DNA of 64,000 bases from Bolinopsis microptera (Eukaryota; Ctenophora; Tentaculata; Lobata; Bolinopsidae). Positions within the stretch are counted from its first letter, which is position 1. Each line of letters begins with the position of its first letter. Under the pieces are notes generated by a model. It made no database searches. It was not told the origin of the DNA and saw nothing but the letters and a program-made list of their open reading frames with translations. Below, one piece after another: positions 1-64,000 of the stretch. Position numbers and translations under genes: made by a program. The stretch spans positions 12,985,453 to 13,049,452 of the forward strand of contig NC_087084.1 in NCBI RefSeq assembly GCF_026151205.1. The letters run 5' to 3'.

Positions 1-105
1 AAAGAATTATTTCTGCTGTATGAGGTATTGTATATATACGTTAGAATAGCAATAACTTAAGCAGCAATAATAATTAATAAAATGTGCAGGTACGTGAGAG
101 TGTAC

Positions 106-440
106 TCCACACCACACCACACCACACCACACCACACCACACCACACCACACCACACCACACCACACCACACCACACCACACCACACCACACCACACCAC
201 ACCACACCACACCACACCACACCACACCACACCACACCACACCACACCACACCACACCACACCACACCACACCACACCACACCACACCACACCACACCAC
301 ACCACACCACACCACACCACACCACACCACACCACACCACACCACACCACACCACACCACACCACACCACACCACACCACACCACACCACACCACACCAC
401 ACCACACCACACCACACCACACCACACCACACCACACCAC
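106..440. repeat. (ACCAC)n pentanucleotide satellite, about 66 units
   Basis: A virtually perfect 5-bp tandem array runs for about 335 bp with strong strand asymmetry (A/C on plus, G/T on minus). Every frame is open on both strands because the unit contains no stop, so the Thr/Pro/His or Val/Trp/Cys/Gly reading frames across it are artefacts of the repeat. Confidence 0.97.
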
Positions 441-480
441 AGTTGGTGTGATGTGGTGTTTTTATCCATCTAATAGTACA

Positions 481-1221
481 TAAATAATATATACAGGGTG
501 TTTAAAAAATCTTGCAAGGATGTTCTTTTTTGGATAACTTTTAATCCCTTTTATTAATATTTGTCTGAACTTCATTCTGTAAAACTTTATTGGTAGTTCT
601 AAGGTTTAATGGTGACTTCTCAAGTTTTTACGTTACCATGACCACCATAGCAACCGCAATCAGTCCTCTAGCAACCGAGGTAAATTTAGGTAATTTTTTC
701 TCTTATCGACCAAATGGTAGACCAATATTATCTACAAATGATATTGTATTATACTAATGATCATACAGCTTTTCTGAAGAGGCATATTCAACTCTGTTCT
801 AAAGTCCACCCTAAAGTCTACCATAAAATCTAACCTTAAATCTACCATAAAATCTACCATAAAATCTACCCTAAAGTCTAACCTCAGTGGTTCGGCTTCT
901 TAGCTGAACTGCCCATAATTTGAAATGTAACGTGCTATAAGTAATTCGAATTTTGAATTATACAAAGAATAACAGATTCTACTTGAAATTTATTGAAGCG
1001 AAAAAGCAATATTACATCTTGAAATGAAAAACTATTATTATTAAACGATTGCAATAAAAAGCTCAGTGAACAACAAAAAGCAGAAAAAAATTATAACTAT
1101 GGAACATATAACAAATGTTCAAGTTCGGGGCGCTTAAGTTCGGGGTCGGGGACCGGGGTCGAAGTTGAACATCAGAGTTACGAAAGTTTGGCATCTGTTG
1201 TTCAGTATCCTGGTATTATTG
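481..1221. other. Non-coding interval with a short 11-12-bp tandem repeat
   Basis: No convincing exon is seen. Around 796-885 a degenerate unit resembling 'taccataaaatc' is repeated about eight times. G-rich runs occur around 1126-1160. The end of this interval is the 3' flank of the minus-strand gene ending at 1222. Confidence 0.6.
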
Positions 1222-2526
1222 TCATCTCTGTAACCTAACCTTTCTACACGTGTATCGATTCTGAATTGGCAGTGCAACTCTAACAATGGTTTGCAGAAAC
1301 ATCTGTATGGAGAGAATCTTCAGTGCACTGGTAGGAAGTTTATAAATACCTCCCAAGATTAAGGTAGTGCTAATTTCGCAATCAGACGTCGCTCCATTAA
1401 GTAAGGAACCGAACATTAGTGCACCCTTATCCTGGATTCTATTCCAGAAAAGGTAGCAAATTATTCCCAAGTCAAAGCTTATCTCCACCAAACTCGTTAG
1501 AAGACACTGCTTGAGATTTCTTTTCTGGTTGCTGCCCACGTCTTGTGTAGAGTTGTGGTAGTAGCCCACTATGTAGATGATGCAGAGTATTGCTGACCCA
1601 GCATAGCCCAGAAGGAGCAGTGTTGTTTCTATCACGGACATAATGTTGATGTGCCATCCGAAGTCATCACAGCGCCCACCCCAAACTGCTTCAAACTGCC
1701 AAATTGTTAAGGGTACATAAATCATAACCAGCTGAACGAAAACAGCAAAACCTAAGATTTTTTCCATCCTTTTTTTGTGTTCCCTGAAAACGAATGGCTT
1801 GTATAGTATGAAGCATTGAAATGAGTAAACTGTTTCTTGATAAAACTTCAGGAAAGTGATCGTTGTCTGGTGCAAACGACCTGAAAAGCTGTAAAAAGCA
1901 AGAAAAAGATCATAAAAACTAGACACAACACCTCTTACTATTAGATTTGCAGCGATTTCCTCGCTCAGAATAAACATTCCCATTATCATGTTCATGACAG
2001 GAAAAATACATCTCACCAATCTTACCATAATTTTCGACTCCTCCTTCAATTTAAATATAAAATCAATCAAAGCTAAGATAACGAAAACTGATCCAGCTAT
2101 AAGAATTGCTACTGTTTTTTGTTCAAACGATTCGCTACTCATCAGGGTACCTCTCGTGTTAGACCAGTTTCCGGCTATGCTTCGGTTATTCATTACCTCT
2201 TGAAAGCCGGGCAGATCATTTAATGTCTCCTCTAAAGATTTGTGTATGAAATTGATAGCAACATCGACGTTAAGGGTCTCATTTTTTATCTCTAAATGAG
2301 CTACGCCATTTTCCTTCAACTCTTTAGTCAAGTCCCAGGTTTTAATCACTTTTCCATCCAACTCCAAATCAACCATAAACATGTCCGCAATATTTGTGAG
2401 AGTTTGCTGCCCCGTTTCTTCTAATTTTTCTAGCACAGTTTGAAACCAATCGATGTCACCAGTCTTCATGACGATCGGACGATTATTTCTGCCTCGACCT
2501 ATAATGAATGAATATATTTTGTTCAT
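1222..2526 (-). CDS. Intronless seven-helix membrane protein, unrecognised family
   Basis: A 434-residue open frame without introns. The first ~130 residues are soluble and charged; hydrophobic segments follow at roughly 138-160, 168-195, 203-220, 250-275, 292-325, 338-362 and 385-415, giving a seven-helix layout with a basic C-terminus (CRKVRLQR). There is no signal peptide, no recognisable DRY or NPxxY motif and no LDLa or other ectodomain module, so assignment to a GPCR family is a topology-based inference only. The start at 2526 is the first Met and lies just after an AT-rich leader. Codon use looks like that of an active host gene, not a decayed transposon. It stands alone between a satellite and a LINE. 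It could also be a transporter-like or orphan membrane protein; I do not recognise a close family. Confidence 0.6.
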   Translation of the reverse strand: MNKIYSFIIGRGRNNRPIVMKTGDIDWFQTVLEKLEETGQQTLTNIADMFMVDLELDGKVIKTWDLTKELKENGVAHLEIKNETLNVDVAINFIHKSLEETLNDLPGFQEVMNNRSIAGNWSNTRGTLMSSESFEQKTVAILIAGSVFVILALIDFIFKLKEESKIMVRLVRCIFPVMNMIMGMFILSEEIAANLIVRGVVSSFYDLFLAFYSFSGRLHQTTITFLKFYQETVYSFQCFILYKPFVFREHKKRMEKILGFAVFVQLVMIYVPLTIWQFEAVWGGRCDDFGWHINIMSVIETTLLLLGYAGSAILCIIYIVGYYHNSTQDVGSNQKRNLKQCLLTSLVEISFDLGIICYLFWNRIQDKGALMFGSLLNGATSDCEISTTLILGGIYKLPTSALKILSIQMFLQTIVRVALPIQNRYTCRKVRLQR

Positions 2527-3640
2527 TTTGTAAGTGTATGTCGTTTAAGTAATAAACAATTGAGTAAATTTAATATTTCTTATGTCGCATAGAACACATT
2601 GATTGTTAGAAAGCCCAAGAGAGCGTTGCTGCTTTATCGATTTATGACGAAAATGGAGAGAATACTGACAAATTACTAAATAAATCCAAAATAATATTGC
2701 TAGAACTACTAATTACCTTCGATTAATTAAGTTGAGGTTATAAAAATGAAGTTATTTATAATAACATGAAAGGAAACAAACTATTTTCCAGTTCAAAGAA
2801 TATAACAAAATCAGGAAAGTCTTACATAAGTAGTGAGTACTCCAGACTTGTGTCTCCGCCGAAGCTCTGATCGACAATTCGGCGGAGAGAGAGAGAGAGC
2901 TTGTCCTTCTCATCGAGTTTAATATTCATGTGACGGTGGGCGCAGATTTATATTTATTTATTTTCATTTGTCTCATAGCAGTATTAGTAAGCTGACAACT
3001 GTATTGGTCAGTCTTTACCTCTGAGAAACTAATTACAATATTACATGTCACCCAACAAACTACTCGCTGTCACGTGATCCCACGGGCACGTGATCCCACG
3101 TGCCCGTGCCCCGACTAACAGAATAGTAACTCAGTTTGTAATAGTCCGCCAAAAATACTTTACATCAAACGTTGAGGGTCATTTTGTCTTACAATCGTCA
3201 TCCAATACATAATTCATCACTCCTATAATCTGTTGTCCATATTAAACTGGAATTAAACTGGAATTAAACTTGAAATTACCAATGAGAACACTAACGAACT
3301 CGTTTTGGCTATACATCAATCATAAATAAATAAGTTCAGATATAAAATAAAAGCCGAATAAAAGTATGAAAATAAAATCCTAAAATTTAACCGCGTTACA
3401 ATATCACGAAGTGGAAATAAAATCAAATATAATAATTTAAATGCTAGTAAAAATACTGAATGTGTGCATAAAAGCAAGTCCAAGGAGATAGGTTAAACTC
3501 AAATACTACTTGATAGGACGATGAAGGAGATGAGTAGGGGAGTCGGGACGTGAAGCGAGTATTAGGACTTAAACTTAGGATTTCGAAGGTTTGAAGAGTC
3601 TGTTAGGTGGTGATTACTAGGACTTCTTAGGAGGTGATTA
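2527..3640. other. Non-coding interval with a CACGTG hairpin
   Basis: No gene is seen. A perfect hairpin lies at 3082-3107: 11-bp arms with core GGGCACGTG around a four-base ATCC loop. A short GA run is at 2884-2901. At 3604-3655 a ~24-bp unit containing 'gtgattactaggacttct' is directly repeated just beyond the 3' end of the LINE coding region and may belong to its 3' tail. Confidence 0.6.
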
Positions 3641-6600
3641 CTAGGACTTCTTTTCAGGAGGATGTCGAAGGTGAAAGGATTCTGTGAGGTACTTTCCAAA
3701 TTCAGTTGCATGGAATGAGTTCATGATGGCCCCATATTCTTTGAGCATCATGAGGCTTTTAAGGTTGTCTGAGAGGTTGGACCTGAGGGAGTTGTAGCTG
3801 GGGCATTCATTTATGACGTGGTCCTCGGTTTCAAGGATAGGTGTTTCAAAGAATGGTAGTTCTTCGAAGAACCGCATGACGTCGGTGTCTGACGAGCAGC
3901 AAAAGCGACATGTTTTCAGTGCTGTGTTGTAGCGATCTCCAGTGTAGCGACCTTTCTCAATTCTCAGATCGTGACTGCTAGATCGAAGTTTCGCTCTTTT
4001 GACCCTGCATGGGAGCTGTAAGTACAGTTCTTCACCAAACTCAGCTTTGACCGCAGCGTAGAATGACATTTTAGGCTGGTTGTGAAGATCCTTCTTCCAG
4101 TGGTTAACAAATGTTTCGTGTATGTGTTCACGAGCCGCAAGGGTGTGGGGTAGGTGTGGCTTAGCGACAGTGCTCGTCTTGATGATAGTAGACCTAAGAC
4201 CATGCATCATACCAGGTAAGGTTCAGCTGTTTCTGTTCCTGAAATGTATGGTGCAAGAGGGTATTCACGTTACCTACTACCGCTTGTGATGTTCTACAGA
4301 AGTAGGCAATACATTGAGGGAGGACGGTTACTGTCCAGGGGGTTCTACCTGTATCTCCGTAGCAGAAGTTGTTATTTGCCTTTTTGTGGACACCCAATAT
4401 CCATTTAAGAATTTTCAAGTGAGTAGTTTCAATAGCATCTTTTGCTGCTGCTTTGGGAAGACTCGCTTCTTGATTTTTCGAGAGGATGGCTTTAACGATG
4501 TTGGTTGATGGCAGCCAAATAGGGCATCCATATGTGGCCACTGGCTTGACTAGGCTATCAATGAGTTTTAGCATCGTGCTAGTGGTAAGGGCTCTCGTGT
4601 CAATAGTTCGTCTCAGAGAGAAGAATGAGCGAAGAGCTTTCTTCCTAAGTTCATTGATTGCTTGCTTGAAGGAACCGTTCAGGGAGAATTGGATTCCTAG
4701 ATAGCAGTATTTACTGACAGGTGCGATGTCCAAGTTGCCTAGTTTGAAGCCGTAAGCACATTTCAGTATTCGTGAGCTTGTGTTAAAGACCATCACGCTG
4801 GTTTTGTTGATATTCACAGACAGCTCCCACTTTTCAGCATAGTCATGCAAGCAATTGAGCAGTTTCTGTAAGCTGCCCGCATCCAGCGCTAAGAGTACCA
4901 GGTCATCTGCCCATAGGAGGTGACTTACTTTTACACCGTTTAATAAAGGTACATCCAATTCCTCGATTTGTTCAAGTCTGATAGAGAGCTCGTGGATATA
5001 GAGTTTGAAGAGCTCGGGGGACATTGGATGTCCTTGTTCTGTGCCGATGGTGACGTCGATGGCTGCGGATAGCTTTTGAATCAGCTTGACTCGGGTTGAA
5101 GAGTTATTGTACATGTGGCTGATGCAATCGAAGAATTTGCCTGTTATGCCCATGTTGCCCAGCTTGAACAGGAGTGCTTCCCTGCATACGCTATCGAAAG
5201 CCTTGCGATAGTCGACAAAGCAGGCGAAAAGTCGCTTCTTCTCTTTCTTGGTGTATTTCTCAATAATGGTATTCAAGGTGAGTAAGTGGTCGTTACATTG
5301 GGCTCCCCTCCTGAATCCAAGTTGATACGGTCGGTCCGGACAGGCGCTATTTCTCTAAATTCGATTAACCGTTTAAGGAGAAGGTTCGAGAAGAGTTTGC
5401 CGAGACAGCTCCCAATAGTAATAGCACGATAGTTATCAGGGTTTTGCCGGTCACCCTTTTTATGGAGGGGAGTTGTGATCGAGTTGTTCCAGGGGTAAGT
5501 CCCATGCTGAAGGCAGGCATTAAAGAGTTTTACCACGACGAGTTGAAGTGTCTCATTGGAGTTTTTCAACATCTCGTTGGATATCAGGTCATCGGACACA
5601 CTCTTATTGTTTTGGAGTTTTTTGGTCGCATCTTTGATCTCCTGTAAGGTAAAGTCGCGATTCAGTTCATCGACCAGTTCCTTGATAGGCTGCGAATCAT
5701 TGGACGTAGGAGTAGAAGTGCCATCATCCTTGGAGTGATTGTTCGCGCCACACTTTCGATTGTAGAGATCATTGAAGAATTTGTGAAAAAGGAGAAGATC
5801 GTAAATGTCGAAGGGTTCCTCATCTTTGTGCTGGTCAGATAGCCGTTTGAGCGCTGCCCAGTTAACCTCACCACATTCGTTTATCTTCTGGTTCATCTCG
5901 TACAGAAATTTCTCCTTTTTCATCCTCTTCATTTTTCGGTACTCCTTTTTTCTGAGAAAGTGCTGGTCACGTAGGAAGTTGCTGTGTGGGTTACTGTTAG
6001 CATTTCTGTCAGCTCTGTTGGCTTCCCTTTTAGCCTGTTTGCAGCTTTGGTCAAACCATTTTTTCTTGCTGGTGCGTTTGCCGCTTTTGGTGAATGACTG
6101 ATCACTCTGTGCTAGCCGGAACTTAGTCGCTGTATCGGCAGAGAGGTTCTCTGATCTGTTCCATTTAAAAGATTTAGGAGCATCTTGGATATCTGGTGAT
6201 TCAAGACTGGTAGAAATCCTTCTTAAAGGATTTGTGGATATTGACATTGATAGCGCCCTGTGATCAGAGTATTGAGAGATGCTCTCAATTTTCAGGTGGC
6301 GGACTCTGTCGTGAAGACTCGTCGAGACGCAAATGTAATCAACTGTGCTGACGCCATGGCGCTGAATACAAGTGGGTTCACCGAATATATCACCGAGAGT
6401 TCTACCATTGAGGATGACTAGGCCTGCCGTTTGGAGGAGTTCAATGAAGGGTCGCCCATTCGTGTTTAGCTTAGGGTCTGAGTTATTGCGTTTAGCCAAC
6501 TGTTTAACGAAATGGGGGTCGATCGCGATGTCTTTCATTTGACTATGGTCAGACAACATGTCGTCCAGGGTGCCAGTTCTAGCATTGAAATCCCCGAGAA

Positions 6601-7129
6601 GGATGACATCCTCGTTCAGCGGTACACCCGCCAAGAATTCTTGAAGATGCTCTAGAGTTGTCATACTGTCTTCAGTTTCTAGACCTCTTCTTCGCTTCTT
6701 GAAGGATCCATTAGTGGGTGAGTCATAGACGTTTATAAGATAGGTGTTTCTGTCTAGGTCGAAGTAGTTAGCTTTCAGTTTAACTACAACGATATCTTCC
6801 GTGGAGTTCATACGAACATTGGTTACACCGGCTTTTAAGCTTTTGTGAACTCCTATACATACCCCTCCTGAATTTGATCCCTTCCTGTTAGAATTAAAGC
6901 AACAGTAGTTACTTATGTTGATCTCCCCTTTAGTTTCTTGAAGAGCAAAAATATCGTGGTTGTCGAACAGCTCACGAATTTCGGGAATGTCAACCTTGGC
7001 TCCTTCAACTTTGTCCCGAGAGTGGTTGATATTCCAGCACAGGAACTTAAGGGAGTGGCGGGACCTCGTTGGTGTGGGTTTAGTCATTGCTAAACCTGTT
7101 GGTGCTGCGTCTTGTAGTTGTTTCATCAT
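3641..7129 (-). pseudogene. LINE ORF2: AP endonuclease plus reverse transcriptase, two frameshifts
   Basis: Segment 7129-5273 has the endonuclease motifs in order (LCWNIN, LQETK, NVYDSP, LLGDFNARTG, STVDYI, YSDHRAL) and the first RT blocks (NNKSVSDDLISNEML, PLHKKGD, NYRAITIGSCLGKLF). The frame is lost near 5327, where a single missing base explains the switch to the next frame. Segment 5276-4194 continues with FVDYRKAFDSV, EQGHPMSPELF and the catalytic WADDLVLLA box. A second frame change near 4200 leads into 4210-3641, which has a Cys/His cluster (CRFCC ... HVINEC) as found after the RT in many LINEs. Catalytic residues are otherwise present, so decay looks fairly recent. Confidence 0.9.
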
Positions 7130-8282
7130 TGTCGTGGTAGCTTATTCGGGGGAGGCGCAGGGTCTTCCTCAGGCCCTCCCGGAGGCGAAGCCAGAGCATG
7201 TTTTGACCTCTCTGTCTTAGTTCGAATCCTGTGTTGAACGAATAAAAGTTTTGATCGCCAATTTTGTCGTTGGTAAAGGTGATCAAGATCCTATCTTTGA
7301 CATCCGGCCTGTGTTCGCGGAGCCAGCTAACATGGTTTCTAGTCTCCTCGTTGACGACACGTATTCTTTCATTAATGCTAAAATCATTGGAGGATGGTAT
7401 CAGCGCTGAGAAGCATATTTGGGCCTTTGTGGTGTTCAGAAGATGTTCGTAGAGTTCCTTCACATTACCCACAAGGCTTGATTTCTTCTTGAGGAAATCA
7501 TTGCTCCCTGTGTGGATATAAATGCACTCCGGTCTGAGTCGCTTTATAGTATTGTTAAGCTGCCTTGTTTTTTTCAGCATGTCTGAATAACTTTTTGCTT
7601 TAAAGCAGTGAACATTGAACTGACTGTTAAAGCGCCTTGGATCAAATTTGTCAAAGCTCTCGTCATGGACCAGAAGAACTGTGTGTCGCCTGTAGCTTCC
7701 CGTAGCTTTGGCGGCAGAGTTTGCTTCACTAAGACCCCGATCGGGGGTGTTGGTTTGCTCTACTTGGTGTCCAGAATCATTTGTTCGGCTTCTACTGATG
7801 AGGCTCCCTTGATTTAGCCTCATTTATTTAGTAGGTTGATCATCTTTGGAGCCCCTTTCATTGTGGTTTTTCATGTTCTGCTTGTTTGCCACTGTGAATC
7901 TTTTGTTGTTGTTTTGTTCGACCACCTTTGCCCAGGAAGTCGCTGATTGATTGGGCTCGTTTTCTCCTAGACGTGCTGTGGCATTACTTGAACTGTTACT
8001 GAGTGCACTGGGTTTATCGTGATTGGATGTTGATTTAGTGTTCACTGTGAGAGGACTGTTGGGAGCCACAGTTATGTTTGTCGCTGCAGGTTGGTCAGCA
8101 GTATTTAGAGCTTGTATAGTGTCCTCTAAGTTGATCTCCAGGGCTTCTATTCTCGTCCTGTTGGAAGCGCTTGTGGTCTCAATTGCATCGACGATGGGGC
8201 GAAGCTCGTGTTTGAGTTCTTGGGTTGAGGCATGAGATTGGTTGAGTGCAGACTTGGCAATTCCCTTCGTGACCTTCGTCAA
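7080..8282 (-). pseudogene. LINE ORF1, esterase-like, interrupted by an in-frame TAA
   Basis: The frame starts at 8282 and stays open for 152 codons of Ser/Thr/Asn-rich, weakly helical sequence (an ORF1 N-terminus). It meets TAA at 7824-7826, immediately followed in the same frame by ATG at 7823, and then continues 247 codons to 7080. The second part contains an SGNH-hydrolase-like segment with IHTGSNDF (resembling the GxND block) and a HTVLLVHDESFDKF start block. LINE ORF1 proteins of the CR1 type carry such esterase modules. The contiguous TAA-ATG could be a simple nonsense mutation or could permit re-initiation. The 3' end overlaps ORF2 by 50 bp in a different frame, a common LINE arrangement. 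Confidence 0.75.
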
Positions 8283-8407
8283 GTTTTCTTTTATTTAAAA
8301 CTAAAATCTACATGTCCATCTCAATATGTAAATCTGCCCTCACCCTCCTATTAATTTATTATAATTATATGGTAATTAAATCATTTGTATCAACAACTAT
8401 TGCATTA

Positions 8408-8597
8408 ATGATCAGCTTCACTACGTCCAACATCCGTGGGCTCGGTGTTCAGCAAGATGACAGTCATTAGTCAACATAGTAAACGTGAGTTACTAGGATT
8501 AGACTGTGAAAAGTACAATGTCGACATTTGCGCTCTGCAGGAAACTAAAGTCACCGAATCAGACAGCCTTGTTTTGCGCAACGGTTTTAAAGTGTAT
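8408..8597 (+). mobile_element. 5' fragment of a second LINE endonuclease domain
   Basis: On the plus strand, a start-like ATG at 8408 opens with ISFTTSNIRGLG. After a one-base frame change the frame continues with KRELLGLDCEKYN and DICALQETKVTES, which are the first two AP-endonuclease motifs of a LINE ORF2. Homology stops where the dispersed repeat at 8598 begins. It is a different element from the minus-strand LINE beside it and lies head-to-head with it. Confidence 0.7.
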
Positions 8598-8885
8598 GTA
8601 CGACCGCCCACGGCCCACGTGCAAATTATATGAGAAATATGAAGTTGCATAGTAACCTGCATGGTAACGATGATTGTTACACGCACGTGCACGTGCAATG
8701 ATTGTTTTAAGTTTTAACGTCTTTTTGATCGGTTTTGTTGATATTACGCTGTGTTTAGTACAATTAGCAACATTTTAATTGGCTGTATCTTCGGTTGTGT
8801 AGGATATTTTTTGACGCGATTTAAACTTACTAACAAAAAATACTATCAATATTAGCTTCCTTCCTGTAACCACGGGTTTTCTAGT
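8598..8885 (+). repeat. Dispersed ~290-bp repeat, copy 1 of 3
   Basis: Begins with 'gtacgaccgccca' and ends with 'accacgggttttctagt'. It contains a double CACGTG core ('gcacgtgcacgtgc') and a conserved 'aggatattttttgacgcga' block. It shares its whole length with 9691-9985 and 10016-10282. No ORF. Confidence 0.85.
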
Positions 8886-9690
8886 ACTTTTATGATTTTA
8901 AAAAATATAGTTATAAAATTTTAATAAGTTTAAGATTTTAAAAGGTATAACAATGAAAATGCTTCGTCAATTTAGTTATTTTTTCTATTAATTTTGCTAC
9001 TGGTTTAGAGTCAAAGTACTAAAAAGGGTAGAGTAGGTAGACACCAGTCGAACTTGCTTAAGACTATTAAATTTGATTTAGGTAGCAGGAACATTCCATT
9101 TGTAAATACAGACGATTTGTACAATTTAAGACTTTTAGCCTCTGATAGAGCGGGATGGAAGAAGTTGTTATAGCTTGTGTATCAGGTTTTCTTTTTTTCT
9201 GGCTACTTATCAGATCTTTAAGATGTTCATTTATGTTCTATTTTTGATTTGAATAAAGTTATATAATACTGGTTTAGTATTGTCTCCTTTGAAAGTGACG
9301 AGAACCTTATCTTAACACACATGAATATTAAATACCAATTAATTAGCAATACGATATAACGAGCTATATTAATTAATAGTTAGCTTACACTTGGATCAGT
9401 GACGTGATCAGATTTATAAACAACCAGTCCCACAGTATCTTGAAATAGTAATAATAGATCTGCAACTAGAACTCACAATATCACAGTACAATGTACATTA
9501 TTTCATGAATTACTTCATGCTGTTGTCTCATTTTTTAACTGAGATTTAAAATAGCTAATTTCCTTGCTTTTAAATACCATGTTAATTTTTGACGATGATA
9601 TTATTGTTGTTGTTATCGTCGTCACAAGGCTTATGTGGGACGTGGGTGGGACTATAGTCATTATTATAATTCAAAAAATTATTTCTGTCT
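8886..9690. other. AT-rich non-coding interval
   Basis: No gene, RNA or clear repeat seen between copies 1 and 2 of the ~290-bp repeat; only short AT-rich runs and an 'attattgttgttgttatcgtcgtc'-type low-complexity patch near 9600, quoted here in part. Confidence 0.5.
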
Positions 9691-9985
9691 GTACGACAGC
9701 CCACGTGCAAATAAGATGAGAAATAGGAAATTGCATAGTAACCATGGCATGGTTACGAGGGTTGTTACACGCACGTGCACGTGCAAAGATTGTTAGAACG
9801 GCATTTTGATCGGTTTTGTAGTTATTACAGTATTAAGTTGTGTTCAGTGCGAGCTACATTTAAATTGGCCGCATCTTTGGTTGTGTAGGATATTTTTGAT
9901 GCGATAGAAACTGACTACCAAAGAATAGTATTATAGGCATAGCTTCCTCCCTGTGAGTGTGACCACTGACCACGGGTTTTCTAGT
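9691..9985 (+). repeat. Dispersed ~290-bp repeat, copy 2 of 3
   Basis: Same start, CACGTG core and 'cacgggttttctagt' end as copies 1 and 3, and the same orientation. Contains 'gttgtgtaggatatttttga'. Only 30 bp separates it from copy 3, and the linker itself resembles the sequence before copy 2. Confidence 0.85.
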
Positions 9986-10015
9986 CTATATTATGATTCA
10001 AGAAGAATTATTTTT

Positions 10016-10282
10016 GTACGACCGCCCACGTGCAAATCAGTTGAGAAATAGGAAGTTGCATAGTTACCATAGTAATGGTGTTGAAACACGCACATGCACG
10101 TGCAATGATCGTTTTAACATCATTTTTATCAGGTTTGTGGTAATTACGATAACGTTGTGTTCAGTGCGAGCTACATTTTAATGCTTTAATGAGCTGTGTA
10201 GTTGTGATTTTTTTTGATGCTATAAAAACTGACTACCAAAGAATACTATTACCTTCCTCCCTGTGACCACGGGTTTTCTAGT
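10016..10282 (+). repeat. Dispersed ~290-bp repeat, copy 3 of 3
   Basis: Shorter copy with internal deletions. It keeps 'gtacgaccgcccacgtgcaa' at the start, 'actgaccaccaaagaa'-like sequence ('actgactaccaaagaata') and 'ccacgggttttctagt' at the end. Confidence 0.85.
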
Positions 10283-10302
10283 CTCTTCTTAAAATAAACC
10301 AA

Positions 10303-10690
10303 ACCAGCAATCTTGACTAAGTGTCTTGAACTTTAGAATCAAAAGTTGCTACTTTTGCATTCTCGATGGTACTAAATCAAATAAACCGGACGTTGCTGTG
10401 ACAGCAATGTTGTCACGTGACCTCCCAGCTGCGCTTTGATTGGACGTCATATAAATTAAGGTTCTTCTACTAATCTCTTCCTAAAATAAATCAAACATCC
10501 ATGTAACTGCATAACATTTTAAGTCTAAAGTCATCCAATTGCAATATTATTCGGATAATCTTTTTCCGTGAGCCAGAAACAATTCTTGAACTGATAGCAC
10601 CCTTCGGTTCTTTAACCAAAATACCTTTCTGTGCGTATACACTACTGCAGTGTTCCCGGTCTGATATAATACACCTAAGAAAATAGTCAT
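10303..10690 (+). repeat. ~390-bp direct repeat, copy 1
   Basis: From 'caatcttgactaagtgtctt' to 'aagaaaatagtcatag' it matches 13938-14310 almost base for base, including 'gtgacagcaatgttgtcacg', an imperfect palindrome. A shorter third copy of its start is at 14524-14603. No coding potential; probably a non-autonomous element. Confidence 0.85.
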
Positions 10691-10991
10691 AGTACGGGCG
10701 GTACCTTCTGCTGGGCTGAAATATGATTTATGGTCTGAGTGAAATATATAGACTTGCTTCTTCACTAAATTATAAGGGGGAAAAGTTTAAAGTTTAAAGG
10801 TTTCCACGAGCTGTATACAGGGCAGTGAAAAATTGGATGTATCACAGTGCTGGCAAGCACGACCGTTGCATTTATTGTGGGTATACTATGTTCCCCATTT
10901 ACTATTATACCCCCTTTACTATTATACCCCCTTTACTATTATACCCCTTTTACTATTATACCCCCTTTGGTACACGTTACAAGCCTCTTTT

Positions 10992-11049
10992 GTGCACGCG
11001 AAGCGTGCACTCCGGCCGGAGGCGGCGGCCGAAGGCCGCCGCCTCCGGC
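10992..11049 (+). other. Twin perfect hairpins with GAA triloops
   Basis: Hairpin 1 (10992-11010) has an 8-bp stem GTGCACGC/GCGTGCAC closing a GAA loop and contains the heptamer GCGAAGC. Hairpin 2 (11015-11049) has a perfect 16-bp GC-rich stem, also around GAA. Both are retained at 27552-27609 in the other arm of the inverted duplication. The GC content contrasts sharply with the AT-rich surroundings. Confidence 0.9.
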
Positions 11050-12454
11050 AGGAGTTTTCCAGGCATTAAGACTCATCGGAAGTCGTTCAGCAGATTTATT
11101 TTTAGTTCAAAACATTCTAATTTGATGTCAAAGATGACAGGAATAAAAAATAGTTATGTTCACATTTTTAAGAAATTTGCATAAAATACTCGCCAGCACT
11201 GTTATACGAAATTCGGTAAAAAACCCAAAATCGCCATATTCAGGTGCCCTAAAAACCATGTTAAAATTGAGTTAGAGATCTGAAATTTTTCGGGGCGTCT
11301 AGACGTTGACCAAATTGACTGCAAAAAAAGTTTCAGGTTTCAGAAGCATCGGGAAATGGGTTTTCTAGAACCCCTGTTTTACGACAGATTGTCGGGACAT
11401 ATACATACAGATATACAGATATATATATTCAGGGATAGACGCTTTGCCAGTCAATTGTAGCCTGTATTTAAGTGTCCATAGATTCAAAAGTATAAAAGAT
11501 ACAGCCATTTCCGACCACAGGTCTTGCAAATAATTGTTTACACTTTAGTTTACATTGTATAAAAAATTTATTTGACGTCATAAACACCCCTTGATGACGT
11601 CATCAAGTTAACCGTTTTTAAAACTTGATTTTTGACAAAGTAATAACTTTTAAAATTAATTTTAACTCATTAAGGAGTAATTTTATTCAAAATCTGAGGA
11701 AATTTTCATCTTAGATAATTGTTCAAGCATTCTGAAAATCTACCGGAAAGTTTTTCTAGCTTGCTCCTTCATAAAGATATTTGTCATTGAAGTTTGTGCT
11801 TTTTTGAAGAATTATTTTATAAAAACGTCAATTTTGCGATTTAGTATTCTTTGGTGTTGGGCCATGCCTTGGGTTGTGGAGCTCAGTTCTGCTTCCTATA
11901 GGTATAAATTGTGCATTAGGCTAGTTTTAAAGTTGAAAATCGAAAAGTTGCACACGTGGGGACACGCCCAAATTGATAGAAAATTGCTAAAATCACTGAA
12001 AATTGCTGTTTTCGTCATTTTCTGTCAACTTTAGAGTGCCGTTGTGATTACAGTTCTTCTTGAAATTCTTTGAAACTTTGCATGCTTATCAAGCTATATA
12101 TAAAACAATTACATGCAAAAATTTACGGCGATTCAATATTGGATGCGCATGCAACGTCCGCTCAAAGTTTGCACGTGCGAAAGGTGAGAATTTTGCTCAT
12201 TCGTGATTTCCAACAAATTCTGCTTTGCCACGACAGTTTAATGTCATTATATATGAATTTAATGTCAACTTGAATGAGTATTAAGTGGTATATTCAGTCA
12301 GTGATGGACCGATATGCTTACCTAAACACAAGGAAATGTTTTTAAAAGGAAAAATTTCGAAATCGTTGAAATTTCCTCCTTATTATAATGAAGATATCAG
12401 TTTATATTTCGACTTTATAAAGTACCCTGACATTATAATCAAAAAGAGATGATA

Positions 12455-12960
12455 TTTTACCAAAACCCATAATCATGGGTAGAGTGGACCGCTGCCAGTG
12501 TCTCTCTTTCCCAAACAAAAGGAAATGATATTAATTTGATTGACCGTTCTCAAATGCAAAATGATACCGAGAATGAAATCGGTCGCTCGCTTTTCCCATT
12601 CATTTACAATTGTAATAGATTAAGAAGAACTACCCAAAGGCAGCTGTACTCGGCAATAAAGATTCAATAAACTTCAGCTAATGCAATAAGTGATAACTAC
12701 CACCCTTACCCCGAAATACTAGGTATCGACCCGAACGCAACCCAAAGAGATTTTTACAGCATCTGATTGACATGTAATCAATCGAAAATTATTACAATTC
12801 GTAAGCCGTGAATGAATGGGAAAAGCGAGCGACCGATTTCATTCTCGGTATCATTTTGCATTTGAGAACGGTCAATCAAATTAATATCATTTCCTTTTGT
12901 TTGGGAAAGAGAGACACTGGCAGCGGTCCACTCTACCCATGATTATGGGTTTTGGTAAAA
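12455..12960. mobile_element. MITE with ~145-bp terminal inverted repeats, copy 1
   Basis: Left end 'ttttaccaaaacccataatc' is mirrored at the right end ('gattatgggttttggtaaaa'). The inverted repeats extend about 145 bp inward to 'cccattcatt'. The unique centre is about 215 bp. A second full copy is at 25038-25545 and end fragments lie at 13766-13823 and 14327-14420. Confidence 0.9.
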
Positions 12961-13277
12961 TTTTAAATTCTAAAACTTTGAGATGCACACAACCCTGTGT
13001 TTTAATAGATGTAAAAGATAAATATATCACTTAGAAATAATCCCAGGAAATAGCAGAAGTGTCCTTACAGCAGATCAAATTAAATATGATTGTCTGGAAT
13101 GTTATGAGATATTATTGTGCATTATTATTACTTTATTAGAAAAAGTCAGTGGATCCGTTGTGCTGCTCTCCGGTAATACTAATTTCATTCCTGCTGTTGA
13201 GGGGCGGCCCGAGATCTCTGATCAACATTCCCTCCCGAAGGTAGGTGTCGAGTGTGTCCCGACCTTTGTGGAGTATC

Positions 13278-13535
13278 TCAGGTGTTCATTTTTTGAGGAA
13301 GGTGCTGAATGCTGATATCCACTCGGCCACGTTGAGGATCCGAGGGATGGGCCGAGAGCGTGTGTGCCCCGGCAGCAGTTCGTTCGTTGACCAGTCTCAC
13401 ACTTGCTTCGTGGGCTCTCATTCTCTTCGGAACTATCTTCCTAGAGCAGCCTACGTACGTGAGTTTATCTTGAGCGGGGCACATGTTGCACGCAATTGCT
13501 ATACATACTACATAGTGTGTGGTTCGGCATGGCAT
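13278..13535 (-). pseudogene. GIY-YIG endonuclease fragment of a Penelope-like retroelement
   Basis: An 85-residue minus-strand frame reads HYVVCIAIACNMC, LTYVGCSRKIVPKRMRAHE and then a basic/helical stretch. The pattern of Cys pair, (T/Q)YVG.S+, +R...H is that of GIY-YIG endonuclease domains as found at the C-terminus of Penelope-like elements. The reading frame is broken on the upstream side (13536-13760) and no RT domain is nearby, so it is a relic. A rearranged host GIY-YIG gene is possible but less likely in this repeat cluster. Confidence 0.45.
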
Positions 13536-13765
13536 GCCAGCAGTACAGAAGAGTCAGTCGTATTTGTCACATGATTCCTTGGATGGAGGGTTGATCATGG
13601 ATTTGACGGGTCAGCCCGACGTCACTACCAGTCTTGCGTCAATTCCACTTCTATTGAGCGCCGTTCTCATTTGTCTAGCTGTGGGCTTCACTTATGTACG
13701 CCACCTTCAGGATGTATTTGGGGTTGGTCCTGGGTTGAGTGGTGATTCAATTACTTCAATAATTG

Positions 13766-13823
13766 AGAAAGAGAGACACTGGCAGCGGTCCACTTTACCC
13801 ATGATTATGGGTTTTGGTCAAAC
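13766..13823. repeat. Right-end fragment of the 145-bp-TIR MITE
   Basis: 'gagagacactggcagcggtc' through 'gattatgggttttggtcaaa' matches the right terminal repeat of the MITE at 12455-12960; the rest of that element is absent. Confidence 0.85.
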
Positions 13824-13855
13824 TTAAGAAATGCTTTCAAAAATGCATTCAAATG

Positions 13856-14310
13856 TGCGTGTTAACCGTTGCAACTATTCAGACGTTATTCAGCTTTGTG
13901 CTCCTGTCTAATTCCTCCCGGGTTGGTCAACGCCCCATCAATCTTGACTAAGTGTCTTGAACTTTAGAATCGAAAGTTGCTACTTTTGCATTCTCGATGG
14001 GACTAAATCAAATAAACAGGACGTTGCTGTGACAGCAATGTTGTCACGTGACCTCCCAGCTGCGTTTTGATTGGACATCATATAAAGTAAGGTTCTTCTA
14101 CTAATCTCTTCCTAAAATAAACCAAACCTCCATGTAACTGCATAACATTATAAGTCATCCAATATTATTCGGATAATCTTTTTCCGTGAGCCAGAAACAA
14201 TTCTTGAACTGATAGCACCCTTCGGTTCTTGAACCAAAATACCTTTCTGTGCGTATACACTACAGTGTTACCGGTATGATATAAATAATACACCTAAGAA
14301 AATAGTCATA
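13856..14310 (+). repeat. Direct repeat, copy 2 of the 10303 family with extra 5' sequence
   Basis: 13938-14310 matches 10303-10690. The 80 bp before it ('gttaaccgttgcaactattc' ... 'ggttggtcaacgcccca') is shared with 14443-14525, so the original element was longer than copy 1 shows. Confidence 0.8.
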
Positions 14311-14326
14311 AGTCATAGGATCGTTC

Positions 14327-14420
14327 GGAAAAGCGAGCGACCGATTTCATTCTCGATATCATTTTGCACTTGCAGACGGTCAAGCAAATTAATATCATTT
14401 CCGTTTGTTTGGGAAAGAGA
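14327..14420. repeat. Internal part of the MITE terminal repeat
   Basis: From 'ggaaaagcgagcgaccgatt' to 'gtttgggaaagag' it matches the MITE arm at 12825-12910 with several substitutions; the outermost ~55 bp is missing. It sits between two direct-repeat copies. Confidence 0.8.
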
Positions 14421-14442
14421 CGTTGTTAATTTCATCTTCTCT

Positions 14443-14603
14443 TCGTGTTAACCGTCGCTGCTATTCAGAAGTTATTCAGCTCTGTGCTCCTGTCTATTTC
14501 CTTCCGAGTTGGTCAACGCCCCAGCAATCTTGACTAAGTGTCTGGAACTTTAGAATCAAAAGTTGATACTTTCGCATTCTCGATGGGACTAAATCAAATA
14601 AGT
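14443..14603 (+). repeat. Direct repeat, copy 3 (truncated) of the 10303/13856 family
   Basis: Matches 13856-14015 ('gttattcagctctgtgctcc', 'tggtcaacgccccagcaatc', 'gatgggactaaatcaaata') and then diverges. Confidence 0.8.
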
Positions 14604-15093
14604 CAGAATTTGTAGGTTCATGAGGTATGCATCTACGAATTTTTTCGATTAGACTCGTGCAAAATGATATTATGATCAATTAAGCAACGAAATACCTTTA
14701 CAAAATGTGAGAAATTTCCTGAGCTGACGTGGGCTGATCATGGGGGGAGGGGTATAAAGGGGGGTATTGTTTAACGGTGTGCTTAGTTGGTTTATTTCCC
14801 GTGTCCTCGCTTCTGCATTAATTTAAGCTGTTGATCGCCCTTATAGTAGGTGGTCAGCCTATCTGACGATCGCATCCACTGACTAGCCTTTTAAGTTTTA
14901 ACAGGGTCTCCTATATTATATGGGGAAAACTGTCTTAGTGGTATAACATCATATTAGGCGGCTGCAATACTTTGCTTGAATATCCTGGAGTTTCCCTTGG
15001 CCTTACTGACTTACTGAGTTACTCTTAGGTAGCTGTCTGAATATGGCATTGGCTTCACGTGGTGCTGTGACATACCATGGGTGTGATCCAGTG
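14604..15093. other. Non-coding interval
   Basis: No gene seen. A purine-rich patch at 14740-14770 ('ggggggaggggtataaaggg') is the only notable feature. Confidence 0.5.
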
Positions 15094-15425
15094 GTGCACG
15101 CTGCCGCCGAACGCTGCCACCGCCGAGTTTTTGCTCACGCCGCCACGCCGAAGAATAAATCAGCGGCGGCGTGAAAGAATTTTGAAATATCTTCCATCGG
15201 TAAAATTGAATTGATTTATCAATCCTGTATCAATATATGTCTGACGTCATCAGCTTTAAACGTGGCACATGCAATGTTACATGTTATTGTGCATTGTAGC
15301 ATGCTTGGGCATTTTCTTGTTCGAAAACTACAATTGCCAAGGGGCCACGCCGCCGAACGCCGCCGCCGCAAGTTTTGGCCTCGCCGCTGCCGATTATGGC
15401 AAAACGCGGCGGCGTGCATCACTGC
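15094..15425. repeat. GC-rich CCGCCG-containing repeat pair, probable non-autonomous element
   Basis: Two ~75-bp GC-rich blocks (15098-15172 and 15343-15416) share 'ccgccgaacgc', '(c/g)agtttt' and '(a)gcggcggcgtg', and are separated by ordinary AT-rich DNA. Their GC content is far above the surroundings. They look like direct-repeat ends or two copies of one element; no coding sequence. Confidence 0.55.
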
Positions 15426-17394
15426 TGTTATCTTTAAGTTTAACCAAAGGTTCACTTCACACGCCGGAGATATCATAGTCTATTCTCCGTCACAAACACT
15501 TAAACACAAGGTCCAATGTCCATCTAATATCCAATATCAGTATTGTACGTCTGACTATTGTACGTCTGACTATTCGCTTTATATTCCTATAAATTGGAAT
15601 ATAAAATTGGCCTGGTAAGGTTATTGGAATGGAATCCTGCAGATTTTTAAAACAAATTTCGGCCTATTTGTTTTGAACACTGAACAATCGGCCACATTTT
15701 TAACTAATTTAATTTTAACCCGCCCATTGCACCTGCATGTTGCATATTTTGTTAAAATATAATTGTTTCACGAGTAGCTCCGCAAAAACTTAAGGATCTG
15801 CATTTTCGGACCTTATCAGTGGGCCATCCTATATTTCTGAAAATAGAAGAGACGTGAACTTTATTTTATTTAAAAATATCTCAGTTAGTTTGTAGATTTA
15901 TCCCATTTGTTAGACGGTATTGAAGTTATGAAACAGTGAGTAAACGGTATAGAATGAACTTGCTATCTAAAAAATAGGAGTGTGATGTAATTATATCGAA
16001 GTACCTGGTATATAAAGATGTTTCACATTACGTTATATAAACACTGGGCATTTAATAAATAAAATAATGTGTATACTAATAATTAGTAATTACGACATAT
16101 TTTTATTATCATACCTAATTTTATAGTCGCTATGAGTTTTATGTTTTATTTAATCAAAACTTACCATTCAGGCTGGAAAATGTTATGAAAACTTAAACAG
16201 CGAAAACAGTGGACAAGTTTGCCTGCTGACTATTTCTTACAAATTGTGAGTAGTAGAAAATGTATACCTTTTTAATTAAACATTCCTCATGTGCAATAAA
16301 ACACATGCAGAAAAACGCATGCATTATTTGTCTACTATTTCATATTTCCAAAAGGATATTTCTCAGTATCCTTTTAAAATAGTAATCTTACTATATATAA
16401 AGCGAGAAAATATATATGGATGGATCCGTACCATTTTACTGACACCAGAGCATCAACTTTAACGCGACTTTCCGCGAAAACCGTAAAAGAAATAGGAGTT
16501 TTAGAACCCAAACCAGCTCACGGTTTTAACATATTGTGAGTAGTAGAAAATTTATAATTTTTATTCGTCTACTATTTCCAAAATATATTTGTCTGTGTCC
16601 TTTTGAAATGGTAATTTAAGTGCGGTCCAAACTCTAGAACCCGAGACTCTAGGGAAGCGACCTACAAACCAGGGCTCTAGGGCGTGGAGACTTGAATTGA
16701 TAAATACATAAATACACATTAGTTACACAAGTATCAAGAGTAATTAGAATTTTGAATTGTAATCATATTTCTTGGTAAAAGCCTGGTAACACAGTCAAAT
16801 AGCTTTAAGTTTAAACAAACCGTGTTAATTAAAATCATTAATGGGACACATTGCACTGCACCTTGAAAAGCAACACTGTACTGCAAAACACAGCTAGTGT
16901 AAAATAGAAGGCGGCAACCAGACTAGTCCTCCCGGGGCGTGCCAATGATAAACTTTGCCTGCTCACAAGTACTACACACTCGTTTAGCGACTAAATTACT
17001 AAACTATTATCACCATAAAGTGGGAACGCTTTCAGTTAGGAACTTCAAAATTTCTAGACACATTTGGCTTGATAATTGAAGTGGTTTCCCAAAATTTCAA
17101 GTTAGTTGTTCACAAAACAACTTATAGGACAGCAACCGAAGTAAAGCGCTATAAGTTTTAAGGAACGTCAATATCAGTATTCACTCAAAGTGATTAGATC
17201 GTCATCCACCAACAGGCTCGTTACCGCCTAATGAGTCTCTTTGTTGCTCGCTAGCGAATAGTCCCGATGAGATTACTGATTAAAGTTATTAAAGGGTTGC
17301 TTGTGGGCAGTTACTTTTGGGCCACCCTGTAGTAACTAGTATTGGCCAAAGAAAACTACAACTTTTTACTGCAAAACACGTCTATGCACTGTAA
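15426..17394. other. Non-coding region upstream of the ankyrin/XKR gene
   Basis: No exon recognised. A diverged direct repeat links 16200-16380 and 16495-16620 ('gtgagtagtagaaaat' followed by 'ctactatttc(c)aaaa', which are themselves roughly complementary). At 16630-16690 'gactctaggg'-type motifs recur. At 17321-17334 'gggccaccctgta' resembles 30475-30486 and may be an element terminus. Confidence 0.45.
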
Positions 17395-17545
17395 AACATA
17401 ATCGCAAACTGTATAACACAACACGGAACTGTAAAACACAACACTGAACTGTAAAACACAACACTGAACTGTAAAACACAACACTGAACTGTATAACACA
17501 ACACGGAACTGTAAATCACAACACGGAACTGTAAATCATAGCACT
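17395..17545 (+). repeat. 20-bp tandem repeat upstream of the ankyrin/XKR start
   Basis: About seven units of 'aactgtaaaacacaacac' plus 'tg' with small variations, ending ~65 bp before the ATG at 17612. It probably lies in the promoter or 5' UTR of that gene. Confidence 0.85.
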
Positions 17546-17611
17546 GCACAGCAGTCAGCACACGACACAGTAACTGACTACTAACATTTCTCTAGGTAAC
17601 TACCAGTCAAG

Positions 17612-20600
17612 ATGTCTGACCAGAGCATTGAACTGCATACAGCAACTTTACTGGGTAAGGCAAAGGTTGTAAAAGAACTGTTGAAACACAGTAATATTGA
17701 TGTTAACTGGGAGGATGGGTCAGGTACACCACTATTTATAGCAGCCAATTTGGGTAACACAGAGATTGTAAAAGAGCTGTTAACACACCCTGATATTGCT
17801 GTTAACTGGGATGGTGTGTTAGGTACACCACTTTATCAAGCAGCTTATCGGGGTAACACAGACGTTGTAAAAGAGCTGTTAACACACAGTAAAGTTGATG
17901 TTAACAAGGGGACTCAGTGGGGTACACCACTGTGTATAGCAGCTGTAAAGGGTAATACAGAGGTTGTAAAAGAGCTGTTAACACGCAGTGATATTGATGT
18001 TAATAAGAAGGGCCTGTCAGGTACAGCACTGCATTGGAAAGCTGGGCAGGGAAACACAGAGATTGTAAAAGAGCAGCCGTTATCACATAGTGAGGTTAAT
18101 GAAGGTGACACTCCCCTCCTGATAGCTGCTAGGATGGGTTATTTGGACATTGTGAAACAATTGTGCCAAGTCGATGGCTTGGATAAGAACCACGTTAATA
18201 AATTTGGTTATACTCCCTTCCTCGCTGCTGCTGAGGAAAGTCATGTTGATATACTTAAATACCTTCACAAATTAGGCTGTGTCAATATGGAGCAAGTGGA
18301 TATCGACCAGGCAATATATGTGTTCTGTAAAAGTTCCGTCTTCAAAACACTTGTTGACATCTTCGTAGATTCAGACGTTAATGAGGAACATTTATCAAGT
18401 TTATTGAATGTATTGTACGTAAGTTTGCAGGCTAACATCAAATGTGATGAGGACTGTGGTGAGTCTAACCATCTCCTCCTCCAACTACTCCTCCGACTAC
18501 TGACCTATAGTAATATGTTACAACTGAGTCTCCAATGCAGTCCAACGAAACCCAAAGAAGCAAAGGAATCTGAAGAAGCGATCGAAAAAGACTCGATTGA
18601 AAAGTTTCTTCGAGAAACATTGGGAGGGAATGTTTTCGAAAGATTCTCCGCCCAAATATATAAAATTTCAGATGAAGGATATAGAGGGGACATTGAGGCA
18701 AAACTTGTAGCAAAAAGTATTGCTAAAACCTATTTGAAGAAGAAAAAGCAAGGATACTGCGCTCCCATAGAAAATGTTAAAGAGAACATCGAAAAGTGTC
18801 TGTTTTCTGCATGCTTTAGCAAGTTTTTTCACAAGTGCAGTATTCGACGTAGCTCTGACTTTTTTACCTGCTTATTAGTAATATTTATTCATATTTCTGA
18901 TATTGCTTCTGATGTTTATGTAGGCTACAAAACGCTAAACGGCTTTTCTTCAAGATTAGGCATACTAATGCTAGTCCTTGTTTTTGTGACATTGTTCCAA
19001 GAGAATATCCGCTCATCAATTTCAACATTTGCTACTGGGATAGAGCAACTCCAGACAAATCTTGGAAAATTCACATTAACAACAAAAGATTTGAAAGGTT
19101 CCGAACTAAACTATGGATATGACTTGTGGGTGCCATTTAAATATATAGGACGATTCTTTTGGCCGTTCAAAGTAAAAGGACATACATCAATATTAACATC
19201 TGTTAAAGCCGTATCTTTCAACGTACTCTCGATATTTTGGCTTCGGCCAGTCGTTGATCGTCTGCAATTTGTCATGCACTCACCTTCTAAATTACGAGTC
19301 ATCTATAGGCAGCAGGCCAAAGACAAATCTCTTGCCCAATACTATATGATAATGGAACAGATTCCTGAGCTTCTCATCCAGTTTTATATTTTTCAAATCT
19401 ACTTCAACATTTTGAGGAAAGATGGGGATTTCAGAAGCTCTGGATGTACGGACTATCATAGTTTCGATTACGATTCAGGGGATTTTCAGTGTGTCGAAAA
19501 CCTACTGAGATTAAAGATATGCACGTCATGGGTAGAAGTATATTCAATGATAGTGCCGTTTTTGAAGATTCCCAACAACGTGATCGGGTTGGAAGTGATA
19601 CTTCGGAAACTCCATCCAGCAACACCAAAGATGTCTACTGTTTCCCTCGTGCTATTGTATATAGCTTATGTTCTGATGATTCCTTCTAGACTCTTCCTAA
19701 TTGCAGCAGTTATGCACTCAGTCCCCAATCACTTCTATGTTGCTGGATATGTTGGATTATTAATTTTAGTTTGGTTTGTTGTTAATAAGATCACGATATT
19801 GATAAGTAGAGCCAGCAAGAAAATACCAAGTTCAAAGGATAAAGAAGAAGAACTTACGATACTACGACGTATTGCAAAGGTGACGTCTAGTATTGGTGAA
19901 ATGTGGTCTCTCCTGCTATTCAGTTTTAGAGATGTTATTGTCATTTCGTTACGTCGACCGAATGCATATCTTATTTCCCCCTCTAAAGTAGGCTACGAAA
20001 CTTTAAGGACCTGGAAAGAGATGATGGTCATATCAACCTACATGTTTGTCGAGGGAGTTATAGGAGCGGTTTATGTTGAGAATAACTACCCCTGCGGTAG
20101 GAATACTGATATCTTCAAATACCAGGGATGGCTCTACCTAATACTACTGATCATTTCAACTACCCTCATAACTTTGCTTTCTTACATTCTCCAGGTCAAT
20201 AAAACGAACTTTAAAAACTTCCGAATGAAGTCAGCCTTTATCTGCGGATATGGGTTAATTATGTGGTTAATAGCATCTTTGACCTTGTGTATCTCCAAAA
20301 CAAGATTTAGCCTGATGGAGCTGAAATGGGTGATCATGGTATTAGTGATCCTGATGATTATCTTTCTTGCAGCAGCTATATTATTAAGAAAGTTTAGTGA
20401 AGCAAAACTACCGAAAAAAGCTTCCGCCTGCTGTCCGAGCTCTTATTTCAAAAAGCCTTGCTCTAAATCTATCTGTTGCAGATGTAAGACTACTTCAGAT
20501 GAACTTTCTTTGTCAACCCTGCCACCATCAACTCAGACTCATCGTTGTGAAACTGAAACGGAACGCAGCCCGCTTTTAGCAACCAGACAGGAAGAGAAAA

Positions 20601-20686
20601 TCAGTGATATTGAAGCTCAGAATGTAGAAGCTGACATCACACCAGCAGAAGACGAACACAGGGAGCTCCAAGACTCGCATGTATAG
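17612..20686 (+). CDS. Ankyrin-repeat / XK-related (scramblase-type) membrane protein
   Basis: A single exon of 1024 codons; the start at 17612 has an A at -3. Residues ~5-220 form six or so ankyrin repeats (GTPLFIAANLGNTEIVKELL and relatives). A charged linker with a stretch of Lys/Glu follows, and from ~residue 411 a multi-helix domain begins. The pattern SDIASDVYVGY, the LRPVVDRL segment, EQIPELLIQFYIF (~580) and the helix-rich remainder resemble XK-related proteins, whose members act in plasma-membrane phospholipid scrambling. The ~95-residue cytosolic tail has a Cys cluster (SICCRCK) and an acidic end. Ankyrin repeats are not part of typical vertebrate XKR proteins, so this is a fusion architecture. 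The ~100-bp DNA repeats encoding the ankyrin units are still similar, suggesting recent repeat gain. Alternative: another polytopic ankyrin protein (TRP-like), but no pore or TRP box is visible. Confidence 0.65.
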   Translation: MSDQSIELHTATLLGKAKVVKELLKHSNIDVNWEDGSGTPLFIAANLGNTEIVKELLTHPDIAVNWDGVLGTPLYQAAYRGNTDVVKELLTHSKVDVNKGTQWGTPLCIAAVKGNTEVVKELLTRSDIDVNKKGLSGTALHWKAGQGNTEIVKEQPLSHSEVNEGDTPLLIAARMGYLDIVKQLCQVDGLDKNHVNKFGYTPFLAAAEESHVDILKYLHKLGCVNMEQVDIDQAIYVFCKSSVFKTLVDIFVDSDVNEEHLSSLLNVLYVSLQANIKCDEDCGESNHLLLQLLLRLLTYSNMLQLSLQCSPTKPKEAKESEEAIEKDSIEKFLRETLGGNVFERFSAQIYKISDEGYRGDIEAKLVAKSIAKTYLKKKKQGYCAPIENVKENIEKCLFSACFSKFFHKCSIRRSSDFFTCLLVIFIHISDIASDVYVGYKTLNGFSSRLGILMLVLVFVTLFQENIRSSISTFATGIEQLQTNLGKFTLTTKDLKGSELNYGYDLWVPFKYIGRFFWPFKVKGHTSILTSVKAVSFNVLSIFWLRPVVDRLQFVMHSPSKLRVIYRQQAKDKSLAQYYMIMEQIPELLIQFYIFQIYFNILRKDGDFRSSGCTDYHSFDYDSGDFQCVENLLRLKICTSWVEVYSMIVPFLKIPNNVIGLEVILRKLHPATPKMSTVSLVLLYIAYVLMIPSRLFLIAAVMHSVPNHFYVAGYVGLLILVWFVVNKITILISRASKKIPSSKDKEEELTILRRIAKVTSSIGEMWSLLLFSFRDVIVISLRRPNAYLISPSKVGYETLRTWKEMMVISTYMFVEGVIGAVYVENNYPCGRNTDIFKYQGWLYLILLIISTTLITLLSYILQVNKTNFKNFRMKSAFICGYGLIMWLIASLTLCISKTRFSLMELKWVIMVLVILMIIFLAAAILLRKFSEAKLPKKASACCPSSYFKKPCSKSICCRCKTTSDELSLSTLPPSTQTHRCETETERSPLLATRQEEKISDIEAQNVEADITPAEDEHRELQDSHV

Positions 20687-23350
20687 TTTAAAAGCTTTAT
20701 TATGTTTTTTATTATTATGTTTTATTTATTATTTGTAAGTATTAAATGATGCCTATCGTATCATTCAAATGTTTCAAGAACCCACCTTGAAGAAGACACA
20801 TATATCTAATCTAAGGATGAGAACCGGTGTTCACAACTTTCATCAGAAGTGCTTTCCTCTATAAGGGAAACAATTTCATACTTTTCACGGATACAAAGAT
20901 GATATTTTTATCCTCTCACCTTAATCTTATTATCATTAATTCTCTTTTACTTTCTTTTTCCTTCTCAACTTAACACTATCCAACCCGACTCTTTAAAGAC
21001 AAAAACCTCCGCAAGCAACTCAAGAATCGCTACATTTGAGTTCTCAAATAACAGGTAATTTTAATTTTCGTTCATTTCCACTTGCTTTTAATGATCCTAA
21101 GATTTGTTACAAATTTCACTTTAGGTTACTTACTTTGTGTCGTTCTTCAAAATGATACGAGTTCATGTAGGGTTTTTAAGTATTCTATAATTCCGGTATT
21201 TACTAAATAATAAAAGGGACAAGCCCGTAGAAAGTCAGGAAATAACCTTGTTTTATCTAATTTGTTTCTCACTAGGCGAGGATCAGTGAAAAGCAGTGAT
21301 CAGGAGCAGTTTACTTGTGGTTTAGTTGGTCGCTATGGTAACTCTAGACACTCACGTTTAATTGATCCTGTTGAGGCACCTGCACTAATTTGGTAAATTG
21401 AGATTAAAGTGGGTGGATCACGTGTATACTATATATCAACTGTTTTAAATAAGTTTAAAATAAGTTTCCAATACAAGTTATCTAGAAACGTTTTGTTATC
21501 CCTTGTAAATTGGAAACATGTCTTTCATAAAGATTTCTATTATTACCATGTTTATAAAAACATTTCCTATTGCATAAATATAGCTTAATTATGTATCTAT
21601 GCAATTACATCTCAGGAGATGTGACTGAAAGGCGACTGAAAGACACGTGATGCCCATATAAGGACACTTATCTTCCAAATCACCTCCATCATTATCTCCT
21701 GTACTCCTTCACTGATACTGCAGGTTGAAATTATGGTTATGTTGAATTAATCACATCTACGTATTGCTTTCAATGATATTATATTCAGTGAAAAATCAAT
21801 TTGGTACTCGGGATACAATATATCCCTTATATGGGCATCACGTGCCATTAGTATACCATGAGATCGCTATATAGGTAACCACGGTTACCAAGGTTACCGT
21901 TGTTGTTCCAATACGAGTACCACTACCATGTTGCACTTTTCAATTAATGTTTGGTAAAGCCTAAGGTGTTTGTAATAGGAGATGGCCCATATAATATATT
22001 ATACCCTTACTGTTTCAGAGAAGAAAGCGGTGTTTATATCCCTTATGTGGGCATCAAGTGTTTGTGAGTCAAGAACTTCTTTTTGTGTTAGAGCTAACTT
22101 CACTTCCTCATTGAACAAAAGGTGAGTTTCAATTTTAGCGGATTATACTTGATACAACCGCACAGAAAAACTAATGCTATAAAATCATCTTTCTAACTAT
22201 TTAAACTTTAATCAATGTCATCATCATCATTAATCAATTAAATGAAATCAATGAATGTAATAAGTTAAATCCTTTTCAATTTCATTTTTAGCCTTTCTGG
22301 TGAAAACTTACATCGTGGCAAAATAATAATTTTCTGTCTGAAAATTTTGAGTTTGTCCAGATTAGTACTGTAGTTTTTGAACAACAAACCTGTTAAACTT
22401 TATTTTCCTCAGGTTATGAGGGCTGCCAACTTTGACATCCTTCCAAAGAATACACTGCCACCCTTTCCACTCCTCTTCAAAAAGACAGTTGTTCCTGGTT
22501 CCATCATCTTAAGTAAAATATATCTGCATTATATAGCTGATTGTGCGATATATTCCGTCTGGTTACACGATATTAAAAATGTGGGGTAAATCAATAATTA
22601 TGTCTGAGAATTGAGTTGTCAGAACAATGAACATTTAGCTATAGGTTTTTATTGTGAGTCTAGTTGTCAGTTAACAAATCTTACTAAGTTTTTAAATCCA
22701 GCTGCACTGCTGTAGTCAATAGTTACCGTCCAGTAAAAATGTAAACTTTTTATTAATATCACTCAGATATTGTTCCGTATATCTAAGTTTTCAGCTGTTT
22801 TAGCTAGGTTATGTAACCTCAATTAACTTTCGTCAAATTACCTAATTAAATTATCATTAATTTTTTAACTGATATGTTAGTAAAAGTATTAAACTGTTTT
22901 AAATTTGACCGATCATAATCAGACTATATCAGGGCATTTTAAAAACAGCGATTCAGTCGTTTATTATTAATTTTATTTGCAAAGCTACTTTAATTTTGCG
23001 GTTTTGATACTGTGTTAAATCCACAGGGTTGTTATAAATTTAACTACTTCAACGTTGTTTTTTATGGCTTGGTATAATGACCTTCAGAACTAATATACAT
23101 AATAGTTTTCTTTGTAATACAAACTTAAATTACTAGAGCGAGGATAATAACGAAAATTAAGTATTTTCCGAGAATTTTTCAAAATAATACTTTAATTGCT
23201 TTGAGCCATCAGAATGTTTAAAGACTAAGCGGTATACAAATATTATGAATAAAAATATAATATGAATACAAATCACTTGGAATACTTTTCCAATAGAGAA
23301 TAACAAACCCAAAACGCTAATGTCTTCTTTCTCTTTGAAACCATAACACT
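20687..23350. other. 3' flank and non-coding interval
   Basis: An ATTAAA (20739-20744) may serve polyadenylation of the ankyrin/XKR gene. An inverted pair 'acgtgatgcccatataagg' (21645-21663) and 'cttatatgggcatcacgtg' (21824-21843), with a related direct copy at 22037-22058, suggests a small MITE. No other gene recognised. Confidence 0.5.
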
Positions 23351-23430
23351 AAGGGGCCGTTCACTTAATTTTTAACCCCCTTCCCCTCCGCAATCATTTT
23401 TAAACATAGCTATTGTGTCAAAATTACACA

Positions 23431-23432
<2 letters not shown>

Positions 23433-23491
<59 letters not shown>
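23433..23491 (+). repeat. (CT)n microsatellite
   Basis: Perfect CT dinucleotide run of about 29 units. Confidence 0.97.
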
Positions 23492-23493
<2 letters not shown>

Positions 23494-23515
23494 ACCTATC
23501 AGGAAGTGGACTTAT

Positions 23516-24420
23516 TAGTATCAGGAATTATCTGTAGCTCTAAAATTGACTCGTGTCAAAATCGCCAGTTTCGGGGTCTGCGAGACTCATTGTGCCTGGT
23601 TCACCCCCCGCTGAGGGTGAAGCTGACCCTTCAGGAAGATATATTTGCACTGAAGCATCTCCTAATTCGTAGGCGAGGGTTCAGAAGCAGAGATGGACAG
23701 CAATTTACCCTTTGATTCAACACTTGAGGATCTCGGTCTTTTCCGTTTGCAATTAGTGCTGCTCGTGAGAGGGAAGTTTTAAGCTTGGAGAGGAGTGACC
23801 CCTGGGGCCAATTTGCCGTTAATTTTGACTTCTCTGCTTGGTAATCCTGACCATGAGTGGATGTCTGCTGATGAATCTATCAGTGACACGCTTCTGGTTG
23901 GTAATAAAGTTGATGACCATTCTGAACTCTGCTCTTACAAAACAAACCAAATTTATTGACAACAAGCCTGAAGGAACAGTTGACGAAGTATTTTCGGGAC
24001 CAGAAAACGTAAAATCGGTTATCAGAAAACCTCATGAAACACAAGTTGGTCGATCAAAACTTCCCAACTCTCAGTCTAAATCTGAGTCACTGAGACACTC
24101 CCAGCACACCTCAGCTTGATGATATGAGAAATAGGAATTCTTCAAAGTTTTATAGCTGAGAAGCAGTTCCAAAATCTTGAAAGGCAATCCCCACTTCCGA
24201 CTCTGAACACAATGATTCTCTTGCTAGACCGGATACTTGTGTGACTACTAGTACTGAACCTTCGTTTACCAAATCAGATGATAAAATAGTCATGAGTAAA
24301 CATCCCTCCAATCCTCGGCAGTCATCCAAACCAAAATCTAACGAATTTATAATTGACCAGAGGAGTCTCTTTGATACATGTTGCATGCAACGTATGTCAA
24401 GAGCCTCTCAGTAACAATAC
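23516..24420 (+). pseudogene. Decayed ORF fragments, possibly retroelement gag/ORF1-like
   Basis: Short plus-strand stretches have coding-like composition but in changing frames: REVLSLERSDPWGQFAVNFD (around 23768-23835), GNPDHEWMSADESISDTLLV (around 23838-23900) and SLARPDTCVTTSTEPSFTKS (around 24212-24271). They are separated by stops and shifts and are hydrophilic, Ser/Lys-rich. I do not recognise the family; a gag-like or LINE ORF1-like relic is a guess from composition and from the surrounding repeats. Confidence 0.3.
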
Positions 24421-24529
24421 TAAACTTGACAACACAACTGAAATACATCATTTCAGTAGCAATGCTAAACTTGACAGCACAACTGAAATACTGAATACAG
24501 CCTCTCAGAGATTGGAGATGAACCTGGCC

Positions 24530-25037
24530 TGATCTTTCAAAATAAAAGGCAGTAGGAGCTTTTAAAATAAATATTTAAGCTTTAAATATTCACCAGCTTA
24601 TATTATTCACTTGTCAATTGCTAATGGACATGGACTTACGGCCCAGCGCGCGCTACTTTGAATGCAGAATGGCAATGTATTAATTGACGATGTCAATTCA
24701 TGGCAGCTCGGCGCGGCACAGTAACGCATCGCGCTACAAGGCAATGTACAAATATTTCGAGAAGAAAGCGGCGCGCGCTACATGACACGCTACTTTGAAG
24801 AAATTTAGACGAGTATTAGTAATATATAATAGTATTATCATCGGTTTAATATTCACCAAATTTTATTAACCAGCTAGAGCGATTGAGTAGAGCTTGCGCT
24901 TATATTACAATTATTTTTTTGTGAAATAGTGACATCAAATACAAATTATAATTTAACTTATTTTGTATTGATTGTGAGCATAAACTGATTTCAACACTAA
25001 ATTTAAATTTTCTTTTTACTATGATAATGATATAATA
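24530..25037. other. Non-coding interval with GC-rich short motifs
   Basis: No gene. At 24645-24795 motifs such as 'gcgcgctac' and 'aaggcaatgtac' recur two to three times in a small region, suggesting a degraded repeat. Confidence 0.4.
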
Positions 25038-25545
25038 TTTGACCAAAACCCATAATCATGGGTAGAGTGGACCGCTGCCAGTGTCTCTCTTTCCCAAACA
25101 AAAGGAAATGATATTAATTTGATTGACCGTTCTCAAATGCAAAATGATACCGAGAATGAAATCGGTCGCTCGCTTTTCCCATTCATTCACGGCTTACGAA
25201 TTGTGATAAGTTTCGATTGATTAGGTACATCAATCAGATGCTGTAAAAATCTCTTTGGGTTGCGTTCGGGTCGATACCTAGTATTTCGGGGTAAGGGTGG
25301 TAGTTATTACATATTGAATTAGCTGAAGTTTATTGAATCTTTATTGCTGAGTACAGCTGCCTTTGGGTAGTTCTTCTTAATCTATTACAATTGTAAATGA
25401 ATGGGAAAAGCGAGCGACCGATTTCATTCTCGGTATCATTTTGCATTTGAGAACGGTCAATCAAATTAATATCATTTCTTTTTGTTTGGGAAAGAGAGAC
25501 ACTGGCAGCGGTCCACTCTACCCATGATTATGGGTTTTGGTCAAA
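25038..25545. mobile_element. MITE with ~145-bp terminal inverted repeats, copy 2
   Basis: Ends are 'tttgaccaaaaccc' and 'gggttttggtcaaa', flanked on both sides by TA, consistent with a TA target duplication (Tc1/mariner-type preference). The unique centre is the reverse complement of that in copy 1. Confidence 0.9.
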
Positions 25546-26442
25546 TATCATCTCTTTTTGATTATAATGTCAGGGTACTTTATAAAGTCGAAATATAAAC
25601 TGATATCTTCATTAATAAGGAGGAAGTTTCAACAATTTCGAAATTTTTCCTTTAAAAACATTTCCTTGTGTTTAGGTAAGCATAGCGGTCGATCACTGAC
25701 TGAATATGCCACTTAATACTCATTCAAGTTGGCATTAAATTCATTTATAATGACATTAAACTGTCGTGGCAAAGCAGAATTTGTTGGAAATCACAAATGA
25801 GCAAAATTCTCACCTTTCGCACGTGCAAACTTTGAGCGGACGTTGCGCCGTGCGCATCCAATATTGAATCACCGTAAAATTTTGCATGTAATTGTTGTAT
25901 ATATAGTTTGATAAGCATGCAAAGTTTCAAAGTATTTCAAGAAGAACTGTTATCACAACGGCACTCTAAAGTTGACAGAAAATGACGAAAACAGCAATTT
26001 TCAGTGATTTTAGCAATTTTTTATCAATTTGGGCGTGTCCCCACGTGTGCAACTTTTCGATTTTTAACTTTAAAACTAGCCTAATGCACAATTTATATCT
26101 ATAGGAAGCAGAACTGAGCTCCACAACCCAAGGCATGGCCCAACACCAGAGAATACTAAATCGCAAAATTGACGTTTTTATAAAATAATTCTTCAAAAAA
26201 ACACAAACTTCAATGACGAATATCTTTATGAAGGAGCAAGCTAGAAAAACTTTCCGGTAGATTTTCAGAATGCTTGAACAATTATCTAAGGTGAAAATTT
26301 CCTCAGATTTTGAATACAATTACTTTTTAATGGTGTAAAATCATTTTTAAAAGTTATTACTTTGTCAAAAATCAAGTTTTAAAAACGGTTAACTTGATGA
26401 CGTCATCAAGGGGTGTTCATGACGTCAAATAATTTGTTTATA

Positions 26443-27038
26443 TAGGTAGTGCGCCATCGACAGTGAGCCGCGCGTACCGACTGTAGGATGGTTTTTTAGC
26501 GCTAATTTCGGCCAGCACAATTTTCTTCAAACAAATAGATATTAAGTATCCTTCCCGACCTCCGATTGCAACAAAAATTGGTAAGCTTACTGATAGACTT
26601 ACAAGGAAAGTGTCCGAAAAGTTTGAAGCATATCCAACCATCAAACATTATGTTACAGCTAAAAGCAGCGTATTTTGCCCCATTTTGATTACTATATCAA
26701 CTCCGATATCCACCAAATTTTTCGGACAGTTGTGAAAGCCCTATTGGAAGGTCGTCGCCAATTTTCAGAATGATCTCATTCAAGGAACTGAAGATATATC
26801 CAAATAATACGACAAAAATCAACGAGTTTGGTCAAATTTGGTCAAATTACGCGACTTTTACAGCTAATTTTGCTCCAAAAGCCGCGCACCATCAAATATG
26901 GCACCTAGGCGAAACTCACTGATCTTTCCAAAAAGGTATGACAAATTTGGTATTGTGAAAATTCTCACAGTCTCTAGAAAACAATGGTACAAAAAATTTT
27001 AAAATCCGAGCAAGTTTATTTTTATGGTGCACGCCCTA
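26443..27038. mobile_element. 596-bp non-autonomous DNA element inserted in arm 2
   Basis: Left end 'taggtagtgcgccat' and right end 'atggtgcacgcccta' are imperfect inverted repeats (12 of 15). A perfect 7-bp direct repeat GTTTATA (26436-26442 and 27039-27045) flanks the element. The corresponding point in arm 1 (around 11550) lacks it, giving an empty site. The TAGGG-like ends suggest a hAT-type element, but the 7-bp duplication is one short of the usual 8. Confidence 0.8.
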
Positions 27039-27725
27039 GTTTATACAATGTAAACTAAAGTGTAAACAATTATTTTCAAGATCAAGACCTGTGGTCGGAA
27101 TTGGCTGTATCTTTTATACTTTTGAATCTACGGACAATTAAATACAGGCTACAATTGACTGGCAAAGCGTCTATCCCTGAATATATATGTATGTATGTAT
27201 ATGTCCCGACAATCTGTCGTAAAACAGGGGTTCTAGAAAACCCACTTCCCGATGTTCCTGAAACCTGAAACTTTTTTTGCAGTCGATTTGGTCAACGTCT
27301 AGACGCCCTGAAAAATTTCAGATCTCTAACTCGATTTTAACATGGTTTTTAAGGCACCTGAATATGGCGATTTTGGGTTTTTTACCGAATTTCGTATAAC
27401 AGTGCTGGCGAGTATTTTATGCAAATTTCTTAAAAATCTCAACATAACTATTTTTTATTCCTGTCATCTTTGACATCAAATTAGAATGTTTTGAACTAAA
27501 AATAAATCTGCTGAACGACTTCCGATGAGTCTTAATGCCTGAAAAACTCCTGCCGGAGGCGGCGGCCTTCGGCCGCCGCCTCCGGCCGGAGTGCACGCTT
27601 CGCGTGCACGAAAGAGGCTTGTAACGTGTACCAAAGGGGGTATAATAGTAAAGGGGGTATAATAGTAAAGGGGGTACATAGTATACCCACAATAAATGCA
27701 CCGGTCGTGCTTGCCAGCACTGTGA

Positions 27726-28036
27726 TATCATTTATTTGTTAATTTATTTGTAGCGCGATGCACTACTGGGTCGCGCGCGCATCAAATAATGCTCCTTGCA
27801 ACCTTCGGTAGATCGGCGAGATGCACCACTGTGCCTCATCGAGTTGCGAAGGATTGACATCGTGAATCAATTAATTTCTTTTGTATCGATTTTTACTGCC
27901 AACACTATATAGTTATACTGTTACCATCGGCTACCTGTCACCGTGTACATATTGTATTCACCGTATACATTGAATCATGGGAAGTAATCCAAATGCAAAG
28001 CAAAATGACAGTGAAAAATTTATTAACGGGTGATAT
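27726..28036. other. Non-coding interval
   Basis: No gene seen. GC-rich 'gcgcgatgcactactgggtc' and 'gcgagatgcaccactgtgcc' hint at an internal degenerate repeat. Confidence 0.4.
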
Positions 28037-28323
28037 CAGTGGCGTAACGAAAGGCCCTGCTGACCCCGCTGTGCAGGGGGGCGCCGTCTTAGGGGGGCGC
28101 CAAATCGTCGTTTAAATGTGGGACAATTTCGAAAACTTAACTAAAGTACTAGCAAAACTACGCGTTTTGCTCTAGATACACACTTTTTTAGAGATTTTAC
28201 CGGCGTATTCTTTAAAATCACCTAATTTGTTCAATTTTAGGGAGGGGCACCAAAAGGGAAGGGGGCGCCCACAGGGGGCGCCTTTTCGGCAGGGGGGCGC
28301 CAACAGGCAACGTTACGCCACTG
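28037..28323. mobile_element. hAT-type MITE with perfect 8-bp target duplication
   Basis: Terminal inverted repeats 'cagtggcgtaacg' and 'cgttacgccactg' bound 287 bp. The target duplication GGTGATAT lies at 28029-28036 and 28324-28331. The interior is rich in GGGGGCGCC blocks. CAGTGGCGTAAC-type ends and an 8-bp duplication are typical of hAT elements. Confidence 0.92.
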
Positions 28324-28580
28324 GGTGATATTCTGTACTCGTAATATATTTGTTCCATATATATATTTAAGAGAGGCTGGGCCAAGATAGCCCACGAGAG
28401 GATAGCATTGAGATGCTCTGCCTACCTCTGGGGTGTGGCAACCTTGGGGAAGGTTGCCGGTGAAATCAGAGTGATTGGTGGAGGATGGTGTAAGATGATA
28501 TATGAGTCAAAATGATACGCTTAAATGCCAGCTGGGTTTGGAAAAGTAAAACGAGACGAGACAGCATATGAGATAATACT

Positions 28581-30097
28581 TTAAGTCACCCCGGTCTGAT
28601 CCAGCTCTTCCGGCACAATTAAGCGTTTGGTGCGGTTTGCGAAATTGACAATTGTGGTGATGTGTTGGTTGTCAAATATGTCATTGACAGAGAGGTAGTA
28701 GTCCTGGAAATATTGACCTCTAATTTGGGCAATAGCTGGACACTGTCCAAGGAAGTGTGAGACAGTTTCCTCTCCGTCGCCGCACATAGGACAAGCACTG
28801 GTGTTTGATTTGCAAATGGTGTGAAGGTGTTTGTTTAAGCCGCAGTGACCCGTGATGAGGTGAACTGCAGTTCTGTAATCTTGTCTGTTTTTGCTGAGTG
28901 TAGTGTTGAGGTTTTTGATGATTTTTGGCATGCTTGTGGCCGAGTGTCAGTTTGGTGTGTCTGGGACCGTCAGTTAACCAAGTTTCCTGATTCAGTCTGT
29001 TGACTTTGTTGTCGATTTGACGCTTGATGTAGGATTGTGGAATTGGACACTTTAAAGTGGATTCACTGGTTGTACCAAGCTTGGCCAGCTCATCTGCTTT
29101 TTCGTTCCCCCACAATCCGATGTGTGCTGCAATCCATCGTATCTCTAGCGTGTTGTTGGATCCGAGTGCATTAAGAGAGTCGTAACAGTCTCTTGTAGTT
29201 CTACTCCGCGTTGAAAGCGCAGAGATAGCTTGTATAGATGAGAGACTGTCAGATCATATGATGATATGTGTGTTGGTATAGGTAGAGAGATATTTGCAAG
29301 CTTCAATGATGGCGGTGAGCTCTGTTTGGTAAACAGTGCAATAATCAGGGAGCTTGAATGATCTTTCTTCAAGGGTGGTGTTATTGTTGTCAGTTGTGAT
29401 GATATAGCCAGCCCTGCATCCTGAGTCTGTGAGTGACCCGTCAGTGTAGCAGGTGATTGTTTCACTGGTAATGTTGTCAATGGTGTTTTGAAGTGAATTT
29501 CTATATTCAGTGGTATCGGCTCCAGGAGTTGTGACGGTGAAGTGCCGTCCCAGCATCATGGTTGGTGTTGTTAGGTCTCTTGTTGCTCTAGGTGGGATAA
29601 TGAGGTCTGCCATGAATTGTTTGTTGATAGTGGTATGATTTTTGATAGTTCCCTTCCTGAAGGCGATAGTTTCAAGAGTGAGGCTGCCATAAGCTTGTAG
29701 CCTGGCCGCACCCTTTGCTGCTTCACCTTGCAGGAACAGTATGATGTCAGAAGTGTCGGTGAGGTGATTCAATGCGATAAAAGGTATGCTTGGCATGGCA
29801 CCAGACATCATTCTGAGTGCCAATGCCTGAACACGTTTGAGTTTCTTCGCGTTATAGTCCGTTTGAGTGGCCCTGATCCATATACTACAGCAGTAGGATA
29901 GGATTGGACAGATGACAGCCGTGTACATCCATTTGCATGTTTTGGGGCTCATACCCCATGTGGGGCCGACAGCTCTTCGACATTGCATGAGGGATGCCGT
30001 GAGTTTGCTGTCCAAGGTCACTCCTAGAAATTTAGCAGACTTGGAAAGACCTAGTAGGTTATATAATAAACTTACAAAAAAATTAAAATCACTGTTT
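28581..30097 (-). mobile_element. 5'-truncated LINE 3' half: RT C-terminus, RNase H, Cys/His end
   Basis: On the minus strand the frame from 30102 opens inside the RT thumb (KFLGVTLDSKL, GPTWGMSPKTCKWMYTAVIC) and runs into an RNase H domain (YTDGSLTDSG, YQTELTAIIEACKYL). An in-frame TGA at 29254-29256 falls just before the SDS catalytic block. Beyond it, RWIAAHIGLWGNEKADELA completes RNase H, and after a frameshift near 28930 comes ITGHCGLNKHL with a CPMCGDGEETVSHFLGQCP Cys/His knuckle. RT plus RNase H plus this ending is typical of I/Jockey-group LINEs. The RT palm and endonuclease are missing; the 5' edge abuts the MITE at 30098. Confidence 0.85.
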
Positions 30098-30874
30098 GTC
30101 ATACGTTGTATGACCCGCCGCGCACGAGTGTGCGGCTCCCCTGTATCGTAGAAACTTTACCATAGTCAATAGTGAAACGACCGTGGGGGTCACGACGTGA
30201 TACAATTAATTTCAAATCCGTTTTTATGTAATTTTTTTTGATCAGATGCAACATGTAATATAAATAATCTACCTGTACTGTTCAGAGAAAACAATATAGG
30301 TGTTTTAATATAATGAATGGGCGTGGTCTAAAATATTCGAATCTTTAAATTTTGACGACAAAATCCTCGAACCAGAAGGTATAGTATGCTATCTGCAAAG
30401 CAACAGCTCTCAAATATAAACAATAAAACACGGCGGAGCTATTAAGTAAGGCCAACGTATGCCCAATGACTTTTGGCCCACCCTGTACTTTATCAGACAG
30501 TTAAAGTCTACTTTCTACTTTTTACTTTATCAGACAGTTAATGTCAATGATACTTTCTACTTTATACTTTATACTTTATCAGACAGTTCAAGTATACTTT
30601 CTACTTTTTACTTTATCAGACAGTTAATCAGTTAATGATCAATAATACTTTTTACTTTCTAGTTTCTACTTTATCAGACAGTTAATGATACTGTCAGATC
30701 GTGTAAAATAGTTTACAATTTTATGGCGGCTCAGACCCGCCACCGTTTCAAAATTGATTCGGGAAAAAACAATATTAAATTTGTATCACGTTGCGACCCC
30801 CACGGTCGTTTCACTAGGTGACGATACAGGGGGAGCCGCGCACTTCGTGCGCGGCGGGTCATACAACGTATGAC
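30098..30874. mobile_element. 777-bp MITE with ~100-bp terminal inverted repeats
   Basis: The first 17 bases, 'gtcatacgttgtatgac', are themselves palindromic and are mirrored at the right end ('gtcatacaacgtatgac'). The inverted repeats continue through 'ccgtgggggtc' to 'tgatacaa'. The right arm holds a perfect hairpin at 30835-30855 (GCCGCGCAC/GTGCGCGGC around TTC). The centre (30480-30690) is a degenerate tandem repeat built on 'actttatcagacagttaa'. No TSD could be fixed. Confidence 0.88.
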
Positions 30875-31117
30875 AATATTAAATCAATTTGGATTTTGGT
30901 ATTCACATTACATAGCCATGTGTATACGCGTACTGCGGTCGCGCGCTACTGCAAGCGAGAGGGCTCTGGTTAGACTTAGAGCAAATTTTGTTATAGAATT
31001 GGAATTTCATGACTCAGACCCGGCTTTTAGTTCTACTAATTCGCTCGCCCAAAAATTTCACGTGACTTTGGTTTTTATGGTTTTGCAGCCGTACAAAACG
31101 GTTTTACATAAACCCTA

Positions 31118-31212
31118 ATCCCAACCTTAACCCTAACCATAACTCTGAAGCTAACCATAACCCTTACATGTTACAACAACCCTAACCCTAACCGGCTAAC
31201 CCGGGCCCTAAA
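31118..31212 (+). repeat. Degenerate telomere-like CCCTAA repeats
   Basis: 'aaccctaatcccaacctta', 'accctaaccataactc' and 'aaccctaaccctaaccggct' form roughly a dozen imperfect CCCTAA-type units, the complement of the metazoan telomeric TTAGGG. An interstitial relic or a convergent simple repeat are both possible. Confidence 0.6.
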
Positions 31213-31448
31213 CAATCGAATTCGTATTTTACTAACCTGTCGCGTGACCAAAACGGTTTTTTGCCCATAACTCTCCATTTTAACCCTACGTCATGGGCGG
31301 GTGATTCGGAATCAGCGTCCAAAAATACACCAATCTTGATCTCTTTCATGCCCAAAGGGCCTTTTCACAAGAATTTTCTTAAAATTTGGGCGAGCGATTT
31401 AGGAGCGCTCAGACCCGTCACTGTTTTAAAATTAAATTGTCAATAAGA

Positions 31449-31900
31449 TTAAGGGGTCGTTCAAATATTACGTAATTGGCAATAATTTAAAGTTTTAATT
31501 AAAATTCCACACAATTTCACAGTTTCACTCTGTTAGTGATCAAATTTAGAAATTGATCGAATATCTGGCTATAATACTAATAGTAAGTAGTTTAGAAGGT
31601 GATTGGCCGGATATCATAACAGTGATTTCAGCTCATCATGATAGCATGATCATGGTAGCATGAAACAAGCCGAGTTGGACTCGTCGACGGTCCAATATAT
31701 GGAACAGATATTTTACGAGTATCACCCGTTAACATGAAACATAGAGAAAAGTGTTTTCTAGGGAAAAATGTCAAGGGGGGGGGGGGGGGGGGGGGGGGGT
31801 CAGGCCATGATTATTGATTACATAATATTGCTGTCAGGAGGGGTGGGTTGGGGTAAAAATTGCTAAAATATTGATTACGTAATATGTGAACCGGAACGAA
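31449..31900. mobile_element. MITE with AGGGGTCGTTC-type ends and an internal poly(G)
   Basis: Left 'aaggggtcgttcaaatatta' plus 'cgtaat' is mirrored imperfectly at the right ('attacgtaatatgtgaacc', 'gaacgaaccct'). A run of 25 G lies at 31775-31799. Related ends occur at 32693-32864 and at 23351 ('aaggggccgttca'). Confidence 0.6.
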
Positions 31901-32109
31901 CCCTAAGTGCAAAAATATTCGAAGAATTACTATTTTCAATTTCAAGATACGTTTCCTCCTAAAAATACTACCGGTCCTGTCGAAATGGACCTCCTATTAA
32001 TGCGGTCCAAACTCAATTATTCTAGTGTAAGATTCAAATTTGAAAAATGCTTCATCGCTAAGGATTCAATCAGAATAGATCTTTATAATCCGATTCGTGT
32101 TTAATGTTT

Positions 32110-32690
32110 ATTGTCTCCAGTTGATTAAAATGATATTCAGATTGATATTGATATAATTATAGTACTATAGGTCATTGAAAATCAGTTTACACCAACTCCA
32201 TTTTAAATTTAACTGTGTTACGTTTTTGCTCCTAAGAAACGATGCTCAATTCAAAATTCGAAAGAAAACAAAATAATATAATTCACAATTATACAGCAAT
32301 TATGCTGTTTGCGAAAATAAAACATAATTAAACAATAAATGTAAAGACGAAAACCCCTAGGTTACAAATTGAATAAAATATCAAATATATTGCACTAGAT
32401 GTATATTGTCTTTGTGTTTTGTCAATCTCGCAATCTCTTAAACAAATCATGCATATTGGTGAACAGTATTCCTTAACCCCAATAAACTGCGCTATAATGC
32501 CTGAACAGCTCCCTTCCTCGGCCATGTTACATGATCTAGAGGTTACGTTCAATACTGAAAACAGCCAGCACCTGAACATTTTAAAGCGTTTTGCGTGACG
32601 AAAATACATAGTGGCCGCAAAATACCGTAGCTAACATTCGCAGCTCTACGAGCTTACTAGTGTTTCATGTTCCATTGTCGATAAAGACGC
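32110..32690. other. AT-rich interval without a supported gene
   Basis: A 93-codon minus-strand frame exists here, but it shows no splice context or family similarity I can support. Nothing else recognised. Confidence 0.4.
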
Positions 32691-32692
32691 TA

Positions 32693-32864
32693 AGGGGGTC
32701 GTTCACATATGATCACGTTTTGGCCTATTTTAACCCCCCACCCCCAGCTCCGTAATCAGTTTTACACATAGCTTTAATTACACCAGCCCTCCCTCCCAAC
32801 GGTTGTCGGTTATAGATATATACATAGTACATATATGTATCATATAATATGTTAACGACCCCTA
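32693..32864. mobile_element. ~170-bp MITE of the AGGGGTCGTT family
   Basis: 'agggggtcgttcacatat' at the left is mirrored by 'ataatatgttaacgacccct' at the right. The interior carries C-rich 'aaccccccacccccagctcc'. The opening matches 23351 onwards, including 'cataagtcgt'-independent 'cacatagct' spacing. Confidence 0.65.
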
Positions 32865-33990
32865 GACTAACTCTACAAATAATTATCCTTAAAATGAAGA
32901 TGTAAGTTGCGCCGGTTTGAAAGGTTCAAAAACAGTTATTCCTTTCTCGAATGCTGGGAAACGAACTGAGCGCAGTTGGATAAATTAAAAACTTCCTAAT
33001 CAGATTGCTAGAGAAAGTTATCCTAAATTGAAGCTTCGTGCTGAGTAAATTAGGATTGGAAGACAACTTTTGGAAGTGTACACACTACACAATACTGTTA
33101 GTGTTAGTTGTAGCTGAAAAATATTGTAGACGAACAATGAATAATATTGTTCATGAACAATATCTTAGATGAACAACATTGCATATCCAAGAATATTGTT
33201 AACAAAGACCCAGTAATCACTTTCAGGAGAAATAGGGTTATGATAGCTCGGCTGAATAAGTAACACAAATGTTCGTTATATTGGGATAATATCGCTAAAA
33301 TTAGAGAACTATCATTTTATAATGTCTCAGTTAAATCCTATTATCTCCAATTTTATCCGTCATTATTATTATAGAACTCTTGCTCTTAACTGTCATGTTA
33401 GTTAACAATTATATAATATAGGTTGGAAGTTATCTAACATTTAATATTATTGTAAAAAAGACTTGAACATTTGTGGGGAGGCGCTTCATTTTTGTTTTAA
33501 CACGTTAGAACTTATCACTTATAGTTATACACATTGTAGGTTTATTACCAACTAACGCGCGCGTCGAGTTGCTTAATGCTTAGCAACCCATCGACGATGT
33601 TAATATTTGAAACAAATATTGTACGAGTATCATCAGTCGCCCGTAAATGACTGTCTCGTGTCAATACACTGTGAGCCGTCTCCCCACTGCACTAGTTTTG
33701 CTATCTCGTCGAAGGCTCTTTAATTAAACGTTATTGAACAAACCCGGCCATATTTTTAAACAAACAAATTCCATTAAACTAGCTCATAATTATCCTTTAT
33801 CAAATTTTCTGGTATAAATGGTAGGGGAATATTCACGTGTTACTAAAAGAAGTTGAGCGATGCACATTATATAGTCCAATAAATGTATCAGAGAATCACT
33901 CATTTGGCTGAGTAAAGAATATTGCGTAAACTGTAAGTGTGCACTGCATCCCTACTTCTAGTAACATCTCGTGTACATTTTAACTCTTGC
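32865..33990. other. Non-coding AT-rich interval
   Basis: No gene seen. 33130-33200 has short repeated 'aacaatat' motifs ('gaacaatgaataatattg', 'gaacaatatcttagatgaac'). Confidence 0.4.
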
Positions 33991-34008
33991 TCAGGATCCA
34001 GTTTTTAC

Positions 34009-34244
34009 CCGCTTGCTTGGGCTTTCCTCTGATTCTTCAATGTTTGCTCGTTTACTACTCGGTATTTTCTCCTCAGATTGTCCCTCCTTATTTTCCTCCG
34101 CATCACAAGTAGGCTCTTTCTCAGTGGTTGCTTCAGTTGTATCTTGTTTGTTTGAAGGACCAGCGTCCTCACTTTCCTCCTCCTCTTCTTCTACACCAGA
34201 AGAGTTACTATCATCGTCACTCATCTCGTTGTCGCTTCCTGAAT
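34009..34244 (-). CDS. Acidic exon, candidate exon 3 of the YL1/VPS72-like gene
   Basis: On the minus strand a pyrimidine-rich acceptor ('actcttttttcag') opens an exon reading DSGSDNEMSDDDSNSSG, then EEEEEESEDAG and a Ser/Glu/Lys-rich stretch ending SPSKRV. It either ends at a GTAAAA donor (boundary 34009) or runs four more codons to a TGA at 33991-33993. It begins with two bases of a split codon, which is exactly what exon 2 at 62351-62420 needs (phase 1, completing an Asp). An acidic stretch followed by basic residues also occurs after the YL1 N-terminal motif in known VPS72 proteins. If joined, the intron spans 34245-62350 and contains all three receptor genes. The exon itself is well supported; the join is inference. 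It could equally belong to an unrelated nuclear protein. Confidence 0.4.
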
Positions 34245-34329
34245 CTGAAAAAAGAGTCTTTAGTACGTTGTTGGTGGGAGATATTATACAGTTGATACGT
34301 GAATAATAATCAGAACATGTTCAACATGT

Positions 34330-35297
34330 TCAACTATAGTAGTAATTGGGTGTAGAAATAAATGATACGATATTTTGATAAAAGAGTGTTAAAAGCTTTA
34401 AATGACTCATTTTTCTTTTGACGTAAAGACTATCATAAATATCGAATAATGGGGACAAGTTTATTAATAAAAAACATAATACATGATATTGCAGTCGCAA
34501 TAATGCGAACATTTTCATTCACAATATTATTATTTAAAAAAATTATATCTCAAATATATTTCTCAAGTTGCGACATCTCACTATATTGGACAGCAAAATA
34601 AATAGTCTTTATGTTTTATAGAATACAGAAAATGCATTTAGCGGTCACGGGGTTCAACTATAGGAGTAATTGGGTGCAGAAATAAATGATACGATATTTT
34701 GATAAAAGAGTTTTAAACGCTTTAAATGACTCATTTTTCTTTTGACGTAAAGACTATCATAAATATCGAATAATGGGGACAAGTTTATTAAATAAAAAAC
34801 CTAATACATGATATTGCAGTCGCAATAATGCGAACATTTTCATTCACAATATTATTATTTAAAAAAATTATATCTCAAATATATTTCTCAAGTTGCGACA
34901 TCTCACTATATTGGACAGCAAAATAAATAGTCTTTATGTTTTATAGAATACAGAAAATGCATTTAGCGGTCACGGGGTTCAACTATAGGAGTAATTGGGT
35001 GCAGAAATAAATGATACGATATTTTGATAAAAGAGTTTTAAACGCTTTAAATGACTCATTTTTCTTTTGACGTAAAGACTATCATAAATATCGAATAATG
35101 GGGACAAGTTTATTAATAAAAAACCTAATACATGATATTGCAGTCGCAATAATGCGAACATTTTCATTCACAATATTATTATCATATCTCAAATATATTT
35201 CCCAAGTTGCGACATCGCACTATATTTTACAGCAAAATGAATAGTCTCTTTATGTTTTATAGAATACAGAAAATGCATTTAGTTGTCACAGGGTCAA
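34330..35297. repeat. Three tandem ~325-bp units
   Basis: Unit starts at 34330, 34654 and 34979 ('tcaactatag(t/g)ag'). Units 1 and 2 differ by only a few substitutions; unit 3 lacks a short 'atttaaaaaaatt' stretch. A 62-codon minus-strand frame recurs in units 1 and 3 only because of the tandem copying. Confidence 0.95.
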
Positions 35298-35317
35298 GCC
35301 GGATGTTCTTTTCTTAA

Positions 35318-35432
35318 GGCACGTGTCACAGAGCAATCTATTGTTACGCACGTGCTAATGTTACGCACGTGCTAATGTTGCGCACGTGCTATTGTTACGC
35401 ACGTGCTAATGTTACGCACGTGTCACGTGTGC
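35318..35432. promoter_or_regulatory. Cluster of seven CACGTG sites upstream of receptor gene A
   Basis: 'gttacgcacgtgctaat'-type 17-bp units repeated about five times, plus flanking copies, give seven CACGTG palindromes in 115 bp, 200-320 bp before the ATG of gene A. CACGTG is the core E-box bound by bHLH-zip factors (established knowledge); a regulatory role here is inference, since CACGTG also recurs inside local transposons. Confidence 0.4.
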
Positions 35433-37648
35433 TGGGACGTAAACTATTGCAAGCTATAAAAAATATATACAAATATTTCGTTTGTTTGTTTTCAGATTGC
35501 GGATTGCACGGGCATTGCGCACGACTACTTAACCTCCGAAATTTTGAAGCACAACTGCCTACTTATTCATATTGTAGATTCTTCGATAAATTCATAATTT
35601 AATGATGAATCTGATCCGTAGGTCGATGTCTCCATGATGTTGAATTACACGATATTATTTTCTATAGTGATTTATTTGAATCTACCACCTTCGTTTGCCG
35701 GTAAATTTTATATTTCATGTTAGATTTACAAGTTTGAAATAAAATAAAATAAAAAATCAATTAAAACGTTCGGAATTTGCTATTTCAAATCAGTAATATA
35801 CTTATAGGGAACATATGAGTAAAGGAGAATAAATAATATTTTCCCGAATTTTACTGAAAATGCTTCTCAATTTGTTTCAGGGAACAGTAAAGTAAAATTC
35901 CATTTAATGAATAGCGAAGGGGGATACTCCAAGACTAGTTTTGGCGTGGTCTTTGTTAAGGAAAATGAAAAAGTAATATGTTTTTACAAACCGTATTTAA
36001 ATGAAATCATTATTATGTATAGTGTATTGAATCAATACTATTACTAATTGATTAACTATTTAACCAAATTGCTTGAAAGTTTGATAAAAGAAATTTATTT
36101 TACCAAGCTATCATAAGCTGGTAATGGTTTAATAAGCACTTTCATGTTCAACACAATAAGTTTGGAGGTGTTTCATTTTTAAAACTCCCTTACCGATAAA
36201 AATATCACAGCAGGTCGAGTTTCGACATGTCCGTGAACATTTTGTAGCTTCAACCATTAAATAAATGTTTACACATTGAACTTGTATTCCTTATTTTTCT
36301 TCCCATATTTAACAGTAACCCATCCTCAGAAAAGCATCCTAACTTCCGTCCAAGGTAATTCAAAATGCCTTTCTAACCACATATGCCAGACAATGGGTTT
36401 TAAGCAAGCCCTCAGCTTTTTCTCGGGGACCTCTGACTTTGACTATAACATGACAAAACGCTCGCGCTGGGGTAGTATTACACTGGATCATGTCAAGTGT
36501 GATAACGGGACCTCTGGTGCTGACTTTAAGGTTCACGTTAAACGAGCTTTTGATGATTTTAAATATTGGATACTGTTTTGTGAACCGTTAAGAGGTTTGT
36601 GAAGCTGTATATAGGTTTATATAGCTAAGATAGGGAGGTGTTTTATTTTCCTGTCCCAATAAGATACCTAAATGACCACAACTGCACGTTTGTGAATTGT
36701 GTCTAATGCGCGTGAATATGTGAGATGCGGGATGCTAAACGAACAATTTCTAGCAGTTTAGAAACTAGCTGAGAACTAACTCTATTAAATTAGTAAATAC
36801 GTAAATTATCATTACGTTTATAATCACTTATTGACAATTGATATATTCCTACAAATATTCGCAATAATTTATGAATTAATTTAATATTGATTTCAGAGGA
36901 CTGCCCGATAGTTGAAAAGGACAAATTTCTAAAGAAGGTTTGCATTGAGGACCATGGCTACACTGTTCACCAGTGTCATAACTCTAACAGCTACTACGTC
37001 GCTAAGCAGATGGACTATTATAGTATGTTTGATCACATCTGCGAGGTGGACCCTCGTTTCTATCAGAGTTGCGGTGAAGGGAACGATCAACTAACATCAA
37101 ACAATAAAACCCTCTGCGGGGACTACATTTGTGAGCTCCCACCAATTCTTGACCAATATTTAGGTTCATACTCACTCCCCCCAAATATGGCTTGTCAGAG
37201 ACAACCTTGCGATGCTCGACCCTGTTGGAACACTTCAGTCTGCACTAACTTGGACTTATCCGGTCCTGCTTGCACAGATGCAGAGGGCCCAGCAGAGACA
37301 ACTGTCCGGCTAAAGACAGGTATGGTGGTGCCCCAATCCACTGTGTGTAATGGTAAATGTGACGTTCACTACCGCTGCGAGGATGAGGCGCTATGTGGGG
37401 GCTATCTCTATGGAATATATTGTAACAACTACCAAGGAGCACTGAACTATGTTAATCCCGGCGACATGTGTAACGGGGTAGATTCATATTTGTGTCAAAA
37501 TGGTGAGGATGAACGGGAGTGCCCAGATGTAACCAACTTGACTTGGACGGAGAAGTGTACTGCGATGGCAGGAGGTCCGGACGAAGTAAGTGGACTGTTA
37601 ATTGGGATTTCTATTTAGACTTCGTTTTGACGAACTATTATTCGTCAT

Positions 37649-37894
37649 AGTTATATCTAAGCTGTGGTTTACTAACTTCAAACTATTTTAAAGAATGCCA
37701 ATGATTCCATGTCAGTATACTGAAGGACCTAGTTATGTCTAAGCTGTGGTTTACTAACTTCTAACTATGTTAAAGAATACCAATGATTCCATGTCAGTAT
37801 ACTAAGGGACCTAGTTATGTCTAAGCTGAGGTTTACTAACTTCTAACTATGTTAAAGAATACCAATGATTCCATGTCAGTATACTAAGGGACCT
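37649..37894 (+). repeat. Three 82-bp tandem units in intron 4 of gene A
   Basis: Units start at 37649, 37731 and 37813 ('agttat(a/g)tctaagctg'), each ending 'gtcagtatact(g/a)a(a/g)gg'. Confidence 0.92.
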
Positions 37895-38104
37895 AGCTTC
37901 TATTAGGAGGGACTCTCTCCTGGTGATATTGTTTCTGATTTATACTGGTAACCAACCAGAACCCTATCTTGATGAAACAATTTTTCTAAGCCTCATTGTC
38001 CACTAACTGAAACACCACATCCTTATTATTGCTTTTAACCCAGTTGTAAAACTGTTGGCTTATCTAGGGCAGGAACCGAGAGTGCCCATTTTCCCACGGT
38101 TTGT

Positions 38105-38335
38105 CACATTTTGTCAATCTGTCATTATATTCTGTCGAATATTGTCGTATATTGTCATATATTGTCATATATTGTCAAATATTGTCAAATCTTGTCATAT
38201 ATTGTCTGAATAGTATATTGTCGTATATTGTCGTATATTGTCAAATCTTGTCGTTTATTGTCACATCTTGTCATATATTGTCATAGTATTATATTGTCGT
38301 ATATTGTCAAATCTTGTCGTTTATTGTCACATCTT
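38105..38335 (+). repeat. 11-bp minisatellite (ATTGTCATAT-like) in intron 4 of gene A
   Basis: About twenty imperfect units of 'tattgtc(a/g)tat' with occasional 'aaatcttgtc' variants. It ends ~60 bp before the exon 5 acceptor. Confidence 0.92.
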
Positions 38336-41082
38336 GAAATTGTCATGACATTGGGCACTCTCGATTCCTGCCCTAACATGACGTCACCCTAGGTAATCCC
38401 TATCATAAACAGCACGAGATGTGCTGCACTCTGGATGACGCCAGGGGATTACTTTAGTGTCCTCCCCATCTGCACTAACTTCCTGGATCAGACAAATTGC
38501 ACTGATCCTGACAGGTTAATTGAACTTATTCATCAGGACTTATTCAATTAATTAATTTTCGAATTTCATCAACAAATAAACTTGATTGTCAATTCATTGT
38601 ACAACCCCAACACCCACAACAGGGGTATATTGACTTGCAATATAGGAGGATACAGTTCAACTTTGTCAATATATTTGGTGTGTCATGAGTTGACAACAAT
38701 TCCTCGAATGTGCGACGATGGAGTGGGGCAGGTAAACTATCTAACGATTTCTGTAGTGATATTCTACCCCCTGAACTAAATACATTAAAGCCCTAATTCC
38801 ATAACCATAGAAATCCCTTTTTCATTCACATTGTGTCATAAAACTCATCACGGCCCCGGAGTAATAATCTTGTTTCATATAATATGATCTCTCAGGTATG
38901 CGAATCAGTTTCACCGACGTGTTTTATTCACAAACACAGGCTCTGTGACGGTATAAAAGATTGCTTGAATGATGAAGATGAGGATCTAAAATCTTGCAAC
39001 TCCCTTACACAACGAACGTGTCATAGAGCTTACAGACATGAACAACCGCTCAGAATTCCTCTGGCATGGCTTCAAGATGGTGTGAAAGATTGTGTGAATG
39101 GTATTGATGAGGATGATAGCTGGCCAGTTTGCGGTTTTGGACCAACAAAACGATTCATGACCGAAACAAATCCTGTTTGTGATGAAGTTTTCCTTTGTAA
39201 ACTGGGACAAGAGACTAATATGTTGAGTTTCAGGACCTTTGTGGCGGTAAGCAGACTTGCGGTCAAGAAAAAGGGGTGTGTCAAAAATCTCACGAGATTA
39301 CTCCTACCTTTGACAAAGTTTTGACCGTAATAAGATCGGGGCAAAATGAAAAGCGTCTGTTGTACTGCTTGCAAGGACTAAGCGATATTCAACAAATTTC
39401 AGAAAAATGTATAAGAGAAAAAGTAAACTTATCAAGACAAGACATATTTGGAGTAAATTCAGACATCACAGTCGTTTATCCGAATCGAATGATTGACTGT
39501 GACTACACGTTTGGAGAACTCTATTTAATTTTGAGCTGTTCAGGCCGTTGTAAAAACTCGAAATGCCCATTAAAGAAAACTATTAGATACGACGCTTGCC
39601 CTCAGCAATACCCAAACCGGGTTTATACAGTGGCACAAAACTCGTTCCTGACCTTCGTAACGAAAACAAGACACAGGTTACACCAACGATCTCTTTGTAT
39701 GTCGCAATAGCCTTTGTATAACCCAAGACAAAGTTTGTAACGTTGTGGACGACTGTGGAGATGGTTCTGACGAAGAGACCTGTACCAATGTGTTTCGCTG
39801 TCACTCAAAAGAGCGGTTCATTCCAGTAACTGAGAAATGTGATGGAACTGTGGACTGCCTGGACTTCTCGGATGAATGTAACTCAGACTGCGGTAAAACT
39901 ATCGTTCAACAAACCTTACTCAAGTTTCTGTGTTTGATGTTTGGGATTTTAGCGATAATTTTTAATCTCGTGACAATTTGTAAAACCAGATTTGCTGACA
40001 AATATAAGGATACTACAGCTATGAGGACTAGACTATTGGTGTTTCTGATCTCCGTTGGAGACTTCCTAATGGGTGTATATTTGCTGTGGTTGGCTGTCAA
40101 CGACATGATTGTGTACGACGCAAATTACTGCTGTAACCAGCTCGTTTGGCTGTCAAGCTTTGGTTGCTCAGTTATTGGTGTTATCAGCACGATTGGGAGT
40201 CAATTGTCATTATTTTCCATGACTGCTCTCAGCATTGTTCGCATAGTTTGGGTAAACAGGACACATAACACGAGGAGGAAAGTTACAAATAAAGAAATTC
40301 TGCAGATAGTTTTGGTGATGGCGGCGATTTTAGTGATATCAGTGACCATAGCAGTGGTCCCCTTGGTGCCTTATTTTGAGGATTTCTTTGTGAATGGTAT
40401 GACGTATAACCCTTCAGTAAGATTGTTCATAGGGGCACCAGGGAAAGAGGCTCATCTTGGTATACTGCAAGAATACTACGGGAAAATAAAATCTGGGACT
40501 CTCAGCTGGAGAATTATAAACGATCTCGTTGATGGAATATTTTCCAATGATTATGGAGGTGATATTCTCCGCCGAAAGAAACTTGAATTTTATGGAAATG
40601 ATGGTGTTTGCCTCTTCAAGTTTTTCGTAAAACCAACTGATCCACAAAGATTTTATACTTGGATCATTCTATCGATAAACATGCTCTGTTTTATCATCAT
40701 CTCAGTATCCTACGTGTACATCAACGTTACAGCTAATGCAGTCAGCCAGAAAATTGGAAACAGAAACAGAAAGCTACAACAACAAATATCACTAATCATT
40801 GTAACAGATTTCTTCTGTTGGCTACCTATTGTCATCGCATGCTGCCTTCATTCCAGTGAAGTTACCAACGCCACACCCTGGTACCCAATCATTTCAATAA
40901 TTTTTCTACCTATAAACTCGGTTATCAACCCTTTACTGTACAGTGATTTCGTTACAGATGTTGCAAGTTTAGGATTCAAAATGGTGGGAGAAGCAAGGAA
41001 GTGTGCACTTGAGATGGACGCGGAAAGTGATCAGCCAACAGAGATAGAAATGCAAACCTTCGACAGAACACCAGTTCAATAT

Positions 41083-41575
41083 TTCCAAGATGATATTGAA
41101 CAGGACAAAACATCCGATAAAGTATTTCAGGATTTTCAAGATGACATCGAACAAGGCAAAACATCTGTTAACGCAGTTCAAGTTTTCCAAGATGACATCG
41201 AACAGGACAAAACATCTGTTAACGCAGTTCAAGATTTACAAGATGATTTGAAACAAGACAAAACATCTGTTAACGCAGTTCAAGTTTTCCAAGATGATTT
41301 GGAACAAGACAAAACATCTGTTAACGCAGTTCAAGTTTTCCAAGATGATTTGGAACAGGACAAAACATCTGTTAACGCAGTTCAAGTTTTCCAAGATGAT
41401 TTGGAACAAGGCAAATTATCTGTTAACGCAGTTGAAGTTTTCCAAGATGATTTGGAACAGGACAAAACATCTGTTAACGCAGTTCAAGTTTTCCAAGATG
41501 ACATCGAACAGGACAAAACATCTGTTAACGCAGTTCAAGATTTACAAGATGAGATCGAATCTGAAATCAGATTAG
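41083..41575 (+). repeat. 51-bp coding tandem repeat, tail of receptor A
   Basis: About ten units encoding a 17-residue motif such as QVFQDDLEQDKTSVNAV. Unit-to-unit DNA identity is very high for the middle copies. Confidence 0.95.
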
Positions 41576-41865
41576 ATACAACTCGTGATTGATTATTACA
41601 GTCGTGACATTAGAATAAGTCATGAAGTTGTTGAAGCAGAAAATTGTCCAAGATCGATTTATTTATATTATACATCATATCATATTATTGTAATTTTTAG
41701 ATACGTTAGACAATTGTTCGGTATAAACTTCTTCCATTTGATTGAAATATCCTCATGCTACTCTAAAATGCAAAAGATTCTTGATTAAAAAACATAACTC
41801 AATCTTCAAAACTAACTTTACTCTCAAATTTCTAACCGTTCTAAAATCTGCAAGTGGATACCGCT

Positions 41866-42030
41866 CTAGAGTCCTCATAGTATGGGTCCGGTAAGGGAGT
41901 TCCGCTCTAGAGTCCTACCCTGGCGATTTGACTCCGCTCTAGGGTCCTACTTCCGACCAAGTCGGCTCTACAGTCCCCCGCTCTAGAGTCCCCCGCTCTA
42001 GAGTCCCCCGCTCTAGAGTCCTACAGCCGA
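41866..42030 (+). repeat. Tandem 'ccgctctagagtcc' repeat
   Basis: Seven or so irregular units of 'cgctctagagtcc(c)'; the last three are near-perfect 15-mers. Located between receptor A and the LINE fragment. Confidence 0.9.
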
Positions 42031-42184
42031 TTGTTCTATTCATTTGGTTGTCTTTTCACTTTTGTGACTCATACATTTAGTCTTGGGGACAAGCTGATAG
42101 TTTATAATATAATTTATGATTAATTGATGAATTTTGCGAATATTTAACTTATGTTTTATTTGGTATTAAAATAAAAATTAGGAT

Positions 42185-43863
42185 AGTAGTAGAAGAGTTC
42201 CTGGACTGGTCGAAGAAAATGAAGGCTAAACCATCGAAGTGCCTGTCTATGTCTATGAAGTGTACTGGAGGAAAGTACAACACCTATGATGCAGAGTTTG
42301 TACTAAGCGAACAACAGGTGCCGTCCATTATCCAAGCACCAATGAAGTTCCTAGGAATGTACATGTATGTAGATCTTGAGGTGAAGGAAATTCGGTCCAT
42401 GATTAAGAAGAAGTTAGAGGACCTTTTGGAAACAACGTCTAATGATGAAATCACCGGTCCAATGAAGGCGTGGGTGTATAACCACCTCATCATTAGTAAG
42501 ATGTCATGGGGGTTTACTGTTTATAACCTGCCCATCACATTTGTGAGAGAGCTTGAGGCACTGTGTAACAGATACCTTAAGAAGTGGCTAGGGTTTGCGT
42601 ATCCTTCTACCACCACCGTCCTCTACAGGAGTAGAGACCAGAAAGGATTGCAGCTGAAAAACATCTGCACTGAGTACAAAGTCATCCAACTTATTAAGGG
42701 ACACCAACTTTGTAACTCAAGTGACCCCTACATCAAAAAAGTGTACTCTAACCATAAGGCTATTGCAGACACACAGAAGATGTGGTCTTATCCCAAAGAG
42801 CTGAAAGACCGTCAGCGCCAACTTTACTTCCAAGAGTTAGTTGGAAAACCTGCAGTTGGTACAACTGGCCTCGTGTATGGGACAAGATATGAGGACACAT
42901 CAGAGAGGAAACTGCTAACCAACATGGTGAGGACCTTTGATGAAGAGACACTTATTTGTTCACTTTTTGACAAAAAGCGGCAAAACCTCTTTCTCACATG
43001 GGAAAATACAATGACATTTGACACCACGTGGAATAACCTGATCTATCAACTTAGCCCGGAACTGGTTTCATGTCAATGCTATCCATGACACTGCGTCAAC
43101 ACCTAGCAACCTAAAGCTTTGGAATAAAGCCGTTTCAGGAAACTGTAAACTCTGCAGCAAACAAGGGACACTCAATCATATCCTCACGTTCTGCAAGGTT
43201 GCACTAAGACAGGGACGTTTCAACTGGCGCCATGATCAGGTCCTACGTGAAATCATGAAGACTGTTTCATCACAGATTGAAGAGTTTAATTCCGACATCG
43301 CCAAGGAATCGAAGAGGGCACCGTCGGTCTTTCACAAGGCAGGCAATAAGCGCGAGAAGGTTACCTTAGCTGACCCAACTCATCATAAGACCCAAAGATA
43401 TTTCTTTTCAGATGCCAACGACTGGAAGATAATATTTGATGGGGATGAGAGACAGAGGAACTTCTCGCAGCACATTGCAGCTACACCACTAAGACCTGAT
43501 GTAGTGATCTATTCAGATAAAGCAAAGAAGGTTTATCTAATGGAGCTGACTTGTGGAAATGAGCAGAATTTTGCTGATCAAGAGAAGCGAAAGATGAAGA
43601 GATATCAGCAGCTGACAGAAGAGATAGAAGCCAACGGATGGGCTTGCAAGCTCCAGACAGTAGAAGTGGGAGCTCGAGGCATTTACAACTATAGCCTCCC
43701 AACCTTTATGAACCACCTGAACGTAAACAACAAAGAGAAGAAGAAGGCCTGCATGAAGATCGCTGAGATCAGCCTGAGGGCATCGTATACCATCTATTTG
43801 TCCAGAAACAATACCATATGGACAGATGATTGGGAGTTAGTCAAGAGACCAGTAATAGCATAG
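42185..43863 (+). pseudogene. 5'-truncated R2-type LINE: RT C-terminus, zinc knuckle, restriction-like endonuclease
   Basis: Begins inside the RT with EEFLDWSKKMKAKPSKC and continues through the thumb (APMKFLGMYMYVD, ISKMSWGFTVYNLP). A frame change near 43060 is followed by the CKLCSKQGTLNHILTFC zinc knuckle with downstream RHDQVLREI. The C-terminus has RPDVVIYS ... VYLMELTCGNEQN, matching the PD-(D/E)xK restriction-like endonuclease of R2-type elements. The RT catalytic box and N-terminus are absent. Stop at 43861-43863 (TAG). It lies between receptor genes A and B, in the same orientation. Confidence 0.8.
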
Positions 43864-44149
43864 TAGGAGCGTAGAATGTTTGGACCCAGAAAAACATGTT
43901 TAATACCGCTATGAACCCGTCATAAGCCGGGGACTACCATGAAAGTGATGATGCTGTGTTGTTGAAAGACCTTCGACCAATCAAAGATGCACCTCATCAC
44001 GCCAAGCAGTTATGCTTGTAGGTGAATATACACTTATAGAGTACAACAACTTTATAACACTCCTTCTTAGTTACAGAGCACTGTTTTTGTTCTTGATGCC
44101 GTATAAAATATTATATAGTGGTCAAATCATCCAGCCATTTTTTTGATGC

Positions 44150-45161
44150 ACGTGTATGGCGGCCGAGATGGCTCACCAAAATTTTCACTGAAAATTTTGA
44201 ATTAAAAAATTAATTATACAATTAATCGCAAAATAAAAACGATTTTGAATTTGATTTGTAAAATGATTTTAAAATTTAAATAAAAAACGATTTTCATTTT
44301 GAAATTGAAAACGATTCTCATTTTTAAAACGATTTTGAGTTTGATTTTGAAAACGATATTGATTTTGATTTTGATTTTGATTTTGATTTTGATTTTGATT
44401 TTGAAAACGATATTGGTTTCGATTTTAAAAACGATATTGATTTTGATTTTAAAAACGATATTGATTTTGATTTTGAAAACGATATTGATTTTGATTTCTA
44501 AAACGATATTGATTTTGATTTTGAAAATGGTTTTTTTTTTTTTTTTTTTTTTCCGGTGGCGGCCGAGATGGCTCAGCTAGCTAATTAGCCGTATGGGATT
44601 TATGTTCCGGGGTATTTGGAACAGGTTTAGGGGTTTAAATAGTTAGTACCTGTCCCAAACCATCAGAAAAATCAAGTTTCGACCTCCCAACCCACTCAGG
44701 CCACTCCCAGGGGCCACGCCCATCCCAAAATAGCTGAAATCCAGGTCGAATCAAAATAGTTAGATGGGCGTGGCCCCCTGTGAAAAAAAACCATTTTCAA
44801 AATCAAAATGGTTTTCAAAATCAAAATCAAAATGGTTTTCAAAATCAAAATCAATATCGTTTTTAAAATCAAAATCAATATCGTTTTTAAAATCAAAACC
44901 AATATCGTTTTCAAAATCAAAATCAAAATCAAAATCAAAATCAAAATCAATATCGTTTTCAAAATCAAACTCAAAATCGTTTTAAAAATGAGAATCATTT
45001 TCAATTTCAATATGAAAATCGTTTTTATTTAAATTTTAAAATCATTTTACAAATCAAATTCAAAATCGTTTTTATTTTGTGATTAATTGTATAATTAATT
45101 TTTTTATTCAAAATTTTCTGTGAAAATTTTGGTGAGCCATCTCGGCCGCCATACACGTGTA
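44150..45161. mobile_element. ~1-kb foldback element with ~400-bp inverted arms of hexamer repeats
   Basis: Outer ends 'acgtgtatggcggccgagat' and 'atctcggccgccatacacgt' are inverted. The arms continue as mirror images through 'aaaattttc', 'ttaattatacaattaat' and long (GATTTT)n-type tracts. The centre has a T-run (44530-44552) and a third copy of 'ggcggccgagatggctca' at 44557. No transposase; open frames are hexamer artefacts. Confidence 0.9.
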
Positions 45162-45854
45162 CCATTTTCTTTTCGATGCTGCAACTAACTTAAATTCTAT
45201 ATACTATACCTAGTCTCATTGATTTTGTCGACAAATAGTTTCCGACAAAACATTAACTTAGGAACACTCTCCAAAAAATGCAGATCTCAACCCTATAAGT
45301 TAGTCACGTGACACTGACTTACTTTTGAGCTTACTTTTGTAGTCCCGGTCAGGCGGTCAGGTGACCTTGGAAGAAGGCAACGAGAAGGATGCGGCTATTT
45401 ACATATCCATAGAAAACGATCCACCAAAGATGTATTCTTCGAAAAAATAGCTTTAGGATTCTTCCATATATCTATATATGTTCAAAATGAGTCAAAGGCG
45501 TGTCCACCATTTTACGGGGATCCTATAAAGGGCTTTTCTAAGGTACATATATAATACAATCAAATATTCAATATTTATCTTTGAAAAATTCGTATTTCGG
45601 CTTCTGAACATCGTAAAATGTTAAAGTTGAAGTTTTTTGAAGTTCAATATTATGCAATGTACCCCCTCAAAATGTTCTCAATATTACCTACAAATTATAC
45701 AGCAATTATATAATAGATATGTTCTTATGTATTGATTTCAATTTATTTGTTAAACCGATTTTTAGCTGGCGCGATTTTAAATTTTCGTATCTGGAGTTAA
45801 TAACCCTCTAGAAACTTCTTAATAGGTTGAAATCTGAAGCCTGGCGTCTCTACA
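45162..45854. other. Intergenic interval before receptor B
   Basis: No gene recognised; a CACGTG occurs in 'gtcacgtgacactga' (45305). This should hold the promoter of receptor B. Confidence 0.4.
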
Positions 45855-48800
45855 ATGCTAAATTACACGATTCTCTTATCAATATTAGTGATCCATAATG
45901 TACGATCATCTTTGACCGGTAGGTTGTACAATTCTTAATTTGAAATATGTTAACCCAACTTGAATTAACAGTTTAAGCGCTTTATTGGCTCTTTTTGGAT
46001 CTTTATAATTTATATTTTCGATGCAGATGAGGTCAAACATTATCCAAACTCTAGAATCTAGGCTCCTTGACGTTAGGACCGTACAAAATAAGTGCAATCA
46101 ATACTTTCGGCGAAATTTTTATGTTTTGTTCCTCATGATTATTTGTGGTTCTCGTGAATTGGACAGCAACATAAGTATTGCTAATTTGTTGCAGGGAACA
46201 GTGGAATTAAATTTCATTTGGTGAACAGTGGAAACAGACTTTCTACTAACAGCTTTGGGGTGATCTTTGTTGAAGAAAATGAAGAGGTAAAACCTTTTTT
46301 TCGTGATATTAAATACTCATAATTGTTATGCGACCTAATTTTTGAATGTTTGATGGAAAACTCAACATGACAACATGTTCACATATCATAGGAAGGATAT
46401 TGTTCGCTGTCCTTGTGACTTCTTCCTTAACGAAATCTCGAAATGTCACAAAGGAACACGGTCTTTGAGCACCGTCCTGATTTAAGAAACTGAAATTGGA
46501 CCATATTCCCTCTTATTTTTGTTGCATTATATTATAAAAGTTTCTCATCTTCAGATAATGCCCCTTGCAAACATCTACGGAGACTCCAAATGCCTTTCTG
46601 ATCACATGTGCCAAAGAATGGGTTTTACTAAGGCCATCAGCAGCTTTTCGGGGGAAGCCAAGTTTGATTATCACAGTGCGAAAGTTGAAGGAAACTGGAC
46701 ACATGCTCAGCTGGACGTAGTCAAGTGTGACTATACTATAGACGGATCCCTTGATGTGGACGTTCAGCTCAAGCGTAAACTATCTTCATTGATGATTCCC
46801 ACAGATAGTTGGATGCTCCTGTGTGAACCAGTAATAGGTTTTTTACAAACCAATTTTTTTCTTATTTTGAATGATCAACATATTCTTGATCTATAAATTA
46901 AAAATATCCAGTTATAATTAAAATCCATTTCAGAGGACTGCCCGATAGTTGAAAAGGGCAAATTCCTAAAGAAGGTTTGCATTGAGGACCATGGTTACAC
47001 TGTTCACCAGTGTCATAACTCTAACAGCTACTACGTCGTTAAGCCGATGGACTATTACAATATCTTTGATCACATCTGCGAGGTGGACCCTCGTTTCTAT
47101 CAGAGTTGCGGTGAAGGGAACGATCAATTATCATCAAACAATAAAACCCTCTGTGGGGACTACATTTGTGAGCTCCCACCAATGCTTGACCAATATCTAG
47201 GTTCATATTCACTCCCCCCGAATATGGCCTGTCAGAGACAACCTTGCGATGGTCGACCCTGTAGGAACACTCCAGTCTGCACTAACTTGGACTTATCCGG
47301 TCCTGCTTGCACAGATGCAGAGGGCCCAGCAGAGACAACTGTCCGGCTAAAGACAGGTATGGTGGTGCCCCAATCCACGGTGTGTAATGGTAAATGTGAC
47401 GGTCACTACCGCTGCGAGGATGAGGCGCTATGTGGGGGCTATCTCTATGGAATATATTGTAACAACTACCAAGGAGCACTGAACTATGTTTATCCCGGCG
47501 ACATGTGTAACGGATTGGATTCGTATTTGTGTGCAAATGGTGAGGATGAACGGGGGTGCCCAGATGTAACCAACTTGACTTGGACGGAGAAGTGTAAAAT
47601 GTTTGATACACGGTTAGGAGGAGGTGTGTGGGTCAGGGTAAGTTAGCTGTAATATCTTGATTCACTTTCTTATTTCATGGGCCCAGCAAAACGTTTAGCA
47701 AGTCTGTGACCACTGATTCTGTCGAAGGGCTTCTTTCAGGATGGGCTTTCCAATGCAACCATACAATTTTCACATATGTTAACATTAATAAGTGGACTAT
47801 GAATATAGTTCACAGTCAACACTACCTACAGCTACTGATGACAGAAACATGGTAAAGAATTAGGCTAAAACCAAAATTTAAAAAGCTATGAATTTTCGCT
47901 GAAAGAAAAGCTTTCAGCTTTTAATCTGTCCATCAACTGAGGAAACCATGCGACCCACCACCTCTAACATAGTGACCTCCCAGGTGAGCTCTATAATAAA
48001 CAGTACAAGATGTGTAGCACCCTGGAAAAAACCTGCCAACGCCTTCCCGATCATTCCGCTATGTGCTAACTTCTGGGACCAGACAAATTGCACTGATCCA
48101 AACAGGTTAAATTACTGAATTTAATTTCTTTGTTTTTAATTCTAATATTCTAACCTACTGAGCCAATTTGAATTGCAAGGAAAATGTTTTTTATTGTAAT
48201 CCTGATACTCAATAGGGGTATCTTGACTTGCAATATAGGAGGATACAAGTCAACTGTGTCAAGATTTTTGGTGTGTCATAGATTGACAACCATTCCCAGA
48301 CTATGCGACAGCGGAGTTGACCAGGTAAGAATCTTCAACTATTTCTCCTTAAATAAAATTTCAGGTAAGTAATAGAGTTAAAGCCCCAATTATAAAGGTT
48401 TATTACTCAACTAATCAATCTTTTCACAATTTTCAGGCGTGCGAGTTAGCTTCACCGACGTGTTTCATTCACAAACACAGGCTCTGTGACGGCATAAAAG
48501 ATTGCCTGAATGATGAAGATGAGGATCTAAAATCTTGCAACTCCCTAACACAACGAAAGTGTCATAGAGCTTACAAACATGAACAACCGCTCAGAATTCC
48601 TCTGGCATGGCTTCAAGATGGTGTGAAAGATTGTGTGAATGGTATTGATGAGGATGATAGCTGGCCAGTTTGCGGTTTTGGGCCAACAAAACGATTCATT
48701 ACCAAAACAAATCCTGCTTGCGACGAGGTTTTCCTTTGTAAACTGGGACAAGAGACTAGATACGTTGAGTTTCAGGACCTTTGTGGCGGTAAGCAGACTT

Positions 48801-51097
48801 GCGGTCAAGAAAAAGGGGTGTGTCAAAAATCTCACGAGATTACTCCTACCTTTGACAAAGTTTTGACCGTAATAAGATCGGGGCAAAATGAAAAGCGTCT
48901 GTTGTACTGCTTGCAAGGACTAAGCGATATTCAACAAATTTCAGAAAACTGTATAAGAGAAAAAGTAAACTTATCAAGACAAGACATATTTGGAGTAAAT
49001 TCAGACATCACAGTCGTTTATCCGAATCGAATGATTGACTGTGACTACACGTTTGGAGAACTCTATTTAATTTTGAGCTGTTCAGGCCGTTGCAAAAACT
49101 CGAAATGCCCATTAAAGAAAACCATTCGATACGACGCTTGCCCTCAGCAATACCCAAACCGTGTTTACACAGTGGCACAAAACTCTTTCCTGACCTTCGT
49201 AACGAAAACAAAACACAGTTACACCAACGATCTCTTTGTATGTCGCAACAGCCTTTGTATAACCCAAGACAAAGTTTGCAACGTTGTGGACGACTGTGGG
49301 GATGGTTCTGACGAAGAGACCTGTACCAATGTGTTTCGCTGTCACTCAAAAGAGCGGTTCATTCCAGTAACTGAGAAATGTGATGGAACTGTGGACTGCC
49401 TGGACTTCTCGGATGAGTGTAACTCAGATTGCGGTAAAAATATCGTTCAACAAACCTTCCTCAAGATGTTGTGTTGGATTTTGGGGATATTAGCAATACT
49501 TTTTAATCTCATGACATTCTGTCGGACCTGGGCTGTCGTTGAAGATAAGAACACTACGGTTATGAGAAACAGGCTCTTGGTGTTTCTGATCTCCGTTGGA
49601 GACTTCCTAATGGGTGTATATTTGCTGTGGTTGGCTGTCAACGACATGATTGTGTACGGGGCAAATTACTGCTCCAACCAGCGCGTTTGGCTGTCAAGCT
49701 TTGGTTGCTCAGCTATTGGCGTTATCAGCACGATTGGGAGCCAATTGTCATTATTTTCAATGACTGTTCTCAGTATTGTCCGCATAGTTGGGGTAAACAG
49801 GAAAATCAACACGAGGAGGAAAGTTACAAATAAAGCAATTATGCAGATAGTTTTGGTGATGGCGGCGATTTTAGTGATATCAGTGACCATAGCAGTGGTC
49901 CCCTTGGTGCCTTATTTTGATGATTTCTTTGTGAATGGTATGACGTATAAACCTTCAGTAAGATTGTTCATAGGGGCACCAGGGAAAGAAGCTCATTTAG
50001 ATATACTACAAGAATACTACGGGAAAATAAAATCTGAGACTCTCAGCTGGAGAATTATAAACGATCTCGTTGATGGAATGTTTTCCAATGATTATGGAGG
50101 TGACGTTCTCGGCCGAAAGAAACTCGAGTTTTATGGAAATGATGGGGTTTGCCTCTTCAAATTTTTTGTAGAACCAAATGACCCACAAAGATTTTATACT
50201 TGGACTATTCTGGCGATTAACGTTTTATGTTTTATCATCATCTCAGTATCCTACGTGTACATCAACGTTACAGCTAATGCAGTCAGCCAGAAAATTGGAA
50301 ACAAGAACAGAAAGCTACAACAAAAAATATCACTGATCATTATTACAGATTTCTTCTGTTGGCTACCTATTGTCATCGCATGCTGCCTTCATTCCAGTGA
50401 AGTTATCAACGCCACACCCTGGTACCCAATCATTTCAATAATTTTTCTACCAATGAACTCGGTTATCAACCCTTTACTGTACAGTGATTTCGTGGCAGAC
50501 ACTGTAAGTTCAGCGCTTAAATGGTCGAAAACGGTAGTGAAACGGAAGTGTGCTCATGTGCCCACAGATACGGACATTGCTGCAGGAGATGGTCACCCAA
50601 AAACGGGGGTACTCATGAAAACAGAAAGCAAAAAATCAGGAAGAAATGTGAAGAATGTGCAATATGATACTGGAGGAAGCATCAAAACTGATAACAAAGT
50701 TCAAGATATGCAAGATGTTATCGAACAAGACAAAAACCCTAATAATCGAGTTCAAGATGTGCATGATGAAATTGAACAAGGCGAGAATACTGATAGCCAA
50801 GATGTTCAAGATGACATCGAACGGGGCGAGAAAACTGATACTCTGGTAAAAGATGTTCAAGATGACATCGAACAAAACGAGAAAACTGATACTCAGATAA
50901 AAGATGTTCAAGATGACATCGAAAAAGACGAGAAAACTGATACTCTGGTAAAAGATGTTCAAGATGACATCGAACAAGACGAGAAAACAGATACTCTGGT
51001 AAAAGATGTTCAAGATGACATCGAAAAAGACAAGAAAACTGATAATCTGGTAAAAGATGTTCAAGACGTCCAAGATAATATTGAACAGGGAAACTGA
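45855..51097 (+). CDS. Receptor B: intact SRCR-like/LDLa class-A GPCR with 17-residue tail repeats
   Basis: Exons by hand: 45855-45918, 46195-46286, 46555-46837, 46934-47637, 47984-48105, 48216-48324 and 48437-51097, summing to 4035 nt (1344 residues). Residues 1-21 are a signal peptide. Exons 2-3 (to ~146) resemble a divergent SRCR domain (IKFHLVNSGN, CLSDHMCQRMGFTKAISSFS, LDVVKCDY). Exons 4-7 hold a Cys-rich ectodomain ending in two clear LDLa modules (CNVVDDCGDGSDEETC, CDGTVDCLDFSDEC; ~726-790). Seven helices span ~801-1142: FNL in helix 1, SVGDFLMG in 2, CWLPI in 6, NPLLY in 7, and FYGNDGVCLF in loop 2 as in relaxin/LGR-type receptors. The helix 3 arginine motif is VRI, without the usual acidic residue. 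The tail (~200 residues) ends in about eight DVQDDIEQDEKTDTLVK-type repeats. Ligand unknown; likely a plasma-membrane receptor. Confidence 0.82.
50696..51097 (+). repeat. 51-bp coding tandem repeat, tail of receptor B
   Basis: About eight units of the 17-residue motif KDVQDDIE(Q/K)DEKTDTLV; the first two are degenerate, the last is truncated to the stop. Confidence 0.93.
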
Positions 51098-52247
51098 CTT
51101 AAGCATCAAAGTGTTTGTAACGATCATATTTATAAAATGCTTATTTAAAGATTTTTTTAGCGTAAAACTTATTTTCAGCTCTACTCAGCGAATCATGAAA
51201 ATGCTGTTATTATTGTTTTCCAGTAAATTAGATCTTGCAAGGTGACGCAATTATAATGGGGGTAGAAGCACAAAAGGTTTAATCCTCCATCAATAGGAGG
51301 ACCCTTCAAAATGGGCTGCTGGGTTGTTTTTTTCTAAAAGTAGGCTGGATTTTTTTTAAAAGTTTCAAAATATTTGGAATGGCCACATTCGAGTTTTGCG
51401 GAGCAAAAAGTGCCCCTAACTCCTCTTTAAAGTAAAGCTCAGACACTGCTTAACTCAAACGGGGAACCCCTCAAATTAGGACACACCCAACTTGCCACAT
51501 CTCTGCTTCTTAATGTCCGCTGGTTTTGCAACAATACAAATGTCCGTAATGTGGGTTCTGAACAACGTGTTTAATTCTATTTTAGCTTTTTAGGAGGATG
51601 GTTGCCATGGTTGGTTCATTGATGAGTGTGTTGAGATGCAATAAAGCAACAAAAAATAAGAAAACCTCAATGACTTTCTACTGAAACGAGCAGCATGGTG
51701 TTATATGAATAACCAACAGTTCTGAGCTCAAGATTTCTTTGCTTTATCATTGGTTGGATAAGAGCACGGAGTCGGTTGCTGTGTTGTGATTGGTCAGGGC
51801 TCGAACACGTGGCCTCATGATTCTTACAATCAGAAGCTTTAATAATACTACTGCTTATTATTATTTATGTGCGAACTATAGCAAGGTAAAAAATAATATA
51901 GCTCTATTTTGACCACCAATATTAAAGTATTAACCAATATCTCAATATTCTTATTAAGATGCTAGAACAAATATTCTTCAACATCTTGAAATGCAAATAC
52001 TTACAAAAACAATGGTATTCTATTGTCAGAAAATGAGTTCAGGCAGTCCCAACTTTCTCATTGGTTTGATGACGACAGTTATTATATTGTGATAGGTCGA
52101 GATTCAGTCACGTGGTCATGTTGACCTGTCACGTGATGTATCCTGGTTACAGCAGGATTGAAACTATTTCTAACTAGCTCTACTCAGTTCCTCATTTCTA
52201 AATTTCTGTTTTTTTGTTAACGTGAGACGTGAGTAAGACGAGAGATA
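51098..52247. other. Intergenic interval between receptors B and C
   Basis: No gene recognised. 'tcctccatcaataggagga' at 51281-51300 is a small imperfect palindrome. The 3' UTR of B and promoter of C should lie here; 'gtcacgtggtc' and 'gtcacgtgatg' (52112-52138) give two CACGTG sites 110-140 bp before the ATG of C. Confidence 0.45.
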
Positions 52248-55200
52248 ATGACTAAAATCATAATCCTTCTCATCGTCTCAGGAGTGGTGACAGTAGGCTC
52301 AGCTTCAGGCAAGCATATTGAGCAAGGTTAGGTTATTGTATCCAATCCGACGGTCGATGGCTCTATGTTGTTGATTTACACGATACTATGTACGCACCAT
52401 ACTCCCCAATTCTACTTTCAACTGAACAGTTAAAGATAATATGTTACAGGGGGCAAGGAGCTAACATTTCATCTGGTGAACGGAAGTATAGACTTGTCTA
52501 CTAGTGGCTTTGGAATTTTCTTTGCTCAAGATGGAAATAAAAGGGTATGTCATTAAAATTGCTATGTTAGAGCTATATTAGCCATCATATTGGATCAACA
52601 AAAAATGTTTGTGCTACTAATGAGTTTGTGTATATAATATACTTCAGTCATCATCATTATCAAATATTTGTCCATATTTAGAGTGTTTCGATTTATCATT
52701 TTATTTCATCTTAAAGTTAGTTTTCTTGAACAATTAGTTTTTTTTGAAAATTGTTCAATTGGCTACCTTCTCAAGAATATTACTATCATGTGATATATAA
52801 AGATGCCGATATAGAGATTCGCTTCCGAACTGTCTATTATCGACCTCCACGGAAATATTTCCACACTGAAAATGAACTGAGTTCCCTATTATTTCTTTCG
52901 AACATAACATTTACTCAATATTCATTTTCAGATAATTCCTGTTACAGATATCCAAGGATATTCCGAATGCTTTTTTGACCATATTTGCCAAAAAATGGGT
53001 TTTGAGGAAGGAATTAGTGGGTTCGTGGGGACAGTTAGGTTCGAGAAGAAGAACCCATACCGCAAAAGTGCCGTGTTAGATAACATAAAATGTGATTACA
53101 AATCAGACGGAACCGCTGAAGCTCACTATAATTTTGGAATTTCAAAAAAGAATGGGGATGCTCAGAGATCTGATCCAAGTTATTGGATACTGTTGTGTGG
53201 ACCGATGAAAGGTTTGTTGGTGATTGTTTGGCAAATTATAGGTTAAATGCCGACCGGCTATTACAGTCGGCCGTTACGGTAACAGCCCTCTCACAGCCCT
53301 ATCAAAACACAAGTAAGCGTCTAATAGTAGACGATATGGCGATTAACTGGCTGTTAGAGGGCTGTTACCGTAACAGCCGGCTATTCTAATAACATCACAT
53401 ATTTTTTTAAGAATATTCCACACTATAGTTGAATTTTTTCCTTTTCACCCTTTTGAAAAAAGGCAATAGTGAAAGGTTACGAATGGACGTTTTTGCAGAA
53501 AAACGTGGATTTTGGAGATTGCAGTAGGTGAGTCTGAATATGTCGTCAGTCCTTCCTTACTTCCGTTAGTAACCATGCAACGAAAAAGTTGCGCGCGCGA
53601 GGATTGCTTGCGGAGATGTGATGTATAGATAGCCTGTGATCTATGAATGCGCGGCGCAACTGTGTTTTAATGTATACGATGTAATGTATAATATTAGGTT
53701 ATAAGCCCAATTTGTACGTGGCACGCGTAGTGTATTGATGTGTACACGAGTATAGTTACCTTTGCTTACAATTTAAGTTCTTTGCTTTACAAGTTAAGTT
53801 CTTTGGCAATTGAACTGAATTTCAAGTGTTTCCTCAATTCCTGTACTTAATGCATAATTTATCAATATTATTATCATGAAGACTGAAGTGAGCTGATTGG
53901 AGCTTATACTTAAATTTATAGTAAATGTGAAATGGAAATCTAGCGTCCGCCAAAACGAAACAACGGGCGCAATTCTTGTTTATAATAACATTGGTTTAAG
54001 TTCAACCGTGGTTTTTCACGTAGGGTAATATATGCATTTTCTACGCGCTGCTGATAATAAGAGCAATACCGAAAGTGCATTTTGGTGCTGACAATTTTTA
54101 AGCCGCGCCACAACTTTAAATTCTCAGCTGAATGTTTGTTTCCAACAAACTTAGACGCAAAAATTGAAGCCATTTATAAGGTTGCAGTTAAAAATATACT
54201 AAAAATTCAAAATACCCTTTTTAAGTTTGCGTTGCTTTCAGAGGACTGTGCGATAGTCAATAAAAACAACTACTTGAAGAAGCGTTGCATCGAGGACCTC
54301 GGTTACTCAGTCCACCAGTGTCACAGCTCAAACAGTTACTTCGTGGTTAAAACGTGGGAAACGCAAAGATTAAGTGTGTTTGACCGGATCTGTGAAGCAG
54401 ATCCTTATTTCTATCAGACTTGTGGTGAAGGGATCCATAACCTAGCATCGAACAATCTAACCCTGTGCGGGGACTACATGTGTAAGCAACCGCCACCGCC
54501 TAAAAAGACCTTATCCAGCTACTCGATACCCCCAGATATGGCCTGTCAGAGACAACCTTGCGATTCTCGGCCCTGTTGGATTACTCCAGTCTGCACTAAC
54601 TTGGATCTGACTGGTGCTGCCTGCATAGATTCACAGGGACCAGTAGAGACAGCTGTCCGACTGAGGACAGGTATGGTGGTGCCCCACTCCTCCCTGTGTA
54701 ATGGTATATGTGACGTTCACTTCCGCTGTGAGGATGAGGCAGAATGTGGGGGCTATCTCTATGGAAGATTCTGTTATGTAGAAGGGCAGCCGAGACCAAA
54801 CTACGCTTATCCCTCTACAATTTGTGACGGGGGTATTTCGCACTTGTGTGAAAATGGGGACGATGAATTCGAATGTCCGAATAATATAACTGATTTGCCT
54901 TGGACGGAGAAGTGCGAATCCTTTACGAGCAGTTTGGTTAGTGAACTGCTATTTCTATTGAGAGTTTGGTTAGTGAACTGCTATTTCTATTGAGAGTTTG
55001 GTTAGTGAACTGCTATTTCTATTGAGAGTTTGGTTAGTGAACTGCTATTTCTATTGAGAGTTTGGTTAGTGGACTGCTATTTCTATTGAGAGTTTGGTTA
55101 GTGAACTGCTATTTCTATTGAGAGTTTGGTTAGTGAACTGCTATTTCTATTGAGAGTTTGGTTAGTGAACTGCTATTTCTATTGAGAGTTTGGTTAGTGA

Positions 55201-58200
55201 ACTGCTATTTCTATTGAGAGTTTGGTTAGTGAACTGCTATTTCTATTGAGAGTTTGGTTAGTGAACTGCTATTTCTATTGAGAGTTTGGTTAGTGAACTG
55301 CTATTTCTATTGAGAGTTTGGTTAGTGAACTGCTATTTCTATTGAGAGTTTGGTTAGTGAACTGCTATTTCTATTGAGAGTTTGGTTAGTGGACTGCTAT
55401 TTCTATTGAGAGTTTGGTTAGTGAACTGCTATTTCTATTGAGATTTTGGTTAGTGAACTGCTATTTCTATTGAGAGTTTGGTTAGTGAACTGCTATTTCT
55501 ATTGAGAGTTTGGTTAGTGAACTGCTATTTCTATTGAGAGTTTGGTTAGTGAACTGCTATTTCTATTGAGAGTTTGGTTAGTGAACTGCTATTTCTATTG
55601 AGAGTTTGGTTAGTGAACTGCTATTTCTATTGAGAGTTTGGTTAGTGAACTGCTATTTCTATTGAGAGTTTGGTTAGTGAACTGCTATTTCTATTGAGAG
55701 TTTGGTTAGTGAACTGCTATTTCTATTGAGAGTTTGGTTAGTGGACTGCTATTTCTATTGAGAGTTTGGTTAGTGGACTGCTATTTCTATTGAGAGTTTG
55801 GTTAGTGGACTGCTATTTCTATTGAGATTTTGGTTAGTGAACTGCTATTTCTATTGAGAGTTTGGTTAGTGAACTGCTATTTCTATTGAGAGTTTGGTTA
55901 GTGAACTGCTATTTCTATTGAGAGTTTGGTTAGTGAACTGCTATTTCTATTGAGAGTTTGGTTAGTGAACTGCTATTTCTATTGAGAGTTTGGTTAGTGA
56001 ACTGCTATTTCTATTGAGAGTTTGGTTAGTGAACTGCTATTTCTATTGAGAGTTTGGTTAGTGAACTGCTATTTCTATTGAGAGTTTGGTTAGTGAACTG
56101 CTATTTCTATTGAGAGTTTGGTTTGAATAGAACTTTAATGATTGATGATATTTGAACACCATATAATATGTATTATATACTATTATATTATATGTAGAAA
56201 TGTAAAAGACGTCATAGCACACCGCCAGGTAAAAGTAAGAGGTAAAACTGCTGCAAACTTAGAGAAATATGTAGCAATACACACCCAATTGAGGGCGGTT
56301 TAGCTTATAAGACAGCTGCAAATATACCGGATCCAAACAGCAGGATCCTGGTAAAATTTATCATAATATGAACATACTTCAATGAAGCAAAAGGAGTAAT
56401 TCACATAAATTATGAAACCAAATTGAAATTCAGTTTGGTGAACAAAGAACACCAAACTGTAGATACTGCATTTAATCCACTTCTAAAACTCGCAGCTGTT
56501 CTAATCAAACAACACCTTAGCAACAACACCCTAGCAACAACACCCTAGCAACAACACCCTAACAACAACACCCTAACAACACCCTAACAACACCCTAGGT
56601 AAGAGCTATTGTTAACCGTACAAGATGTGTAGCAGCCTGGAGAAAACTTACCAACATTTACAGAATTATACCTATGTGTAACAACTTTTGGGACCAGACG
56701 AATTGCACTGATCCAAATAGGTTTATTGACCGAATAGGCGTTGAATTCAATTTTACTTATATTTATAACTGAATTACGGATATAATTCTATTTGAAAAAG
56801 AAGATTGTTACTAATTGTAACCCCACAACACCCACAACAGGGGTATATTGACTTGCAACATAGGAGGATACAGTTCAACTTTGTCAATATATTTGGTGTG
56901 TCATGAGTTGACAACAATTCCTCGAATGTGCGACGATGGAGTAGGTCAGGTAAGAATCTTCAACTGTCTCTCTTAAATAAAATTTTACCATTTCTGATGG
57001 TTTATGTTTACATCTGCAATAATTTAAATGCTTTTTTATTTAACTGCGAACCTTTGGTCCAATTGGTCCAAATAACTATTATAATATGTATATAATTATA
57101 ACTTTTAAGATTCGTGTAAACAATTCTATAATTGAAATTAAACACACAATAAAATGGTTTCGTATAATGTGATCTCCCAGGTATGTGAATCAGTTTCACC
57201 GACGTGTTTTATTCACAAACACAGGCTCTGTGACGGCATAAAAGATTGCCTGAATGATGAAGATGAGGATCTAAAATCTTGCAACTCCCTAACACAACGA
57301 ACGTGTCATAGAGCTTACAGACATGAACAACCGCTCAGAATTCCTCTGGCATGGCTTCAAGATGGTGTGAAAGATTGTGTGAATGGTATTGATGAGGATG
57401 ATAGCTGGCCAGTTTGCGGTTTTGGGCCAACAAAACGATTCATTACCAAAACAAATCCTGTTTGCGACGAGGTTTTCCTTTGTAAACTGGGACAAGAGAC
57501 TAGATATGTTGAGTTTCAGGACCTTTGTGATGGCAAAGATGCTTGTGGTCGAGAAAAGAGAGCTTGTCAAAAATCTCATGAGATGACTCCTACCTTTGAC
57601 AAAGTTTTAACCACAGTCAAATTTGGAAAAAGTGAAAAGCGCCTAATGTACTGCTTGCAAGGACTCACAGACATACAGAAACTTTCCGAAACGTGCGTGA
57701 GGAAGGAAGTGAATTTAACAAAACAGGACGTTTTTGGAGTAAATTTAGATATCACAGTCGTTTATCCGAATAAAATGTTTAACTGTGACTACACATTTGG
57801 GGAACTCTATTTAATTTTGAGCTGTTCAGGCCGTTGTGAAAATTCTACTTGTCCATTAAAGGAAATTTATCGATTCGACGCTTGCCCTCAGCAATACCCA
57901 AACCGGGTCTACACAGTGGCACAAAACTCATTTCTCACATTCGTCACGAAAACAAGACACGGTTACACCAACGATCTCTTTGTATGTCGCAACAGCCTTT
58001 GTATAACCCAAGACAAAGTTTGCAACGTCGTGGACGACTGTGGAGATGGTTCTGACGAAGAGACCTGTACCAATGTGTTTCGCTGTCACTCAAAAGAGCG
58101 GTTCATTCCAGTAACTGAGAAATGTGATGGAACTGTGGACTGCCTGGACTTCTCGGATGAATGTAACTCAGACTGCGGTAAAAATATTGTTCAACAAACC

Positions 58201-61200
58201 TTCCTCAAGTTCATGTGCTGGTTGTTGGGGATTTTAGCGGTCCTTTTTAATCTCATGACCATTTGTCGAACTTGGTTTGCCGCCGAAGATAAGAACACTA
58301 CGGTTATGAGAAACAGGCTCTTGGTGTTTCTGATCTCCGTTGGAGACTTCCTAATGGGTGTACATTTGCTGTGGTTGGCTGTCAACGACACTATTGTGTA
58401 CGGGGAAAATTACTGCTCCAACCAGCTCGTTTGGCTGTCAAGCTTTGGTTGCTCAGCTATCGGCGTTATCAGCACGATTGGAAGCCAGATGTCATTACTT
58501 TCCATGACTTTTCTCAGTACAGTACGAGTAGCTGGGGTCAACAAGAAAAACACGTCGAGGAGGAAAGTTAAAAATAAAGCAATTCTAAAGATAGTTTCGG
58601 TGATGGCAGCGATTTTATTGATATCAGTGACCGTAGCAGTGGTCCCTTTGGTCCATTATTTTGATGATTTCTTTGTGAATGGTATGACGTATAAACCTTC
58701 AGTAAGATTGTTCATAGGGGCACCAGGGAAAGATGCTCATCTTGGTATACTACAAGAATACTACGGGAAAATAAAATCTGGGACTCTCAGCTGGAGAATT
58801 ATAAACGATCTAGTTGATGGAATGTTTTCCAATGATTATGGAGGTGACGTTCTCGGCCGAAAGAAACTCGAGTTTTATGGAAATGATGGTGTTTGCCTCT
58901 TCAAGTTTTTTGTTAAACCTAATGACCCACAAAGATTTTATACTTGGACAATCCTGGCGATGAACATGCTCTGTTTTATTATCATCTCAATATCTTACAT
59001 ATACATCAACATTACAGCTAATGCAGCCAGCCAGAAAATCGGAAACAAGAACAGAAAACTACAACAAAAAATATCACTGATCATTGCGACCGATTTCTTC
59101 TGTTGGTTACCTATTGTCATCGCATGCTGCCTTCATTCCAGTGAAGTTATCGACGCCACACCCTGGTACCCAATGATTTCAATAATATTTCTACCAATAA
59201 ACTCGGTTATCAACCCTTTACTGTACAACGATTTTGTAGCGAATTCTGCAAGTTCACTGTTTAAGTGGTTGGAAACAACTCTGAAACCAAAGTGTGCTCA
59301 AGAAGTGCCTGCTGATCCGGGTGATGGTATTGGTCACCCTACCACAGGGATACACGTAAAAACACTCACCAGGAAATCGGAAAACAATGTGCAGAATGTG
59401 GTAAATAACGTTGAACAAGGTAAGAAAACCGATAGCCCATATCAAAATGTGCAAGTTCACATTGAAGGAAGCGAGAAAACCCATAGCACAGTTAAAAATG
59501 TGCAAGTTCACATTGAAGGAAGCGAGAAAACCCATAGCACAGTTAAAAATGTGCCAGTTCAAAATGACATTGAACAAGATCCAGTTCAAGATATGCGAGA
59601 TAACGTTGAACAAGGTAAGAAAACCGATAGCCCATATCAAAATGTGCAAGTTCACATTGAAGGATGCGAGAAAACCCATAGCACAGTTAAAAATGTGCTA
59701 GTTCAAAATGACATCGAACAAGATCCAGTTCAAGATATGCGAGATAACGTTGAACAAAGTAAGAAAACCGATAGCCCATATCAAAATGTGCAAGTTTACA
59801 TTGAGCGAGGCGAGAAAACCCATAGCACAGTTAAAAATGTGCTAGTTCAAAATGACATCGAACAAGATCCAGTTCAAGATATGCGAGATAACGTTGAACA
59901 AGGTAAGAAAACCGATAGCCCATATCAAAATGTGCAAGTTTACATTGAAGGATGCGAGAAAACCCATAGCACAGTTAAAAATGTGCTAGTTCAAAATGAC
60001 ATCGAACAAGATCCAGTTCAAGATATGCGAGATAACGTTGAACAAGGTAAGAAAACCGATAGCCCATATCAAAATGTGCAAGTTTACATTGAGCGAGGCG
60101 AGAAAACCCATAGCACAGTTAAAAATGTGCTAGTTCAAAATGACATCGAACAAGATCCAGTTCAAGATATGCGAGATAACGTTGAACAAGGTAAGAAAAC
60201 CGATAGCCCATATCAAAATGTGCAAGTTTACATTGAGCGAGGCGAGAAAACCCATAGCACAGTTAAAAATGTGCTAGTTCAAAATGACATCGAACAAGAT
60301 CCAGTTCAAGATATGCGAGATAACGTTGAACAAGGTAAGAAAACCGATAGCCCATATCAAAATGTGCAAGTTCACATTGAACGAGGCGAGAAAACAGATA
60401 ACCCAGATCAAGAGGTGCAAGATGAAATTGGACATGGTAAGAAAAAGACTGATGATCAAGATCAAGACGATATTGAACAAAGGAAGAGCACTGATAACTC
60501 AGTTCAAAATGTGCAAGTTCACATTGAACGAAGCAAGAAAACTGATAACTCACACCAAGATGTGCAAGATGACATTGAAGGAAGCGAGAAAACCCATAGC
60601 ACAGTTCAAGATGTGCAAGATGACATTGGACATGGTAAGAAAAAAACTGATGATCAAGATCAAAAGGATATTGAACAAAGCAAGAAAACTGATAACTCAG
60701 TTCAAGATGTGCAAGATGACATTGGACATGGTAAGAAAAAAACTGATGATCAAGATCAAAAGGATATTGAACAAAGCAAGAAAACTGATAACTCAGTTCA
60801 AAATGTGCAAGTTCACATTGAACGAAGCAAGAAAACTGATAACTCACACCAAGATGTGCAAGATGACATTGAAGGAAGCGAGAAAACCCATAGCACAGTT
60901 CAAGATGTGCAAGATGACATTGAAGGAAGCGAGAAAACCCATAGCACAGTTCAAGATGTGCAAGATGACATTGAAGGAAGCGAGAAAACCCATAGCACAG
61001 TTCAAGATGTGCAAGATGACATTGAAGGAAGCGAGAAAACCCATAGCACAGTTCAAGATGTGCAAGATGACATTGAAGGAAGCGAGAAAACCCATAGCAC
61101 AGTTCAAGATGTGCAAGATGACATTGGACATGGTAAGAAAAAAACTGATGATCAAGATCAAAAGGATATTGAACAAAGCAAGAAAACTGATAACTCAGTT

Positions 61201-62229
61201 CAAGATGTGCAAGATGACATTGGACATGGTAAGAAAAAAACTGATGATCAAGATCAAAAGGATATTGAACAAAGCAAGAAAACTGATAACTCAGTTCAAA
61301 ATGTGCAAGTTCACATTGAAGGAAGCGAGAAAACCCATAGCACAGTTCAAGATGTGCAAGATGACATTGGACATGGTAAGAAAAAGACTGATGATCAAGA
61401 TCAAGACGATATTGAACAAAGGAAGAGCACTGATAACTCAGTTCAAAATGTGCAAGTTCACATTGAACGAAGCAAGAAAACTGATAACTCAAACCAAGAT
61501 GTGCAAGATGACATTGGACATGGTAAGAAAAAGACTGATGATCAAGATCAAAAGGATATTGAACAAAGGAAGAGAACTGATAACTCAGTTCAAAATGTGC
61601 AAGTTCACATTGAACGAGGCGAGAACACTGATAACTCATACCAAGATGGGCAAGATGACATTGGACATGGTAATAAAAAGACTGATGATCAAGACGATAT
61701 TGAACAAAGGAAGAGCACTGATAACTCAGTTCAAAATGTGCAAGTTCACATTGAACGAAGCAAGAAAACTGATAACTCACACCAAGATGTGCAAGATGAC
61801 ATTGAACATGGTGAGAAAAAGACTGATGATCAAGATCAAGAGGATATTGAACAAAGCAAGAGAACTGATAACTCAGTTCAAAATGTGCAAGTTCACATTG
61901 AACGAGACGAGAACACTGATAACTCACACCAAGATGTGCAAGATGAAATTGGACATGGTGAGAAAAAGACTGATGATCAAGATCAAAAGGATATTGAACA
62001 AAGGAAGAGCACTGATAACTCAGTTCAAAATGTGCAAGTTCACATTGAACGAGGCGAGAACACTGATAACTCATACCAAGATGGGCAAGATGACATTGGA
62101 CATGGTGAGAAAAAGACTGATGATCAAGATCAAGAGGACATTGAACAAAGGAAGAGAACTGATAACTCACACCAAGATGTGCAAGATGACATTGGACATG
62201 GTGAGAAAACAGATGATCAAGATGGGTAA
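52248..62229 (+). CDS. Receptor C: intact SRCR-like/LDLa class-A GPCR with a ~1000-residue repeat tail
   Basis: Exons by hand: 52248-52326, 52450-52544, 52932-53211, 54242-54936, 56599-56720, 56841-56949 and 57181-62229, summing to 6429 nt (2142 residues). Signal peptide MTKIIILLIVSGVVTVGSA. Domain order is as in receptor B; LDLa pair at ~726-790, seven helices ~802-1143 with SVGDFLMG, CWLPI and NPLLY. Helix 3 has VRV in place of DRY. Loop 2 carries an ~85-residue insertion before FYGNDGVCLF. The tail (~1144-2142) is made of more than 50 variants of a 17-residue unit (QDVQDDIEGSEKTHSTV, QNVQVHIERSKKTDNSH), strongly charged and probably disordered. Such a tail is far longer than usual for class-A GPCRs. 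Intron 4 is bounded by splice-site-bearing minisatellites. The frame stays open through all repeats, arguing for selection on the tail. Confidence 0.82.
53250..53386. mobile_element. Short palindromic MITE in intron 3 of receptor C
   Basis: 'gttacggtaacagccctct' near the left end is mirrored by 'agagggctgttaccgtaac' near the right, with CCGGCTATT/AATAGCCGG-like outer ends and a ~60-bp loop. Confidence 0.8.
54933..56124 (+). repeat. 32-bp minisatellite, 37 units, at the 5' splice site of intron 4 of receptor C
   Basis: The unit is 'tttggttagtgaactg' plus 'ctatttctattgagag', repeated 37 times with only two recurring variants ('gtggactg', 'gagatttt'). The first unit begins at the last exon codons: TTTG is exonic and GTTAGT is the donor. 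Each further unit therefore repeats the exon-end/donor sequence inside the intron. The array ends at 'tttggtttgaat'. Confidence 0.95.
56514..56598 (+). repeat. 11-14-bp repeats ending at the intron 4 acceptor of receptor C
   Basis: Units of 'aacaacaccctag' / 'aacaacaccctaa' shorten to 'aacaccctaa' and finish in 'aacaccctag', whose AG is the splice acceptor used before exon 5. Two earlier intact 'ccctag' copies precede it. Confidence 0.9.
59395..62229 (+). repeat. Coding repeat array in the tail of receptor C with 144-bp higher-order units
   Basis: More than 50 units of about 51 bp. From 59601 to 60321 they are organised into 144-bp (48-residue) higher-order repeats: 'taacgttgaa' recurs at 59601, 59745, 59889, 60033, 60177 and 60321. 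A second block (60838-61100) is five or six copies of a single 51-bp unit. All unit lengths are multiples of three, so other frames on both strands also stay open. Confidence 0.95.
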
Positions 62230-62350
62230 ACAAAAGGGTTAATTACTAAAGTGACCTCAGACGAATTATATATAACGTGTATTTATGTCATGTATAATAT
62301 GTATAATACAATGTATAATATGTCGAGTAATTTTATAAACGAGATCTCAC

Positions 62351-62704
62351 CTGAGTTCTGATCTGACTTGTCTTTCTTTGCGCCCGCTTTTTTACCGTTC
62401 TTATAGGAGCACTTGTAATCCTGGGTATTTTAAACATGAAAACATTTAACTAGTAACTACGGTATCAGTAATATAATCTAAATAAATAATGGCTTTCTGT
62501 AGCCGGGACTCATTTTCAGTTTCTGAGGTAGAAAATGTATTTAAGATTTCAATGAATTACAATGGTTAATCAACTTACAGCGTCGTTTTCCTCGTCATAG
62601 AATCCTCCGTACAAACCAGAGTAGAAAGGGTCAGCTTCGTTCTTTTCCATTACCTCCTTCATCCGACAGCCGGCGTTGGCTCGTCTTGATCTTGACGCCG
62701 CCAT
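62351..62704 (-). CDS. VPS72: YL1/VPS72-like N-terminus (exons 1 and 2), chromatin-remodelling subunit
   Basis: Minus strand, exon 1 62704-62579 (42 codons, GTAAGT donor, phase 0) and exon 2 62420-62351 (acceptor 'aatacccag', G|GTGAG donor, phase 1). The reading RSRRANAGCRM ... DPFYSGLYGGFYDEENDA followed by DYKC matches the N-terminal signature of YL1/VPS72 proteins (R+RANAG.RM, FY...YGGF.EE). Known YL1 is a subunit of SRCAP/SWR1 and TIP60 complexes and chaperones histone H2A.Z through this acidic N-terminus. A Lys-rich stretch (NGKKAGAKKDK) follows. The rest of the protein is not next to it: receptor C ends 122 bp downstream. The best continuation is the acidic exon at 34009-34244. The conserved YL1 C-terminal domain was not found in the window. 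Confidence 0.6.
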
Positions 62705-63306
62705 GCTAGTAATTCAAACAGTTATCGATCAGGGTTGATACGAATACGATCAAGCGAATCTAAAATCTAAAATTTGTTTCGGGTTCAGTTATGCAATCAC
62801 AGAATATGAGCTAGTTAATTTAATACATTCACAAATTCATCGACTAAAATTCAGACTTAAACGAGACCAGCGATCTATCAAATCAGGCATAGAACGCGCA
62901 TGCATGCGCGCGAAGCATCTTCGATAGATATTGAAACTTTGTCTTCGCCGCATACGAACATGTGAATATATTAGTGTACCGACACTGTGCCAATGACATG
63001 GAATGCAGGAAAGTTACCAGAACGAATTACATTCATGATATTTAGCATAATATACATGCATAAACAATAAATTATATGATCATTCCAAAAATTAACAAAA
63101 TCTGATACAATCGAAACTATAATTCCCAAAAGGAAGTTAAATTAAGGGGTTAAAGATTATTATTAATATCGAATCATATCTGGTCACGGGTTAGATTTCA
63201 TTCTTTTATATAATTATAAATTCTAAATCTATCTTCTACATAAAAAACCCGAATTTATAAATACAGAACTTAAACCAGGAGTCTGCAATCTATTTAACGA
63301 AAACTT
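62705..63306. other. Intergenic interval between the YL1-like gene and HADH
   Basis: Probably the promoter of the YL1-like gene, with 'gaacgcgcatgcatgcgcgcg' near 62890 (quoted in part as 'gcgcatgcatgcgcg', a perfect palindrome). No gene seen. Confidence 0.5.
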
Positions 63307-63877
63307 TTAATGCTTATAAAAACCCTCGCCAGTCTTATTACCAAGCTTTCCCTCTGAAACCAGCTTTTTGAGAGACTCTGGTGTTTTGAAGAGCTCAACA
63401 TCAGGGTATTTCTCGCTCCACCCATCAAGGATAAAGCAACATGTGTCGAGTCCAACATAGTCAGCAAGTTGGAGGGGACCCATTGGGTGACCAGCACCTA
63501 GCTTCATTGCTGTGTCAATATCTTGCGCGGAGGCAACACCTGAAATTGATACGGGTTCAATCATTTCTCATTATTTTTATTTGTTTTCGCCAAAATATAT
63601 TTCAGTAATATGTGTCAAACCTCCTACCAAACCCTTCCTTCAAAATGGTAGGAAATCTTTGAATATGAAGTATAAAATGTTTAAAATTCTCTGAAATTTC
63701 CCCCAAATGCATACCTCTTTCCAGCATTTTGATGGCCTCAGCCAAATTTGGCACCAACAATCGGTTAACAATAAACCCGGGGGTATCAGAGCACTCCACA
63801 GTTACTTTTCCCAGCTTCTTTCCGAATGCTGTCAGGGCTGAAAGTGTCTCGGCAGATGTGTCCGCTGTTTTCACTAC
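63307..63877 (-). CDS. HADH: 3-hydroxyacyl-CoA dehydrogenase, last two exons (partial)
   Basis: Minus strand. Exon 63877-63715 reads [18 protein letters not shown], then [20 protein letters not shown] and MLERG, ending phase 1 at a GTATGC donor. The last exon, 63539-63307, reads [20 protein letters not shown], then ADYVGLDTC, and ends KTGEGFYKH-stop. [18 protein letters not shown] and the GEGFY ending are hallmarks of the C-terminal dimerisation/substrate domain of mitochondrial short-chain L-3-hydroxyacyl-CoA dehydrogenase, the third step of fatty-acid beta-oxidation (NAD+-dependent). The Rossmann domain lies beyond the window's right edge. The usual human protein ends one or two residues later (FYKYK). 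No frameshift or missing key residue was seen. Confidence 0.92.
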
Positions 63878-64000
63878 CTGTTTAGTTTTTATCAGTTTAA
63901 AGTTTTACAAGTTTAAATACAAAAATGAATCAGATATTAGCAATGTAAATAATGTCAGATCAGCGGTACTAAAATGTAATCCGATATCGGTTAATGAATT

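Follow-up and report, generated by a model that had tools for sequence, protein, structure and literature searches.

By description, the closest known relatives of the ctenophore receptors analysed here are the LDLRR-GPCRs of Ciona intestinalis and GRL101. The Ciona set, described as having 14 confirmed members, joins tandem LDLa modules to a relaxin/LGR-type seven-helix (7TM) domain without LRRs and arose by a lineage-specific expansion (PMC2396169). The ctenophore family shares this combination of repeated LDLa, a relaxin/LGR-type 7TM and no LRR in the profile scans given below, and has likewise expanded; it is more than 10 times larger by loci, the two being likened by description and not by a sequence tree. 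It differs in its SRCR-like tip, the term SRCR having 0 occurrences in the main text of PMC2396169. GRL101 and the type C2 LGRs, from mollusc and echinoderm, also combine an LGR-type 7TM with several LDLa modules (PMC6267866, PMC11863921, PMC2396169). GRL101 keeps its LRRs, whereas none were found by Pfam here, and the available passages on GRL101 and type C2 LGRs name no SRCR. RXFP1/RXFP2 and the glycoprotein hormone receptors (LGR types C1 and A) supply the best PDB matches to the ctenophore 7TM among the best 60 of 224, and RXFP1 is further described as having an LDLa module (PMC4837482). In contrast to these receptors, the present family has a long TM4-TM5 stretch, several LDLa modules, an SRCR-like tip and no LRR detectable in the Pfam scans. 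SRCR joined to a seven-helix receptor is reported in the Adhesion GPCRs of sponge (PMC4302439) and amphioxus (PMC2246102), but these are Adhesion-class receptors, while the family described here carries 7tm_1 and gave neither GPS nor 7tm_2 in Pfam scans. Among ctenophores, GPCR clades are described as having radiated independently (PMC13231562), and in Mnemiopsis SRCR domains are reported to have expanded greatly and to occur in novel combinations (PMC11797021); the legend of a C-type lectin panel in the latter paper lists LDL with SRCR and 7TM. The initial annotation of the locus assigned its domain order to no named family, and in the accessible portions of the open-licence literature no description of SRCR, LDLa and an LGR-type 7TM in one receptor was found, although such a description may exist elsewhere.

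The window is a stretch of 64,000 nucleotides of the Bolinopsis microptera genome (C13, 12985453-13049452). In keeping with a ctenophore source, a 120-residue ligand-binding piece from one glutamate receptor gene of this genome finds its best structural matches in the ctenophore entries ML032222a (5cmc, 1.1e-33) and 4zdm (2.1e-23), with NMDA receptors behind them at 1.6e-16; a longer query from that gene ranked kainate receptors at the top, probably because the ctenophore structures cover just the binding domain. The window holds three neighbouring genes, A, B and C, all on the + strand and each with seven exons:

35634-35700, +: gene A exon 1, signal-peptide-like start; frame open from the ATG through to a phase-1 GT-AG join to exon 2, two further joins possible
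35881-36594, +: gene A exons 2 (35881-35972) and 3 (36330-36594), SRCR-like domain; scored joins, HMM of single-frame relatives
36897-37585, +: gene A exon 4, Cys-rich with LDLa-like motifs (by eye); scored joins, 95% DNA identity with B
38393-38731, +: gene A exons 5 (38393-38514) and 6 (38623-38731), Cys-rich; scored joins, exon 6 block 95% identical to C
38896-41589, +: gene A exon 7, LDLa modules, 7TM and 17-residue repeat tail; two one-base frame breaks
45855-45918, +: gene B exon 1, signal-peptide-like start; open-frame join, two further joins possible
46195-46837, +: gene B exons 2 (46195-46286) and 3 (46555-46837), SRCR-like domain; scored joins, HMM of single-frame relatives
46934-47631, +: gene B exon 4, Cys-rich region; scored joins, 3' end the less certain join
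47984-48324, +: gene B exons 5 (47984-48105) and 6 (48216-48324), Cys-rich; scored joins
48437-51097, +: gene B exon 7, LDLa modules, LGR-type 7TM, 17-residue repeat tail and stop
52248-52326, +: gene C exon 1, signal-peptide-like start; phase-1 join giving 2142 open residues, other starts or joins possible
52450-53211, +: gene C exons 2 (52450-52544) and 3 (52932-53211), SRCR-like domain; scored joins, HMM of single-frame relatives
54242-54936, +: gene C exon 4, Cys-rich region; scored joins, 3' end the less certain join
56599-56949, +: gene C exons 5 (56599-56720) and 6 (56841-56949), Cys-rich; scored joins
57181-62229, +: gene C exon 7, LDLa modules, LGR-type 7TM, repeat tail of about 1000 residues and stop

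All three share one domain order: a signal-peptide-like start, an SRCR-like domain, a Cys-rich/LDLa array, the seven-helix domain and a repeat tail. The three tandem paralogs of common layout that had been proposed at first are thus borne out. Exon joins were placed at GT-AG sites, introns 2-6 being scored against intronless relatives and intron 1 judged by its open frame only. The proposed intron phases (1, 0, 1, 0, 2, 0) hold in part. Phases 0, 1, 2 and 0 give the best join for introns 2/3, 3/4, 5/6 and 6/7 in every gene. At intron 4/5, phase 0 is the sole join in A; in B and C it ranks second to a phase-1 join and was adopted because it fits A. For intron 1, each of the three genes allows a phase-1 join as one of several, with alternatives in A and B and other starts or joins in C. 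Once joined, C gives 2142 residues without internal stop, as first predicted, and B is open throughout at 1342 residues, as opposed to the predicted 1344. Exon 7 of A carries two one-base frame breaks relative to B, near 39217 and 39676, and this gene is possibly broken, either as a pseudogene or through assembly error.

By sequence, the stretch from the SRCR-like tip to the 7TM forms one gene per protein, because in ten relatives from this genome a single open frame contains all of the parts. The genome (264.65 Mb, 232 contigs) was searched with exons from the window. At least 63 matches were obtained for B exon 7 (61 of 689 candidates scored) and at least 148 for B exon 4 (150 of 338 candidates scored). 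B exon 3 gave 12 matches at E up to 10, seven of them at 1.4e-8 or better, and four of the five weaker ones (E 0.024 to 0.56) sit in long open frames that also contain exon 4 and exon 7 matches. One frame of this kind, on C1, spans 1199 codons. The single-frame group comprises 11 loci (L010-L020), ten with open frames of 1196-1246 codons and one, L020, that is split; these ten frames each hold the SRCR-like, Cys-rich, LDLa and 7TM parts. An HMM built from the 11 N-termini of this group, with no window sequences included, matches exon 3 in seven of seven intron-bearing genes (E 1.4e-12 to 8.6e-8). Its exon 2 matches have E values of 0.0013 to 0.0069 for A, B, C, L006 and L008 and are weaker for L005 (0.017) and L009 (0.02); the values for gene A are 0.0013 (exon 2) and 5.1e-11 (exon 3). 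The single-frame relatives, together with the Pfam SRCRs found upstream of other members (see below), support the initial assignment of both parts to one gene. The gene models derive from genomic DNA alone, and chimaeras assembled from the SRCR-like exons and 7TM exon of separate genes or pseudogenes could explain the frame breaks in A and the stops that fall inside the 7TM match in some copies (6 of 111 rows in one search, 9 of 110 in another). Such chimaeras are nevertheless very improbable in view of the ten complete open frames, the open reading of B and C once joined, and a 7TM dN/dS below 1. Some of the search rows have much shorter open frames.

'SRCR-like', the wording of the initial annotation, is the right term for the tip because Pfam SRCR appears in the window only below its cut-off, in A exon 3 (E 0.03, 15.1 bits against 26.1); the corresponding exons of B and C gave no SRCR match at E up to 1. 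Elsewhere in the genome, a Pfam SRCR search (150 of 344 candidates scored) returned domains of 50.6, 50.6 and 49.3 bits against the same cut-off. These lie at C5:5676844, C12:9249944 and C5:5993915, each immediately 5' of a family member on the same strand. The two C5 loci read as an N-terminal exon followed by one with the SRCR core and then by a Cys-rich exon. By eye, their introns stand at the positions of introns 2 and 3 of A-C. Furthermore, hhalign aligned the SRCR-like N-termini with a profile of six ordinary, non-family SRCRs of the same genome at a probability of 95.7% (E 8.6e-9). On exon 3 this ordinary profile matches A (0.00054) and C (0.0098) and gives no match in B at E up to 1. 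The reach of this profile is limited to one SRCR type, since it scores poorly the SRCR of L054, the best Pfam match in the genome among the candidates scored. Six further members were inspected over 4 kb upstream, where two (L051, L053) have an SRCR-like exon and four have none within that distance; weak SRCR-profile matches also lie upstream of the frames of L041 and L047 (0.0056 each).

Below the tip, LDLa and 7tm_1 are above Pfam cut-offs in A and B, to which the whole-exon scan was applied; the 7TM of C is assigned on the 89% identity of its exon 7 to that of B over 377 codons that include the domain. Among the 14 relatives chosen for Pfam scanning, 7tm_1 is above cut-off in all and LDLa in 13, the exception being L043 (22.2 against 24.1), with one to five separate LDLa stretches per protein at the thresholds used. 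Further degenerate LDLa-like motifs can be discerned by eye in the ectodomain. LRRs were absent from A, B and the 14 relatives at E up to 1 or, in one of the scans, up to 0.01. GP120 rows in these scans fell under cut-off and were taken as chance.

The seven-helix domain is class A by its 7tm_1 match and LGR/relaxin-receptor-like, the latter as the initial annotation had it, and this likeness is borne out by a 30-row 7TM profile searched against the PDB. Among the best 60 of 224 matches, the leading entries are LHCGR (9.6e-28), FSHR (3.2e-25) and RXFP1 (3.6e-25), followed by TSHR (1.4e-23, range to 1.5e-23), 8w1z (1.2e-15) and LGR4 (1.3e-9). The first eleven are LHCGR (2), FSHR (2), RXFP1, TSHR (4), 8w1z and LGR4, and the best rhodopsin (2.4e-9) comes after the LGR-type entries. 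The entry 8w1z is named merely as a family 1 profile protein. This nearness to LGRs, among them RXFP1 and the receptors for glycoprotein hormones, would also be expected of peptide-hormone or neuropeptide receptors of the LGR type that recognise ctenophore peptides and expanded with the peptidergic system. We regard such a role as unlikely. At least 158 copies seem many for hormone receptors, the LRR that forms the hormone-binding part of LGRs is missing from the Pfam scans of A, B and the 14 relatives, and we know of no peptide receptor with an SRCR tip. Yet relaxin-type peptides are reported to activate starfish type C1 LGRs (PMC11863921), and 538 full-length Mnemiopsis GPCRs are described as the input for peptide-receptor prediction in a ctenophore study (PMC9525235).

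The helical core combines conserved and divergent elements. Between TM4 and TM5, 92 profile positions (169-260) face 20 LHCGR residues (495-514), and in all 30 rows 82-86 residues separate the proline that ends TM4 from the ECL2 cysteine; ECL2 is long and conserved across all of them. A search of the B loop against the PDB for a known domain gave nothing convincing (best E 0.8). With positions labelled by the usual conventions, R3.50, W6.48, P6.50 and two loop cysteines are invariant in every row, as is NPxxY, whose invariance stems partly from selection because the rows were picked by motif search. An acidic residue at 3.49 is absent from all 30 rows, so that the D/ERY motif of TM3 is incomplete and coupling may therefore be unusual.

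The expandable repeat tails noted at first are real, with tandem units of 51 bases in A and B and of 51, 144 and 147 in C. Two-period identity reaches at least 0.75 in 16 of 42 tails evaluated (L027 yielded none), several tails being cut by the locus end and the counts standing without a background rate from other coding sequences of this repeat-rich genome. By eye, eight differing unit types can be told apart: one in A-C and four close relatives, and one each in L021, L030, L033, L037/L038, L040, L041/L042 and L043. Differing tandem repeats thus appear to have arisen in the tails several times. The tail of L033 has a repeat and that of its near relative L035 has none. An SRP54_N match in the tail of C (25.0 bits against a cut-off of 22.4) was set aside as a repeat effect, no single stretch passing, and L047 was discarded as a 2802-residue relative, its tail being a run of N.

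The family as a whole is large. At least 158 loci were found on C1-C13 when starts within 2.5 kb were merged, a count drawn from 61, 111 and 110 search rows with two short fragments left out; it includes partial and broken copies and could be inflated by false assembly duplication. Exon-4 matches occur further on C14, C64 and C221. At a spacing of 60 kb these loci fall into 99 singletons and 24 clusters. The initial annotation spoke of a tandemly expanding family, which describes A, B and C but not the family at large: it is mostly dispersed, with 99 of the 158 loci having no further member found within 60 kb, and a purely tandem expansion is ruled out.

In a tree of 41 rows, from which gene A, L020, L027, L031 and L047 were left out, an intron-rich subfamily (6 rows) adjoins the single-frame one (10 rows), each with 100/100 support and apart from the 25 others. 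Joins across introns 4-6 were placed in A-C alone; single-frame members fetched from the other groups have exons 4-7 in one frame. The three window genes look like a mosaic of gene conversion, which we infer between neighbours because divergence differs exon by exon. Between A and B, dS is 0.10 in exon 4 and 1.56 in exon 3; the exon 6 protein is identical in A and C; and the blocks in which the DNA is 89-95% identical (A-B and A-C) correspond to single exons.

The 7TM is evidently under purifying selection, with dN/dS of 0.10-0.55 and below 1 in all 22 pairs evaluated (24 tried). Values for the SRCR region are 0.18-0.80 and exceed the 7TM value in each of the 12 pairs that have both, the pairs being non-independent and dS near or above 1 in three of the 12 SRCR pairs. 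The distal domain thus appears to change faster than the 7TM, which could reflect relaxed constraint. Positive selection on the tip was considered from A, B and C and rejected (exon 3 dS 1.0-1.6, dN/dS below 0.5). These values also bear on the suggestion that the proteins are scavenger or endocytic receptors, in which SRCR and LDLa would bind and clear particles and the 7TM would act as an anchor or internalisation unit with little G-protein signalling. SRCR and LDLa are binding modules, the missing acidic residue at 3.49 in all 30 rows would agree with weak signalling, and some family members have long, variable tails. Even so, a 7TM constrained in all 22 pairs, more so than the SRCR region in 12 of 12, and retaining R3.50 and W6.48, makes a mere anchor distinctly improbable.

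Taken together, we consider it reasonably probable, at roughly 60%, that A, B and C (A possibly broken) are members of a large ctenophore family of GPCRs for macromolecular cues. The distal SRCR-like and Cys-rich modules would bind an extracellular macromolecule, whether protein, glycan or lipoprotein. Membrane-proximal LDLa modules and the long ECL2 would then relay binding to the helices, as the LDLa module does in RXFP1. The helices may couple to G proteins through the conserved R3.50, W6.48 and NPxxY positions, and the repeat tail is probably a disordered, weakly constrained cytoplasmic extension. A role of the LDLa module in RXFP1 activation is described in PMC4837482. The high copy number, together with a tip that diverges and a core that is conserved, suggests the detection of many different cues, in a role that may be sensory, immune or peptide-hormonal. 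The innate-immune or self-recognition role first offered as speculation is unproven as a stated function, the SRCR being suggestive only.

With at least 158 loci, this family may be among the largest ctenophore receptor repertoires and provides a concrete gene set to test. It suggests that an LGR-type core lacking LRRs, with LDLa and SRCR modules as its input, evolved or persisted beyond the lineages from which LRR-less receptors of this type are described. More tentatively, the family may be a ctenophore-specific recognition system, in which a constant G-protein signalling core, homogenised by gene conversion, bears an SRCR/Cys-rich tip that diverges quickly, and may serve as a main repertoire for sensing prey, microbes or kin. 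Little is known of either chemoreceptors or immune receptors in this phylum.

In addition to the receptor genes A, B and C, three neighbours on the + strand, the window holds the following features.

107-441: perfect 5-base tandem repeat, 67 copies (repeat search)
4197-7141, - strand: reverse transcriptase domain (RVT_1, 6.7e-22) with an adjoining endonuclease domain (4.9e-10)
17600-20683, + strand: ankyrin-repeat open frame of 1028 codons (Ank_2, 3.5e-36)
29257-30156, - strand: weak similarity to RNase H (9e-5, under the cut-off)
42120-43863, + strand: pair of open frames that overlap each other, located after gene A and before gene B (open frames and domain scan)
54931-56123: 32-base tandem repeat, 37 copies that are nearly identical (repeat search)
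63605-63904, - strand: similarity to 3-hydroxyacyl-CoA dehydrogenase, immediately past gene C (domain scan)

Because its reverse transcriptase lies beside an endonuclease domain, the stretch at 4197-7141 looks like a non-LTR retroelement, and the RNase H stretch is possibly retroelement debris. Between genes A and B, the domain scan found no match for the first open frame and a weak match to zf-RVT for the second (4.2e-5, under the cut-off); the pair may represent a decayed retroelement. The ankyrin-repeat frame partly overlaps a 99-base tandem repeat. The 32-base array begins at the exon 4 donor of gene C and occupies most of intron 4.

Genome-wide, SRCR matches number at least 150 (150 of 344 candidates scored). 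Two members of the family to which genes A-C belong, C5:5673671 and C12:9246771, lie on separate scaffolds of the Bolinopsis microptera assembly and score identically in the exon-4, Pfam SRCR and 7TM searches; their scores differ slightly in the search with gene B exon 7. Their equal scores suggest a recent between-scaffold duplication or an assembly artefact.
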